The position numbers and the translations under genes are program-made. DNA of 42,824 bases from Gammaproteobacteria bacterium. GTDB taxonomy: Bacteria > Pseudomonadota > Gammaproteobacteria > GCA-001735895. The stretch is from assembly GCA_024763505.1 (NCBI GenBank), contig JANTFI010000010.1, positions 1-42,824 of the forward strand, read 5' to 3'. Under the pieces are notes generated by a model. It did no database searches. It was not told the DNA's origin and saw nothing but the letters and a program-made list of their open reading frames with translations. Below, one piece after another: positions 1-42,824 of this stretch; positions within the stretch are counted from its first letter, which is position 1; the number at the start of each line of letters is the position of its first letter.

Positions 1-2
1 CG

Positions 3-242
3 GCGAATAAGGTCGGCGCCATGTTCGGGCTGTTTTTCACCGATCAGGACAAGGTGCAATCCTTCGCCGATGTCGGCCGTTGTGATCTGGAACGCTTCAA
101 AAAGTTCTTCCACGCCATGCTCGACAAGGGCATCAACCTCGCACCTTCGGCGTATGAAGCGGGCTTTGTCAGCTCCGCACATACGACCGAGCATCTGCAG
201 CAAACCATCGATGCAGCTGAGGACGTGTTTAAAACGCTGTAA
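3..242 (+). CDS. hemL: Glutamate-1-semialdehyde 2,1-aminomutase, C-terminal part
   Basis: This is the last 79 codons of HemL, cut by the window edge; the reading frame enters at base 3. HemL is a PLP-dependent cytoplasmic enzyme that converts glutamate-1-semialdehyde to 5-aminolevulinate in tetrapyrrole synthesis. The visible residues match the C-terminal small domain of the family: a GAMFGLFFT strand, a phenylalanine-rich helix ([18 protein letters not shown]), and the conserved ending [13 protein letters not shown] followed by a helix with the pattern [10 protein letters not shown]. The catalytic lysine lies upstream, outside the window. The next gene converges on it, 31 bases away. Confidence 0.9.
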
Positions 243-273
243 AGATTTGCGCTGCAAGGCCAGCAGCGAGATT

Positions 274-1017
274 TCAAGTTCGGGACCGGTTGATCCGCCA
301 CGATTTTGGCGCTTCAAGTTTGTAGCCTTCGAACAGAAATCCGCCATCTGGTTTCAGGATTTCGGCCGCCAGCTCGACAACTTCTGTGGTCAGGTTCTTT
401 AAGAATAGAGTCTCGAAGCTACGGGAATAGCGCTGTGCGAATTCCCGGTTGATAGCAATTAATCGTCTGGGCAGGGTTTTGCCCTTTGCAGACCATAACT
501 GTCTGCTGCGCAGATAGTGATTGCCCAAAACGCCATAGAGTTGCGATGCTGTGGCTTGCATTTCTATCGTTGAGCGCGGATCTTTCAGGTCATCTATTAA
601 ATTGGTAATGGCATATCTTGAGTTATCAAGCTCAAGCTTGCTCCATTTTGGCGGTCCTTCAGAGAGAACTTCTGCGGCCAGGTTCTTCATTGATTTGGAG
701 AGTTCAGAGGACTGCGGGATTTCTATGCCTTCCGCAACCATGGAAGGCAGCGAAGGGTAACCTGTCGGACGGTCAACTTCACGGAAAAAATATTCCAGTG
801 TGGATGGGTCATGAACAAAAGCTTCAACAGGCCACTGCTTGTAGCTGAAGGATTCTCTGTAAGCGCAAGGGATGTGATCGAACAAGACGACTAAATCAAG
901 ATCTGACGTAGAAGTACCTTCACCGCGGACGAGCGATCCGGCGAAAAATAGGGCACTTGCCTGTGGGTATTTTTCGCGGCGGATTTCATTCACAACATCC
1001 TGTAATTCACTCAGCAT
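274..1017 (-). CDS. Nucleotidyltransferase-fold protein (Pol beta-like)
   Basis: A 247-residue cytoplasmic protein. Residues 26-42 carry the signature of the DNA polymerase beta-like nucleotidyltransferase superfamily: GSLVRGEGT followed by SDLDL, where Asp39 and Asp41 would bind the metal. The family transfers nucleotides to proteins, drugs or RNA; minimal members act in toxin-antitoxin pairs. The remaining 200 residues are mostly helical and could be a substrate-binding domain, as in aminoglycoside adenylyltransferases, but I do not recognise the subfamily. No partner antitoxin gene is adjacent. The ATG at 1015-1017 is the first in frame. The substrate is unknown. Confidence 0.75.
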   Translation of the reverse strand: MLSELQDVVNEIRREKYPQASALFFAGSLVRGEGTSTSDLDLVVLFDHIPCAYRESFSYKQWPVEAFVHDPSTLEYFFREVDRPTGYPSLPSMVAEGIEIPQSSELSKSMKNLAAEVLSEGPPKWSKLELDNSRYAITNLIDDLKDPRSTIEMQATASQLYGVLGNHYLRSRQLWSAKGKTLPRRLIAINREFAQRYSRSFETLFLKNLTTEVVELAAEILKPDGGFLFEGYKLEAPKSWRINRSRT

Positions 1018-1118
1018 TCAAATTTCCAGTTTGATGAAGTTTAAGATGTGAATCAGCTAAATACTGCCACCACAAAAACCGCTGCTATCTCTGTGTCCTC
1101 CAAGAGATCCGAAGAGCT

Positions 1119-1691
1119 TTAAAGCCCCAGCATGCCCTTCTTCAAATTCTTGTCGGCCGGTTTGTTGCCGAGCCAGATTTCGAGCAGCGCGGTTTTGAAG
1201 TCTTCACCTTCGATGGTGCCGAGTAGTACGCCATTCTTGCTAACGCTGGTGCCCTGACCGGGGATGTAATCGATGGTGTAGCGGTCGCCTTTGTGGGCGC
1301 TTTCGGCGAAGAAACCATAGAATTTTTCGATCCGGCTTTGCAGTTTATTCAGGGTGGATTCATCCTGATTGTTTTCAAAGCCTTCCTTCCAGCCATTGAC
1401 CAGTTTGTCGCTGGTGACTTCCTTGTAGATAAAATCGAGCTGGATTCTTAACGGCCCGGGTTGAACCAGAATTTCGCCGACATTTTTCGATGGCTTGGGG
1501 AGATACAGCGAGCCGACATAAACATCGATCCAGAATTTCTCGCGCAGCCCCATGCCATTCAGGTCGAGGTAATAATTGTCACCGACAGTGATCTGGTCTG
1601 GTACGGTGACGCCTGCCAGTTCGCGAGCCTGAGTCGGCAGGGACAGCAGCAATAACAGGGCGGTAAAAAAAGCGGTGAAGGTGGTTTTCAT
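1119..1691 (-). CDS. Secreted chalcone isomerase-like protein
   Basis: A 190-residue protein with a clear Sec signal peptide (Lys-containing start, hydrophobic stretch about residues 5-17, cleavage probably after QA at 21-22). The mature part begins ELAGVTVPDQITVG and contains LDLNGMGLREKFWIDVYVG and then a LYLP strand, the pattern of the bacterial chalcone isomerase-like family (Pfam Chalcone_3). Bacterial members are periplasmic and mostly of unknown role; they are not expected to act on flavonoids. An AGGA sits nine bases before the ATG at 1691. It is followed downstream on its strand by the nucleotidyltransferase gene after a gap of about 100 bases. Confidence 0.75.
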   Translation of the reverse strand: MKTTFTAFFTALLLLLSLPTQARELAGVTVPDQITVGDNYYLDLNGMGLREKFWIDVYVGSLYLPKPSKNVGEILVQPGPLRIQLDFIYKEVTSDKLVNGWKEGFENNQDESTLNKLQSRIEKFYGFFAESAHKGDRYTIDYIPGQGTSVSKNGVLLGTIEGEDFKTALLEIWLGNKPADKNLKKGMLGL

Positions 1692-1749
1692 GATGGCAAT
1701 TCCTGGTGATTATCGAGCTTGTTATTGGTTTTTTTACTACCGTTTTTTT

Positions 1750-1780
1750 GGGGCGGTACCCCGGAACAGAGGGGCGCCCC
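1750..1780. other. GC-rich interrupted hairpin between trx and the chalcone isomerase-like gene
   Basis: GGGGCG at 1750-1755 pairs with CGCCCC at 1775-1780. After a three-base bulge (1756-1758), CCCC at 1759-1762 pairs with GGGG at 1771-1774, leaving an eight-base loop. The run of Ts lies on the 5' side in plus orientation, and only a short TTTTA follows at 1786-1790. It is therefore not a textbook terminator in either direction. It could still be an RNA structure at the 3' end of the thioredoxin mRNA. Confidence 0.4.
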
Positions 1781-1787
1781 GACCCTT

Positions 1788-2144
1788 TTATTCTTTGCCT
1801 TTGGTCTTGCGGATTTCATCCATGTCCAGCGCTTTGACTTTGTCGACCAGCTCGCCGATTGCGTTTTCCGGAATCATGCCGGGTTGAGCGAAAACCAGCA
1901 TCGCTTCACGAAACATCATGATGGTCGGAATCGAGCGGATGCTGAAATGTGCGGCGATTTCCTTTTCTTCTTCGGTGTTGACCTTGGCGAAAACCACGTC
2001 TTCATATTTTTCGGAAGCAGTTTCAAAGATCGGTCCGAATTGTTTGCAGGGTCCGCACCACGGTGCCCAGAAGTCGAAAATGACCATATCGTTTTTTTCG
2101 ACCAGTTCTTCAATGTTTTCTCTTGTTGCTTCGATAACGGCCAC
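1788..2144 (-). CDS. Thioredoxin-family protein
   Basis: A 118-residue cytoplasmic thioredoxin-fold protein. It has FWAPWCGPCK with redox cysteines 30 and 33 and the cis-proline strand SIRSIPTIMMF. It would reduce protein disulfides using a reductase, or act as a specialised thiol carrier. Compared with TrxA it has a short C-terminal extension rich in Lys and Asp (DMDEIRKTKGKE). The start is a GTG at 2144: a GGAG lies seven bases upstream, and the product then begins at the first expected strand. It is leftward, in line with the LON/ubiX group, but separated from it by 116 bases, so it may have its own promoter. Confidence 0.9.
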   Translation of the reverse strand: MAVIEATRENIEELVEKNDMVIFDFWAPWCGPCKQFGPIFETASEKYEDVVFAKVNTEEEKEIAAHFSIRSIPTIMMFREAMLVFAQPGMIPENAIGELVDKVKALDMDEIRKTKGKE

Positions 2145-2260
2145 GTGTCTGCTCCGGTTGGGTTTTCATCTGTGCCACGCGTCATGGGCGGCTCCATCGG
2201 GGCAATTATAACCGAAGCTTTTTGTGCTGTAACGAATAACCTGCTCGCCGGATGAATCGC

Positions 2261-2848
2261 CTACAGCCCTGGTTTGACGTACTGAATGACCCCCAGCCGA
2301 ATCAATTCGGCATGCAGCGCGATGGCGCGGTCGTGGGTGTCGGGTACTTCCAGCAATTGCTGTTTGAAGGCATTTTCCAGCGGTAGCAGAAACAGTAACT
2401 GGTAAACGGTATCGCTAAAGCTCAGCGAATCGGGCGCAGCGGCCTTGTTCGACTGGATATGCTGCAGTAATTCACTCATGTATTGATACTGCTGCGGAAC
2501 CTGCTCGATGATGGTTTCGGGCGGAAACTCGACATCGGCGATCAGCAAGCCATCCTCGGCGTGGCGCAGCGAGATAATTTGAAACCGCTGCATGCCCAGT
2601 GCTGTAATGCCGAGCAATCCATCATTACGGTTTTGCCAGTCGACCACGCGGGCACTGCAGCCGAAACTGAAAATTTCGGCATCCGGATCGGTTTCTTCGC
2701 CTTTGTGGATCAGCACGATGCCGAAGTCATGCTCGTCACGCATACAGTGCGCGATCATATCGCTGTAGCGCGGCTCGAAGATTTTCAGTGGCAGCCGGTT
2801 GCCTGGTAGCAATACGGTCTTGAGCGGAAACAGCGCCAGTTCACTCAT
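2261..2848 (-). CDS. LON substrate-binding-domain protein
   Basis: A 195-residue protein matching the N-terminal (LAN/PUA-like) domain of Lon protease without the ATPase or peptidase. The N terminus LALFPLKTVLLPG, LPLKIFEPRY and FGIVLI are characteristic of the family. Stand-alone members (YcaR/Bll-like LON-domain proteins) are common in Proteobacteria; their function is unclear, possibly substrate or adaptor binding. The ATG at 2848 overlaps the TGA of ubiX by four bases, so it is translationally coupled as the last gene of the mpl-ubiX operon. Confidence 0.85.
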   Translation of the reverse strand: MSELALFPLKTVLLPGNRLPLKIFEPRYSDMIAHCMRDEHDFGIVLIHKGEETDPDAEIFSFGCSARVVDWQNRNDGLLGITALGMQRFQIISLRHAEDGLLIADVEFPPETIIEQVPQQYQYMSELLQHIQSNKAAAPDSLSFSDTVYQLLFLLPLENAFKQQLLEVPDTHDRAIALHAELIRLGVIQYVKPGL

Positions 2849-3462
2849 GCGTCAGACGCCCCATTTTGGCCCCATCGTGGCGACAGACTGTTGGTAATAT
2901 CAAGCTGGTCGAGGATCCGGCTGACCACGAAATCGATCAAATCCTGCACCGATTCGACACCTTGATAAAACGCCGGATTGGGTGGCAGAATGATTGCGCC
3001 GAGGTTGGACAGGGTCAGCATGTTTTGTAAATGAATACTGGAAAACGGCGTTTCGCGCGGCACCAGAATCAGCTTTTTGCGTTCTTTCAAAATGACATCA
3101 GCGGCGCGGTGAATCAGGTTATTGCCTATGCCCTGCGCAATTGCAGCCAGACTGCCGGTGGTACAGGGGCAGACGATCATGGCTTCGGCCACAGACGATC
3201 CGCTGGCCGGTGGCGCGGTCCATTGATCCTTGCCGTAGACCACCAGTTGATCGCGTTCGCAGCCGAAGTAATCCTGCAATGCCTGTTGCATTTGCTGCGG
3301 GCTGGATGGCAGTTTCAGATCGGTTTCCATCGCCATGACGATTTGTCCCGGTTGCGAACAAAGAAACTGTATCTGTACATCGGCCAGCAGCAATTGCTCG
3401 ATCAGGCGCAGGGTATAGGGTGCGCCGGAGGCACCGGTCATGGCCAGAGTAATGGTTTTCAT
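2845..3462 (-). CDS. ubiX: Flavin prenyltransferase UbiX
   Basis: A 205-residue member of the UbiX/Pad1 flavoprotein family. UbiX joins dimethylallyl phosphate to FMN to make prenylated FMN, the cofactor of UbiD, which decarboxylates the ubiquinone precursor. Visible signatures are the N-terminal flavin site LAMTGASGAPYTLRLIEQLL, the central MIVCPCTTGSLAAIAQGIG..L..RAADV, and the ERKKLILVPRETPFS strand. Length is typical. It overlaps the kinase gene upstream and the LON gene downstream by four bases each. The mpl-ubiX association is familiar from other gammaproteobacteria, but here a kinase gene sits between them. Confidence 0.95.
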   Translation of the reverse strand: MKTITLAMTGASGAPYTLRLIEQLLLADVQIQFLCSQPGQIVMAMETDLKLPSSPQQMQQALQDYFGCERDQLVVYGKDQWTAPPASGSSVAEAMIVCPCTTGSLAAIAQGIGNNLIHRAADVILKERKKLILVPRETPFSSIHLQNMLTLSNLGAIILPPNPAFYQGVESVQDLIDFVVSRILDQLDITNSLSPRWGQNGASDA

Positions 3463-4754
3463 CGCGGTTTATCCTGCTCGATGAGCTGGTCAGTGGTTTT
3501 CGACAGGCGTGTCACCAGAGTTTCCAGAAAAATCCGATAGTATTGTAACTGGGTATCGACCGAAACCTTGTCGAGTACGCTGCGGCTGACCACCATCAAC
3601 GTCACATCGGTGCGTGCGGTGATGGTGGCGATACGCTGCTCACGTTTGATGAAAGCAGTTTCGCCAAAACAGTCGCCCTGATACATGCGTCCGACCGGCT
3701 GATCGTTGCGCCATACCTCGACACCGCCCTTGGCGATGATGTAAAACGAGGTTTCGATCTCGCCTTCACTGATGATGGTGTCATTTTTTGCAAAATCCAC
3801 CCATTCGCTAGCATCCACCACTTCGCTGATCTGCTCGTCGCTGAAATCGCGAAAGAAGTTGAGGTAGCGTAGCGTGGTCCATTTTTCCTGCATGTCGATG
3901 CGCTCGCCGACCCCGCGCAGGCGGCCATAGGCGCGCGACAGCTCGGTCGCCAACTGATGCGCGCTGTCATAGCGCTGATAGATGATCTTGTTCAGGCATT
4001 TCTCGACAATGTCGATAACCTGTTGCGGCAGGTCGGGGCGGATGAAAGACAGCGAGTCCGGTTCGACCTCGGTGATCTGGTAAATCAGCGATTTCAGGTT
4101 GCTGGCCTTGTATAGCGGGCGACGCGCGAGCAAGGCATACATCACTGCGCCGAGCGAATAAATATCGGATTGCTCGACCAGCCGTTTTTCTTCGGTCAAT
4201 TGTTCAGGTGGCAGATACATCGGGCTGCCGAGCACAGAGGCTTCGGTTTGCTCGCCCTGATCGATATGGGCGATGCTGAAATCCATGATCTTGACCTCGC
4301 CATCGTGGCTGAGCATGATGTTGCCGGGTTTCAGATCGCGATGGATGATGCCCTGGCGGTGCACATAATCCAGCCCTTTGGCGCATTGATAAATGATATC
4401 AATCACCTGGTCGGTGCTGAGAGTTTTTTTGCCGGTGACGTATTCCTGCAGGGTTTCACCATCGACAAACTCCATCACGATATAATTCAGTTCATCAATC
4501 TGGCCAGCATCGTAAACCGACACGATGGCCGGGTGATGCATTCGCCCGGCGGTGTAGACTTCGGAAAAAAATCCCTCGCGCGCCTTTTGAGCCGCGGCCG
4601 GATCACTGTCGTAGGGGTGAGCCACCTTGATCGCCACCGGGCGCTGCACGAATGGATCCCAGGCTTCATACACCACGCCCATCGAGCCTTTACCGATCAC
4701 TTGCTTGATTTCGTATTTGGCAATCTTGTCCGGATGTTTGCGTTTCTTGCTCAT
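3459..4754 (-). CDS. Ser/Thr protein kinase with C-terminal cyclic-nucleotide-binding-like domain
   Basis: A 431-residue soluble Hanks-type kinase. Residues 14-275 form the kinase domain: Gly loop GKGSMGVVYEAWD (21-33), Lys43 in VAIKV, Glu65, catalytic loop HRDLKPGN (138-145), and PPEQ in the activation segment. The metal-binding motif reads DFS (158-160) instead of DFG, so Asp is kept but Gly is lost. Residues 295-410 form a CAP/CNMP-like beta-roll with GDCFGETAFIKREQRIATITA, close to the phosphate-binding cassette, and could bind a cyclic nucleotide. There is no DNA-binding helix after it and no transmembrane segment. The ATG at 4754 was chosen because it overlaps the mpl stop as ATGA; a longer frame runs upstream but lies wholly inside mpl. 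It lies between mpl and ubiX, suggesting but not proving a link with the envelope. Confidence 0.88.
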   Translation of the reverse strand: MSKKRKHPDKIAKYEIKQVIGKGSMGVVYEAWDPFVQRPVAIKVAHPYDSDPAAAQKAREGFFSEVYTAGRMHHPAIVSVYDAGQIDELNYIVMEFVDGETLQEYVTGKKTLSTDQVIDIIYQCAKGLDYVHRQGIIHRDLKPGNIMLSHDGEVKIMDFSIAHIDQGEQTEASVLGSPMYLPPEQLTEEKRLVEQSDIYSLGAVMYALLARRPLYKASNLKSLIYQITEVEPDSLSFIRPDLPQQVIDIVEKCLNKIIYQRYDSAHQLATELSRAYGRLRGVGERIDMQEKWTTLRYLNFFRDFSDEQISEVVDASEWVDFAKNDTIISEGEIETSFYIIAKGGVEVWRNDQPVGRMYQGDCFGETAFIKREQRIATITARTDVTLMVVSRSVLDKVSVDTQLQYYRIFLETLVTRLSKTTDQLIEQDKPR

Positions 4755-6091
4755 GCGTTGTTTTTCGATAATGCCTGTAACAGCTGCTGGTGAATTCCCG
4801 CAAATCCGCCATTGCTCATGATTACGATATTGTCGCCTGTTTGGACGCTGTTGACGAGGATTTCGATGATTACGTCGATGGATGAATAAAGACGCAGGTT
4901 CGCTCGCTCCAGTTGCCCGGTGTCCCATTTCAGCTCGCCATTGTCAAAAAACAGCACTTCGTCGGCATCTTCGAAAGCGCCAGCCAGCGTTTGCGCATGA
5001 ACGCCCATCTTCATGGTATTGGAGCGCGGTTCGAAAACCGCGATCAAGCGGCCGGAGCCGACGGGTTTGAGGGCCTGCAAGGTGGCGCGAATGGCGGTGG
5101 GGTGGTGGGCGAAATCATCGTACACAGTGATGCCGTTGATCTGGCCGATGATTTCCTGCCGCCGTTTGACGCCGGCAAATGATTGCAGGGCTTCCACGCC
5201 AACCTCGATCGGCACTCCGGCATGTTGCGCGGCCAGCAATGCCGCACTGGCGTTGAGTTGATTGAAGACGCCGCTTTGCGCCAGTTTCAGCGGCCAGCTT
5301 TTGTTGCTGGCTGCTTCGGTTACGCTGCCGTGGTCGGGGTCGAGCGTCAAATCGGCATTGGCGCAGCCGAAACTTTTCAGTGGAGTCCAGCAGCCCATCT
5401 CGATGACATCATCGAGATTGCGATCCTGTGTGTTGTGAATAACCAGACCATTACCCGGTACGATACGCAACAAATGGTGAAATTGACGCTGGATCGCGGC
5501 CAGATCATCGAATATATCGGCATGATCGAACTCGAGATTATTCAGAATCAGGGTCCGTGGATGGTAATGCACAAATTTGCTGCGCTTGTCGAAAAAGGCG
5601 GTGTCGTATTCATCCGCCTCGATGACGAAAAACGGAGCCTTGCCCAGCCTCGCCGACTGCTGGAAGTTTCGCGTCGCACCGCCGATCAGGTAGCCCGGTT
5701 CCAGCCCGGCCTGTTGCAGTATCCACGCCAGCATGGCGCTGGTAGTGGTTTTACCGTGTGTGCCGGCGATGGCCAGTACCCAGCGGTCGAGCAACACATG
5801 CTCGAACAGCCATTGCGGGCCGGAGGTGTAGGGCAAGCCTTCATTGAGAATCGCTTCCACCTGCTCGTTTCCGCGCGACATGGCATTGCCGATGACAAAC
5901 AGGTCGGCGCTGCGATCGAGGTTGTCGGCGTAGTAGCCTTCGCGTACCTCGATGCCGGCATCGGCCAACTGGTTGCTCATCGGCGGATAAACATGCGCAT
6001 CCGAGCCCAGCACGTCATAGCCTTTGGCGCGCGCCAGTTGGGCAAGACCGGCCATGAAAGTACCGCAGATTCCGAGAATATAGATTTTCAT
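4751..6091 (-). CDS. mpl: UDP-N-acetylmuramate:tripeptide ligase Mpl
   Basis: A 446-residue cytoplasmic Mur-ligase that recycles peptidoglycan by attaching the L-Ala-gamma-D-Glu-meso-DAP tripeptide to UDP-MurNAc. The N terminus MKIYILGICGTFMAGLAQLA is the dinucleotide-like UDP-binding loop that distinguishes Mpl. AGTHGKTTTSAMLAWIL is the ATP P-loop, and VYDDFAHHPTAI and FEPRSNTMKMG are typical of Mpl/MurC. Length is normal. It overlaps by four bases both the membrane-protein gene upstream and the kinase gene downstream, so it is the core of a translationally coupled operon. Its presence fits a Gram-negative cell with DAP peptidoglycan. Confidence 0.96.
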   Translation of the reverse strand: MKIYILGICGTFMAGLAQLARAKGYDVLGSDAHVYPPMSNQLADAGIEVREGYYADNLDRSADLFVIGNAMSRGNEQVEAILNEGLPYTSGPQWLFEHVLLDRWVLAIAGTHGKTTTSAMLAWILQQAGLEPGYLIGGATRNFQQSARLGKAPFFVIEADEYDTAFFDKRSKFVHYHPRTLILNNLEFDHADIFDDLAAIQRQFHHLLRIVPGNGLVIHNTQDRNLDDVIEMGCWTPLKSFGCANADLTLDPDHGSVTEAASNKSWPLKLAQSGVFNQLNASAALLAAQHAGVPIEVGVEALQSFAGVKRRQEIIGQINGITVYDDFAHHPTAIRATLQALKPVGSGRLIAVFEPRSNTMKMGVHAQTLAGAFEDADEVLFFDNGELKWDTGQLERANLRLYSSIDVIIEILVNSVQTGDNIVIMSNGGFAGIHQQLLQALSKNNA

Positions 6092-6612
6092 CCAAACAGC
6101 TTGATCAGTAAAAATTCGTACAATAACAGGTAATTGAAAGCGGTGAAGGCCGCCAGCAGGGTGCGGATTTCAAATGCGCGCTGGAAAATCAGCGATACAG
6201 CGGCCAGATTCCATAACAGGATTGCCAGTTGCAGTTTCAATTGCCAGGAATCGGGCTGTAATTCACCATCTGGCTGAATCAGCGTCAGCACGGTCAGACT
6301 GAGCACGCTGATCACCAGATTGACGCCGATCAGTGCGTACAGGGTTTGCAGCAGGCGTTGCAGTTTTCCCTTGAGTTTCAGGAACAGAAAACTGATCGAG
6401 CCGAGAATCGCGATTTCGAGACCAACTTGCGCCAGAATGACCGGCACCGGGTATTTGTCGCCAAGTGCGACATAGCCGACCAGAAAATAAGCCAGCACCG
6501 TCAACAGCAAGGCGTTGCGGCTGCCCGGTAACGCAGCCGGGGATTCCATCAGCAGGCTGATTTTGATCAGGCGAGGCAGGCTGGCGAGCCACTGGGAAAG
6601 CGGTTTTAGCAT
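6088..6612 (-). CDS. Four-helix membrane protein, unknown function
   Basis: A 174-residue protein with four predicted hydrophobic helices: ALLLTVLAYFLVGYVAL, VILAQVGLEIAILGSISFLFL, LYALIGVNLVISVLSLTVL and LQLAILLWNLAAVSLIFQ, then a hydrophobic tail (FNYLLLYEFLLIKLF). A positively charged loop (KLKGKLQRLLQ) follows helix 2. I do not recognise a family with certainty; similar small membrane proteins occur beside mpl in related genomes, but their role is not known to me. The ATG at 6612 was chosen because it lies 16 bases after the DsbA-family stop; the frame upstream overlaps that gene. Its stop overlaps the mpl start as ATGA. Confidence 0.75.
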   Translation of the reverse strand: MLKPLSQWLASLPRLIKISLLMESPAALPGSRNALLLTVLAYFLVGYVALGDKYPVPVILAQVGLEIAILGSISFLFLKLKGKLQRLLQTLYALIGVNLVISVLSLTVLTLIQPDGELQPDSWQLKLQLAILLWNLAAVSLIFQRAFEIRTLLAAFTAFNYLLLYEFLLIKLFG

Positions 6613-6628
6613 GATCGGATGCGCCTGT

Positions 6629-7264
6629 TCAATGCCGACCGAGCTGTCGCTCGATCTCTGCCAGCATGCTGTTGGCGTGATTGTAGTCGAGCTGGATATT
6701 GTGCAACGCCTCGCCGCTTTGCAGTACCAGACTGGGAAAACTGTAAACCCCGAGCTCACGCACGGTGGCCAGTTCGGCTTGCAGTGCCTGCTCGATTTCG
6801 CTCGACTGGATTTGCCTGCGGAAGTGATCCGTGTCGAGCCCGATCGATGCGGCCGCTTCAACCAGGGTATCGAGATCGGAAGGGTTTTTGGCCTGCAAAT
6901 AATAGGCTTGCTGGATGGCATGGGTCATTTGATCGGCCCGATCGGCCATTTCGCGCGCCGTGATAACGGAACGACAAGCCGGGTAGGTTGAGCGGCGTGG
7001 CGTTTGTTGCGCCCAGAAGTCGAAATTGAAGCGGGTGCCGGGTATCACTTGCTCGATGCGCCGCCACGCGCCCTGAATATCGCGCTGCAAGGCTTCGGCC
7101 ATTGGTTCGTCACTGTCCGCTGCAAGACCGCCGACGTAGCTGATCAGTTGCACCGAGTCCGGCAATGCCTGTTGCAGTTTTTGCCAGACAGGTCGAAACC
7201 CCCAGCACCAGCTGCACATCGGGTCGTGAACGTAAAACAGGGTAGGGTCGGCTTTTTCGGTCAT
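6629..7264 (-). CDS. Cytoplasmic DsbA-family thiol oxidoreductase
   Basis: A 211-residue protein of the DsbA/FrnE-like thioredoxin superfamily. The N terminus FYVHDPMCSWCWGFRPVW carries the redox pair Cys17/Cys20, and a helical insertion follows. The strand VYSFPSLVL supplies the cis-proline. There is no signal peptide, so it should act in the cytosol, unlike true DsbA; this fits the COG3531-type 'predicted protein-disulfide isomerase' group. It is the first gene of the leftward operon ending at the LON gene. Its ATG at 7264 lies 110 bases from the divergent glyQ start. Confidence 0.85.
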   Translation of the reverse strand: MTEKADPTLFYVHDPMCSWCWGFRPVWQKLQQALPDSVQLISYVGGLAADSDEPMAEALQRDIQGAWRRIEQVIPGTRFNFDFWAQQTPRRSTYPACRSVITAREMADRADQMTHAIQQAYYLQAKNPSDLDTLVEAAASIGLDTDHFRRQIQSSEIEQALQAELATVRELGVYSFPSLVLQSGEALHNIQLDYNHANSMLAEIERQLGRH

Positions 7265-7296
7265 GTAATAAAACGGATGAGTCGTGTTCCCGGTTT

Positions 7297-7309
7297 GGCT
7301 ATACTAGCC
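7297..7309 (+). promoter_or_regulatory. Candidate glyQ promoter -10 within a short palindrome
   Basis: TATACT at 7300-7305 is a good sigma70 -10 hexamer about 70 bases before the glyQ start. It lies inside the inverted repeat GGCTA-TAC-TAGCC (7297-7309). I see no strong -35. The palindrome reads almost the same on both strands, so the element might also serve the leftward DsbA-family operon. Whether the palindrome is an operator is unknown. Confidence 0.4.
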
Positions 7310-7374
7310 AGCTGTTTTGAGCCATGGCAGCCGGGCAGGTTCGGCGCCGAAATTCCACACACTGTCAAAATTTT

Positions 7375-8298
7375 ATGAGTGAAATAGCAAAAGCGGATGT
7401 TAGCACTTTTCAGGGCCTGATTCAGGCCTTGCAAACATTTTGGTCCGAGCAGGGTTGCGTGGTGATGCAGCCACTGGATATGGAGGTCGGTGCTGGTACT
7501 TTTCACCCGGCGACTTTTCTGCGCTCGATCGGGCCAGAGCCGTGGCGCAGCGCCTATGTGCAGCCGAGTCGCCGCCCGACCGACGGGCGCTATGGTGAAA
7601 ATCCCAATCGCCTGCAGCATTATTACCAGTTTCAGGTTTTGCTCAAGCCGAGTCCCGATGACATTCAGGATCGCTATCTCGATTCGCTGCGGATGATGGG
7701 TTTTGACCCGCTCGAACATGATATCCGCTTCGTCGAAGATAATTGGGAATCGCCCACCCTCGGTGCCTGGGGGCTGGGCTGGGAAGTCTGGCTGAATGGC
7801 ATGGAAGTCACGCAGTTTACCTATTTTCAGCAAGTCGGCGGGCTCGAGTGTCGCCCGGTGTCCGGCGAAATCACCTACGGGTTGGAACGGCTGGCGATGT
7901 ATATTCAGGGCGTCGAAAGTATTTATGATCTGGTATGGACGCGCGGCCCGCAGGGCGATGTCACCTATGGCGATGTGTTCCACCAGAACGAAGTCGAACA
8001 ATCGACCTACAATTTCGAGCATGCCAACACAGAAGAATTGTTTCACTGGTTCGATGTGTGTGAAGCCGAAGGCCAGAAGCTGATCGAGGAGCAACTGCCA
8101 CTGCCAGCCTACGAGCAAGTGATGAAAGCTTCGCATACCTTTAATTTGCTGGATGCGCGTCACGCTATTTCGGTGACCGAACGGCAGCGTTTTATCCTGC
8201 GCGTGCGCACCCTGTCGCGCGGTGTGGCCGAAGCCTTTTATGCTTCACGCGAGGCGCTCGGATTTCCGCTGGTCAAGCAAAAGGAGGCACAGTCATGA
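7375..8298 (+). CDS. glyQ: Glycyl-tRNA synthetase alpha subunit
   Basis: A 307-residue subunit of the bacterial alpha2beta2 glycyl-tRNA synthetase, the catalytic subunit that activates glycine. It matches the family throughout: [74 protein letters not shown], and [15 protein letters not shown] (class II motif 3 region). I chose the ATG at 7375 because family homology begins there; the frame upstream is not conserved in character. It overlaps glyS by four bases (ATGA), so the two subunits are coupled. Confidence 0.97.
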
Positions 8299-10358
8299 GT
8301 GATTGCATTATTGAACTGGGCACCGAAGAATTGCCACCGAAAGCGCTGCTGAAATTGTCGCAGGCATTTAGCGATGGTGTCATCAACGGATTGTCGGAAG
8401 TCGGTTTGCAGGCGCAAACGGTCGAGTCTTTCGCCACCCCGCGGCGGTTGGCGATCCTGTTGCGAGATATTCCCGAACAGCAACCCGATCAACATATCGA
8501 AAAACGCGGTCCGGCCCTGCAGGCCGCATTTGACGACACGGGTTGCGCCACCAAGGCAGCGCTCGGTTTTGCCAAATCCTGCGGTGTCGATATTTCACAA
8601 CTGGCGCAGAAGGAAACCGATAAGGGAAGCTGGCTGTATTTCCAGCGGCATGAACCCGGTAAGACGCTGGCCGAACTGTTACCGGATATCGTCGCGACTG
8701 CATTGGCCAAATTGCCGATTCCAAAACGCATGCGCTGGGGCGATCGAAATGATGAATTCGTACGCCCGGTCAAATGGCTGATGATGATGATCGATGGAAA
8801 AGGGGTCGAAGCGAAAATTCTGGGCACCGAAGCCGGGGTCAAAACCTATGGCCACCGTTTTCACGCACCCGATGCACTCACCTTCGCCACCGCGGCGGAA
8901 TATGAATCTGTGTTACAGCAATTCGGCTATGTCGTGCCGCGTTTCGAGCAGCGCCGGGAATTGATCGTCGGACAATTGCACGAGCTGGCACAGCAACTTG
9001 GCGGCAAGGTCGAAATCGACCAAGACTTGCTCGATGAAGTCACCGCGCTGGTGGAATGGCCGGTTGCAATTGCTGGCCGCTTTGATGAGGAATTTCTCGA
9101 AGTGCCGGTAGAAGCGCTGGTGACCACGATGCAGGATAACCAGAAATATTTCGCCGTATTCAGCGAACAGGGTGAGTTGCTGCCGCATTTCATCACCATC
9201 GCCAATATCGACAGCAAGAAACCCGAACTGGTTGCCGGCGGAAACGAGCGGGTGATCCGGCCGCGTTTTGCCGATGCCAAATTCTTCTGGGAACAGGACC
9301 AGAAAGTCACGCTTTCATCGCGCCTGCAAAGTCTTGAATCGGTGGTATTCCAGCAAAAGCTCGGCAGCATCGCCGACAAGGTGATTCGCATCCGCGCGCT
9401 GGCAGGTTTTATTGCCGACAGCCTCGGTGCCGATGTAGCGCAAGCCGAGCGTGCAGCCGAATTATGCAAATGCGACCTGATGACCGACATGGTTGGCGAG
9501 TTCCCGAAATTGCAGGGTATTATGGGTCACTATTATGCGAAAAACGATGGTGAGCCAGACGTAGTCGCGCAGGCCATCGAGCAACATTACTGGCCGCGCT
9601 ATGCTGGAGATAAGGTGCCAAAACAAACCATCGGTCAATGCGTAGCACTGGCGGACCGCATCGATACCATGCTCGGTATTTTTGCCATTGGCCAGAAACC
9701 GACCGGGGTGAAAGATCCGTTTGGATTACGCCGCGCCGCACTTGGTATTATTCGCATCATCATCGAGAATGACTTGCCGCTACCGGTGTCGGCAATAACT
9801 CGAAAGGCCGCCGAGGGCCTGGCCGACAAACTCGATGCCAGCGCCTGTGTCGATGAAGTGGTGGAATATATTCATGATCGCCTGAAGGCTTATTATCAGG
9901 ATCGCGACGTTAGGCTCGATGTGGTCGATGCAGTGCTGGCGAGCCAGCCCGCACGGTTGACAGATGTCGAAAACCGGGTCGTTGCGGTAAGTGAATTTCT
10001 GCAGCAGGATGCAGCACAGGCATTGGCTGCCGCCAACAAGCGCATCGGCAATATTCTGAAGAAACAAAAAACTGCCGTGGCAGAAAAGGTAGACGAGTCA
10101 TTGCTGGTTGAACAGGCGGAAAAGGATTTGTACCAAAAGTTGAAAGAAGTCAATAGCAGCGCTCTGGCCCATTTTGATCAGGCGAACTATCTGGACGGGT
10201 TGAATGAGTTGGCGGTGCTGCGTCTGGTGGTCGATCAGTTTTTCGATGACGTGATGGTGATGGTGGAAGACGAAGCGTTGCAACAGAATCGTCTGGCATT
10301 GTTGCAAACCCTGGCTCACAGCTTTTTGCGTGTGGCTGATTTTTCACGCATTCAATAA
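8295..10358 (+). CDS. glyS: Glycyl-tRNA synthetase beta subunit
   Basis: A 687-residue subunit of normal length that carries the tRNA-binding parts of the enzyme. Features include the N terminus [27 protein letters not shown], the [19 protein letters not shown] block, [13 protein letters not shown], and the HD-like region [22 protein letters not shown] followed by [15 protein letters not shown]. The C-terminal part is the anticodon-binding (DALR-like) domain with [18 protein letters not shown]. It starts inside the glyQ stop codon and is followed after 14 bases by gmhB, so glyQ, glyS, gmhB and plsC are probably one transcript. Confidence 0.97.
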
Positions 10359-10372
10359 CGGATGGCCGGGCA

Positions 10373-10918
10373 ATGCGTAGTGAAGTGATTGTCCTCGACC
10401 GCGATGGCGTGATCAATCAAGACTCGGATGACTATATCAAGACGCCGGATGAATGGATTCCGATTACAGGTAGTCTGGAAGCCATCAAGCGATTGAACAA
10501 TGCAGGCTATCGGGTCGCGGTTGCGACCAACCAGTCCGGCATCGCGCGGGGTTTTTATGATGAATCCACGCTACAGGCGATGCACGACAAAATGAATACA
10601 TTGCTGGCTCAACGCGGCGCAAAGTTGGATCAAATCGTCTATTGCCCGCACGGACCGACCGATAATTGCATGTGTCGAAAACCCAAGCCCGGGATGCTTT
10701 TGCAGATTGCCAAAACGCTGGGCGTTAAGCCTTCGCAAATGGTTTTTGTCGGCGATTCGGTTAGCGACATCAAGGCCGCTCGTATGGCGGGCGTCAAGCC
10801 GGTGCTGGTGAAAACTGGCAAGGGCCTAAAGACTCTCGCCAAGCTGGAGCCGGATGACGACATTCCTGTTTATAATGATCTCGCCCAATATGTGCGCCAA
10901 CTGACGCGAAGAATATGA
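10373..10918 (+). CDS. gmhB: Heptose 1,7-bisphosphate 7-phosphatase GmhB
   Basis: A 181-residue HAD-superfamily phosphatase that removes the 7-phosphate from D-glycero-D-manno-heptose 1,7-bisphosphate in the ADP-heptose pathway for LPS core. The nucleophile motif VLDRDGVIN gives Asp9 and Asp11. NQSGIARG is motif II. The zinc-binding block CPHGPTDNCMCRKPKPG is diagnostic of GmhB/HisB-N, and FVGDSVSDIKAA is the acidic motif IV. It sits between glyS and plsC, an arrangement seen in many gammaproteobacteria, and overlaps plsC by four bases (ATGA). Confidence 0.93.
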   Translation: MRSEVIVLDRDGVINQDSDDYIKTPDEWIPITGSLEAIKRLNNAGYRVAVATNQSGIARGFYDESTLQAMHDKMNTLLAQRGAKLDQIVYCPHGPTDNCMCRKPKPGMLLQIAKTLGVKPSQMVFVGDSVSDIKAARMAGVKPVLVKTGKGLKTLAKLEPDDDIPVYNDLAQYVRQLTRRI

Positions 10919-11694
10919 GTCAAGAAAATACTGTATCCGCGCTGTATAAATTCTGGCTGGTGATCCGCAGCAGCCTGTTCTGGCTGGTGTTTTTGCCGAC
11001 TGTTTTGATTGCGGCGATTCTATTATCGCTGTTTTTTTTCTTGCCTGTTTCGATTCGTGTCGGGATCATAAAAATCTGGATCAATATCAACCTGTGGTGG
11101 ATCAAACACACCTGCGGACTGGGCTATGAAGTCGAGGGGCTGGAGAATATTCCGCAAGATGGCTTTATCGTGATGGCCAAGCATTCCTCCACCTGGGAAA
11201 CCATAGCACTGCAAAAATTTTTCCGGCCGATGGTGTGGGTGGTGAAAAAAGAACTAACTTATATTCCTTTTTTCGGCTGGGGATTGAAAGCGATGAATGC
11301 CATCGCCATCAATCGCGGAACCGGTCGGCAAGCGATTCGGCAACTGGTGGAAGAAGGGCGACAGCGGATGCAGGAAGGACGAATCGTGATGTTGTTTCCG
11401 GAAGGCACGCGGGTGATGCCAGGGCAATACAAGTCTTTCAAACTGGGTGGTGCGATTCTGGCCGAAAAAACCGGTTACAGGATTTTACCGGTGGCACACA
11501 ATGCGGGAGAATTTTGGCCGCGCCACAGCTGGATCAAGTGGCCAGGCACGATCAAGCTGGTGATCGGCAAGCCGATTGATCCGGCCGGTAAAAAGCCAGA
11601 TCAAATCATCAAGGAAGTCGAACACTGGGTACTGGAAACCGGCAAGACAATCAGTGACCATGAGCAATTGAAGCGACTCGGTATCGAGAAATAA
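10915..11694 (+). CDS. 1-acylglycerol-3-phosphate acyltransferase (PlsC family)
   Basis: A 259-residue inner-membrane acyltransferase that would add the second acyl chain to lysophosphatidate. An N-terminal hydrophobic stretch (about residues 21-46) is a membrane anchor. The catalytic motif, usually HX4D, reads HSSTWE (His90, Glu95), an HX4E variant that I associate with the gmhB-linked group. The second motif is VMLFPEGTRV. Other typical strands are GFIVMAK and WIKWPGTIKLVIGKPID. It is coupled to gmhB by an ATGA overlap and ends the glyQS-gmhB group. Confidence 0.9.
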   Translation: MSQENTVSALYKFWLVIRSSLFWLVFLPTVLIAAILLSLFFFLPVSIRVGIIKIWININLWWIKHTCGLGYEVEGLENIPQDGFIVMAKHSSTWETIALQKFFRPMVWVVKKELTYIPFFGWGLKAMNAIAINRGTGRQAIRQLVEEGRQRMQEGRIVMLFPEGTRVMPGQYKSFKLGGAILAEKTGYRILPVAHNAGEFWPRHSWIKWPGTIKLVIGKPIDPAGKKPDQIIKEVEHWVLETGKTISDHEQLKRLGIEK

Positions 11695-11743
11695 TTCCAC
11701 CCCGGGCGCTTGCCTGAAAAAGCCAAAAGGATTACAACAAGGA

Positions 11744-11759
11744 ATCCGGATTACCGGAT
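11744..11759. repeat. Small inverted repeat upstream of the S41 protease gene
   Basis: ATCCGG (11744-11749) and CCGGAT (11754-11759) form a perfect six-base inverted repeat around ATTA, 27 bases before the ATG of the lipoprotein protease gene. It could be a hairpin at the end of the plsC transcript or an operator. No T tract follows it, so I do not call it a terminator. Confidence 0.35.
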
Positions 11760-11786
11760 CTCCATCCATCAGCCACAGGGAATAAC

Positions 11787-13091
11787 ATGCGCCGCATTCT
11801 GATCTTCATTTTCACCACATCACTGCTCTGGCTGAGCGCCTGTGAAAACAGTAATAACGAGGGTGGCACGCTGACCCCGCAAGCCGGTGCCTGCAGCATC
11901 GAGGGGCAGAATCGTTTTGTCCACGAAGCCATGAAAGATCGTTACCTGTGGTACCGCGAAGTGCCGGACAGCATCGATTACGGCGATTTCGATTCGCCCG
12001 AGCAAACCCTCGATTTTCTCAAATACCATGAACTCGACCGTTTCTCGTATATCGCGGATGCAGCCGCATTCAGTAGCCTGTTCGGTGAGGGCCAATACGT
12101 TGGTTACGGTTTCTCTTACCAGATTGATGACGCTGGCCGGGTCTGGTTCAAGTTTGTGTATGACGACTCACCCGCCGGGCGCGCCGGGCTGGCGCGCGGC
12201 GATGAAATCCTGTCTGTGAATGGCCAAACGGTTGAGGAAATCAGTACTGCTCTGGCCTGGGGTACAATTTTTGGCGACAAGGAAGTCGGCGTGCCTGTGT
12301 CCATGCTGGTGCGAAAAAAAGACGGTTCGACCGCGGATATACAAATGGAAAAAGCAGTGGTGAATATCAATACGGTATTGCATTCATCGGTCATCGAGCA
12401 AAATGGTGCTGGGGTCGGTTATCTGGTTTTCAACAGTTTTCTCGGCACTTCGCAAACCGAACTGGAGCAAGTGTTTGCTGATTTTTATGCGCAGCAAGTG
12501 AGCAAGGTGATTCTGGATTTGCGCTATAACGGCGGCGGCAGCGTGGCGGTAGCGCGCGACCTTGGCAGCTTACTGTTCGACAATACCCGTAACGATCAGT
12601 TATTTACTGTGCTGGAGCAAAACGACCGTCATCAGAATCTGAACAGTTCCTATTATTTTTCAAGCAAGGTCAATGAACTCGATCTCGATCAGCTGGTAGT
12701 GATCACAACCGGTTCAACCGCCTCTGCCAGTGAAATGATCATCAACGGGTTGAAACCTTTTGTACCGGTCACAACCGTCGGCTCGGCAACTTACGGCAAA
12801 CCGGTCGGCATGAATGGCATGAGCTTTTGTGACAAGATTCTCTTGCCGATCACCTTTGCCGCCTACAATGCCGATCACGAGGGCGATTATTTCGACGGAA
12901 TCGCTGCCGATTGTGCCGCAGACGATGATGTCGCTTTTGACTTTGGTGATGCCACCGAGCCGATGCTGGCCGAAGCCTTGCGTGCGACCGGCGGGCAGGC
13001 ATGCAGTCGCAACAAGCCGCAGTCAACTCAGCGACAGCAGCGCCATCGACCGGCGCCGTCTTTACAGGATATCACCGGTGGCGCGGTTTAA
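11787..13091 (+). CDS. S41-family C-terminal processing protease, lipoprotein
   Basis: A 434-residue probable lipoprotein. The signal peptide ends in the lipobox LSAC with Cys19. Residues about 103-190 form a PDZ-like domain (PAGRAGLARGDEILSVNG), and 205-390 the S41 peptidase core, with VILDLRYNGGGSV and GSTASASEMI. By alignment of spacing with tail-specific proteases, Ser313 is the nucleophile and Lys338 (ATYGKPVG) the general base, 25 residues apart as in CtpA. It should act at the outer membrane or in the periplasm. The start is supported by CAGGGA just upstream and by the signal peptide. The following gene begins inside its last codons, suggesting coupled synthesis. Confidence 0.9.
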   Translation: MRRILIFIFTTSLLWLSACENSNNEGGTLTPQAGACSIEGQNRFVHEAMKDRYLWYREVPDSIDYGDFDSPEQTLDFLKYHELDRFSYIADAAAFSSLFGEGQYVGYGFSYQIDDAGRVWFKFVYDDSPAGRAGLARGDEILSVNGQTVEEISTALAWGTIFGDKEVGVPVSMLVRKKDGSTADIQMEKAVVNINTVLHSSVIEQNGAGVGYLVFNSFLGTSQTELEQVFADFYAQQVSKVILDLRYNGGGSVAVARDLGSLLFDNTRNDQLFTVLEQNDRHQNLNSSYYFSSKVNELDLDQLVVITTGSTASASEMIINGLKPFVPVTTVGSATYGKPVGMNGMSFCDKILLPITFAAYNADHEGDYFDGIAADCAADDDVAFDFGDATEPMLAEALRATGGQACSRNKPQSTQRQQRHRPAPSLQDITGGAV

Positions 13092-13710
13092 TCTGTTTGT
13101 TCTGCTTTGCCTGATCACGCTACCGGCCTCGGCCTGGAGCGGTATCTCGGCCTTTCTGGAAAACGCGGAGAGCAATTGGTCTTTCACCCCGGATGAGCAG
13201 GGCAGCGATATCGTTTTCTATGGCCTGCAAATCGAGGACCGGACCGATAGCCCGTTGCGAGTCGGCGTCAGTGCGGGTCAGTTCGAACTGCGCCTTTTAC
13301 CCTCGCAGTTGCAAGTCGCGCAACGTTATAGTGGAAAATTTATCTCTTTTTATCTGCGACTGCCGCAACCTCTGAACGAACAAATCAGTTTGCATACCCG
13401 GCTGCACTATCAATATCATCAGGGCGAGCGATCGTTGCAGGCCAGCGAACAAATCAGCTGGGGCGAAACCGGTTTGCAGCTCGGGCTGGCGCTTGAGCTG
13501 GGCAGATTTTCGCTGCAGCCGTTTGCCTATTGGCGCAGCGTGGATGGCGACATTACCACACCCGTGCAAACGCGGTTGTTTCAACAAAGCGATTCCAGCG
13601 GTTATGGATTAAAACTCGATTATTCGGTAGAGCCGTCGGCGTTTATCCGGCTCACTGCCACGGCTGGCGCACGGCAAATGACAGCGATCCATTTCGTGCG
13701 TCAATATTGA
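13078..13710 (+). CDS. Exported envelope protein, possible beta-barrel, unknown family
   Basis: A 210-residue protein that I do not recognise. I chose the GTG at 13078, which lies within the end of the S41 protease gene. It has AGGA eight bases upstream, and the product then starts VARFNLFVLLCLITLPASAWS, a clean signal peptide. The mature part alternates polar and apolar residues with many aromatic ones (FISFYLRLPQPL, LHTRLHYQYHQ, RFSLQPFAYWRSV), as in outer-membrane beta strands, but it ends in VRQY without a clear C-terminal aromatic signal. The 14-base overlap links it to the protease; it could be a partner or substrate, which is inference only. Confidence 0.65.
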   Translation: MARFNLFVLLCLITLPASAWSGISAFLENAESNWSFTPDEQGSDIVFYGLQIEDRTDSPLRVGVSAGQFELRLLPSQLQVAQRYSGKFISFYLRLPQPLNEQISLHTRLHYQYHQGERSLQASEQISWGETGLQLGLALELGRFSLQPFAYWRSVDGDITTPVQTRLFQQSDSSGYGLKLDYSVEPSAFIRLTATAGARQMTAIHFVRQY

Positions 13711-13735
13711 TTGACTACTCACTCAGGAGGTAGCG

Positions 13736-14140
13736 ATGTCTTCATCGGTCAGTCGGGTGACCGCAGCACCCAGTGAACAGGCGTTACAACATTTTTCCAA
13801 ATTACTTGAATACGAAACCGATTGCTGGGATGTGCATCATGCGATGACTAATAACCGACAGGATTTCGTGCTGCTCGATGTACGCTCGACCGAATGTTAC
13901 CAGCAAGGGCATATCGATGGCGCTGTGTGCCTGCCGCACGCGAAGATCACCGAGCAGAATCTTGCCGAATACCCGCCCGATACCCTGTTTGTGGTTTGCT
14001 GCGCCGGACCACACTGTAATGGCACCGAAAAAGCCGCGATTCGACTGGCCACGCTGGGGCGTCCGGTGAAAAAGATGATCGGTGGTGTCACCGGCTGGCT
14101 GGATGAAGGGTTTACTCTGGTCGAGGCGACAGTCGACTGA
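13736..14140 (+). CDS. Single-domain rhodanese-like sulfurtransferase
   Basis: A 134-residue cytoplasmic rhodanese-domain protein. Signatures are VLLDVRSTECYQQGHIDGAV (the usual DVR...GHI.GA), the active-site loop starting at Cys88/Cys89 (VVCCAGPHCNG), and IGGVTGWLDEGF at the end. It would carry a persulfide on the loop cysteine. The loop has an unusual second cysteine (Cys94) and Asn rather than Arg, so the substrate may be non-standard. A strong AGGAGG lies just before the ATG at 13736. It is near the tusA-dsrE2 sulfur-relay genes, but a leftward gene and a regulator intervene, so a shared role is only a possibility. Confidence 0.88.
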   Translation: MSSSVSRVTAAPSEQALQHFSKLLEYETDCWDVHHAMTNNRQDFVLLDVRSTECYQQGHIDGAVCLPHAKITEQNLAEYPPDTLFVVCCAGPHCNGTEKAAIRLATLGRPVKKMIGGVTGWLDEGFTLVEATVD

Positions 14141-14187
14141 TTCTTTGTGATGAATTGTCAGCGATGGCCTGCAATGACAAGAGAAGA

Positions 14188-14651
14188 TCAGCTCGCGGGA
14201 TTGGTCGCCAGCGAGAACCGCTGCTTGGGTTTTGCGGTCGCGCCGAGCCGCCGGTAAAAGCGGATGGCATCCAGATTCAGCTGTGGAGTTTGCCACTCGA
14301 TATGGTTGCAATCGAGGGAGCTGGCCAATTGGCGAATCTCTGCCATCATACGTTTTCCCAGCCCCTGTCCTCTTGCGTTTTGGCGAATGAACAGGCAATC
14401 CATGTGCAGGAAAAACCACCTTGCCAGGTTGAATACTCACGCGTCGCAGTGGCATAGCCGAGCAAGCTACTCCGTTGTTCAATCACTCTGGCCTGTAAAA
14501 CCGGTAATCGCGAAAACAAAGCCTCAGCCAGCGCCTGCTCTTTGCCAGCCGGGTTAAATTCCGCGTTTTCGTATGCGGCATGCAAGCCGCATAACTCAAC
14601 CATCTCGGGTAAATCTTCCGGCCGGGCCGGGCGTATGATCGGTTCAGACAT
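14188..14651 (-). pseudogene. GNAT-family N-acetyltransferase, broken by a one-base frameshift
   Basis: The N-terminal half (from the ATG at 14651) reads IIRPARPEDLPEMVELCGLHAAYE and SSLLGYATATREYSTW in one frame. The second half, after about 14411, continues in another frame with MDCLFIRQNARGQGLGKRMM, the acetyl-CoA-binding motif A of GNAT enzymes, then NLDAIRFYRRLGA, the usual end motif. The switch falls in a run of five A on the plus strand (14411-14415). One additional base there would restore a continuous 155-residue protein reading GGFFLHMDCLF. So this is either a recent inactivating deletion or a sequencing error in a homopolymer. Both halves are otherwise well preserved. Confidence 0.8.
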
Positions 14652-14818
14652 TTCGGGTACTCGAAATAACAGGATACGGATTCTCGAACAGTGCGACCGT
14701 AAAGTCGAGCAGGGTATCGATTTGCCCGGATCGTCCTGATCCGCTAAATGGTTACTGCTTTTAGCCCGGACCAGTACTGTGGCGGGATCTCGATTTTTTA
14801 TCCGCCGGTAAAAATTCA

Positions 14819-14846
14819 TTGACTAGACCGACCGGTCAACTATACT
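14819..14846 (+). promoter_or_regulatory. tetR promoter with operator in the spacer
   Basis: TTGACT at 14819-14824 and TATACT at 14841-14846 are separated by 16 bases, making a strong sigma70 promoter. The spacer holds GACCGACCGGTC (14826-14837), with the perfect palindrome GACCGGTC at its right. Transcription should begin at about 14853, one base before the ATG of the regulator, so the mRNA would have almost no leader. The position of the operator fits autorepression. Confidence 0.8.
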
Positions 14847-14853
14847 GCATGCC

Positions 14854-15456
14854 ATGAACTCGACACCCGATACCCGACAGCGCATTCTTTCCACCGCGCG
14901 CGAATTGTTTCACGCCAACAATTATGCCGATATCGGCATCAAACAAATCTGTGATGCCGCGCAGGTGCAAAAAGGCAGCTTTTATCATTTCTTTCCGTCC
15001 AAGCGCGATCTGGCGTTGGCGGTGATCGAAGACATGGCCGACGACTGGGCGCATGGCTTCGTGCATGAAGCCTTCGATCAGGCGCTACCGCCAATGGAAC
15101 GGCTCGACTACCTGATCGACGCGGCTTACTACTGGCAGAAAGCGGCGAAGGATATCGAGGGTCGCATGCCCGGCTGCCTGTTCGGCAATCTGGTACTGGA
15201 ACTCAGTACGCGCGACGATGTGCTGCGTGCTAAGCTCAGCGCGGTGTTTGACAAAACCCGGCTGCGTTTCGAGGAAACCCTGCAGCAGGCGGTTGAAACC
15301 GGTGCCCTCGCGCCACTCGATACGAACCTGACCGCACAAGCCATGCTGGCTTATCTCGAAGGCATGATCCTGTTGGCCAAGTCGCGCAATGAGCCGGAAT
15401 TGATCCAGCATCTCGGCCCGGCGATCAAGGGGATTCGTATCGAATTGAGTCATTAG
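14854..15456 (+). CDS. TetR/AcrR-family regulator
   Basis: A 200-residue repressor. Residues about 9-55 form the TetR DNA-binding domain with the helix-turn-helix IGIKQICDAAQVQKGSFYHF followed by FPSKRDLALAVIE. The ligand domain includes MPGCLFGNLVLELSTR, where Cys108 sits close to the position of the redox-sensing Cys106 of E. coli NemR; reactive-electrophile or sulfur sensing is therefore possible but inferred. The ATG at 14854 is the only start that keeps the DNA-binding domain whole; it has no ribosome site and is one base after the predicted transcription start. The same 22-base element occurs upstream of tusA-dsrE2, so that pair is its likely target. Confidence 0.92.
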   Translation: MNSTPDTRQRILSTARELFHANNYADIGIKQICDAAQVQKGSFYHFFPSKRDLALAVIEDMADDWAHGFVHEAFDQALPPMERLDYLIDAAYYWQKAAKDIEGRMPGCLFGNLVLELSTRDDVLRAKLSAVFDKTRLRFEETLQQAVETGALAPLDTNLTAQAMLAYLEGMILLAKSRNEPELIQHLGPAIKGIRIELSH

Positions 15457-15525
15457 TGGATAGCTACGCGTGCTTCATCCCGGTTTTCCATAGCCATTGA
15501 TGAGGTGCGCGACAGCCAGCAGATT

Positions 15526-15551
15526 CGGATTTGTCGCTACATGCAAATCCG
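15526..15551. repeat. Eight-base-pair hairpin in the tetR 3' region
   Basis: CGGATTTG (15526-15533) and CAAATCCG (15544-15551) form a perfect stem around a ten-base loop. It lies in the 222-base stretch between tetR and tusA, before the T-tract hairpin at 15606-15628. The stretch has no annotatable gene with a start codon. It may be a structured 3' untranslated region or a small RNA. Confidence 0.45.
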
Positions 15552-15605
15552 GCCACAGGCTTTCCACCGGTGTGGCTTTTTGGCCCTGCCAGTGGTGAAA
15601 ATCGT

Positions 15606-15628
15606 CAGTGCAAATGCACTGTTTTTTT
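15606..15628 (+). terminator. Rho-independent terminator after tetR
   Basis: CAGTGC (15606-15611), loop AAAT, GCACTG (15616-15621), followed directly by seven T (15622-15628). This is a compact intrinsic terminator for rightward transcription, about 150 bases after the tetR stop. It separates the regulator transcript from the tusA promoter that follows. Confidence 0.7.
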
Positions 15629-15637
15629 AAAACCGAT

Positions 15638-15659
15638 ACTTGACCGACCGGTCATCTAT
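15638..15659 (+). promoter_or_regulatory. Second copy of the TetR operator, upstream of tusA
   Basis: These 22 bases match 14822-14843 at 20 positions, including the whole core GACCGACCGGTC (15642-15653). The match extends beyond the core on both sides, including CTAT on the right. The element begins 41 bases before the tusA ATG. The -35/-10 boxes here are much weaker than at tetR (GATACT at 15635 or TATCGA at 15657), so the exact promoter is unclear. Confidence 0.8.
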
Positions 15660-15678
15660 CGACAAAAGGAGAAATGTC

Positions 15679-15912
15679 ATGAGTATTGAAATCGCTCAAA
15701 CCCTGGACGCTCGCGGCCTCAACTGTCCGTTGCCGATCTTGCGCACCAAGAAAGCCATCGCGCAAATCGAGACGGGACAAGTGCTGGAAATGACCGCCAC
15801 CGACCCTGGCTCGCTGAAGGATATCGAATCTTTCTGCGCCCAGACCGGCAATGAATTACTGTCGGCAAGCCAGCAGGGCAGTGATTACGTTTTTCAAATC
15901 CGCAAACACTAG
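15679..15912 (+). CDS. TusA-family sulfur carrier
   Basis: A 77-residue protein of the TusA/SirA/YedF family. The motif LDARGLNCPLPILRTKKAI contains the CPxP signature with Cys16, which carries a persulfide in sulfur relay. The ATG at 15679 was chosen over the one at 15674, which meets a stop at once; AGGAG lies seven bases before it. It is nine bases from dsrE2 and is preceded by the TetR operator. TusA-DsrE2 pairs are known from sulfur-oxidising and other bacteria, where they pass sulfane sulfur between proteins; no dsr or hdr oxidation genes are present in this window. Confidence 0.92.
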   Translation: MSIEIAQTLDARGLNCPLPILRTKKAIAQIETGQVLEMTATDPGSLKDIESFCAQTGNELLSASQQGSDYVFQIRKH

Positions 15913-15921
15913 GAGATTGCC

Positions 15922-16506
15922 ATGAATGCTGTGCAAGACATCAATCTGCCACAAGATTCGCTCGATGAGTGGTTCGATCAAAAGTTCGATCAAAAGATGG
16001 CTGAACGCGACGCCGCTAAAACGCCATCGATGACCATCATCGCCACCAAGGGGACGCTGGATATGGCTTATCCGCCGTTTATTCTCGCTTCCACCGCCTC
16101 GGCGCTGGGCTGGGATGTGTCGATCTTCTTCACCTTTTACGGCTTGAATCTGCTCAAGTCCGATCTCGATTTGAAGGTAACGCCATTGGGTAATCCGGCG
16201 ATGCCGATGAAATTGCCAAACGGCGCCGAGATTCCCATGCCCACTTCGGTGATGGCCTTGCTGCCGGGTTTCGAGGGCTTGGCCAGTTCGATGATGAAAA
16301 AAACCATGCAAAACAAAGGGATTGCCAGCATCGAAGAACTACGCGAATTATGTGTCGAAGCGGATGTGAAAATGGTCGCCTGCCAGATGACGGTCGACCT
16401 GTTCGGTTACGGCAAGGAGGAATTTATCCCCGAAATCAAGGAATGGGTTGGTGCTGCCAGCTTTTTGCCGACCGCGTTGAAGGCGGATGTGAACCTGTTT
16501 GTGTGA
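15922..16506 (+). CDS. DsrE2-like DsrE/F/H superfamily protein
   Basis: A 194-residue protein of the DsrE2 (peroxiredoxin-like DsrE/DrsH) type. Signatures are MTIIATKGTLDMAYPPFILASTA, GWDVSIFFTFYGLNLL, GNPAMPMKLPNG and DVKMVACQMTVDLFG, where Cys154 is the likely sulfur-carrying residue; Cys144 is a second candidate. The hydrophobic loops (PTSVMALLPGFEGLASSMMKK) are usual for DsrE2. The short N-terminal extension contains an exact repeat FDQKFDQK. It is coupled to tusA by nine bases with AGGAG upstream, and ends three bases before a convergent gene. The role is sulfur relay by family. Confidence 0.88.
   Translation: MNAVQDINLPQDSLDEWFDQKFDQKMAERDAAKTPSMTIIATKGTLDMAYPPFILASTASALGWDVSIFFTFYGLNLLKSDLDLKVTPLGNPAMPMKLPNGAEIPMPTSVMALLPGFEGLASSMMKKTMQNKGIASIEELRELCVEADVKMVACQMTVDLFGYGKEEFIPEIKEWVGAASFLPTALKADVNLFV
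15973..15996 (+). repeat. Exact 12-base tandem duplication in dsrE2
   Basis: TTCGATCAAAAG occurs twice head to tail (15973-15984 and 15985-15996), in frame, giving FDQKFDQK in the N-terminal extension. It looks like a recent slippage duplication in a part not needed for the fold. Confidence 0.85.
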
Positions 16507-16509
16507 TCC

Positions 16510-17121
16510 TTATGACTCAGGCGTTTGCCGTTGCCGCATCAGTTTGGCCATGGCTTGCGCCTGAACATCGTCGAGTTTGCCGAGTTCGCGCATCACACCG
16601 TCGCGATCTTGCGGCGGTCGGTTCTGGCTGAGTTTGAACTTGGCTTCGAGCTGGCTGACTTCAATCTCGAATCCAACGATGGCCTGTACCATGTTGGGCG
16701 GATAATCTAGATCCCACGGCTGGTCACGTCCGGCTTCGTGGCTGCGCGCCAATTGTTCGATGATGTCTTTGATGTCATCAATATCCTCGCGAATACTAGC
16801 GCTGCCATGGGCATGCACCGCGACATAATTCCATGTCGGCGCGCCCGGTTGCTGATACCAGGTCGGTGAGACGTAGCAGTGCGGTCCCTGAAACAGCACC
16901 ACAATGTCCGGGTTTTGCTGCATGATGTTCCAATGCTTATTGGCGCGTGCGACATGTCCACGCAGGAACAGACGGTCCTGGCGCATTTCAATCAGCAGCG
17001 GAATGTGAGAAACAAAGGGTTGCCCCTGCTGCACGCTGATCATGGTGGCGAAGCTGTTGCTGCGGATGAAATCCAGAATGACGGCGGGATCTTTCTCATC
17101 AAAAAATTCGGGCAGGTACAT
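16510..17121 (-). CDS. PaiB-family FMN-binding protein
   Basis: A 203-residue protein of the PaiB (FMN-binding negative transcriptional regulator) family with a split-barrel flavin-binding fold. Signatures are the N terminus MYLPEFF, FATMISVQQGQPFVSHIPLL, LRGHVARANKHW, VVLFQGPHCYVSPTWY and the VPTWNYVAVHAHG-like strand (APTWNYVAVHAHG). The C terminus has IVGFEIEVSQLEAKFKLSQN. In Bacillus PaiB affects sporulation and protease genes; in Proteobacteria the role is unclear and may be metabolic. The ATG at 17121 fits the family start; it lies four bases after the ABM gene. Confidence 0.9.
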   Translation of the reverse strand: MYLPEFFDEKDPAVILDFIRSNSFATMISVQQGQPFVSHIPLLIEMRQDRLFLRGHVARANKHWNIMQQNPDIVVLFQGPHCYVSPTWYQQPGAPTWNYVAVHAHGSASIREDIDDIKDIIEQLARSHEAGRDQPWDLDYPPNMVQAIVGFEIEVSQLEAKFKLSQNRPPQDRDGVMRELGKLDDVQAQAMAKLMRQRQTPES

Positions 17122-17125
17122 GGGC

Positions 17126-17443
17126 TTACTCCGGATGGGTTTTGACGCGCTCGACCCGGGCAATGTGAATCTGGAAGTTTTTATACCATTGTTCGCGCCC
17201 GAGCTTTTGCGCCTGCCGGTGTTGTGACTGTTTGCGCCAGTGTTCAATGCTGGCTTCGTCACGCCAGAAGGAAACCGTGATGCCGACCTGTTCGCGTGCC
17301 GATTCGAATCCGAGAAACCCCGGCATGGTGTGCGCAAGCTCGATCATTTGTTGTGCCATTTCCGCGTAGCCATCCGTTTTATCCGATAACTGACTGATGA
17401 AAATCACGGCGTAATACGGCGGCTGGAATGATCGGCGGTTCAT
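17126..17443 (-). CDS. Antibiotic biosynthesis monooxygenase (ABM)-domain protein
   Basis: A 105-residue dimeric alpha+beta-barrel protein. The pattern YYAVIFISQLSD, then MIELAHTMPGFLGFESARE and ITVSFWRDEASIEHWRKQSQH is typical of the ABM family close to YgiN/heme-degrading-like enzymes. Small members act on quinones or other reactive aromatics, but the substrate here cannot be told. The ATG at 17443 lies one base after the stop of the DUF3581 gene, whose last codons supply AGGA, and it is four bases before the PaiB gene. The three genes form one leftward unit. Confidence 0.85.
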   Translation of the reverse strand: MNRRSFQPPYYAVIFISQLSDKTDGYAEMAQQMIELAHTMPGFLGFESAREQVGITVSFWRDEASIEHWRKQSQHRQAQKLGREQWYKNFQIHIARVERVKTHPE

Positions 17444-17444
17444 T

Positions 17445-18143
17445 TCATTCCTGTTTTTTGGCGGCGTAATCGCTGACCAGTTTGTTCATGCGTTCTGCAT
17501 CAAATTCGCGCAAACCACTGAGCACCATGCGTTTGCAGCCGTGGCCGATATTCTCACCGTCGCCCAGAATGATATATTCCAGCGTCACGGCGCCCCGCTT
17601 GCCGGTTACATACAGGCTCTTCGAGGTCATTTCGAGTTTAACGTGCTTGATATCCAGTCGATCCAGTTCCAGGCTCATGCTTTCGTAAATGATCAATGGA
17701 CGGTCCGGGTTGACCATCACATTATGCTGCTGCATCAACGGTTGCAAAATATGTGGAAATGCCTGACTGGAAAACTCGACATAATTACGCGACAGAGATT
17801 CGATCAGTTCGGCATCGTTGGACACTTCGCCGTTGCACTCGATGGCCAGATATTTCTTATCGTTCTTGTCCAGCAGAGCCATGTGTTCGCCATCACAAGC
17901 GGGCAGTATCAATTGCGTGTCGTCACCGACCATGCCGGAAAAATTGAAAATCATTTTCTGGCGCAGACCATACAGGTGCAGAATCACTGAAAATAATAAA
18001 TCGCCCGGTACGCAAAATCGTTTGGAATCGACATCGTGTATCGGGTTAAAATCCCCGGCCACATTTTTGGCGAAATCACTGGCTTGCTGCCGCGTGAAAG
18101 ATAGCTTGTCGCCATCACGTTGGTAATAATTTTCGATATGCAT
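17445..18143 (-). CDS. DUF3581-family protein
   Basis: A 232-residue protein matching the gammaproteobacterial DUF3581 family. Residues 17-36 (TRQQASDFAKNVAGDFNPIH) resemble the hydratase motif of MaoC-like hot-dog folds, in which Asp and His act on acyl-CoA. The rest has VPGDLLFSVILHLYGLRQKM and LEYIILGDGENIGHGCKRMVLSGL. No function is established to my knowledge; an acyl-thioester-related role is suggested only by the motif. It is the first gene of the leftward DUF3581-ABM-PaiB unit and diverges from the ABC-F gene, with 77 bases between them. Confidence 0.8.
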   Translation of the reverse strand: MHIENYYQRDGDKLSFTRQQASDFAKNVAGDFNPIHDVDSKRFCVPGDLLFSVILHLYGLRQKMIFNFSGMVGDDTQLILPACDGEHMALLDKNDKKYLAIECNGEVSNDAELIESLSRNYVEFSSQAFPHILQPLMQQHNVMVNPDRPLIIYESMSLELDRLDIKHVKLEMTSKSLYVTGKRGAVTLEYIILGDGENIGHGCKRMVLSGLREFDAERMNKLVSDYAAKKQE

Positions 18144-18220
18144 GGATGACCGGGCCGAAAAAACGAGCAGTCTAGCATATCAACCGCCTCATTTCCGCTA
18201 CCACAGAGTATCTCTGGCTT

Positions 18221-20140
18221 ATGTTAAAACTCGAAAAACTGGCGCTTCGGCGCGGCGCCCTGTTGCTGTTCGAGGATGTCAGCCTGTCGATTCCGGCGGC
18301 ATCCAAGCTCGGCCTGACCGGCGCCAATGGCTGCGGAAAATCTTCCCTGCTGAAATTGATACTGGGCGAATTGCAGCCCGACGAGGGCGATTTCTATCTG
18401 ACCCCGGGCTGGGTGGTGGCGCATGTCGCGCAGGAATCGGAAGCCAGCGAGCGTTCGGCACTCGACATCGTGATGGATGGCGATCACGAATTGCGCGCCT
18501 TGCAACAGCGGCTGGCACGCGCCGAAGCCAGCGGCGATGGTAATGAGATTTCTGCCTGTCATGTACGGCTGGAAGAAATCGATGGCTATCAGGCGCCCAG
18601 CCGCGCCGCCAAATTGCTGACCGGTCTGAGCTTCAGCGATGCCGACATGCAGCGCCCGCTGAGTGATTTTTCCGGCGGCTGGCGCATGCGTATCCATCTT
18701 GCCAGCGCGCTGATGTGTCGCTCCGATTTATTGCTGCTCGACGAACCTACCAACCATCTTGATCTGGATGCCGTGATCTGGCTCGAGCAATGGCTCAAGC
18801 GATATGCTGGCACACTGATCATGATTTCGCATGACCGCGATTTTCTTGATGCCGTGGTCACCAGCATTGCGCATGTCGAGCAGCAGCATATCCGCTTGTA
18901 CAAAGGTAATTACAGTGCATTTGAAAGGCTACGCGCCGAGCGGCTGGCGCAGCAGCAAAGCAATTATGTCAAGCAGCAGAAAACCATCAAGCACATGCAA
19001 TCCTTTGTCGATCGTTTCAAGGCCAAGGCGACCAAGGCGAAGCAGGCACAAAGCCGGGTCAAGGCGCTCGAACGTATGGCCCTGATCGCACCGGCGCATG
19101 TCGATTCTCCGTTTCATTTTGCATTCAAAAAGCCGGATGCCCTGCCGGGATTTCTGATGCGCATCGATGACGTGTCGGCCGGTTACGATGACATAACAAT
19201 CTTAAACAAGGTCAGCCTGACCCTGTTGCCGGGCGAGCGCATCGGCCTGCTTGGCCTGAACGGTGCGGGTAAATCGACACTGATCAAACTGATTGCCGGT
19301 GAAATTCAGCCGCAGACCGGGTTGATCGAGCGCGCCAAGGATTTGAAAGTCGGCTATTTCGCCCAGCATCAACTCGAGCAACTCGACCCGCAAGCCTCCG
19401 CGTTTTTGCACATGCAGCGTCTCGATGAACGTGCCAGCGAAAAGGAGTTGCGCTCGTATCTTGGCGGCTTCAATTTTCAGGGTGACAAGGTGCTGGAACC
19501 GGTAGCGCCCTTTTCCGGCGGTGAAAAAGCGCGACTGGTGCTGGCGCTGTTGATCTGGCAAAAGCCCAATCTGTTACTGCTCGATGAACCCACCAATCAC
19601 CTTGATCTGGAAATGCGCCTGGCATTGAACAATGCGATTCAGGCGTTCGAGGGTACTGTTATTCTGGTGTCGCACGATCGTCATTTACTGCGCACCGTGT
19701 GTGACGATTTATTGCTGGTCGATCGCGGCCAGGTGCAAGCCTTCAAGCAGGAAGTGGATGATTACCCGCGCTGGCTGGCCGAGCGGCGCAATATGAAGCT
19801 CGACACCGGGCCGGGCGAAACCAAAGCCGTGCCGGATCGCAAACAGCAGAAAAAGCGAGAAGCCGAATTTCGCAAAACCATCCAGCCGCAATTAACCCGG
19901 CTCAAGCGGCTGGAACGGGAAGTGGAAAAGATCGAACAAAAGATTGCGCAGAATGACAACCGGCTTGCCGATAGCGCGATTTATCAGGACGATGCCAAAC
20001 AGGAATTGCAGCAACTGCTATTCAGCCAGGCAGAAAACAAAAAACAGCTGGAGCAAGTCGAGCAGGAATGGTTCGAGATCGATGAGCAGATCGAACAGTT
20101 GCGTGATGATTTTCAGCCAGCCAGCAGTGAAAGCGGTTGA
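18221..20140 (+). CDS. ABC-F ATPase, YheS type
   Basis: A 639-residue soluble protein with two ABC ATPase domains and no membrane part. Domain 1 has GANGCGKSS (34-42), the signature SGGWRMRIHLASAL and LLLLDEPTNHLD. Domain 2 has GLNGAGKSTLIKL, SGGEKARLVLALL and again LLLLDEPTNHLD. The linker (about 235-290) is Lys/Gln-rich with FVDRFKAKATKAKQAQSR, the ribosome-contacting P-site tRNA-interaction motif. The C terminus is a coiled coil (540-630). Length and layout match E. coli YheS. ABC-F proteins bind the ribosomal E site and ease stalled translation. A hairpin-like CAGAG-TAT-CTCTG lies just before the ATG, and no clear ribosome site is seen. Confidence 0.93.
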   Translation: MLKLEKLALRRGALLLFEDVSLSIPAASKLGLTGANGCGKSSLLKLILGELQPDEGDFYLTPGWVVAHVAQESEASERSALDIVMDGDHELRALQQRLARAEASGDGNEISACHVRLEEIDGYQAPSRAAKLLTGLSFSDADMQRPLSDFSGGWRMRIHLASALMCRSDLLLLDEPTNHLDLDAVIWLEQWLKRYAGTLIMISHDRDFLDAVVTSIAHVEQQHIRLYKGNYSAFERLRAERLAQQQSNYVKQQKTIKHMQSFVDRFKAKATKAKQAQSRVKALERMALIAPAHVDSPFHFAFKKPDALPGFLMRIDDVSAGYDDITILNKVSLTLLPGERIGLLGLNGAGKSTLIKLIAGEIQPQTGLIERAKDLKVGYFAQHQLEQLDPQASAFLHMQRLDERASEKELRSYLGGFNFQGDKVLEPVAPFSGGEKARLVLALLIWQKPNLLLLDEPTNHLDLEMRLALNNAIQAFEGTVILVSHDRHLLRTVCDDLLLVDRGQVQAFKQEVDDYPRWLAERRNMKLDTGPGETKAVPDRKQQKKREAEFRKTIQPQLTRLKRLEREVEKIEQKIAQNDNRLADSAIYQDDAKQELQQLLFSQAENKKQLEQVEQEWFEIDEQIEQLRDDFQPASSESG

Positions 20141-20339
20141 GCCGCACCGCTTCAAGTTATGATCGACCGCAATTACAGAGTGAAGCCTGCTTGAATTATT
20201 GAACTTATCAGCTAAAACATAGGGACTCTTTGTATTTCAGGTCGAACTTCTCTGTGGTCAATCTTAGCATTTTTAGATCCCGACTCTCCAAGCACCTTGT
20301 TTCACACTCCTCTGAACGACCATTCTTTGAGGTGGTGGT

Positions 20340-22211
20340 ATGCTGATTCGCCACGAAAAGCCCGGCTATATCATGGTGCTGGCGTCACTGCTGGTGATGT
20401 TACTTACGGCTTATCTGTTGTTTGACTATCAGCGTTCTGATCGCGAACAGCAGGCACGAGAGCAGGGGCTGGCACTGGCACGTTTGATTTCCAGCATGCC
20501 ATGGCAGCAAGTGGTTGGCCAGTCCGGCTCTAAGGGATTGCTCGACGCCCTGAGTGAAGGCCAGAACAATCCGGATTTCTCCTATGCTCAAGTCATCGAT
20601 AAATCCGGCCGTGTGGTCAAGGAAGTCGCTGCACGCGGCATTATCGTGCCTGATCAGCCGATCTCAATCGAGCCCTCCAGCTGGATTGGGCAGCGTCTGG
20701 TCGACCGGAAAGGTCAGCCAGGCAGTGCCGACAAGGGTAATGGTGCGACTGATTCAGAAGCGACCAGCTTCATCGAGTCACACGCCCCGCTGTTTCAGGA
20801 TGATCAGCTCAAGGGTTTCATCAAAATCGGTTATCGCCAGCCGGAATTGCAATTGAGCTACGCACAACTACCTTTTCTGGCGACGCTGACTCTGCCGATA
20901 TTTTTGCTTACCCCGCTGTTTTATTACTTCTTGCGTCAGGAATTGAAACCCTTGCGCAAGATCGGCCAGAGTATCGATGACATCAGCAACGGCTTTTTAC
21001 AGCAGCCACTGGAACTGCAACCGAATGCCGAGCTCGGTCAATTTATGGAACGCTTCAATCAATTCATCGAAACGACCCAGGCACATATCCGCAAGCTCGA
21101 CACCGAGCAAAACGATCTTTATATGTCGAGTAAACTGCTTAGCTACAAAAACAGTAAGGTAGAATCGATTTTGCAAACCCTGCCGGAAGCTGTTCTGGTT
21201 ATCGACAAGTCGGGGGTGGTGAGTTACGCGAATCAGAAAGTCGACAGCCTGCTGGGAAAAAATTCCGAAGAAATAATGGATAAGAAGCCGGCTGAGTGGT
21301 GTCAGTCTCCTGAACTGTTGAAAGTGATGTCGGGAAATTATAACAAGGGTTCGATATCAACGGTTTCCGGATCGAGCTTGAGCGGAACTGCAAGCAACAG
21401 CACCAAAAAATATGAAGTATTGACCTATCCGCTGTTTTCGCCAAAAGATGACAGCCAGTTGTTGGGCCGATTGGTGGTGATTCGCGATGTAACCGAGCAG
21501 TTTTACGAACGCCAGCGTCAGGGCGAATTTATCGCACAGATTGCACATGAACTGAAAACTCCACTGAATGTGCTGGCAATGTACAGTGAAACCCTGATCG
21601 ATGAAGAGTTAACTTCGGCTGAAATGAGGATCGAAGCGGCGAATGTGATTCATGATGAAGTCGAGCGCCTGTCGACGCTGATCCAGAATCTGCTGACAAT
21701 TTCGCAATATGAACTGGGTGGTCTGCTGATCGAGCGCCAGCGTGTACGTATGCAGGAATTTTTGCAGGATGTTTTCGACACAATGGCAAAAAGCGATCGA
21801 GCTCGTACATTGAATTTCGAGATCGATCTACCTCATGAGATGGGCGTTGCCCAAATTGATAAAGCTCTGATGCGTATCGCGATCAATAATCTGCTGAGTA
21901 ATGCGATTAAATATAACCGCCCCGGTGGCCAGGTAAAGCTGGAAGCACGAGAAACTGACCATGCCCTGGAAATCAGTGTCAGCGACGATGGCTATGGCAT
22001 TTCCGAACAGGATCAGCAACATATTTTCGATAAATTCTTTCGCTCCGAAGACAATCATATTCGAGAGCAGACCGGACATGGACTCGGTTTGTCTTTGACG
22101 CGCCATATCGTACTAATCCATCAGGGTGAACTGACGGTCAGCAGTGAGCCCGGGCAGGGCAGTCTTTTTAAAATTACGCTGGACAAGCGTCCGGACAACC
22201 TCGTTGGGTAA
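20340..22211 (+). CDS. Membrane sensor histidine kinase with PAS domain
   Basis: A 623-residue kinase. A first transmembrane helix (about 10-29) and a second (about 177-199) enclose a periplasmic sensor region of about 145 residues. A HAMP-like segment follows (LRQELKPLRKIGQSIDDIS), then a short coil, a PAS domain (about 272-388, LPEAVLVIDKSGVVSYANQKV), and the HisKA helix with IAHELKTPLNVL, His403 being the phosphoacceptor. The ATPase domain has AINNLLSNAIKYN, DDGYGIS and GHGLGLSLTRH, all intact. GAGGTGG lies before the ATG. A receiver protein starts directly at the base after its stop. It heads the pilus locus, so it probably controls fibre assembly; its ligand is unknown. Confidence 0.92.
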   Translation: MLIRHEKPGYIMVLASLLVMLLTAYLLFDYQRSDREQQAREQGLALARLISSMPWQQVVGQSGSKGLLDALSEGQNNPDFSYAQVIDKSGRVVKEVAARGIIVPDQPISIEPSSWIGQRLVDRKGQPGSADKGNGATDSEATSFIESHAPLFQDDQLKGFIKIGYRQPELQLSYAQLPFLATLTLPIFLLTPLFYYFLRQELKPLRKIGQSIDDISNGFLQQPLELQPNAELGQFMERFNQFIETTQAHIRKLDTEQNDLYMSSKLLSYKNSKVESILQTLPEAVLVIDKSGVVSYANQKVDSLLGKNSEEIMDKKPAEWCQSPELLKVMSGNYNKGSISTVSGSSLSGTASNSTKKYEVLTYPLFSPKDDSQLLGRLVVIRDVTEQFYERQRQGEFIAQIAHELKTPLNVLAMYSETLIDEELTSAEMRIEAANVIHDEVERLSTLIQNLLTISQYELGGLLIERQRVRMQEFLQDVFDTMAKSDRARTLNFEIDLPHEMGVAQIDKALMRIAINNLLSNAIKYNRPGGQVKLEARETDHALEISVSDDGYGISEQDQQHIFDKFFRSEDNHIREQTGHGLGLSLTRHIVLIHQGELTVSSEPGQGSLFKITLDKRPDNLVG

Positions 22212-22601
22212 ATGATGATGAAGAAAATCACACTGGTTGATGATGAAATGCATGTGCTGCGCATTATGAGGCTGTCACTGGAAAAACAGGGCTATGAAGT
22301 GAGCACATACAGTAATGGCGAAGAAGCGCTCGCTGCGTTGAAGCAGGGTGAGCACCCGGATGTATTGGTTACCGATATACAAATGCCACGCATGACAGGC
22401 GAAGAGTTATGCAAAAATATTCGCCTCGAATTTCCAGATCGCAGCTTTCGTATCTTTGTGTTGACTTCGCGCACGGAAATCGAACATCGAGACTGGTCTG
22501 CCAGTTTTGATAATCTGGAGTTTTTGGAAAAACCCGTCAGCATGCGCCAGTTACTCATACGGCTGGATAGTTACTTCCAGAGCCAGAAAATTCCTTCGTG
22601 A
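22212..22601 (+). CDS. Single-domain response regulator
   Basis: A 129-residue CheY-like receiver with no output domain. The acidic pair is Asp10/Asp11 (ITLVDDEMH), the phosphoacceptor Asp55 (VLVTDIQMPRMTG), Thr85 (FVLTSR) and Lys107 (FLEKPVS). The ATG follows the kinase stop without a gap; two more ATG codons (22215, 22218) are alternative starts. The output must pass through protein contact. The downstream EAL protein, or the STAS domain of the ATPase, are the obvious candidates, but this is inference. It ends seven bases before the next ATG. Confidence 0.93.
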   Translation: MMMKKITLVDDEMHVLRIMRLSLEKQGYEVSTYSNGEEALAALKQGEHPDVLVTDIQMPRMTGEELCKNIRLEFPDRSFRIFVLTSRTEIEHRDWSASFDNLEFLEKPVSMRQLLIRLDSYFQSQKIPS

Positions 22602-22608
22602 GCGCCTC

Positions 22609-24822
22609 ATGTCTGTGAAAACCCTGTCCACCGCTCGATTTAATAATTACTGGAAGCTGCTGAAGCTGTCAGCCCCATGGGTCGATATCGCCATTATTTT
22701 TGACCGGGAAGGCAAATTTTGCTGGCAGAGTAACCGCCGCTTACATTCGCAAATGGATCGAATCACCATTCTTGCGCAACGTTTTCAGGAAGAGTTAAGC
22801 GACCCGGCAACACAGGAAATCCAGCAGGATCTGGGTGATGGAGAAATGTTGATCCTGATGCGGCTGGTTGACTCCGAGATCGACGAGGTATTGACCATTG
22901 CGTTGATCACGCATGAATTCAATCTAGCCCAAAAGCGCTCGTCAGAAAACGACTCGACCTTGCAATTACTGAACCAGAGCTTGCTCACTGAATATAACCT
23001 GATTCGAAAAAATCTGGAAAAAGAGCAGGAGCTGAATGCTATTGCCGATGAATTGACACACCGATACGAAGAGTTGAACCTGATTTACTCCTCCGATGAT
23101 CAGGTTCAAAATCTTTCGCATGGCCGGGAGTTGCTGCAGCAAATTATCGCCAATGCCACGAATTACCTGAATGTCGATCTTGCGACGATCATATTACCGG
23201 ACAAAAATGTGGTGCTACAGGCTGCTAGGGAGGTGGATTCTCCTCAGTCCTATAAACTTATCCTCGATGCGTTGCATAAGGATATCTATATGCAGCTTCA
23301 GTTACACAAGCAATCTCTGGTCATCAACAGTAGCCAGGATGCAATGAATTTCAGCCTGTTTATTGAACTGCCTTATAAAATGGTTGTTTCTCCCATGTTT
23401 AATGCCGATAACAAGGTAATAGGCCTGGTCGCCATTGTTAATGAGCTGAAACATATCGATTTCACCAATAGTGATCGTAACCTGCTCGAAGTCCTTGCCA
23501 ACAAGGCTTCAACCATCGTCGTACATAATTTTGATCCTCTGACCGGGCTGGAGAACAATCACAGTTTTGAAATGATTGTTTTCGATACGCTCAAGCAATC
23601 CTGGCAAAACGGCAGTCAACATGCCATTGCAAGTATTGATATTGACCGGATGGCTGTTATCAATGCGATCAGCGGCCTGGAAGCGGGTGACCAGTTAATC
23701 AAGCAGGTCGGATCAACACTTGGAAAAATGGTTCGCTCCTACGATACCGTGGCTCGTCTGGGTGCTGATAAATTTGCCGTGCTGTTGAAAAACTGCAGTT
23801 TGGAGAAAGCTCAGCATTTGTTAGAAAAGATTAGCGAAGCGGTTTCCACTCTTGGATTCAATTACCAGGGGGAAGTGCATGAAGTCAGCTTGAGTGTTGG
23901 CATAGCGCCGATTTCGGCTGATATTCAATCCGTGTCCAGTGTGCTCGGTAATGTTGAGTCTGCACGTATCGCGGCAAAGGAACGTGGTCGAAATCAGATA
24001 CAGGTGTTCAAGCTGGATGACAGTGACTTGCTGCGGCGCAAGAAAATGATCTACTGGGTCAGTCGTACTCAGGCGGCGTTGCGGGAAGATCGTTTCGAGT
24101 TGCATGCGCAGAAAATTCAGCCGATCGATGCAACGGGGCAGCTACCGCATTATGAAATTCTTATCCGCATGCTCGACGATAATGGCGAGCTCGTGTCGCC
24201 GGGCGATTTCCTGCCGGCAGCCGAAAATTTTTACCTGATGCCCAAGCTTGACCGCTGGGTCATCAGGCACTGCTTCAGCCTGCTGGCGCAACAGCTCAAA
24301 GAAAACGGTTCAATTCCCTGTGAAGTGTCGATCAATTTGTCGGGACAATCGATTACCAGCGAAGGGTTGCATCCATTTATTGATGACATGTTTCGGCAAT
24401 ATGCGATTGATCCGTCTTTGATCTGCTTCGAAGTAACCGAAACCTCTGCCATGGCCAATCTGGAAGAAGCAAAAGCGTTCATCCACAAGATACGAGAACT
24501 GGGTTGTCACTTTTCACTGGATGACTTTGGCACCGGTCTTAGTTCCTTTGCGTATTTAAAGAATTTACATGTCGATTTCCTCAAAATCGATGGCGTTTTC
24601 GTCAAACATATTGTCGATGATGAAGTGTCTCGCAGCATGGTGTCCGCGATCCATCAGGTTGGTCGTGCGATGGGCTTGAGAACGATTGCGGAATATGTTG
24701 AAAATGAAGCCATCTTGCAGCAATTGAGTAATATCGGCATCGACTATGCGCAAGGCTATGGCATCGCAAAACCAGTTCCATTCGCAGGTGTTCTGAAAAA
24801 TTTACAGGGTAATCCACGGTAA
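22609..24822 (+). CDS. GAF / degenerate GGDEF / EAL c-di-GMP phosphodiesterase
   Basis: A 737-residue soluble signalling protein. Residues 1-110 form an N-terminal domain I do not recognise, and 115-165 a coiled coil. A GAF domain spans about 165-305, and a GGDEF domain 308-468 whose active loop reads LGADKF instead of GGDEF (384-389), so cyclase activity is unlikely; it may bind GTP. The EAL domain at 480-733 has YEILIR with Glu516, INLSGQS, FEVTET, LDDFGTGLSSFAYLK, FLKIDG and EYVENE, and YAQGYGIAKPVP, so it should hydrolyse c-di-GMP. The ATG at 22609 fits the short gap after the receiver gene. Its stop shares one base with the start of the MshEN-type ATPase, so the enzyme is made together with a probable c-di-GMP receptor. 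Confidence 0.9.
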   Translation: MSVKTLSTARFNNYWKLLKLSAPWVDIAIIFDREGKFCWQSNRRLHSQMDRITILAQRFQEELSDPATQEIQQDLGDGEMLILMRLVDSEIDEVLTIALITHEFNLAQKRSSENDSTLQLLNQSLLTEYNLIRKNLEKEQELNAIADELTHRYEELNLIYSSDDQVQNLSHGRELLQQIIANATNYLNVDLATIILPDKNVVLQAAREVDSPQSYKLILDALHKDIYMQLQLHKQSLVINSSQDAMNFSLFIELPYKMVVSPMFNADNKVIGLVAIVNELKHIDFTNSDRNLLEVLANKASTIVVHNFDPLTGLENNHSFEMIVFDTLKQSWQNGSQHAIASIDIDRMAVINAISGLEAGDQLIKQVGSTLGKMVRSYDTVARLGADKFAVLLKNCSLEKAQHLLEKISEAVSTLGFNYQGEVHEVSLSVGIAPISADIQSVSSVLGNVESARIAAKERGRNQIQVFKLDDSDLLRRKKMIYWVSRTQAALREDRFELHAQKIQPIDATGQLPHYEILIRMLDDNGELVSPGDFLPAAENFYLMPKLDRWVIRHCFSLLAQQLKENGSIPCEVSINLSGQSITSEGLHPFIDDMFRQYAIDPSLICFEVTETSAMANLEEAKAFIHKIRELGCHFSLDDFGTGLSSFAYLKNLHVDFLKIDGVFVKHIVDDEVSRSMVSAIHQVGRAMGLRTIAEYVENEAILQQLSNIGIDYAQGYGIAKPVPFAGVLKNLQGNPR

Positions 24823-26912
24823 TGCCTGTAAATAATCTCGATGCCATGACCCTGCACGAAGAAACCGCTCCGCGCGAAGTCGCGGAGAACCGGATGGGTA
24901 CGATGACCCATCTGGTGCCGAAAGGAGCGCTGTTGACAGAGCAGCAGCAACAACCATTGATCGATGCGCTGGACAATTGCCTGCAGCAATGGAATACCCA
25001 GATCATTATCGACCTGGCTGCGCTTACCCGGTTGAATAGTCGTAATATCGAAATGCTGGTGCACTACCACCACAAGCTGGTCAAGGCAGGTGGCTGGCTC
25101 AAACTCGCCAATGTCAAGCCGTTGATTCGGGATATTTTGCGCATTACCGGTGTGGATGAATTGATACCGCAAGTCGAAAACCTGTTGCAGGATCCGCAAA
25201 CTGCCCCGCCACCTGCACCGGCTGCTTCGGAAACCCCGGTCCGCCTCGGCGATTTGCTGCTGCAAAAAGGATTACTTGATGAAGCGCACATCGAGCAGGC
25301 GATACAGTTACAAAAAAAACAGGGCAAGCGGCTGGGGCAAATTGTGGTAGATCAGGGCTGGGTCAGTGAACATGATTTTCTGAGCACCCTGAGCGAACAA
25401 CTGCAATTGCCCTACATCACGCTGCGTAACGGCCTGTTTGATCCCGAAACCTTTAATCTGATGGATCGTGACACTACCCGGCGACTCAATATTGTGCCGC
25501 TTTTCATGGTTAATGGTATGTTGTCGATCGCCACTGCCGATCCACAGTCGATAGCCAGCCTGAGCGAAATTGAAGACCGCCTCAATTGTCGGGTAAGGCC
25601 GGTGTTGGCGCGACGGGAAGATATTGTCAAAACGCTCAGTGAAGGCGAAGGCGGCAATGATTTCGGGGCCGAAATTATCGAAGATCTGGAAGATGATTTT
25701 GCTGTGGTCGATAACCCGGTGCCGGATGATTACACCGGTATCGACGACATGGCGGCCGGCAGCCCGGTCATCAACATGGTCAATTCGATTATTCAGCGTG
25801 CGGTGCATGACAAGGCCAGTGATATTCACATTGAACCCTCCAAACAGAAATGCCGTGTACGTTTTCGTATCGATGGTTTGCTCTACGAAGTAATGGCGCC
25901 GCGTATCGAATTACACCCGGCATTGGTATCGCGACTCAAGGTGATGGCCAAGCTCGATATCGCCGAGCGGCGCATGCCGCAGGATGGTCGCATTCAGGTG
26001 AATACCCAGGGGCGTTCGGTAGACCTGCGCTTCAGCTCCCTGCCTGGGCTGTACGGTGAAAAGGTCGTACTGCGCGTGCTGGACAAGAATGCCACCATCA
26101 TGGATGTCGCCAGTCTCGGCATGCAGGATATAAATCTGCAGAAATTCACCCAGTTGCTGGGACGCAGTTATGGCTTGATTCTCGTTACCGGGCCGACCGG
26201 TAGCGGAAAAACCACCAGCCTGTATTCGGCCATCAATTATCTCAACAGCATCGAAAAAAATATTGTAACGATCGAAGATCCGGTCGAATACCAGCTCGAC
26301 ATCGTCAACCAGAATCCGGTGCGTGAAAATATCGGCCTGACCTTTGCCAAAATGCTCAAGCATGTTTTGCGGCAAGACCCGGATGTCGTCATGGTGGGTG
26401 AAATTCGCGAAAAGGAAACCGCCGAAATCGCGGTGCAGGCGGCACTTACCGGGCATCTGGTGTTATCGACGCTGCACACCAATGATTCCATCGGCGCGGT
26501 CACCCGTATGCTCGACATGGGCATCGAGCCGTATCTGCTGTCATCGGCGCTGATTGGCGTGGTCGCGCAACGACTGGTGCGTTCGATCTGCCCCAACTGC
26601 AAAACCGAATATCTGGCCTCGCCCGAAATCATTGACCGCTTCAACTGGCAGGATCGCGGCAAGGTCAAGTTGTCGAAAGGACGTGGTTGTAACGAATGTT
26701 ACGATTCCGGCTATCGTGGACGACTCGGCATTCACGAAATCATCGAAGTCGATCAGGATTTGCAAAAGCTCATTATTGCCAACCCGTCGCGCGATAACCT
26801 GACCGGTTATCTGGATGATCACAAGATCAGATTGCTATTCGACGACGGGCTCGATCGTGCGCTCGAAGGCAAGACCACAATCGAAGAAATTTCCCGCGTG
26901 ATCAATAACTGA
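24822..26912 (+). CDS. STAS-MshEN-GspE/PilB assembly ATPase fusion
   Basis: A 696-residue protein. Residues about 30-120 look like a STAS domain (IIIDLAALTRLNSRNIEMLV, then GGWLKLANVKPLIRDILRITG); Ser73 is at the place of the phosphorylated serine of anti-sigma-factor antagonists. Residues 140-200 contain two RLG motifs (Arg141, Arg170) in the pattern of the c-di-GMP-binding MshEN domain. The motor follows: SDIHIEP, GPTGSGKTTS (457-466), Asp box TIEDPVEY, Walker B DVVMVGEIRE, His box STLHTND, and four zinc cysteines (590, 593, 623, 626). It drives extension of pili or pseudopili from the inner membrane. It starts inside the stop of the EAL gene (TAATG). The STAS part is unusual for this family. 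Confidence 0.93.
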   Translation: MPVNNLDAMTLHEETAPREVAENRMGTMTHLVPKGALLTEQQQQPLIDALDNCLQQWNTQIIIDLAALTRLNSRNIEMLVHYHHKLVKAGGWLKLANVKPLIRDILRITGVDELIPQVENLLQDPQTAPPPAPAASETPVRLGDLLLQKGLLDEAHIEQAIQLQKKQGKRLGQIVVDQGWVSEHDFLSTLSEQLQLPYITLRNGLFDPETFNLMDRDTTRRLNIVPLFMVNGMLSIATADPQSIASLSEIEDRLNCRVRPVLARREDIVKTLSEGEGGNDFGAEIIEDLEDDFAVVDNPVPDDYTGIDDMAAGSPVINMVNSIIQRAVHDKASDIHIEPSKQKCRVRFRIDGLLYEVMAPRIELHPALVSRLKVMAKLDIAERRMPQDGRIQVNTQGRSVDLRFSSLPGLYGEKVVLRVLDKNATIMDVASLGMQDINLQKFTQLLGRSYGLILVTGPTGSGKTTSLYSAINYLNSIEKNIVTIEDPVEYQLDIVNQNPVRENIGLTFAKMLKHVLRQDPDVVMVGEIREKETAEIAVQAALTGHLVLSTLHTNDSIGAVTRMLDMGIEPYLLSSALIGVVAQRLVRSICPNCKTEYLASPEIIDRFNWQDRGKVKLSKGRGCNECYDSGYRGRLGIHEIIEVDQDLQKLIIANPSRDNLTGYLDDHKIRLLFDDGLDRALEGKTTIEEISRVINN

Positions 26913-26914
26913 CG

Positions 26915-28036
26915 ATGGCAATCCAGAATCAGAAAAAACCGCTAAAGGCGAGTGAATCAGGCAATCAGGCACGGCCGTGGTATCAATCATTCGGCGGCAG
27001 CAAGCTGACGGCGAAAGATCGGAAGTTCTTCACCGAACAAATGGCGCTGTTGCTGGAAACCGGCAGTAATCTTCAAGCCAGCCTGCAAGCTTTGAAAAGC
27101 CAGGTCAGCAAGCCGGAGATGCGTGAACTCGTGGCCCGGCTGCAGGATGATATCGAACAGGGACGGCAGTTTTCCGCCGCGCTGGCGCAGCATCCCGATT
27201 TCTTTTCTCAAACCTACATCAATCTGATCGCAGCCAGCGAAGATGCCGGTTACATGCACGAAGTGCTGGAGCAATTACTCGAGATGGAAGACAAACGCGA
27301 GCAATTGCAGCAAACCATCGTGTCGGCTTTGTCGTATCCGGTTTTTCTGTTGGTGTTCGCGATTGCCGTGGTGATATTTGTGCTGGCGGTGGTGTTCCCA
27401 AAATTTGCTGACCTGTTTTCCCAGATAGCCGATCAATTACCGGCCACCACAGTATTTTTGATGGCGACCAGTGATTTCATACAACATGACTGGGGCTATC
27501 TGCTGGGTGGGCTGGTGGTTTTTTTCGGAATATTGAAATGGTGGCTCGCGAGTGAGCAGGGTAAGCAAAAAACAGATGCCGCAAAACTGCGTTTGCCATT
27601 GATTCGCGAAATATTTTCACAGCTCTATCTGGTGCAATCGTTACGTGTGCTGAGTTTGTCGTTGGGAAACGGGGTGAATGTCATAGATGCCCTGCGAACC
27701 AGTCGCAGCGTCGTCAATAATCGAATTTTTCAGCATTTTATGCGCCAGGTAGAAGATCAGGTTGAACAGGGAAAAGGCATTGCGATCGGTTTTCAGGGAG
27801 CTGCCTTTATTCCGCCGGTGGTGGCGCAAATGATCAAAACCGGTGAAGAAACCGGCCAGTTGCCGAAGGTGCTGGAGCGATTGTCGAACTACTATGAAGC
27901 CGAGTTGAGCAAACGCTTGCAAACCCTGTCGCGTATGGCCGAACCCTTGATGCTGTTGATTATGGGGGCTGTCGTCGGGGTCATCGTCAGCTCCTTGATT
28001 TTACCAATTTTCAAGCTTTCCCGTGCTGTGGGCTGA
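26915..28036 (+). CDS. GspF/PilC/MshG inner-membrane platform protein
   Basis: A 373-residue polytopic protein of the type II secretion F family. Two repeats of the cytoplasmic helical domain are visible: FFTEQMALLLETGSNLQASL with YINLIAASEDAGYMHEVLEQL, and LVQSLRVLSLSLGNGVNVIDAL with VAQMIKTGEETGQLPKVLERL. Three hydrophobic segments lie at about 144-170, 195-217 and 342-368. It anchors the ATPase and passes its motion to the growing fibre. The N-terminal segment is shorter than in PilC. The start is two bases after the ATPase stop. Confidence 0.95.
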   Translation: MAIQNQKKPLKASESGNQARPWYQSFGGSKLTAKDRKFFTEQMALLLETGSNLQASLQALKSQVSKPEMRELVARLQDDIEQGRQFSAALAQHPDFFSQTYINLIAASEDAGYMHEVLEQLLEMEDKREQLQQTIVSALSYPVFLLVFAIAVVIFVLAVVFPKFADLFSQIADQLPATTVFLMATSDFIQHDWGYLLGGLVVFFGILKWWLASEQGKQKTDAAKLRLPLIREIFSQLYLVQSLRVLSLSLGNGVNVIDALRTSRSVVNNRIFQHFMRQVEDQVEQGKGIAIGFQGAAFIPPVVAQMIKTGEETGQLPKVLERLSNYYEAELSKRLQTLSRMAEPLMLLIMGAVVGVIVSSLILPIFKLSRAVG

Positions 28037-28095
28037 TCAGGAACGCTATGGTCATTTGCGCAACATCTCATTCTGGTTTTAAAGTGGTGAGATTT

Positions 28096-28125
28096 TTCAG
28101 CAAAAAAAGAAAAGCTTTCTATACT
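28096..28125 (+). promoter_or_regulatory. Candidate internal promoter before the major pilin-like gene
   Basis: TATACT at 28120-28125 is preceded, 18 bases away, by a weak -35 (TTCAGC at 28096-28101). It lies in the 128-base gap before the first pilin gene, the largest gap of the assembly genes up to that point. A separate promoter for the major subunit would let it be made in excess. Confidence 0.5.
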
Positions 28126-28164
28126 CGACTTACATCCTGAGCATTTTAACAAGGTTATCCATTT

Positions 28165-28728
28165 ATGAAACAGACAGTAACTCAACTTCAGCGCGGTTTT
28201 ACCCTGGTAGAACTTTTGATCGTTGTCATCATTCTGGCGCTGTTAGCGGCCATTGTCGTACCGCAATTTGCCTCATCAACAGACGATGCCAAGGTCGCTT
28301 CGCTCGATACCACCTTGTCCAATATTCGTAGCGCACTCGATCTGTATTATCAGCAACATGGTGAGTACCCCAGTGCCATCGCTGCCACCGGCGGTGCTGC
28401 CTGTGTGGCGGGTACGGTTGGCGCCGGTGCGATAAATACCGAGGCCGCTTTTCTTGAGCAACTGGCTTATTACACCAATGCCGATGGTGCGGCCTGTTCT
28501 CAGAAAAATGGTACGGCTTTTCCCTATGGTCCATATCTAAAGAAGAAAGAATTACCGAAAAACCCGATCACCAATGTTGCCACGCTTGCGATCGTAAATA
28601 CGGGCGATTTAACCCTGATCGGTGCCAACCCCGCGGCCGGCTGGAAATTCGATAATGCCAGCGGCAAGTTCATTGCTGACGACAGTGTCAACACGGATCC
28701 GGCTGGCAATACCTACGATACCCACTAG
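28165..28728 (+). CDS. Major (pseudo)pilin candidate, GspG/MshA-like
   Basis: A 187-residue type IV pilin-like protein. A short leader ends RG, then FTLVELLIVVIILALLAAIVV, the classical cleavage/methylation site with Glu at +5 and a hydrophobic assembly helix. The following helix (SLDTTLSNIRSALDLYYQQHGEYP) is typical of GspG and MshA major subunits. Two cysteines (in GAACVAG and GAACSQK) probably form a disulfide. An internal promoter and AAGG ten bases before the ATG fit high expression. First in the run of five pilin-like genes, as mshA leads the mshACDOP group. Confidence 0.92.
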   Translation: MKQTVTQLQRGFTLVELLIVVIILALLAAIVVPQFASSTDDAKVASLDTTLSNIRSALDLYYQQHGEYPSAIAATGGAACVAGTVGAGAINTEAAFLEQLAYYTNADGAACSQKNGTAFPYGPYLKKKELPKNPITNVATLAIVNTGDLTLIGANPAAGWKFDNASGKFIADDSVNTDPAGNTYDTH

Positions 28729-28743
28729 GCCGGTTTTCGCAGT

Positions 28744-29313
28744 GTGTATTGCAAGGCTCATGTCGTAACCGGAAATTCGAATACTCAGGCTGGTTACAGC
28801 CTGCTCGAAATTGCCATCGTTGTTCTAATCATGGGGGTCATAGCCAGTGTTATGATCCCCAATTTTTCTTCCACCGATTCAACCCGTCTCGACACAGCGG
28901 CGCAACTGTATGCTGAAGCCATACGCTTTGCGCGTAGTGAAAGCATGCGCGGTGGCAAGCTGTATGCTTTCAAGCAGCGAAATTCAGTCCGCCATATCAT
29001 TGTCAGGTCGGTCGATCAAAGCACCTCGCCGTGGAGCCTGAAAACAGACGTTGATCACCCGGTGAGTAAAAAAAAGTACAAGGTTGAACTCGATAATATT
29101 TCCGGCATGCAGGGCATCACAACAAGCCGAACACCGATTTTCAGAGGAACCTGCAATACCCGGCGCAAAATCTATTTTGATCGACAGGGTCGTGCCTTTT
29201 GCCTCGATCCGGAAAACGTACCCGTCATATCCTTCAGCGTGAACTTCAAGTTAAATGGTCAAACTCGCAGCGTGCTACTGGATGGACTGACCGGTCGGGT
29301 AAGCATCCAGTGA
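28744..29313 (+). CDS. Minor pilin, GspH/MshC-like
   Basis: A 189-residue pilin-like protein. I took the GTG at 28744, the only usable start between the preceding in-frame stop and the leader; no strong ribosome site is seen. The leader ends QAG, then YSLLEIAIVVLIMGVIASVMI, with Glu at +5. The helix continues AAQLYAEAIRFARSESMRGG, the pattern of GspH/FimT-like subunits. A C-terminal domain has two cysteines (GTCNTRRKI and AFCLDPEN). It should be part of the tip or initiation complex. It overlaps the next gene by four bases (GTGA). Confidence 0.85.
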   Translation: MYCKAHVVTGNSNTQAGYSLLEIAIVVLIMGVIASVMIPNFSSTDSTRLDTAAQLYAEAIRFARSESMRGGKLYAFKQRNSVRHIIVRSVDQSTSPWSLKTDVDHPVSKKKYKVELDNISGMQGITTSRTPIFRGTCNTRRKIYFDRQGRAFCLDPENVPVISFSVNFKLNGQTRSVLLDGLTGRVSIQ

Positions 29314-29747
29314 ACCGGGGTTCCTTGCGTAACAACCATCGCGGCCTGACTTACCTCGAAGTGATGATTGCCACCTTGCTTATCGTAGTCACTCTGGTGC
29401 CGGCTCTCGATGCGCTGTCCAGCGGCATGTTGGGCAGCCAGCTGCACGGCGAGCAGGTATCCAACCACAGCCGGCTGATCGATAAAATGGAGCAAACCCT
29501 CGCCACACCGTTTGCCGAATTGCAGACGCAGGCCGATGCGGTGGCCGACCCGAATACGCTGATTGCCGCACCTTTCTCGGATGCAGCCGGTACGGATTTT
29601 CGCCGCCGGGTGTATCTCGCGCGCTACGATGGCGACAATGCCGATGGTGACAACAATGTCTTTACCGGCACCGAAGCCGACCTGCTGTGGGTCAAGGTCG
29701 AGGTGGATGGCACGGCGCTATCGCTGGAGACACTGATCCATGAATAG
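29310..29747 (+). CDS. Minor pilin, GspI/MshD-like
   Basis: A 145-residue pilin-like protein. The start GTG at 29310 overlaps the stop of the previous gene; earlier starts in this frame would lie deep inside it. The leader ends HRG, then LTYLEVMIATLLIVVTLVPALDAL, with Glu at +5. The body is short (FRRRVYLARYDGDNADGDNN) and has a small Asp-rich loop. Length and helix resemble GspI/PilV. It overlaps the next gene by eight bases. Confidence 0.85.
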   Translation: MNRGSLRNNHRGLTYLEVMIATLLIVVTLVPALDALSSGMLGSQLHGEQVSNHSRLIDKMEQTLATPFAELQTQADAVADPNTLIAAPFSDAAGTDFRRRVYLARYDGDNADGDNNVFTGTEADLLWVKVEVDGTALSLETLIHE

Positions 29748-30732
29748 CCGTTTGCGGAACTGCGGCTGTCGGGGCTTCACCCTGATCGAATTGATGGTCG
29801 CCGTCGCGGTAGCCTCGATCATCATGCTCGGGCTTGCGGGTGTTATCGGTCAGGCGCTGCACAGCAACAGCGTGGTGCATGCGAAGAACAAACTCAATCG
29901 CGATGCCCATTTCGCAATGGCGCAAATGAGCACGGCCGTACAAGAAACCCGCCACCTGTTGCTGCCACTCAGCGACAATCCGAATACCGACTGGCCAGAG
30001 AATATTCGCGAGCAAACCGTTCCTCCTTCTGCTCCCATCGGTTCCAGCACGTTGGCCACGGCCGTACTGGCGGTGACCCTGCCGGAAACGATCGATCTGG
30101 ACGCTGATGGTATAGCAGATGCAGACAACGACGATGACGGCCTGATCGATGAGGATTTGAATACTGACATGAATGATGATTCCGCTCCGGGGCTGTACCT
30201 GATCGACGACAACGGCAACGGCCAGGTCGACGATTCCACCAATGCGAGCCCCAACGAGGATAATGACGAGGATGGTCTGACAGGAGAGGAGATACTGAAC
30301 GGTCTGGATGACGATGGCGATGGCAGTATCGATGAAGATCTGTCCTCGGACATGACCCGGGATTTTGCCAGTGGCGTCATTGGCGTCGACGATGACGATG
30401 ACGGCAGTATTGATGAGTTCAACAAGAATGACGATGACGAGGATGGCAAGTCTGATGAGGATGGATACGAAAGCCTGGTCTTCTACTTGCAAGGGCAGGT
30501 CTTGAAAAAACGCACCCCGGTGCCCTGGGACGAAGACAGTAGCGGAGTTATTGACGGACGCGATTTCATCGTGTCGGATATTGCCGACAAGGTCACCCGT
30601 TTTCGTGTCGAGCGGGTACCGGTCCTTGTCGGTGCGGCAGACCTGGTCGTTATCACCCTCGAGTTGACCGATGCCGACAGCGCGCAAAGCGTCAGCCTGA
30701 AAACCCGCTTGCGGGTGGGGGGCGCATTGTGA
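29740..30732 (+). CDS. Minor pilin, GspJ/PilW/MshO-like, with Asp-rich repeats
   Basis: A 330-residue pilin-like protein. The leader ends CRG, then FTLIELMVAVAVASIIMLGL with Glu at +5, followed by a long helix (LNRDAHFAMAQMSTAVQE) as in PilW/MshO. Residues 119-242 form an acidic array of about seven loops such as DADGIADADNDDDG, DDGDGSIDED and DDDDDGSIDE. These resemble the Dx[DN]xDGxxD calcium loops of thrombospondin type 3 repeats and dockerins. The C-terminal beta part (SLVFYLQGQVLKKRTPVPWD and later) returns to the normal PilW fold. The array seems to be an insertion into the head domain. It overlaps both neighbours (eight and four bases). Confidence 0.88.
   Translation: MNSRLRNCGCRGFTLIELMVAVAVASIIMLGLAGVIGQALHSNSVVHAKNKLNRDAHFAMAQMSTAVQETRHLLLPLSDNPNTDWPENIREQTVPPSAPIGSSTLATAVLAVTLPETIDLDADGIADADNDDDGLIDEDLNTDMNDDSAPGLYLIDDNGNGQVDDSTNASPNEDNDEDGLTGEEILNGLDDDGDGSIDEDLSSDMTRDFASGVIGVDDDDDGSIDEFNKNDDDEDGKSDEDGYESLVFYLQGQVLKKRTPVPWDEDSSGVIDGRDFIVSDIADKVTRFRVERVPVLVGAADLVVITLELTDADSAQSVSLKTRLRVGGAL
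30094..30465 (+). repeat. Coding region for Asp-rich calcium-loop-like array
   Basis: This is the part of the PilW/MshO-like gene that encodes residues 119-242. GAT, GAC and GAA codons dominate, with irregularly spaced units of about 10-15 residues that have Asp/Asn at alternating positions and a central Gly. The DNA repeats are diverged, which argues for old, selected repeats rather than recent slippage. Confidence 0.75.
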
Positions 30733-33700
30733 ACGCGCAACGCGGGTACCTGTTGATCAGTGTAATCGTCACGCTGTTCATTCTCGCCGCTGTCACGCTG
30801 ATGATGAGCGAAGAAAGCGTGATGGAATCGCGCATGATCCATAGCGAGACGGAAAAATCCCAGCTTCGCTACCTGACCGAGGCCGCCATGCAACATGCCG
30901 AATGGTCCCTGCAGCAACAAGGCTGTGGTCCATTTTCTGACCTTTCCAGCACGGCCTTTGGCAAACATAGTTACTCGGCGACTTTCAGCCCCAACGAACC
31001 CCCCGGTATCTGGACGACTTACAATAATCTGCCGGTCGATCAAGATACCTGGCTCAAGCAATCGGCCCCTTCTGAATTACATGGTGCCGATGTGGAACTG
31101 AGCGTCAAGAACGTAGCTGCGGATAGCATGCAGGCGCTGTATCGATTTGATCTGTCCACCGTTCCTGCTGGCTCTCATATTGAATCGGCGATCGTAACCC
31201 TGTATGTCAGCGGCAATGACCCTCTAGGCGCGATCTCGATTCACCCGGTTACCGCTGACTGGAACGAGGCAACCGCTGACTGGACCAGCATGGCTACGCA
31301 ATTCGACCCAGTTCAACTGGCCTCGATACCGCCACAATCCAGTAGTGGTGTCACCGTTCAGGTTAACCTCACGGCACAGGTACAGGCCTGGATGAACGGT
31401 ACCATGCCCAACTACGGCATCATGCTGGTCGCCAGCGCCACTGGCAATGAATCCAAGCTGGCCAGCAAGGAATGGTCGACAACCACGCAAAGACCTCGGC
31501 TCGATGTGGTGACCACGACAGCAACCCCACCGAACCGTGCAGACATTACGGCCAGTAGCGTTTTAGTCAGCGGCATCACCCATTCCCTGCAACACCGTAA
31601 TATCCCACTGTATCAAAACCCGGCTAGCAGCTTGACGCTGCAACCGGATGGCGCAGTTGGCAAGGACAACCGGTTATACGAATGGAAAAGTAGCTGGAAC
31701 TACGGGGCGGATACAAGCCTGGTGGTAGACGATGTCTTCCCCGACTCGACTTCGATCAGCCTGATGCAATTCCCGCTGGAGGGTATCCCGGCGGGCGCAA
31801 GAATCATCAGTGCTACGCTGGCGCTGCACCAGAATTTCTCCAACAATACGGGTGGCCCCATTGGCGTTCACCGTGTCGCCGACAGCTGGATCGAGGGAGC
31901 CATGACGGGTCAGGCCGGAGCTTCCAACTGGACGGAAAGGGAAAGCGGTGTCACCTGGGCAACAGCAGGCGGAGATTTCGATGCTGCGCCGATCAGTGAG
32001 ACGACCTTAACCGCAAAAACGATCGGCTGGGTCGAATGGGATATCGCCGCGCTGGTTCAGGGCTGGGTCGATGAAACCTATGCCAACAATGGACTGGCGC
32101 TGGTCGCCGAAAGTATCGGAGCGGCCGGATATTTCGATAGCAGCGACGCGACCAACCCAGCTTTGCGTCCGAAACTGACCATCAGTTACAGCTGCGAATG
32201 CGGCATCGTCTGTCAGGCACCGGCAGGCTCTGGCAAGATCATCCTGGTGGGTAACTGGGCCGGTAATCATCCTGATCCTGCGGATCTGGAAAAGGCAGCG
32301 ATATTCGAATCCTGGGGATATCAGGTTGATCAGGTGGACGATGATTTTCTCTGGCTGGTCGATTTCAACTACTACGATCTGGTCTACATCTCGCAAACCA
32401 CGAGCAGCTCTGCAGTCATCGGACAACTGAGCTGGCGGAGCATAGGCATCGTCAACGAGCAGGGTGACCTGAATTTCGATCTGCTGTTCTCCTCCGGCAG
32501 TGCCACCCTGGTTGACGACTCGATAGATATCATCGACAACAGCCACTATGTCACTGCACCGTTTGCCCTCGGCGAATTGCGCATCTACGACGCGCCCATG
32601 GAACTGATCACCGCCGCCGGCAGCAAGGCGAGTGGCATGCAGACACTGGCCAGTGCAGTCGGTGTCGAAAGTCTGATGTTGCTTGAAGCCGGTGCAACCG
32701 GGGTCAATGGCTCTGCTGCCGGCAGGCGGGTTAATTTGCCGCTGGGACGAGCCGTCAATTTCAACTGGAAATACCTCAACAACAATGGCCGCCTGCTGGT
32801 GCAGCGCGCGTTGCAATGGGCGATCGAGAGCGCTCCGCCGATACCCGCGAAAAAAATCTACTGGACCGATGACAATGGTGCAATGATTCAGCGCTCCAAC
32901 GAGGATGGCTCCAACGTCGAAACCGTGGTCGTGAATCAGCCCAAGGTGCGCGGGCTGGATATTGACACCGTTAATGGCAAGATTTACTGGACCAGCGGTA
33001 AGAAAATCCTGAGAGCCGACCTGACGGGCAGCAACGTCGAAGACATTTACGCTGCGGTAACCGAGTCCAATTTTGACATCAAGCTGGATACCGTGGGCGG
33101 CAAGATGTACTGGAGCACTGAAAACCCGGATAACCAGATCATGCGAGCCAATCTCGATGGCACGGCTGTCGAAACGGTCAGTAGCTCGGTCAACCGACCG
33201 ATGTACATCTCGCTGGATCGGGCCAACAACCAATTGTATGCGACCGCCTTTGGCAGCGGTGATATCGTACGCATGAATTTCGATGGCAGTGCGCTGACCA
33301 CGATTATGAACGGCGTAGATAATGGCATTATCGGCAGCGCCATCGACCTTAAAAACGGCAAGGTCTACTGGTCGGGGGGAATCAGCAACGACTGGATCCG
33401 TCGCGCCAACCTCGATGGCAGCAATGTCGAAACCATTCTCACCGGTTTGAGTGCGCCGCAGGATATCGCGGTCGATGAAGACCATGGTCGCATCTATTTC
33501 ACAGATGCACTGGGTACGCCCTCGATCAAGCGCGCCAATCTCGATGGCACCGGTCTGGAAACGATCGTCAGCGGCCTCGATCGTCCGCGCGGTATCCTTG
33601 TCGTCAACGCCGAGCAGACGCCAGCCGTGCAACCACTTATCTGTAATGGCACTTATTTCGATCAATTCAACAACCGGGTGCTCGACGGTAGTGATGGCAC

Positions 33701-34136
33701 AATCGACTGGAGTACTTCAGCCTGGGCCGAAGTCGGTGAAAGCGATGGCGTAACCAAGGGCGACATCCAGATCAGAAACGACATCAGCAATTATCAACTG
33801 CAAATCAAGGACAACAATAACGGTGGTGAAGGCATGCAACGCGCAGTCAACCTCAACGGCGCCAGCATAGCCAGACTGCGCTTCAAATACCGCCGCAAGA
33901 GTCTGGATAACGCTGCCGATTATGTGTCGGTTTATATCTCATCCAACGGCACGGCCGGCCCGTGGGTCGAACTCGACCGGATCGGCACCACCAACGATTC
34001 GGTGTATAAGTCGTACAGCCGTGACATCAGCAGTTATATTTCGCCCGATACCGTCATTCGCCTGCTGAGTTCGCCCGATCTGGGCGACAAGGATGTTGTC
34101 TGGTTTGATGATATTGAGGTTCAGTGTATTCCATAA
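30729..34136 (+). CDS. Giant PilX/MshP-like tip protein with DNRLRE and YWTD propeller domains
   Basis: A 1135-residue protein. The N terminus QRGYLLISVIVTLFILAAVTL is a pilin-type helix without Glu at +5, as in GspK and PilX/MshP, which cap or prime fibres. The rest is extracellular: two DNRLRE-like beta domains (about 95-262 and 315-488, with ALYRFDLSTVPAG, AWMNGTMPNYGIML, ALVQGWVDETYANNGLAL); an alpha/beta segment (503-700, KIILVGNWAG) like glutamine-amidotransferase folds; six repeats of about 42 residues with [IV]YWT/S motifs (706-960), an LDL-receptor-like YWTD propeller; and a C-terminal beta domain (974-1135, VVWFDDIEVQC). Several cysteines suggest disulfides. Likely an adhesin or ligand-binding tip. 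It overlaps the previous gene by four bases. Confidence 0.9.
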   Translation: MNAQRGYLLISVIVTLFILAAVTLMMSEESVMESRMIHSETEKSQLRYLTEAAMQHAEWSLQQQGCGPFSDLSSTAFGKHSYSATFSPNEPPGIWTTYNNLPVDQDTWLKQSAPSELHGADVELSVKNVAADSMQALYRFDLSTVPAGSHIESAIVTLYVSGNDPLGAISIHPVTADWNEATADWTSMATQFDPVQLASIPPQSSSGVTVQVNLTAQVQAWMNGTMPNYGIMLVASATGNESKLASKEWSTTTQRPRLDVVTTTATPPNRADITASSVLVSGITHSLQHRNIPLYQNPASSLTLQPDGAVGKDNRLYEWKSSWNYGADTSLVVDDVFPDSTSISLMQFPLEGIPAGARIISATLALHQNFSNNTGGPIGVHRVADSWIEGAMTGQAGASNWTERESGVTWATAGGDFDAAPISETTLTAKTIGWVEWDIAALVQGWVDETYANNGLALVAESIGAAGYFDSSDATNPALRPKLTISYSCECGIVCQAPAGSGKIILVGNWAGNHPDPADLEKAAIFESWGYQVDQVDDDFLWLVDFNYYDLVYISQTTSSSAVIGQLSWRSIGIVNEQGDLNFDLLFSSGSATLVDDSIDIIDNSHYVTAPFALGELRIYDAPMELITAAGSKASGMQTLASAVGVESLMLLEAGATGVNGSAAGRRVNLPLGRAVNFNWKYLNNNGRLLVQRALQWAIESAPPIPAKKIYWTDDNGAMIQRSNEDGSNVETVVVNQPKVRGLDIDTVNGKIYWTSGKKILRADLTGSNVEDIYAAVTESNFDIKLDTVGGKMYWSTENPDNQIMRANLDGTAVETVSSSVNRPMYISLDRANNQLYATAFGSGDIVRMNFDGSALTTIMNGVDNGIIGSAIDLKNGKVYWSGGISNDWIRRANLDGSNVETILTGLSAPQDIAVDEDHGRIYFTDALGTPSIKRANLDGTGLETIVSGLDRPRGILVVNAEQTPAVQPLICNGTYFDQFNNRVLDGSDGTIDWSTSAWAEVGESDGVTKGDIQIRNDISNYQLQIKDNNNGGEGMQRAVNLNGASIARLRFKYRRKSLDNAADYVSVYISSNGTAGPWVELDRIGTTNDSVYKSYSRDISSYISPDTVIRLLSSPDLGDKDVVWFDDIEVQCIP
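32844..33608 (+). repeat. Six YWTD-type propeller repeats within the tip gene
   Basis: The encoded repeats start near residues 708, 750, 791, 834, 877 and 919 with IYWTDD, IYWTSG, MYWSTE, LYATAF, VYWSGG and IYFTDA. Each is followed by a R[AS]NLDG[ST]-type turn and V/LETI strand, at a period of about 42 residues. Six such repeats form one closed six-bladed propeller in LDL-receptor-type proteins. The repeats are diverged at DNA level. Confidence 0.85.
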
Positions 34137-34257
34137 AGCACTGGATACAGACGTTGTAGCGTTGAGAAGCTTTGCATTCTACTACCATGTGTATATTCTG
34201 TGATGCCCGTACTGTGGAATAATAAATAGACAGATTTCCTGTCACAGGATCAATATA

Positions 34258-35115
34258 TTGCAAATGAATGCTCACTGGGAAAAGGTTCTTTCTGAAAGCC
34301 GACTCATCTCTCTGCCCGAGGTGTACCTGCGCCTGCAGCAAGTGCTGAATACGGAAGAGTATGCGCTGTCTGAACTGGTCGAAGTCATCCGACTGGATCC
34401 TGCTATCAGCACGCGTTTGTTGCGCATCGTTAACAGCTCATTTTTCGGGCTGGCCGAAACGATCGAGTCGATCGACCTCGCGGTCAATTATCTTGGCGCA
34501 CAGCAAATCCATGATCTGGTGCTGAGCACAGTGGTTGCCGAGTCTTTCGGCGATATGCAAAACGACGTGGTCGACCTGCACGATTTCTGGCAGCGCAGTA
34601 TTTATTGCGCGATCAGTGCGCGCGAACTGGCGCTGCAAATGAATGTTGTCGACAGTGAGCGCTTGTTTGTGGCCGGATTGCTGCATCATATCGGGCATTT
34701 GATGATGGCGCAGGCCATTCCACAACAAATCCGCGAAGCGCATCAACTAGCGCAGCAACAAGCGATACCGCAACACCGGGCCGAGCAGCAATTGCTCGGT
34801 TTCGATGCCAGCACGGTCGGTGCAGAATTACTCGGCCGCTGGAACCTGCCGCCCTATCTGGTGCAGACCATCGGTTTTCAGCATACCCCGGAAGAGGCGG
34901 GCGAACTGCGTCTGGACGCGGCTATCTTGCAAGCTGCGGTGGTGCTGTCACGCACCTATAACCAGGATATCCAACTGGATCTGGCGCTGCAGGATATGGA
35001 CGCGATCGTCTGGAATATTCTGGGTCTCGATAACGGCACCTTTCAGCAAGTCGATATCCAGGCACAGCAAAACCTGCGGTTGGTGCAGTCTCTGTTGTTT
35101 CCATATCTCGATTAG
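34258..35115 (+). CDS. HDOD-domain signalling protein
   Basis: A protein of 285 residues (283 if the ATG at 34264 is used). I prefer the TTG at 34258 because AGGA at 34246-34249 is eight bases from it but fourteen from the ATG. The HDOD core is clear: LPEVYLRLQQVLN, VIRLDPAISTRLLRIVNSSFFGL, IDLAVNYLGAQQIHDLVLS, FWQRSIYCAISARELA, and FVAGLLHHIGHLMMAQ. HDOD proteins are non-enzymatic adaptors in two-component and c-di-GMP signalling. It lies between the tip gene and the PilM-type gene in the same direction, so it is probably another regulator of the fibre. There is no second domain. Confidence 0.9.
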   Translation: MQMNAHWEKVLSESRLISLPEVYLRLQQVLNTEEYALSELVEVIRLDPAISTRLLRIVNSSFFGLAETIESIDLAVNYLGAQQIHDLVLSTVVAESFGDMQNDVVDLHDFWQRSIYCAISARELALQMNVVDSERLFVAGLLHHIGHLMMAQAIPQQIREAHQLAQQQAIPQHRAEQQLLGFDASTVGAELLGRWNLPPYLVQTIGFQHTPEEAGELRLDAAILQAAVVLSRTYNQDIQLDLALQDMDAIVWNILGLDNGTFQQVDIQAQQNLRLVQSLLFPYLD

Positions 35116-35367
35116 CCCGGTACAAACGGGTTACTGTAATACCGCCCCGGTTTTGTGGCGGGCATATTCGCTTTTTCCCGATAACTGGTCTATAAAAAGA
35201 TAGATTCTTTTGCAGGCTTTTTTGCGGTAGCCACAGTAACTTCATGAACCAGTCAAATCATTCTTTTTATTTCTTTCACTCATATTTACTTTTCGTTGCA
35301 CGGGCTCTTGTGCCCGGTCATTTGCTGATGGTAACAGCTCTTTTTCCCAGACGGACGGATTGACCAA
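35116..35367 (+). other. Gene-free stretch before the PilM-type gene
   Basis: In 252 bases I see CCGCC...GGCGG (a five-base stem near 35149-35163), a TATAAA at 35191-35196 that may be a -10 with no good -35, and CGGGC-TCTTGT-GCCCG near 35308-35324. A promoter for the pilMNOPQ-like group is plausible. I looked for a c-di-GMP-I riboswitch here, as it would fit the locus, and did not find its conserved sequences. Confidence 0.4.
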
Positions 35368-36504
35368 ATGGGGGCATTTGACCGACTGCGTCGTTCTGCG
35401 AAACCAGCCAGCAAACGATCTCTGAAGCCAGGCCTGATCGGACTGGAAATCGGTAGTGAAAATCTGCATCTGTGCCAGTTACGTGCCGAACCGGATCAGC
35501 GCTATACCATTGTGGCCAAAGCCTCGGTGAGCCTGCCTGTACCTCGTTCGCAATTGATGGAATCTCCTGCGTTGTTCAAATCGTTGGTCGTCAAGGCGCT
35601 GAAGGGCAAAGGTTTCAAGGGCCGTCACGTAACCGCCATCATGCCGCCGGATGAAGTCAAGATTATGCTGTTGAGTTATAAATCCGGCGTGCACGATGTG
35701 GACGCCGAAATCGTGCGCATGGTTGGCCAGCGCGTGAGCGGAGATATCGATGATTATGTCATCGATTACTTACCGGTACGCAATAAAAACACCGATGATG
35801 AACATATGGTGATGGCCTCGGTCTGCCGTCAGGACAAGGTAAACGGGTTTCTGAAATTGCTCGAATCAGCCGGGCTGGAACCGCATTCACTGGATATCGG
35901 GCCATCGGCTTTGCGGCGGTTGATCAGTGTGCTCTATTCCGATGACAAAACCAGTAATGTACTGCTGATCAATACGACCGAGGAAAGCAGTTATCTGACC
36001 ATTGTTTCAGGTCGACGACTGCTGTTTGATCAACCCGTAAAATTCGGCTGCTCTCATTTATTTGAGCAACTGGCGGAGGCGCTTGACGTACCCATAGAGA
36101 AAGCCCGGCAACTGGTTGAGCAACATGGTTTTTCGGCAACATCTTTGCCACTGGCCGAGACTCACGGCAAGAGCAATCCGGAAATTGCCCAAACCCTGCG
36201 TGAAATCGTCAAGCCAGCTTTTTTGAGCCTGGTTGAAGAAATCAACCGGGTGCTGATTTTTACCTCCTCCGAAACACATGGCGTTCCACTGAGTCGGGTT
36301 TATCTGCTCGGCTGTGCCGCCCGGCTGCCCGGAGCTCATGATGTAATGTTGTCGATGCTGGATGTACCCATTGCACAGGATCACCATGATTTCAATCAAG
36401 TGTTTCAGGACGAGAATGATCATACAGAGGCCTGGAGTAACCGGTTGCCTGAGCTCGCGATCGCTACCGGCCTGGCTTTGAGAGGCATGCAGGCGGATGA
36501 ATAA
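35368..36504 (+). CDS. PilM/MshI-like actin-fold assembly protein
   Basis: A 378-residue cytoplasmic protein of the PilM family, with an FtsA/actin-like fold. Visible parts are GLIGLEIGSENLHLCQL (first phosphate loop), VTAIMPPDEVKIMLL, DYLPVRNK, LEPHSLDIGPSALRRL, VLLINTTEESSYLTIVSGRRLLF and VYLLGCAARLPGAHD. PilM links the cytoplasmic ATPase to the PilN/PilO alignment complex. The N-terminal basic stretch (RLRRSAKPASKRSLKPG) precedes the fold. The region upstream (35116-35367) is 252 bases without a gene. PilN overlaps its end by eight bases. Confidence 0.93.
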   Translation: MGAFDRLRRSAKPASKRSLKPGLIGLEIGSENLHLCQLRAEPDQRYTIVAKASVSLPVPRSQLMESPALFKSLVVKALKGKGFKGRHVTAIMPPDEVKIMLLSYKSGVHDVDAEIVRMVGQRVSGDIDDYVIDYLPVRNKNTDDEHMVMASVCRQDKVNGFLKLLESAGLEPHSLDIGPSALRRLISVLYSDDKTSNVLLINTTEESSYLTIVSGRRLLFDQPVKFGCSHLFEQLAEALDVPIEKARQLVEQHGFSATSLPLAETHGKSNPEIAQTLREIVKPAFLSLVEEINRVLIFTSSETHGVPLSRVYLLGCAARLPGAHDVMLSMLDVPIAQDHHDFNQVFQDENDHTEAWSNRLPELAIATGLALRGMQADE

Positions 36505-37162
36505 TATCGATCTGATTCCGCAGCAGTATCACCGCAAGCGGCTTTTCGATCGTTGGCTGAAACGGGCTCTGCTGGTTTTTTTACTGTGTACAGCCGTGAT
36601 CGTGTCGGCGTTTGCACTGTTGCGTTTCGAGACGGCCGACATGCAACAAAAAATCAAACAGCTACAGGCGCAAAAAGCGATCAGCAACAATAAACGTGCG
36701 CAGTTGGAAAAACTCGATCAACGCAAGAAAGATTTCCAGCAGCGCCTGAATCTCCTGGCTGGGCTACGCAGCGGTGCACCGGCCGAAACCATGTTCAGCA
36801 TGGTGAATCAATCGATGCCAGCGCAGCGTATCTGGATCAACCGCTGGAGGTTTCGCCGTGCAGGGACTGCGGTCGAGAAACCGGATAATACGGTCAACAC
36901 CGGTTACTTTATCGTCATTCCGCAGGGGGCTGGTACGCGTAACCAGAAACAGGAAACCTGGAAGATTGAAACCCGTATGACATTGGATGGGCAAGCCTTC
37001 GATTATGAAGCGCTGTCAGATTTTGTGCTGAATCTGACCCGCCGATCAGAGATCGAGAGTGTACGTGTACTGACCACCCAAATGATCGAAGTAAGCAACA
37101 TAAAGCTGGTTAATTTTTCTGTTGAGGTGACGGTTGCTCCGGTACTGGAGAAACAGGGATGA
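36497..37162 (+). CDS. PilN-like inner-membrane alignment protein
   Basis: A 221-residue protein. The start MNNIDLIPQQYHRKRLFDRW is the PilN cytoplasmic motif that binds PilM (NLIP-like). One transmembrane helix follows (about 24-44), then a periplasmic coiled coil (TADMQQKIKQLQAQKAIS...AQLEKLDQRKK) and a ferredoxin-like domain with ESVRVLTTQMIEVSNIKLV. It forms a dimer with the PilO-like protein. It overlaps pilM-like by eight bases and pilO-like by four. Confidence 0.9.
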   Translation: MNNIDLIPQQYHRKRLFDRWLKRALLVFLLCTAVIVSAFALLRFETADMQQKIKQLQAQKAISNNKRAQLEKLDQRKKDFQQRLNLLAGLRSGAPAETMFSMVNQSMPAQRIWINRWRFRRAGTAVEKPDNTVNTGYFIVIPQGAGTRNQKQETWKIETRMTLDGQAFDYEALSDFVLNLTRRSEIESVRVLTTQMIEVSNIKLVNFSVEVTVAPVLEKQG

Positions 37163-37725
37163 ATGATTTTCTCAACGATGTTAATCCGCGCATGATTGCA
37201 CTATCGATGATTTTGATTGTCGGCTTGCTGATAACATTGCAACTGATGTATTTACTCTGGCCCGAATATCGAAAATACCAGACCCTGACAGAGAATTACC
37301 AATTGTTGCAAAAGGTCAGTAACAGTTCACACGGGTTGGAACAGGAACTGCTCAAAACCGAGCAGCAGGTAGAGGAATTATCCTACCAGTTGCACGGCGA
37401 TATGGCAGGCCTGCCTGAAAAACAGATGGAAGCCTTTATCATCGGACATCTGCAACGAATTTCTTGGGATGCCGGGGTGGAACTGGCCAGTGTGATACCG
37501 GGCAAGGGCCGCCGGGTAGAAATCTTTCAGGAAGCATTGTTCGACTTGCAGGTGAATGCGGCCTATCAGGATTTTTTCAAATGGCTGCAGGACATCAATT
37601 CCGAACTCGGGTTCATCGTAGTGAAGAAATTTGATATTCAATCGGCGGTATCGGCGATTGAAGAAGACCCGCAATTAAAAATTACCTTGACGCTGGTATC
37701 TTACCGGATGGTGAAAGATGACTAG
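37159..37725 (+). CDS. PilO/MshJ-like inner-membrane alignment protein
   Basis: A 188-residue protein with a short cytoplasmic start, one transmembrane helix (about 12-35, MIALSMILIVGLLITLQLMYLLW), a coiled coil (ELLKTEQQVEELSYQL) and a periplasmic domain with FIIGHLQRISWDAGVELASV, as in PilO (motif of the type IV pilus or MSHA biogenesis family). It links PilN and PilP/secretin. It overlaps both neighbours (four and eight bases), so stoichiometric synthesis is expected. Confidence 0.88.
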   Translation: MNDFLNDVNPRMIALSMILIVGLLITLQLMYLLWPEYRKYQTLTENYQLLQKVSNSSHGLEQELLKTEQQVEELSYQLHGDMAGLPEKQMEAFIIGHLQRISWDAGVELASVIPGKGRRVEIFQEALFDLQVNAAYQDFFKWLQDINSELGFIVVKKFDIQSAVSAIEEDPQLKITLTLVSYRMVKDD

Positions 37726-38152
37726 ATATTGTTTGCTTTTGTTAACCGCTTTGGCTGGCGCAGCAGCTGGCAGCAGCGTGCTGGCGCAGCAAACGCCCGC
37801 ACTTACGCCCACGCCGACAACGACGCTCAATCCTTTCAGCAAACCGGATTTGCTGAAACAGAAACCGCAACGTTTACCTGAAAGGTCGCGGGCTGCCGGC
37901 CCGGTCGAAGAGCCGGAAGAACCTGAATTCAGTCTCAGCGCAACGCTGATTTCGGTCAATACACCAATGGCCCTGATCAACGGCAAGCTCATTGAGCAAG
38001 ACCAGGAGGTCGACGGAATCCACTTGCTGCTGGTGGATGAGGACAGCGTCAAGATTCGCTATCACAATCGGATTTACCGCGTTTTCATTGAGCAGGATGA
38101 TCTTGGTCAGGGCGAAGACGTCCCCCTAATAAATTTACAGGGCACTTTATAA
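37718..38152 (+). CDS. PilP/MshK-like periplasmic protein
   Basis: A 144-residue exported protein. The signal peptide is CLLLLTALAGAAAGSSVLAQ with cleavage after AQ; there is no lipobox cysteine at the usual site, unlike typical PilP lipoproteins. A Pro/Thr-rich linker (TPALTPTPTTTLNPFSKPD) leads to a small beta domain with FSLSATLISVNTPMALINGKLI and VKIRYHNRIYRVFI, as in MshK and the GspC/PilP homology region. It should connect the inner-membrane complex to the secretin. Its stop shares one base with the secretin start (TAATG). Confidence 0.82.
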   Translation: MTRYCLLLLTALAGAAAGSSVLAQQTPALTPTPTTTLNPFSKPDLLKQKPQRLPERSRAAGPVEEPEEPEFSLSATLISVNTPMALINGKLIEQDQEVDGIHLLLVDEDSVKIRYHNRIYRVFIEQDDLGQGEDVPLINLQGTL

Positions 38153-39483
38153 TGATGAAAAGATATATCGGTATCGGGCTGATCTTCACGATTGGTTTGT
38201 TTAGCACAATTGTGCGCTCTGACACCTTAACGCTATCGCTGCAGGATGTGGATTTAAACGCCGCGATGCAAATGCTTTCGAAGCATGAAAAGATGAATAT
38301 ATTCGTGGCCGACGGGGTAGAGGGCACGGTTTCAGTGAATATTTACAACATGGAAACGATGGACGCGATTCGCTCAATTGCTGAGTCGGCCGGGTTTGTC
38401 GCGGAATTACGCGGCAACAGTGTGTTTATTATCAAGCGTGAAGATGCCGGAAAATATCGCAATAGCAGCAATACCCGGGTGCGTACATTCAAGATCCAGT
38501 ACACCACCACTTCTGAAATCGAAGCTATCTTGAAACAGCATTTGTCCAGCTACGGTTCGATCAAGTCGATGCCCAGCAATAACACACTGATCGTGCAGGA
38601 CACCCCCGAGTTTCTGGACAAGATGGAGGATTTGATCAATCGGGTTGATCGCGAGCCGAAACAGATTTTGATCGAGGCTAAAATTCTCGAGATTATCCTG
38701 ACCGATAACCAGTCTTTCGGCTTTAACTGGTCCAAGCTGTTTGACAGTTCAACCGCCACCGGTACGTTCGGCACACAGGGTCTGGCCAATGTCACCGCGC
38801 CGGGATTATTCGCTCAGTACAGTAATAGTAATGTAGATCTGGTGTTGAATGCATTGAAAGAGCGAGGCCGACTCAGAACCCTGTCGACCCCCAAGTTGTT
38901 GGCGATGGAAGGGCGTGAAGCAGAAACCGTGGTGGGCACCCGGCTCGGTTTCAAGGTGACCACTACGGTCAACCAGATAACCTCTGAATCTATCGAGTTT
39001 CTTGAGACTGGTATCATTTTGAAAGTGACGCCCTCGGTCGATCGCAGTGGCCAGATTCTGCTCGATATTCATCCGGAAGTGAGTGCCGGTACGGTGTCGG
39101 ATGACGGTATTCCCTCCAAGACCACGACTCAGGTATCGACCCGCATGCTGGTACCGGATGGCAAAACCGTGTTCATGGGTGGATTGATTCGACGCACCAG
39201 TAACCAGAGTCGGGAATCAGTGCCTGGGCTGGGCGACATGCCGCTGATCGGAGGCCTTTTTTCGAATGACTCAACCAATGTTTCGACCACAGAAATTGTC
39301 GTTTTACTAACACCGACGATCATCAAGTTTGATGGCAGTGATATTCACGAGAAAGCGACGATCAAGGTCGAGGCGCTGGAGCGGTTGTTGCAACAGGAGC
39401 AGAACGAAATAGTCAGCAAGATGAATAAAGTGCTGGACGAAGACAATGAAACCGATATTTATGGCAATGTAGGACAGCAATAG
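38152..39483 (+). CDS. Secretin, MshL/PilQ/GspD family
   Basis: A 443-residue outer-membrane channel protein. After the signal peptide (ending about IVRS at 23), an STN-like N domain (LSLQDVDLNAAMQMLSKH), one N1/KH-like domain (RTFKIQYTTTSEIEAIL, NTLIVQDTPEFLDKMEDLI), and the secretin core follow, with ILIEAKILEIILTDNQSFG, STPKLLAMEGREAETVVG and VPGLGDMPLIGGLF. It is shorter than most PilQ or GspD (fewer N domains, no AMIN). The ring would let the fibre leave the cell. The C terminus is hydrophilic, with a possible pilotin-binding tail. It is the last gene of the locus. Confidence 0.93.
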   Translation: MMKRYIGIGLIFTIGLFSTIVRSDTLTLSLQDVDLNAAMQMLSKHEKMNIFVADGVEGTVSVNIYNMETMDAIRSIAESAGFVAELRGNSVFIIKREDAGKYRNSSNTRVRTFKIQYTTTSEIEAILKQHLSSYGSIKSMPSNNTLIVQDTPEFLDKMEDLINRVDREPKQILIEAKILEIILTDNQSFGFNWSKLFDSSTATGTFGTQGLANVTAPGLFAQYSNSNVDLVLNALKERGRLRTLSTPKLLAMEGREAETVVGTRLGFKVTTTVNQITSESIEFLETGIILKVTPSVDRSGQILLDIHPEVSAGTVSDDGIPSKTTTQVSTRMLVPDGKTVFMGGLIRRTSNQSRESVPGLGDMPLIGGLFSNDSTNVSTTEIVVLLTPTIIKFDGSDIHEKATIKVEALERLLQQEQNEIVSKMNKVLDEDNETDIYGNVGQQ

Positions 39484-39497
39484 TCCTGCAGAAAATC

Positions 39498-39923
39498 TTA
39501 CAATCTTGACAGCGTGCGTTCGGAAATTATCTTCCACTGATTTCCATCGCGCTGGAAAATGATGCGCTTCTTGACCCGGTCGCGATAGCGGTCCGATTTG
39601 AACTGCTGCTCAAAGTCTACGATTGCCTTGTCCTCGGAGATCGAGCGAATCTGGATATTTTTCAGCTTCACCTCGATCGAGCGAGCATTCTGGATTCGTG
39701 AGCGTCTTTGTTTCAGCCACGCCCGTCGGCTGTTCTTGAACCCTTTGAAATTGTCTGCATAAATGGTGACATAGCGTTCGAAATCCTGTTGACTCCAGGC
39801 GTTGGCCCAAAGGTTCAGGGTATGGATGACCTTTTTGCTATCGATGCTGTACGACAGCGTATCACTCGTAGCGAAGCTGAAATAAAACAGCAGCAGAACC
39901 AGGCTTAGACGAATCAGATTCAT
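39498..39923 (-). CDS. Exported Cds6/NTF2-like protein
   Basis: A 141-residue protein with a signal peptide (LIRLSLVLLLFYFSFATS) and an NTF2-like fold: LNLWANAWSQQDFERYVTIYADNF and VDFEQQFKSDRYRDRVKKRIIF, ending in WKIISE. This matches the Cds6-like C-terminal domain found with L,D-transpeptidases. Here it is alone. It converges on the secretin gene across 14 bases. It may act in the periplasm at the cell wall; a link to the pilus is not shown. Confidence 0.75.
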   Translation of the reverse strand: MNLIRLSLVLLLFYFSFATSDTLSYSIDSKKVIHTLNLWANAWSQQDFERYVTIYADNFKGFKNSRRAWLKQRRSRIQNARSIEVKLKNIQIRSISEDKAIVDFEQQFKSDRYRDRVKKRIIFQRDGNQWKIISERTLSRL

Positions 39924-39981
39924 GGAGTATTCAAGCAGTATATGTTCTCGGTGAGATATTCAGTAAGTATAACCTGCTTTG

Positions 39982-42105
39982 TTACGAGGATACCAGACTC
40001 GCCCGAACACAGTGCAACAGCGGATAGTCATAGCGGTCTTCGAGAGTGGATTTCACCTGTGCCAGGCTGATGCCATTATCGTTTTGCAGCATCTCCATGG
40101 TGTAAATGATTTCATCGATGGCTTGCTTGTCCAGTTCGACGACTTGCTGCAGCGATAGAATTCCGGCTTCGATGGCAGAGCTTAAATGGTTGTAAACCGT
40201 GGTTTCTGTCAATTCTCTCTGTTGAGCGATTGCGGCCGGAGAAGTGCCTTGCTGAAACATCCTGAGCGTTTCATTGATCGTGTCGCTGAGCGTATTGTCA
40301 AGTGCATCGTCACGTGGAAATTGCTCGATGATGCCAACCAGGTCGCGCCCGTACAGCTCCAGCTTTTTACCACCGATGCCACTGACACGGGCGATTTCCT
40401 GCATCGACATCGGGCGCCGCGAGCACAGTTCCTGCAGGGTTTTATCGTGCAGAATCACGAAAGGCGGCACGCCCTGTTCTTCTGCCTGTTGTTTTCGGTA
40501 TTCACGCAAGGCATCGAACAGTGGTTGATCGGCGACTCGCACGGATGATTTCTTTGAGCCGGCTTTTTTACCCGCCTGTTCTTTCTGCGGCTTGCGCAAA
40601 AACAGCGTTTCTTCTCCCTGCAGCAAGGGCTTGCAGGACTGGTTAAGGCGGATCGCCCCGTAACGCTCGGCATCGCTTTCGATATATCCGATTGCAATCA
40701 ACTGGCGATAAATACCATGCCATTCACTATTGGATAAAATGGTGCCAATGCCAAAAGTGCTGACCTTGTCATGTCCATTCTGGACTATTCTCGGGTGCTC
40801 TTTGCCGAGTAAAACATCGATCAGGTAATTGACACCAAATCTTTGTCCGGTGCGAAACACACAAGACAGTGCCATGCGCGCGGCTTCGGTGGCATCCTGT
40901 GTTTCGGGCGGGCTGACGCAATTATCACAATGACCGCAAGGTTCATCCAGCGCTTCGTCGAAATAATTCAGAATAGTCTGACGGCGGCAGCGTGTTTGTT
41001 CGCACAGTCCGAGCATGGCCTCGAGTTTCTGATGTACGTTGCGCTTGTGCGCCTCGTTTGCATCGCTATCCTGCGTCATCGCGCGCAATGTGATGATATC
41101 TTGCAAGCCATAGGCCATCCAGGCATTGGCAGGTTGCCCGTCTCGTCCGGCACGGCCGGTTTCCTGATAATAGGCTTCGATATTCTTTGGCAGGTTCAGG
41201 TGCGCGACGAAACGTACATCGGGTTTGTCGATGCCCATGCCAAAGGCAATCGTCGCAACGATGATGACGCCTTCTTGTTGCAGAAAGATGCGCTGGTTCT
41301 CGGCGCGAATATCTTTATCCAGCCCGGCATGGTAGGGCAATGCGTGGCGCCCTTTTGAGGCCAGCCAGGCCGCGGTGGATTCCACCTGTTTGCGTGACAG
41401 GCAATACACGATGCCGGCGTCTTCTGAATGTTTGTTTTGAATAAAGTTCCACAGTCGTTGCCGGTTGTTCTGCCCTTCGCTGATTTGATAAAAGATATTC
41501 GGCCGATCAAAACTGTGGATGAATTTCTGTGCCTGTTGCAACTGCAGCTGCTGTTCGATCTCACTGCGCGTGCGCGCGTCTGCGGTGGCAGTCAGTGCGA
41601 TGCGCGGTACATCGGGAAACAGTTCGTGCAGGCGGTACAGATTTTGGTAATCACGACGGAAGTCATGTCCCCATTGTGATACACAATGCGCTTCGTCGAT
41701 TGCAAACAGTGCGATTTCGGCACGCCCGAGCAGAGAAAGAAAATCTTCTGTCATGGCGCGTTCGGGCGCGACGTACAGTAAATCGATGTCTCCGCTCAAT
41801 AACTGGCTACGCGCCTGTTGTTGCTGTTCCATGCTTTGGGTGGAATTCAGAAAGTTGGCGCGAATACCGTTTTGCTCGAGCGCATCGACCTGATCCTGCA
41901 TCAATGCGATCAATGGTGAAATGACGATGCCGACACCGCTGCGCAGCATCGCGGGAATCTGGTAGCATAACGATTTACCACCACCGGTCGGCATTAGTAC
42001 CAGTGCGTCTTCACCGCTCACCAGCGTGTCGATGATTTGCTGTTGCTGAAAACGGAAATGGTCATAGCCGAAATGGCTTTTCAGTAGTTCCAGAGCGTCT
42101 GGCAT
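39982..42105 (-). CDS. recQ: ATP-dependent DNA helicase RecQ
   Basis: A 707-residue superfamily 2 helicase, 3'-5', acting in RecF-pathway recombination and restart of stalled forks. Motifs in order: FRFQQQQIIDTLV (motif 0), PTGGGKSLCYQIPA (I), SPLIALMQDQV (Ia), IDEAHCVSQWGHDFRRDY (II/IIa), LTATAD (III), GIVYCLSRKQVE (IV), and AFGMGIDKPDVRFVAHLNLP (V) with QETGRAGRDG (VI). The RQC zinc cluster follows (CRRQTILNYF, CGHCDNC). The HRDC domain is QPLFDALREYRKQQAEEQ onwards. The C terminus is extended by about 100 residues with a helix-turn-helix-like part. It diverges from the YchJ gene. Confidence 0.97.
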   Translation of the reverse strand: MPDALELLKSHFGYDHFRFQQQQIIDTLVSGEDALVLMPTGGGKSLCYQIPAMLRSGVGIVISPLIALMQDQVDALEQNGIRANFLNSTQSMEQQQQARSQLLSGDIDLLYVAPERAMTEDFLSLLGRAEIALFAIDEAHCVSQWGHDFRRDYQNLYRLHELFPDVPRIALTATADARTRSEIEQQLQLQQAQKFIHSFDRPNIFYQISEGQNNRQRLWNFIQNKHSEDAGIVYCLSRKQVESTAAWLASKGRHALPYHAGLDKDIRAENQRIFLQQEGVIIVATIAFGMGIDKPDVRFVAHLNLPKNIEAYYQETGRAGRDGQPANAWMAYGLQDIITLRAMTQDSDANEAHKRNVHQKLEAMLGLCEQTRCRRQTILNYFDEALDEPCGHCDNCVSPPETQDATEAARMALSCVFRTGQRFGVNYLIDVLLGKEHPRIVQNGHDKVSTFGIGTILSNSEWHGIYRQLIAIGYIESDAERYGAIRLNQSCKPLLQGEETLFLRKPQKEQAGKKAGSKKSSVRVADQPLFDALREYRKQQAEEQGVPPFVILHDKTLQELCSRRPMSMQEIARVSGIGGKKLELYGRDLVGIIEQFPRDDALDNTLSDTINETLRMFQQGTSPAAIAQQRELTETTVYNHLSSAIEAGILSLQQVVELDKQAIDEIIYTMEMLQNDNGISLAQVKSTLEDRYDYPLLHCVRASLVSS

Positions 42106-42122
42106 GATGATGAAAGCAAGAT

Positions 42123-42584
42123 ATGAGTGAAATGAACTGTCCCTGTCAGTCCGGCAAAAGCTATGCGCTTTGCTGCGGTCGTTTTATAACACATCAGGCT
42201 CGACCTGAGAATGCTGTTGAATTGATGCGTTCGCGCTTTACTGCATATGTGCAAAACGATGTCGAATATTTGCTGCAGAGCTGGCAACGGAATTTTCGCC
42301 CGGCGGATTTAAAACTGGATCAGGATATCCGCTGGCTGGGGCTGGAGATTATCGATTTCAGCGAACAGGGTGATGCAGCGCAGGTCGAGTTTGAAGCCCT
42401 GCTGCTGGCCGATGGCCGCATCGATGCAATGCATGAAAACAGCCGCTTCGTACGCGAAGCAGGTCAATGGTTGTACACCGACGGAGAAATGATGGTGCCG
42501 CGTGCAGAGTCTTACAAGCCGGCGCGCAACCAGCCTTGCCCCTGCGGTAGCGGAAAGAAGTTCAAACGCTGCTGCGGACAGTAA
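42123..42584 (+). CDS. YchJ-family protein with two SEC-C motifs
   Basis: A 153-residue protein of the YchJ/UPF0225 family. An N-terminal SEC-C-like zinc motif (CPCQSGKSYALCCG), an NTF2-like middle (LMRSRFTAYVQNDVEYLLQSW), and a C-terminal SEC-C motif (QPCPCGSGKKFKRCCG) are visible, as in the usual family layout. The function is not established. The ATG at 42123 lies 17 bases from the start of the divergent recQ; no strong ribosome site is seen. Confidence 0.92.
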   Translation: MSEMNCPCQSGKSYALCCGRFITHQARPENAVELMRSRFTAYVQNDVEYLLQSWQRNFRPADLKLDQDIRWLGLEIIDFSEQGDAAQVEFEALLLADGRIDAMHENSRFVREAGQWLYTDGEMMVPRAESYKPARNQPCPCGSGKKFKRCCGQ

Positions 42585-42597
42585 GCGGTTTAGCTGA

Positions 42598-42824
42598 TCA
42601 GCGATTGAGTCGTTCGATAATGTCGGCCAGTTGCTGCAGGGCTTGCTCGTTTTCCTTGGTCCACGGAAAGCCGCAGTTGATGCGTATATAGTTGCGAAAT
42701 TTGCGGGTAGCCGAAAACAGCATACCCGGGGTAATGCCGATATTGTGCTTCAGGGCTTCGTTAAAGATATCGGTGCAATTCATGCCGCGTGGTAATTCGA
42801 TCCACAACACAAATCCACCCTGTG
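42598..42824 (-). CDS. MocR-type PLP-dependent aminotransferase regulator, C-terminal part
   Basis: The last 75 codons of a gene that enters from the right edge. The residues QGGFVLWIELPRG, then GITPGMLFSATRKFRNYIRINCG and ENEQALQQLADIIERL are the end of a class I aminotransferase domain. The combination GxLFS...(Y)IRINCG is typical of GntR/MocR-type regulators in Gammaproteobacteria, which would have a winged helix upstream, outside the window. The PLP lysine is also outside. It converges on the YchJ gene with 13 bases between. Confidence 0.85.
   Translation of the reverse strand, partial: QGGFVLWIELPRGMNCTDIFNEALKHNIGITPGMLFSATRKFRNYIRINCGFPWTKENEQALQQLADIIERLNR

Follow-up and report, generated by a model that had tools for sequence, protein, structure and literature searches.

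A recurring type IV filament locus of marine gammaproteobacteria with a motor probably sister to that of the MSHA pilus and a predicted carbohydrate-binding tip

A 16-gene locus in a gammaproteobacterial DNA stretch of 42,824 nucleotides (the whole stretch analysed, here called the window) is reasonably likely to encode a complete type IV filament machine that regulates itself and belongs to a lineage not named before, with a motor close to that of the MSHA pilus without being MSHA. The locus recurs in many marine gammaproteobacteria and, judged by the motor, is probably a sister of the MSHA pilus and not MSHA itself. The best reading of its sequence is a c-di-GMP-gated fibre showing a putative carbohydrate-binding tip. 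We consider about evenly balanced the wider claim that this is a distinct type IV filament system with a motor sister to MSHA, in which histidine kinase and response regulator, c-di-GMP removal and (in most relatives examined) synthesis, a STAS-MshEN motor and a carbohydrate-binding tip (up to about 1800 residues) make up a single inherited block, a self-contained attachment switch.

The 16 genes occupy positions 20340-39483, are all intact and are read in a single direction (+ strand, to which all coordinates below refer). Pfam and NCBIfam domains bore out the co-directional set, from kinase to secretin, described in an initial annotation of this DNA: HisKA+HATPase_c, Response_reg, GAF-GGDEF-EAL, STAS-MshEN-T2SSE and T2SSF, and further N_methyl pilins, HDOD, PilM_2, PilN, PilO and secretin. 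Two gene starts were revised, that of the GGDEF/EAL gene to 22609 and that of the GspI-like pilin to a GTG at 29310. The absence of pilT, pilD, mshM and mshN was also confirmed, as a second GspE/PilT-family ATPase and a prepilin peptidase are both missing from the contig and the locus has no MshM- or MshN-like gene. The sole prepilin peptidase of the assembly (the only PF01478 match) is on contig C39, and the PilT-family matches are on contig C16. A promoter and terminator scan was uninformative, the sites being no commoner than in shuffles. An NTF2-like gene is found at 39498-39923, 3' of the locus; no similar neighbour was seen adjoining the locus in relatives, and the gene was therefore kept out of it.

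When the block was searched for in other genomes, about 35 carriers were found, mostly uncultured marine gammaproteobacteria and including an Olavius algarvensis endosymbiont scaffold and the single-organism record Milos-ODIII6. Since both order and sequence are conserved in these genomes, the block is far beyond chance. In about 30 genomes the kinase, receiver and EAL genes lie immediately 5' of the motor. One locus (G045) is without all three and another (G070) without the EAL gene, so this circuit is not obligatory.

The first gene encodes a membrane histidine kinase of 623 aa (20340..22211; HAMP-PAS-HisKA-HATPase_c by Pfam); all 22 orthologues aligned keep the H-, N-, G1- and G2-boxes intact. 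It is followed by a stand-alone receiver, a single-domain response regulator of 129 aa (22212..22601; Response_reg 1.6e-22), in which the phospho-acceptor Asp is kept in all 26 sequences aligned. The term phosphorelay, used initially, does not describe this pair: there is a kinase and one lone receiver, neither an Hpt nor a hybrid receiver was observed, and Pfam gave no match to a receiver or Hpt domain within the kinase. An RR-EAL fusion, considered as a clue to the target of the receiver, was rejected, as in the three loci that had suggested it (L047, L052 and L055) the two are separate genes, overlapping or adjacent. The third protein, of 737 aa (22609..24822; ATG start at 22609; Pfam), has a GAF domain, a degenerate GGDEF domain (GADKF) and an intact EAL domain and is a predicted c-di-GMP phosphodiesterase with conserved catalytic E, N, E, DD, K, E and Q motifs; the EAL residues are conserved in 26 aligned orthologues, nearly all of which have a degenerate GGDEF motif. 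Most of the same-family relatives examined, and Milos-ODIII6, encode within the locus a further GGDEF protein, a membrane protein whose RxGGDEF motif is intact. This cyclase is missing here, which leaves the c-di-GMP circuit incomplete. No remnant of it was recognised by eye in the six frames of 35116-35367, between the HDOD and PilM genes, and a search of the assembly for an intact orthologue gave nothing beyond generic GGDEF matches, none of them over 35 % identity.

The motor ATPase (696 aa; 24822..26912) combines an N-terminal STAS domain (3.8e-8), a c-di-GMP-binding MshEN domain (5.3e-15) and a GspE/PilB catalytic domain (T2SSE 2.3e-137), and it matches the c-di-GMP motif model NF053729 with 63.1 bits, over the cut-off of 38. 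Its MshEN domain contains two 24-residue motifs (residues 141-164 and 170-193) separated by a 5-residue spacer. The published MshEN consensus is a 24-residue motif with a 5-residue spacer (PMC5013675); both motifs fit it, and c-di-GMP binding is predicted. Together with the intact EAL residues, this makes c-di-GMP control within the locus a well-supported prediction. In the STAS domain an Arg aligns with the phosphosite Ser58 of SpoIIAA, at a position that is variable in the orthologues. A classical STAS switch is consequently unlikely, and a SpoIIAA-type serine switch was rejected. No paper on the combination of STAS, MshEN and ATPase was found in a search of mostly open-access journal papers.

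The motor and its orthologues form a clade of their own (100/100) outside the GspE clade (100/100), and a grouping with PilB was rejected (p-AU 0.011). In a trimmed tree, with long branches dropped and the MshE references labelled only by their linkage to MshL, the motor was sister to MshE at 93/93, and MshE is probably its true sister group. The motor scores below the curated cut-offs of GspE (580 against 630 bits) and PilB (563 against 676), as does the inner-membrane platform protein (PilC/GspF; 373 aa; 26915..28036; T2SSF 6.5e-53) below that of GspF (301 against 424). The short secretin at the 3' end (443 aa; 38152..39483; STN-N1-secretin, Secretin 2.8e-41) is likewise below every cut-off (MshL 145 bits against 250.2, PilQ 207 against 284, GspD 206 against 351). 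It forms its own clade (100/100), separate from 19 MshL sequences (100/99).

Upstream of the secretin are genes for a PilM-like cytoplasmic stator protein (35368..36504; PilM_2 1.2e-19), a PilN-like protein (36497..37162; PilN 2.1e-6; N-terminal MNNIDLIPQQ), a PilO-like protein (37159..37725; PilO 4.6e-8; weak match to GspM, 30.5 bits against 60) and a PilP-like periplasmic protein (37718..38152). The last has no Pfam match and was assigned by position and by weak similarity (approximately 28-40 % identity) to the same-position gene of relatives. The HDOD-domain protein (34258..35115; HDOD 1.7e-58) is a lineage-specific addition, present in some relatives only.

Five pilin-like proteins follow the platform gene. 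The major pilin candidate (187 aa; 28165..28728; N_methyl; 23 orthologues aligned) has a GspG/PilA-like N terminus and a conserved Cys pair. Its top NCBIfam score was to the T2SS model GspG, below cut-off, and a fold search with its structure model gave no significant match; a likeness to EpsG (TM 0.55, target-normalised) was weak and non-significant. A GspH-like minor pilin (28744..29313; N_methyl; GspH 37.4 bits, below the cut-off of 80) is followed by a GspI/PilV-like one (145 aa; 29310..29747; GTG start in a 4-base GTGA overlap), in which the motif RGLTYLEV is conserved in 21 aligned sequences. The GspJ/PilW-like pilin (330 aa; 29740..30732; N_methyl) is 38-56 % identical to its orthologues in most complete loci and carries an Asp-rich, calcium-loop-like insert, read directly from the sequence. 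The pilin order had been compared to mshA-C-D-O-P, with which it is compatible; it matches gspG-H-I-J-K equally well, and with motor and platform the genes read as gspE-F-G-H-I-J-K.

The fifth is a giant GspK/PilX-like modular pilin of 1135 aa (30729..34136; Pfam) and the predicted tip. It consists of a pilin helix, two CBM96/DNRLRE-type modules, a middle domain, LDL-receptor-B repeats and a C-terminal jelly-roll; its structure model shows the helix at residues 8-64 and confident beta modules. Carbohydrate-binding modules were the top Foldseek matches, and the tip modules resemble those of chondroitin-sulfate-, alginate- and CBM16-type. The protein is without Glu5, with Ser or Pro at this position in 15 aligned sequences, a feature also of GspK. 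Among relatives its length ranges from 311 to 1818 aa.

A surface fibre for attachment, controlled at its motor, was the function first proposed, and it remains the best reading because of the MshEN motor, the EAL protein, the kinase and receiver and the giant tip with its CBM-like modules. The kinase may sense an envelope or surface cue and phosphorylate the lone receiver, whose target would be either the phosphodiesterase or the motor; the N-terminal STAS domain may serve as a docking platform. c-di-GMP bound to MshEN would favour polymerisation of the major pilin via the PilM-N-O-P frame and the secretin. We anticipate that the fibre is capped by a GspI/J/K-type complex and that the giant tip pilin offers polysaccharide-binding modules for attachment. 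Processing of the pilins would fall to a PilD whose gene lies outside the locus, and any retraction would depend on PilT-family ATPases encoded in other parts of the genome.

It is possible, albeit unlikely, that the locus encodes a T2SS-like export machine controlled by c-di-GMP, with a short periplasmic pseudopilus and a secretin releasing or displaying enzymes or the giant protein. The EFGHIJK order, the missing Glu5 and the weak EpsG likeness would agree with this, as would the T2SS models being the nearest for motor, platform, major pilin and GspH-like pilin. However, every T2SS score is below cut-off, the motor lies outside GspE, GspC and GspL have no match among the locus proteins, and separate PilM_2, PilN and PilO proteins stand in place of GspL/GspM; a true T2SS was rejected on the scores and the motor tree. 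The genome also has its own GspD, over cut-off, elsewhere, and large CBM-like modules on the tip fit export poorly. That the locus is a diverged member of the MSHA family is still less probable and already disfavoured. The motor tree and the MshEN domain speak for it, and MSH has been reported as a single locus without a prepilin peptidase (PMC6668835). Against this, the same genome encodes MshL at two other places, one of them an mshM-L-N-E-G cluster, and an AAA_22 gene adjoins MshL on contig C42. Pfam found no AAA_22-type domain, and hence no MshM, in any of the 16 genes, whereas the published MSH model requires mshM (PMC6668835). Given also the MshL score, the secretin tree, the lack of MshN and the different order of the PilM-N-O-P-secretin block, MSHA membership was rejected, and only the motor deserves the label MSHA-like.

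Type IV filaments elsewhere serve DNA uptake or surface sensing, and a filament for such a job, with adhesion secondary, would be a further reading. We regard it as very improbable, since no competence genes were seen in the locus and carbohydrates are the ligands suggested by the conserved tip modules.

With this locus the type IV filament superfamily would gain a further, recurring branch, whose modular tip pilins may determine the polysaccharide to which a marine bacterium attaches. Whether c-di-GMP signalling is local or global is an open question; as kinase, receiver, phosphodiesterase, receptor motor and, in relatives, cyclase adjoin one output, local control is directly testable here.

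Compared with known systems, the locus shares with the MSHA of Vibrio and Shewanella an MshEN-type motor, c-di-GMP control of that motor (predicted here), GspH/I/J/PilX-like minor pilins and a single locus that does not include the prepilin peptidase. In V. cholerae, c-di-GMP promotes extension through MshE (PMC7096442). Unlike the MSHA operon, mshH to mshQ (PMC7439477), it is without MshM and MshN, has its secretin outside the MshL clade and PilM-N-O-P-secretin at the 3' end, and adds the motor STAS and the HK, RR, EAL and HDOD genes. With the T2SS (gspC-N) it shares the order E-F-G-H-I-J-K and the best scores of motor, platform and major pilin; it differs in the separate PilM/PilN/PilO, in MshEN and STAS on a motor outside the GspE clade, and in coexisting with the genome's own T2SS. 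Motor and secretin are both below the cut-offs of the type IVa PilB and PilQ families. Like S. sanguinis PilB and PilC, the tip carries adhesive or lectin-like modules on a pilin N terminus, but at 1135 aa and with tandem CBM96-type modules; the most extreme example in a survey of modular pilins had 860 residues (PMC8179133). In Xanthomonas, PdeK-PdeR-FimX-PilB places the T4aP extension motor under a kinase plus REC/GGDEF-EAL control (PMC11656802), and the single-domain regulator EmvR binds PilB (PMC11973254). A similar kinase and REC/GGDEF-EAL logic may act on the extension motor here, with the difference that the receiver and the GGDEF/EAL protein are separate genes beside their own motor.

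All sixteen genes named in the initial annotation were found intact on the + strand between 20340 and 39483, and domain searches bore out every assignment except those of PilP, identified by position and weak similarity, and of the GspI-like pilin, identified by its pilin motif and orthologues. Two starts were corrected, to 22609 for the GGDEF/EAL gene and to a GTG at 29310 for the GspI-like pilin. Genes abut or overlap within the sub-blocks 20340-28036 and 35368-39483 and also across the pilins; a 128-base gap precedes the major pilin, and gaps of 121-252 bases flank the HDOD gene. As claimed earlier, neither a prepilin peptidase nor a further GspE/PilT-family ATPase was found on the window contig; absence elsewhere in the host genome, a 229-contig assembly, is weak evidence. 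A small exported NTF2-like (Cds6_C) protein is encoded convergently with the secretin gene (39498-39923, - strand), and no similar neighbour of the locus was seen in relatives. At 3459-4928 (- strand) a serine/threonine protein kinase gene with a C-terminal cyclic-nucleotide-binding domain overlaps a Mur ligase-like gene.

The STAS-MshEN part of the motor (24822-26912), used as probe, matched in 14 of the 36 genomes of the host's family and in one genome from another family. With each species represented by a single genome, a scan gave 23 loci, every one of them labelled as Gammaproteobacteria or as a family inside that class (Thiotrichaceae, Ectothiorhodospiraceae); Milos-ODIII6 and a scaffold of the Olavius algarvensis Gamma 3 endosymbiont are among them. 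By profile search the probe matched 12 of 230 class genomes (10 of 194 genera), and outside Gammaproteobacteria it matched in one genome. Where the contig was long enough, the neighbourhoods read in about 35 distinct genomes share the order kinase, receiver, EAL, motor, platform, pilins, tip, PilM-N-O-P and secretin. The exceptions are genome G045, missing kinase, receiver and EAL; G070, missing EAL; G177, with minor pilins and tip upstream of the kinase; G381, with PilM-N-O-secretin divergent; and Milos-ODIII6, with the GspJ-like pilin and tip upstream of the kinase. The HDOD gene and a separate GGDEF gene are lineage-specific additions. Two or three HDOD genes follow one another between tip and PilM in a single relative (L169:18115-19900, L178:72-998), as the second and third matches may be one gene split at a fetch boundary. 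No prior description of the locus was found in open-licence papers.

The 3.1 Mb host assembly appears to carry several type IV filament machines with five secretins altogether: a T4aP (PilB, PilQ, PilD), a TfpB-type T4P, a T2SS (GspD), two MshL loci and the window system, distributed over contigs C42 (L021), C106 (L065), C39 (L022), C18 (L066), C7 (L023), C176 (L067) and the window. The main rival reading of our locus is a T2SS-like export machine, since its gene order E-F-G-H-I-J-K is that of a T2SS and the best-scoring models for its proteins point there. However, none of the T2SS models exceeds its cut-off, PilM, PilN and PilO occur as individual proteins, and the host has a GspD of its own above cut-off. 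The system motors form their own clade in both motor trees (100/100). With long branches removed, this clade comes out as sister of the MshE references (93/93), which were labelled via linkage to MshL and not experimentally; grouping with PilB was rejected (p-AU 0.011) and with GspE nearly so (p-AU 0.055).

The description as MSHA-like holds for motor and control, but membership in MSHA was rejected. The window secretin scores 145 bits on the MshL model (cut-off 250.2), and 16 system secretins split from 19 MshL (100/100 and 100/99) in a tree with one row each for GspD and PilQ. MshL genes lie elsewhere in the host: C42 encodes an mshM-like AAA_22 protein, MshL (247.5 bits, slightly below cut-off), an mshN-like TPR protein, an MshEN motor and a platform, and C106 a second MshL (283 bits). 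The published MSH model also requires mshM (PMC6668835). Judged by sequence, the system is thus MSHA-like in motor and control and no MSHA member. The C42 cluster has two MshE-type PilB/GspE-family motors (L021:524-2272 and L021:14172-15893); both have a platform gene next in line, and an NtrC-type regulator is encoded between the two motors.

The in-locus c-di-GMP circuit proposed initially stands in part: the window encodes a predicted phosphodiesterase and a predicted receptor, but a cyclase accompanies both only in relatives. The motor carries the 24-residue MshEN motif twice (residues 141-164 and 170-193) with the 5-residue spacer of the comparison standard (PMC5013675), deviating at position 17 (Leu to Ile or Phe) and, in the first copy, at position 21 (Leu to Ile), and scores above cut-off on the NCBIfam c-di-GMP motif model. 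The 737-residue protein (22609-24822) keeps the EAL catalytic residues and has GADKF as its GGDEF motif, and its aligned orthologues likewise combine a kept EAL with a degenerate GGDEF. In eight relatives a further gene lies between tip and PilM, separate from the others, whose product of about 390-420 residues has an intact RxGGDEF and a membrane-like N terminus (L029:9252-10454, L032:736-1968, L071:1099-2340, L072:5999-7225, L074:607-1833, L076:4376-5536, L054:15553-16731 and L031:490-1758). This gene is absent from the window, so c-di-GMP there would have to be supplied by cyclases encoded elsewhere; the host genome has 29 GGDEF matches.

The fifth pilin, the predicted 1135-residue tip (30729-34136), has a pilin helix at residues 8-64 in the structure model, whose middle (563-967) is of low confidence, and its position 5 is Ser or Pro, never Glu, in 15 aligned sequences. 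Domain searches relate two of its modules to CBM96 and disaggregatase repeats, and structurally it is best matched by a chondroitin-sulfate-binding and an alginate-binding module. Relatives' tips retain the CBM96-type part; the C terminus varies, often carrying a Laminin_G_3 lectin-like domain and in the window LDL-receptor-B repeats. Modular pilins are an already known kind (PMC8179133). Opposite the tip gene, on the - strand, runs an open frame of 552 codons (32007-33665) that has no Pfam match and is probably a composition effect. In the GspJ-like pilin (29740-30732), DxDxDG-like loops recur along an Asp-rich stretch and resemble calcium-binding repeats, and in the major pilin (28165-28728) the Cys80/Cys111 pair is nearly invariant across 23 orthologues.

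Catalytic residues are conserved in both kinase and receiver in the alignments. The locus has a single receiver, without output domain, and no Hpt, and the pair is therefore a two-component pair instead of the phosphorelay first suggested. A serine phospho-switch in the motor's STAS domain is unlikely, because Arg occupies the position of SpoIIAA Ser58. The receiver is a separate gene at every locus examined, and known systems offer precedents for two kinds of possible target: for a motor, EmvR, a single-domain regulator that represses the ATPase of PilB, to which it binds (PMC11973254), and for a phosphodiesterase, PdeK-PdeR (PMC11656802).
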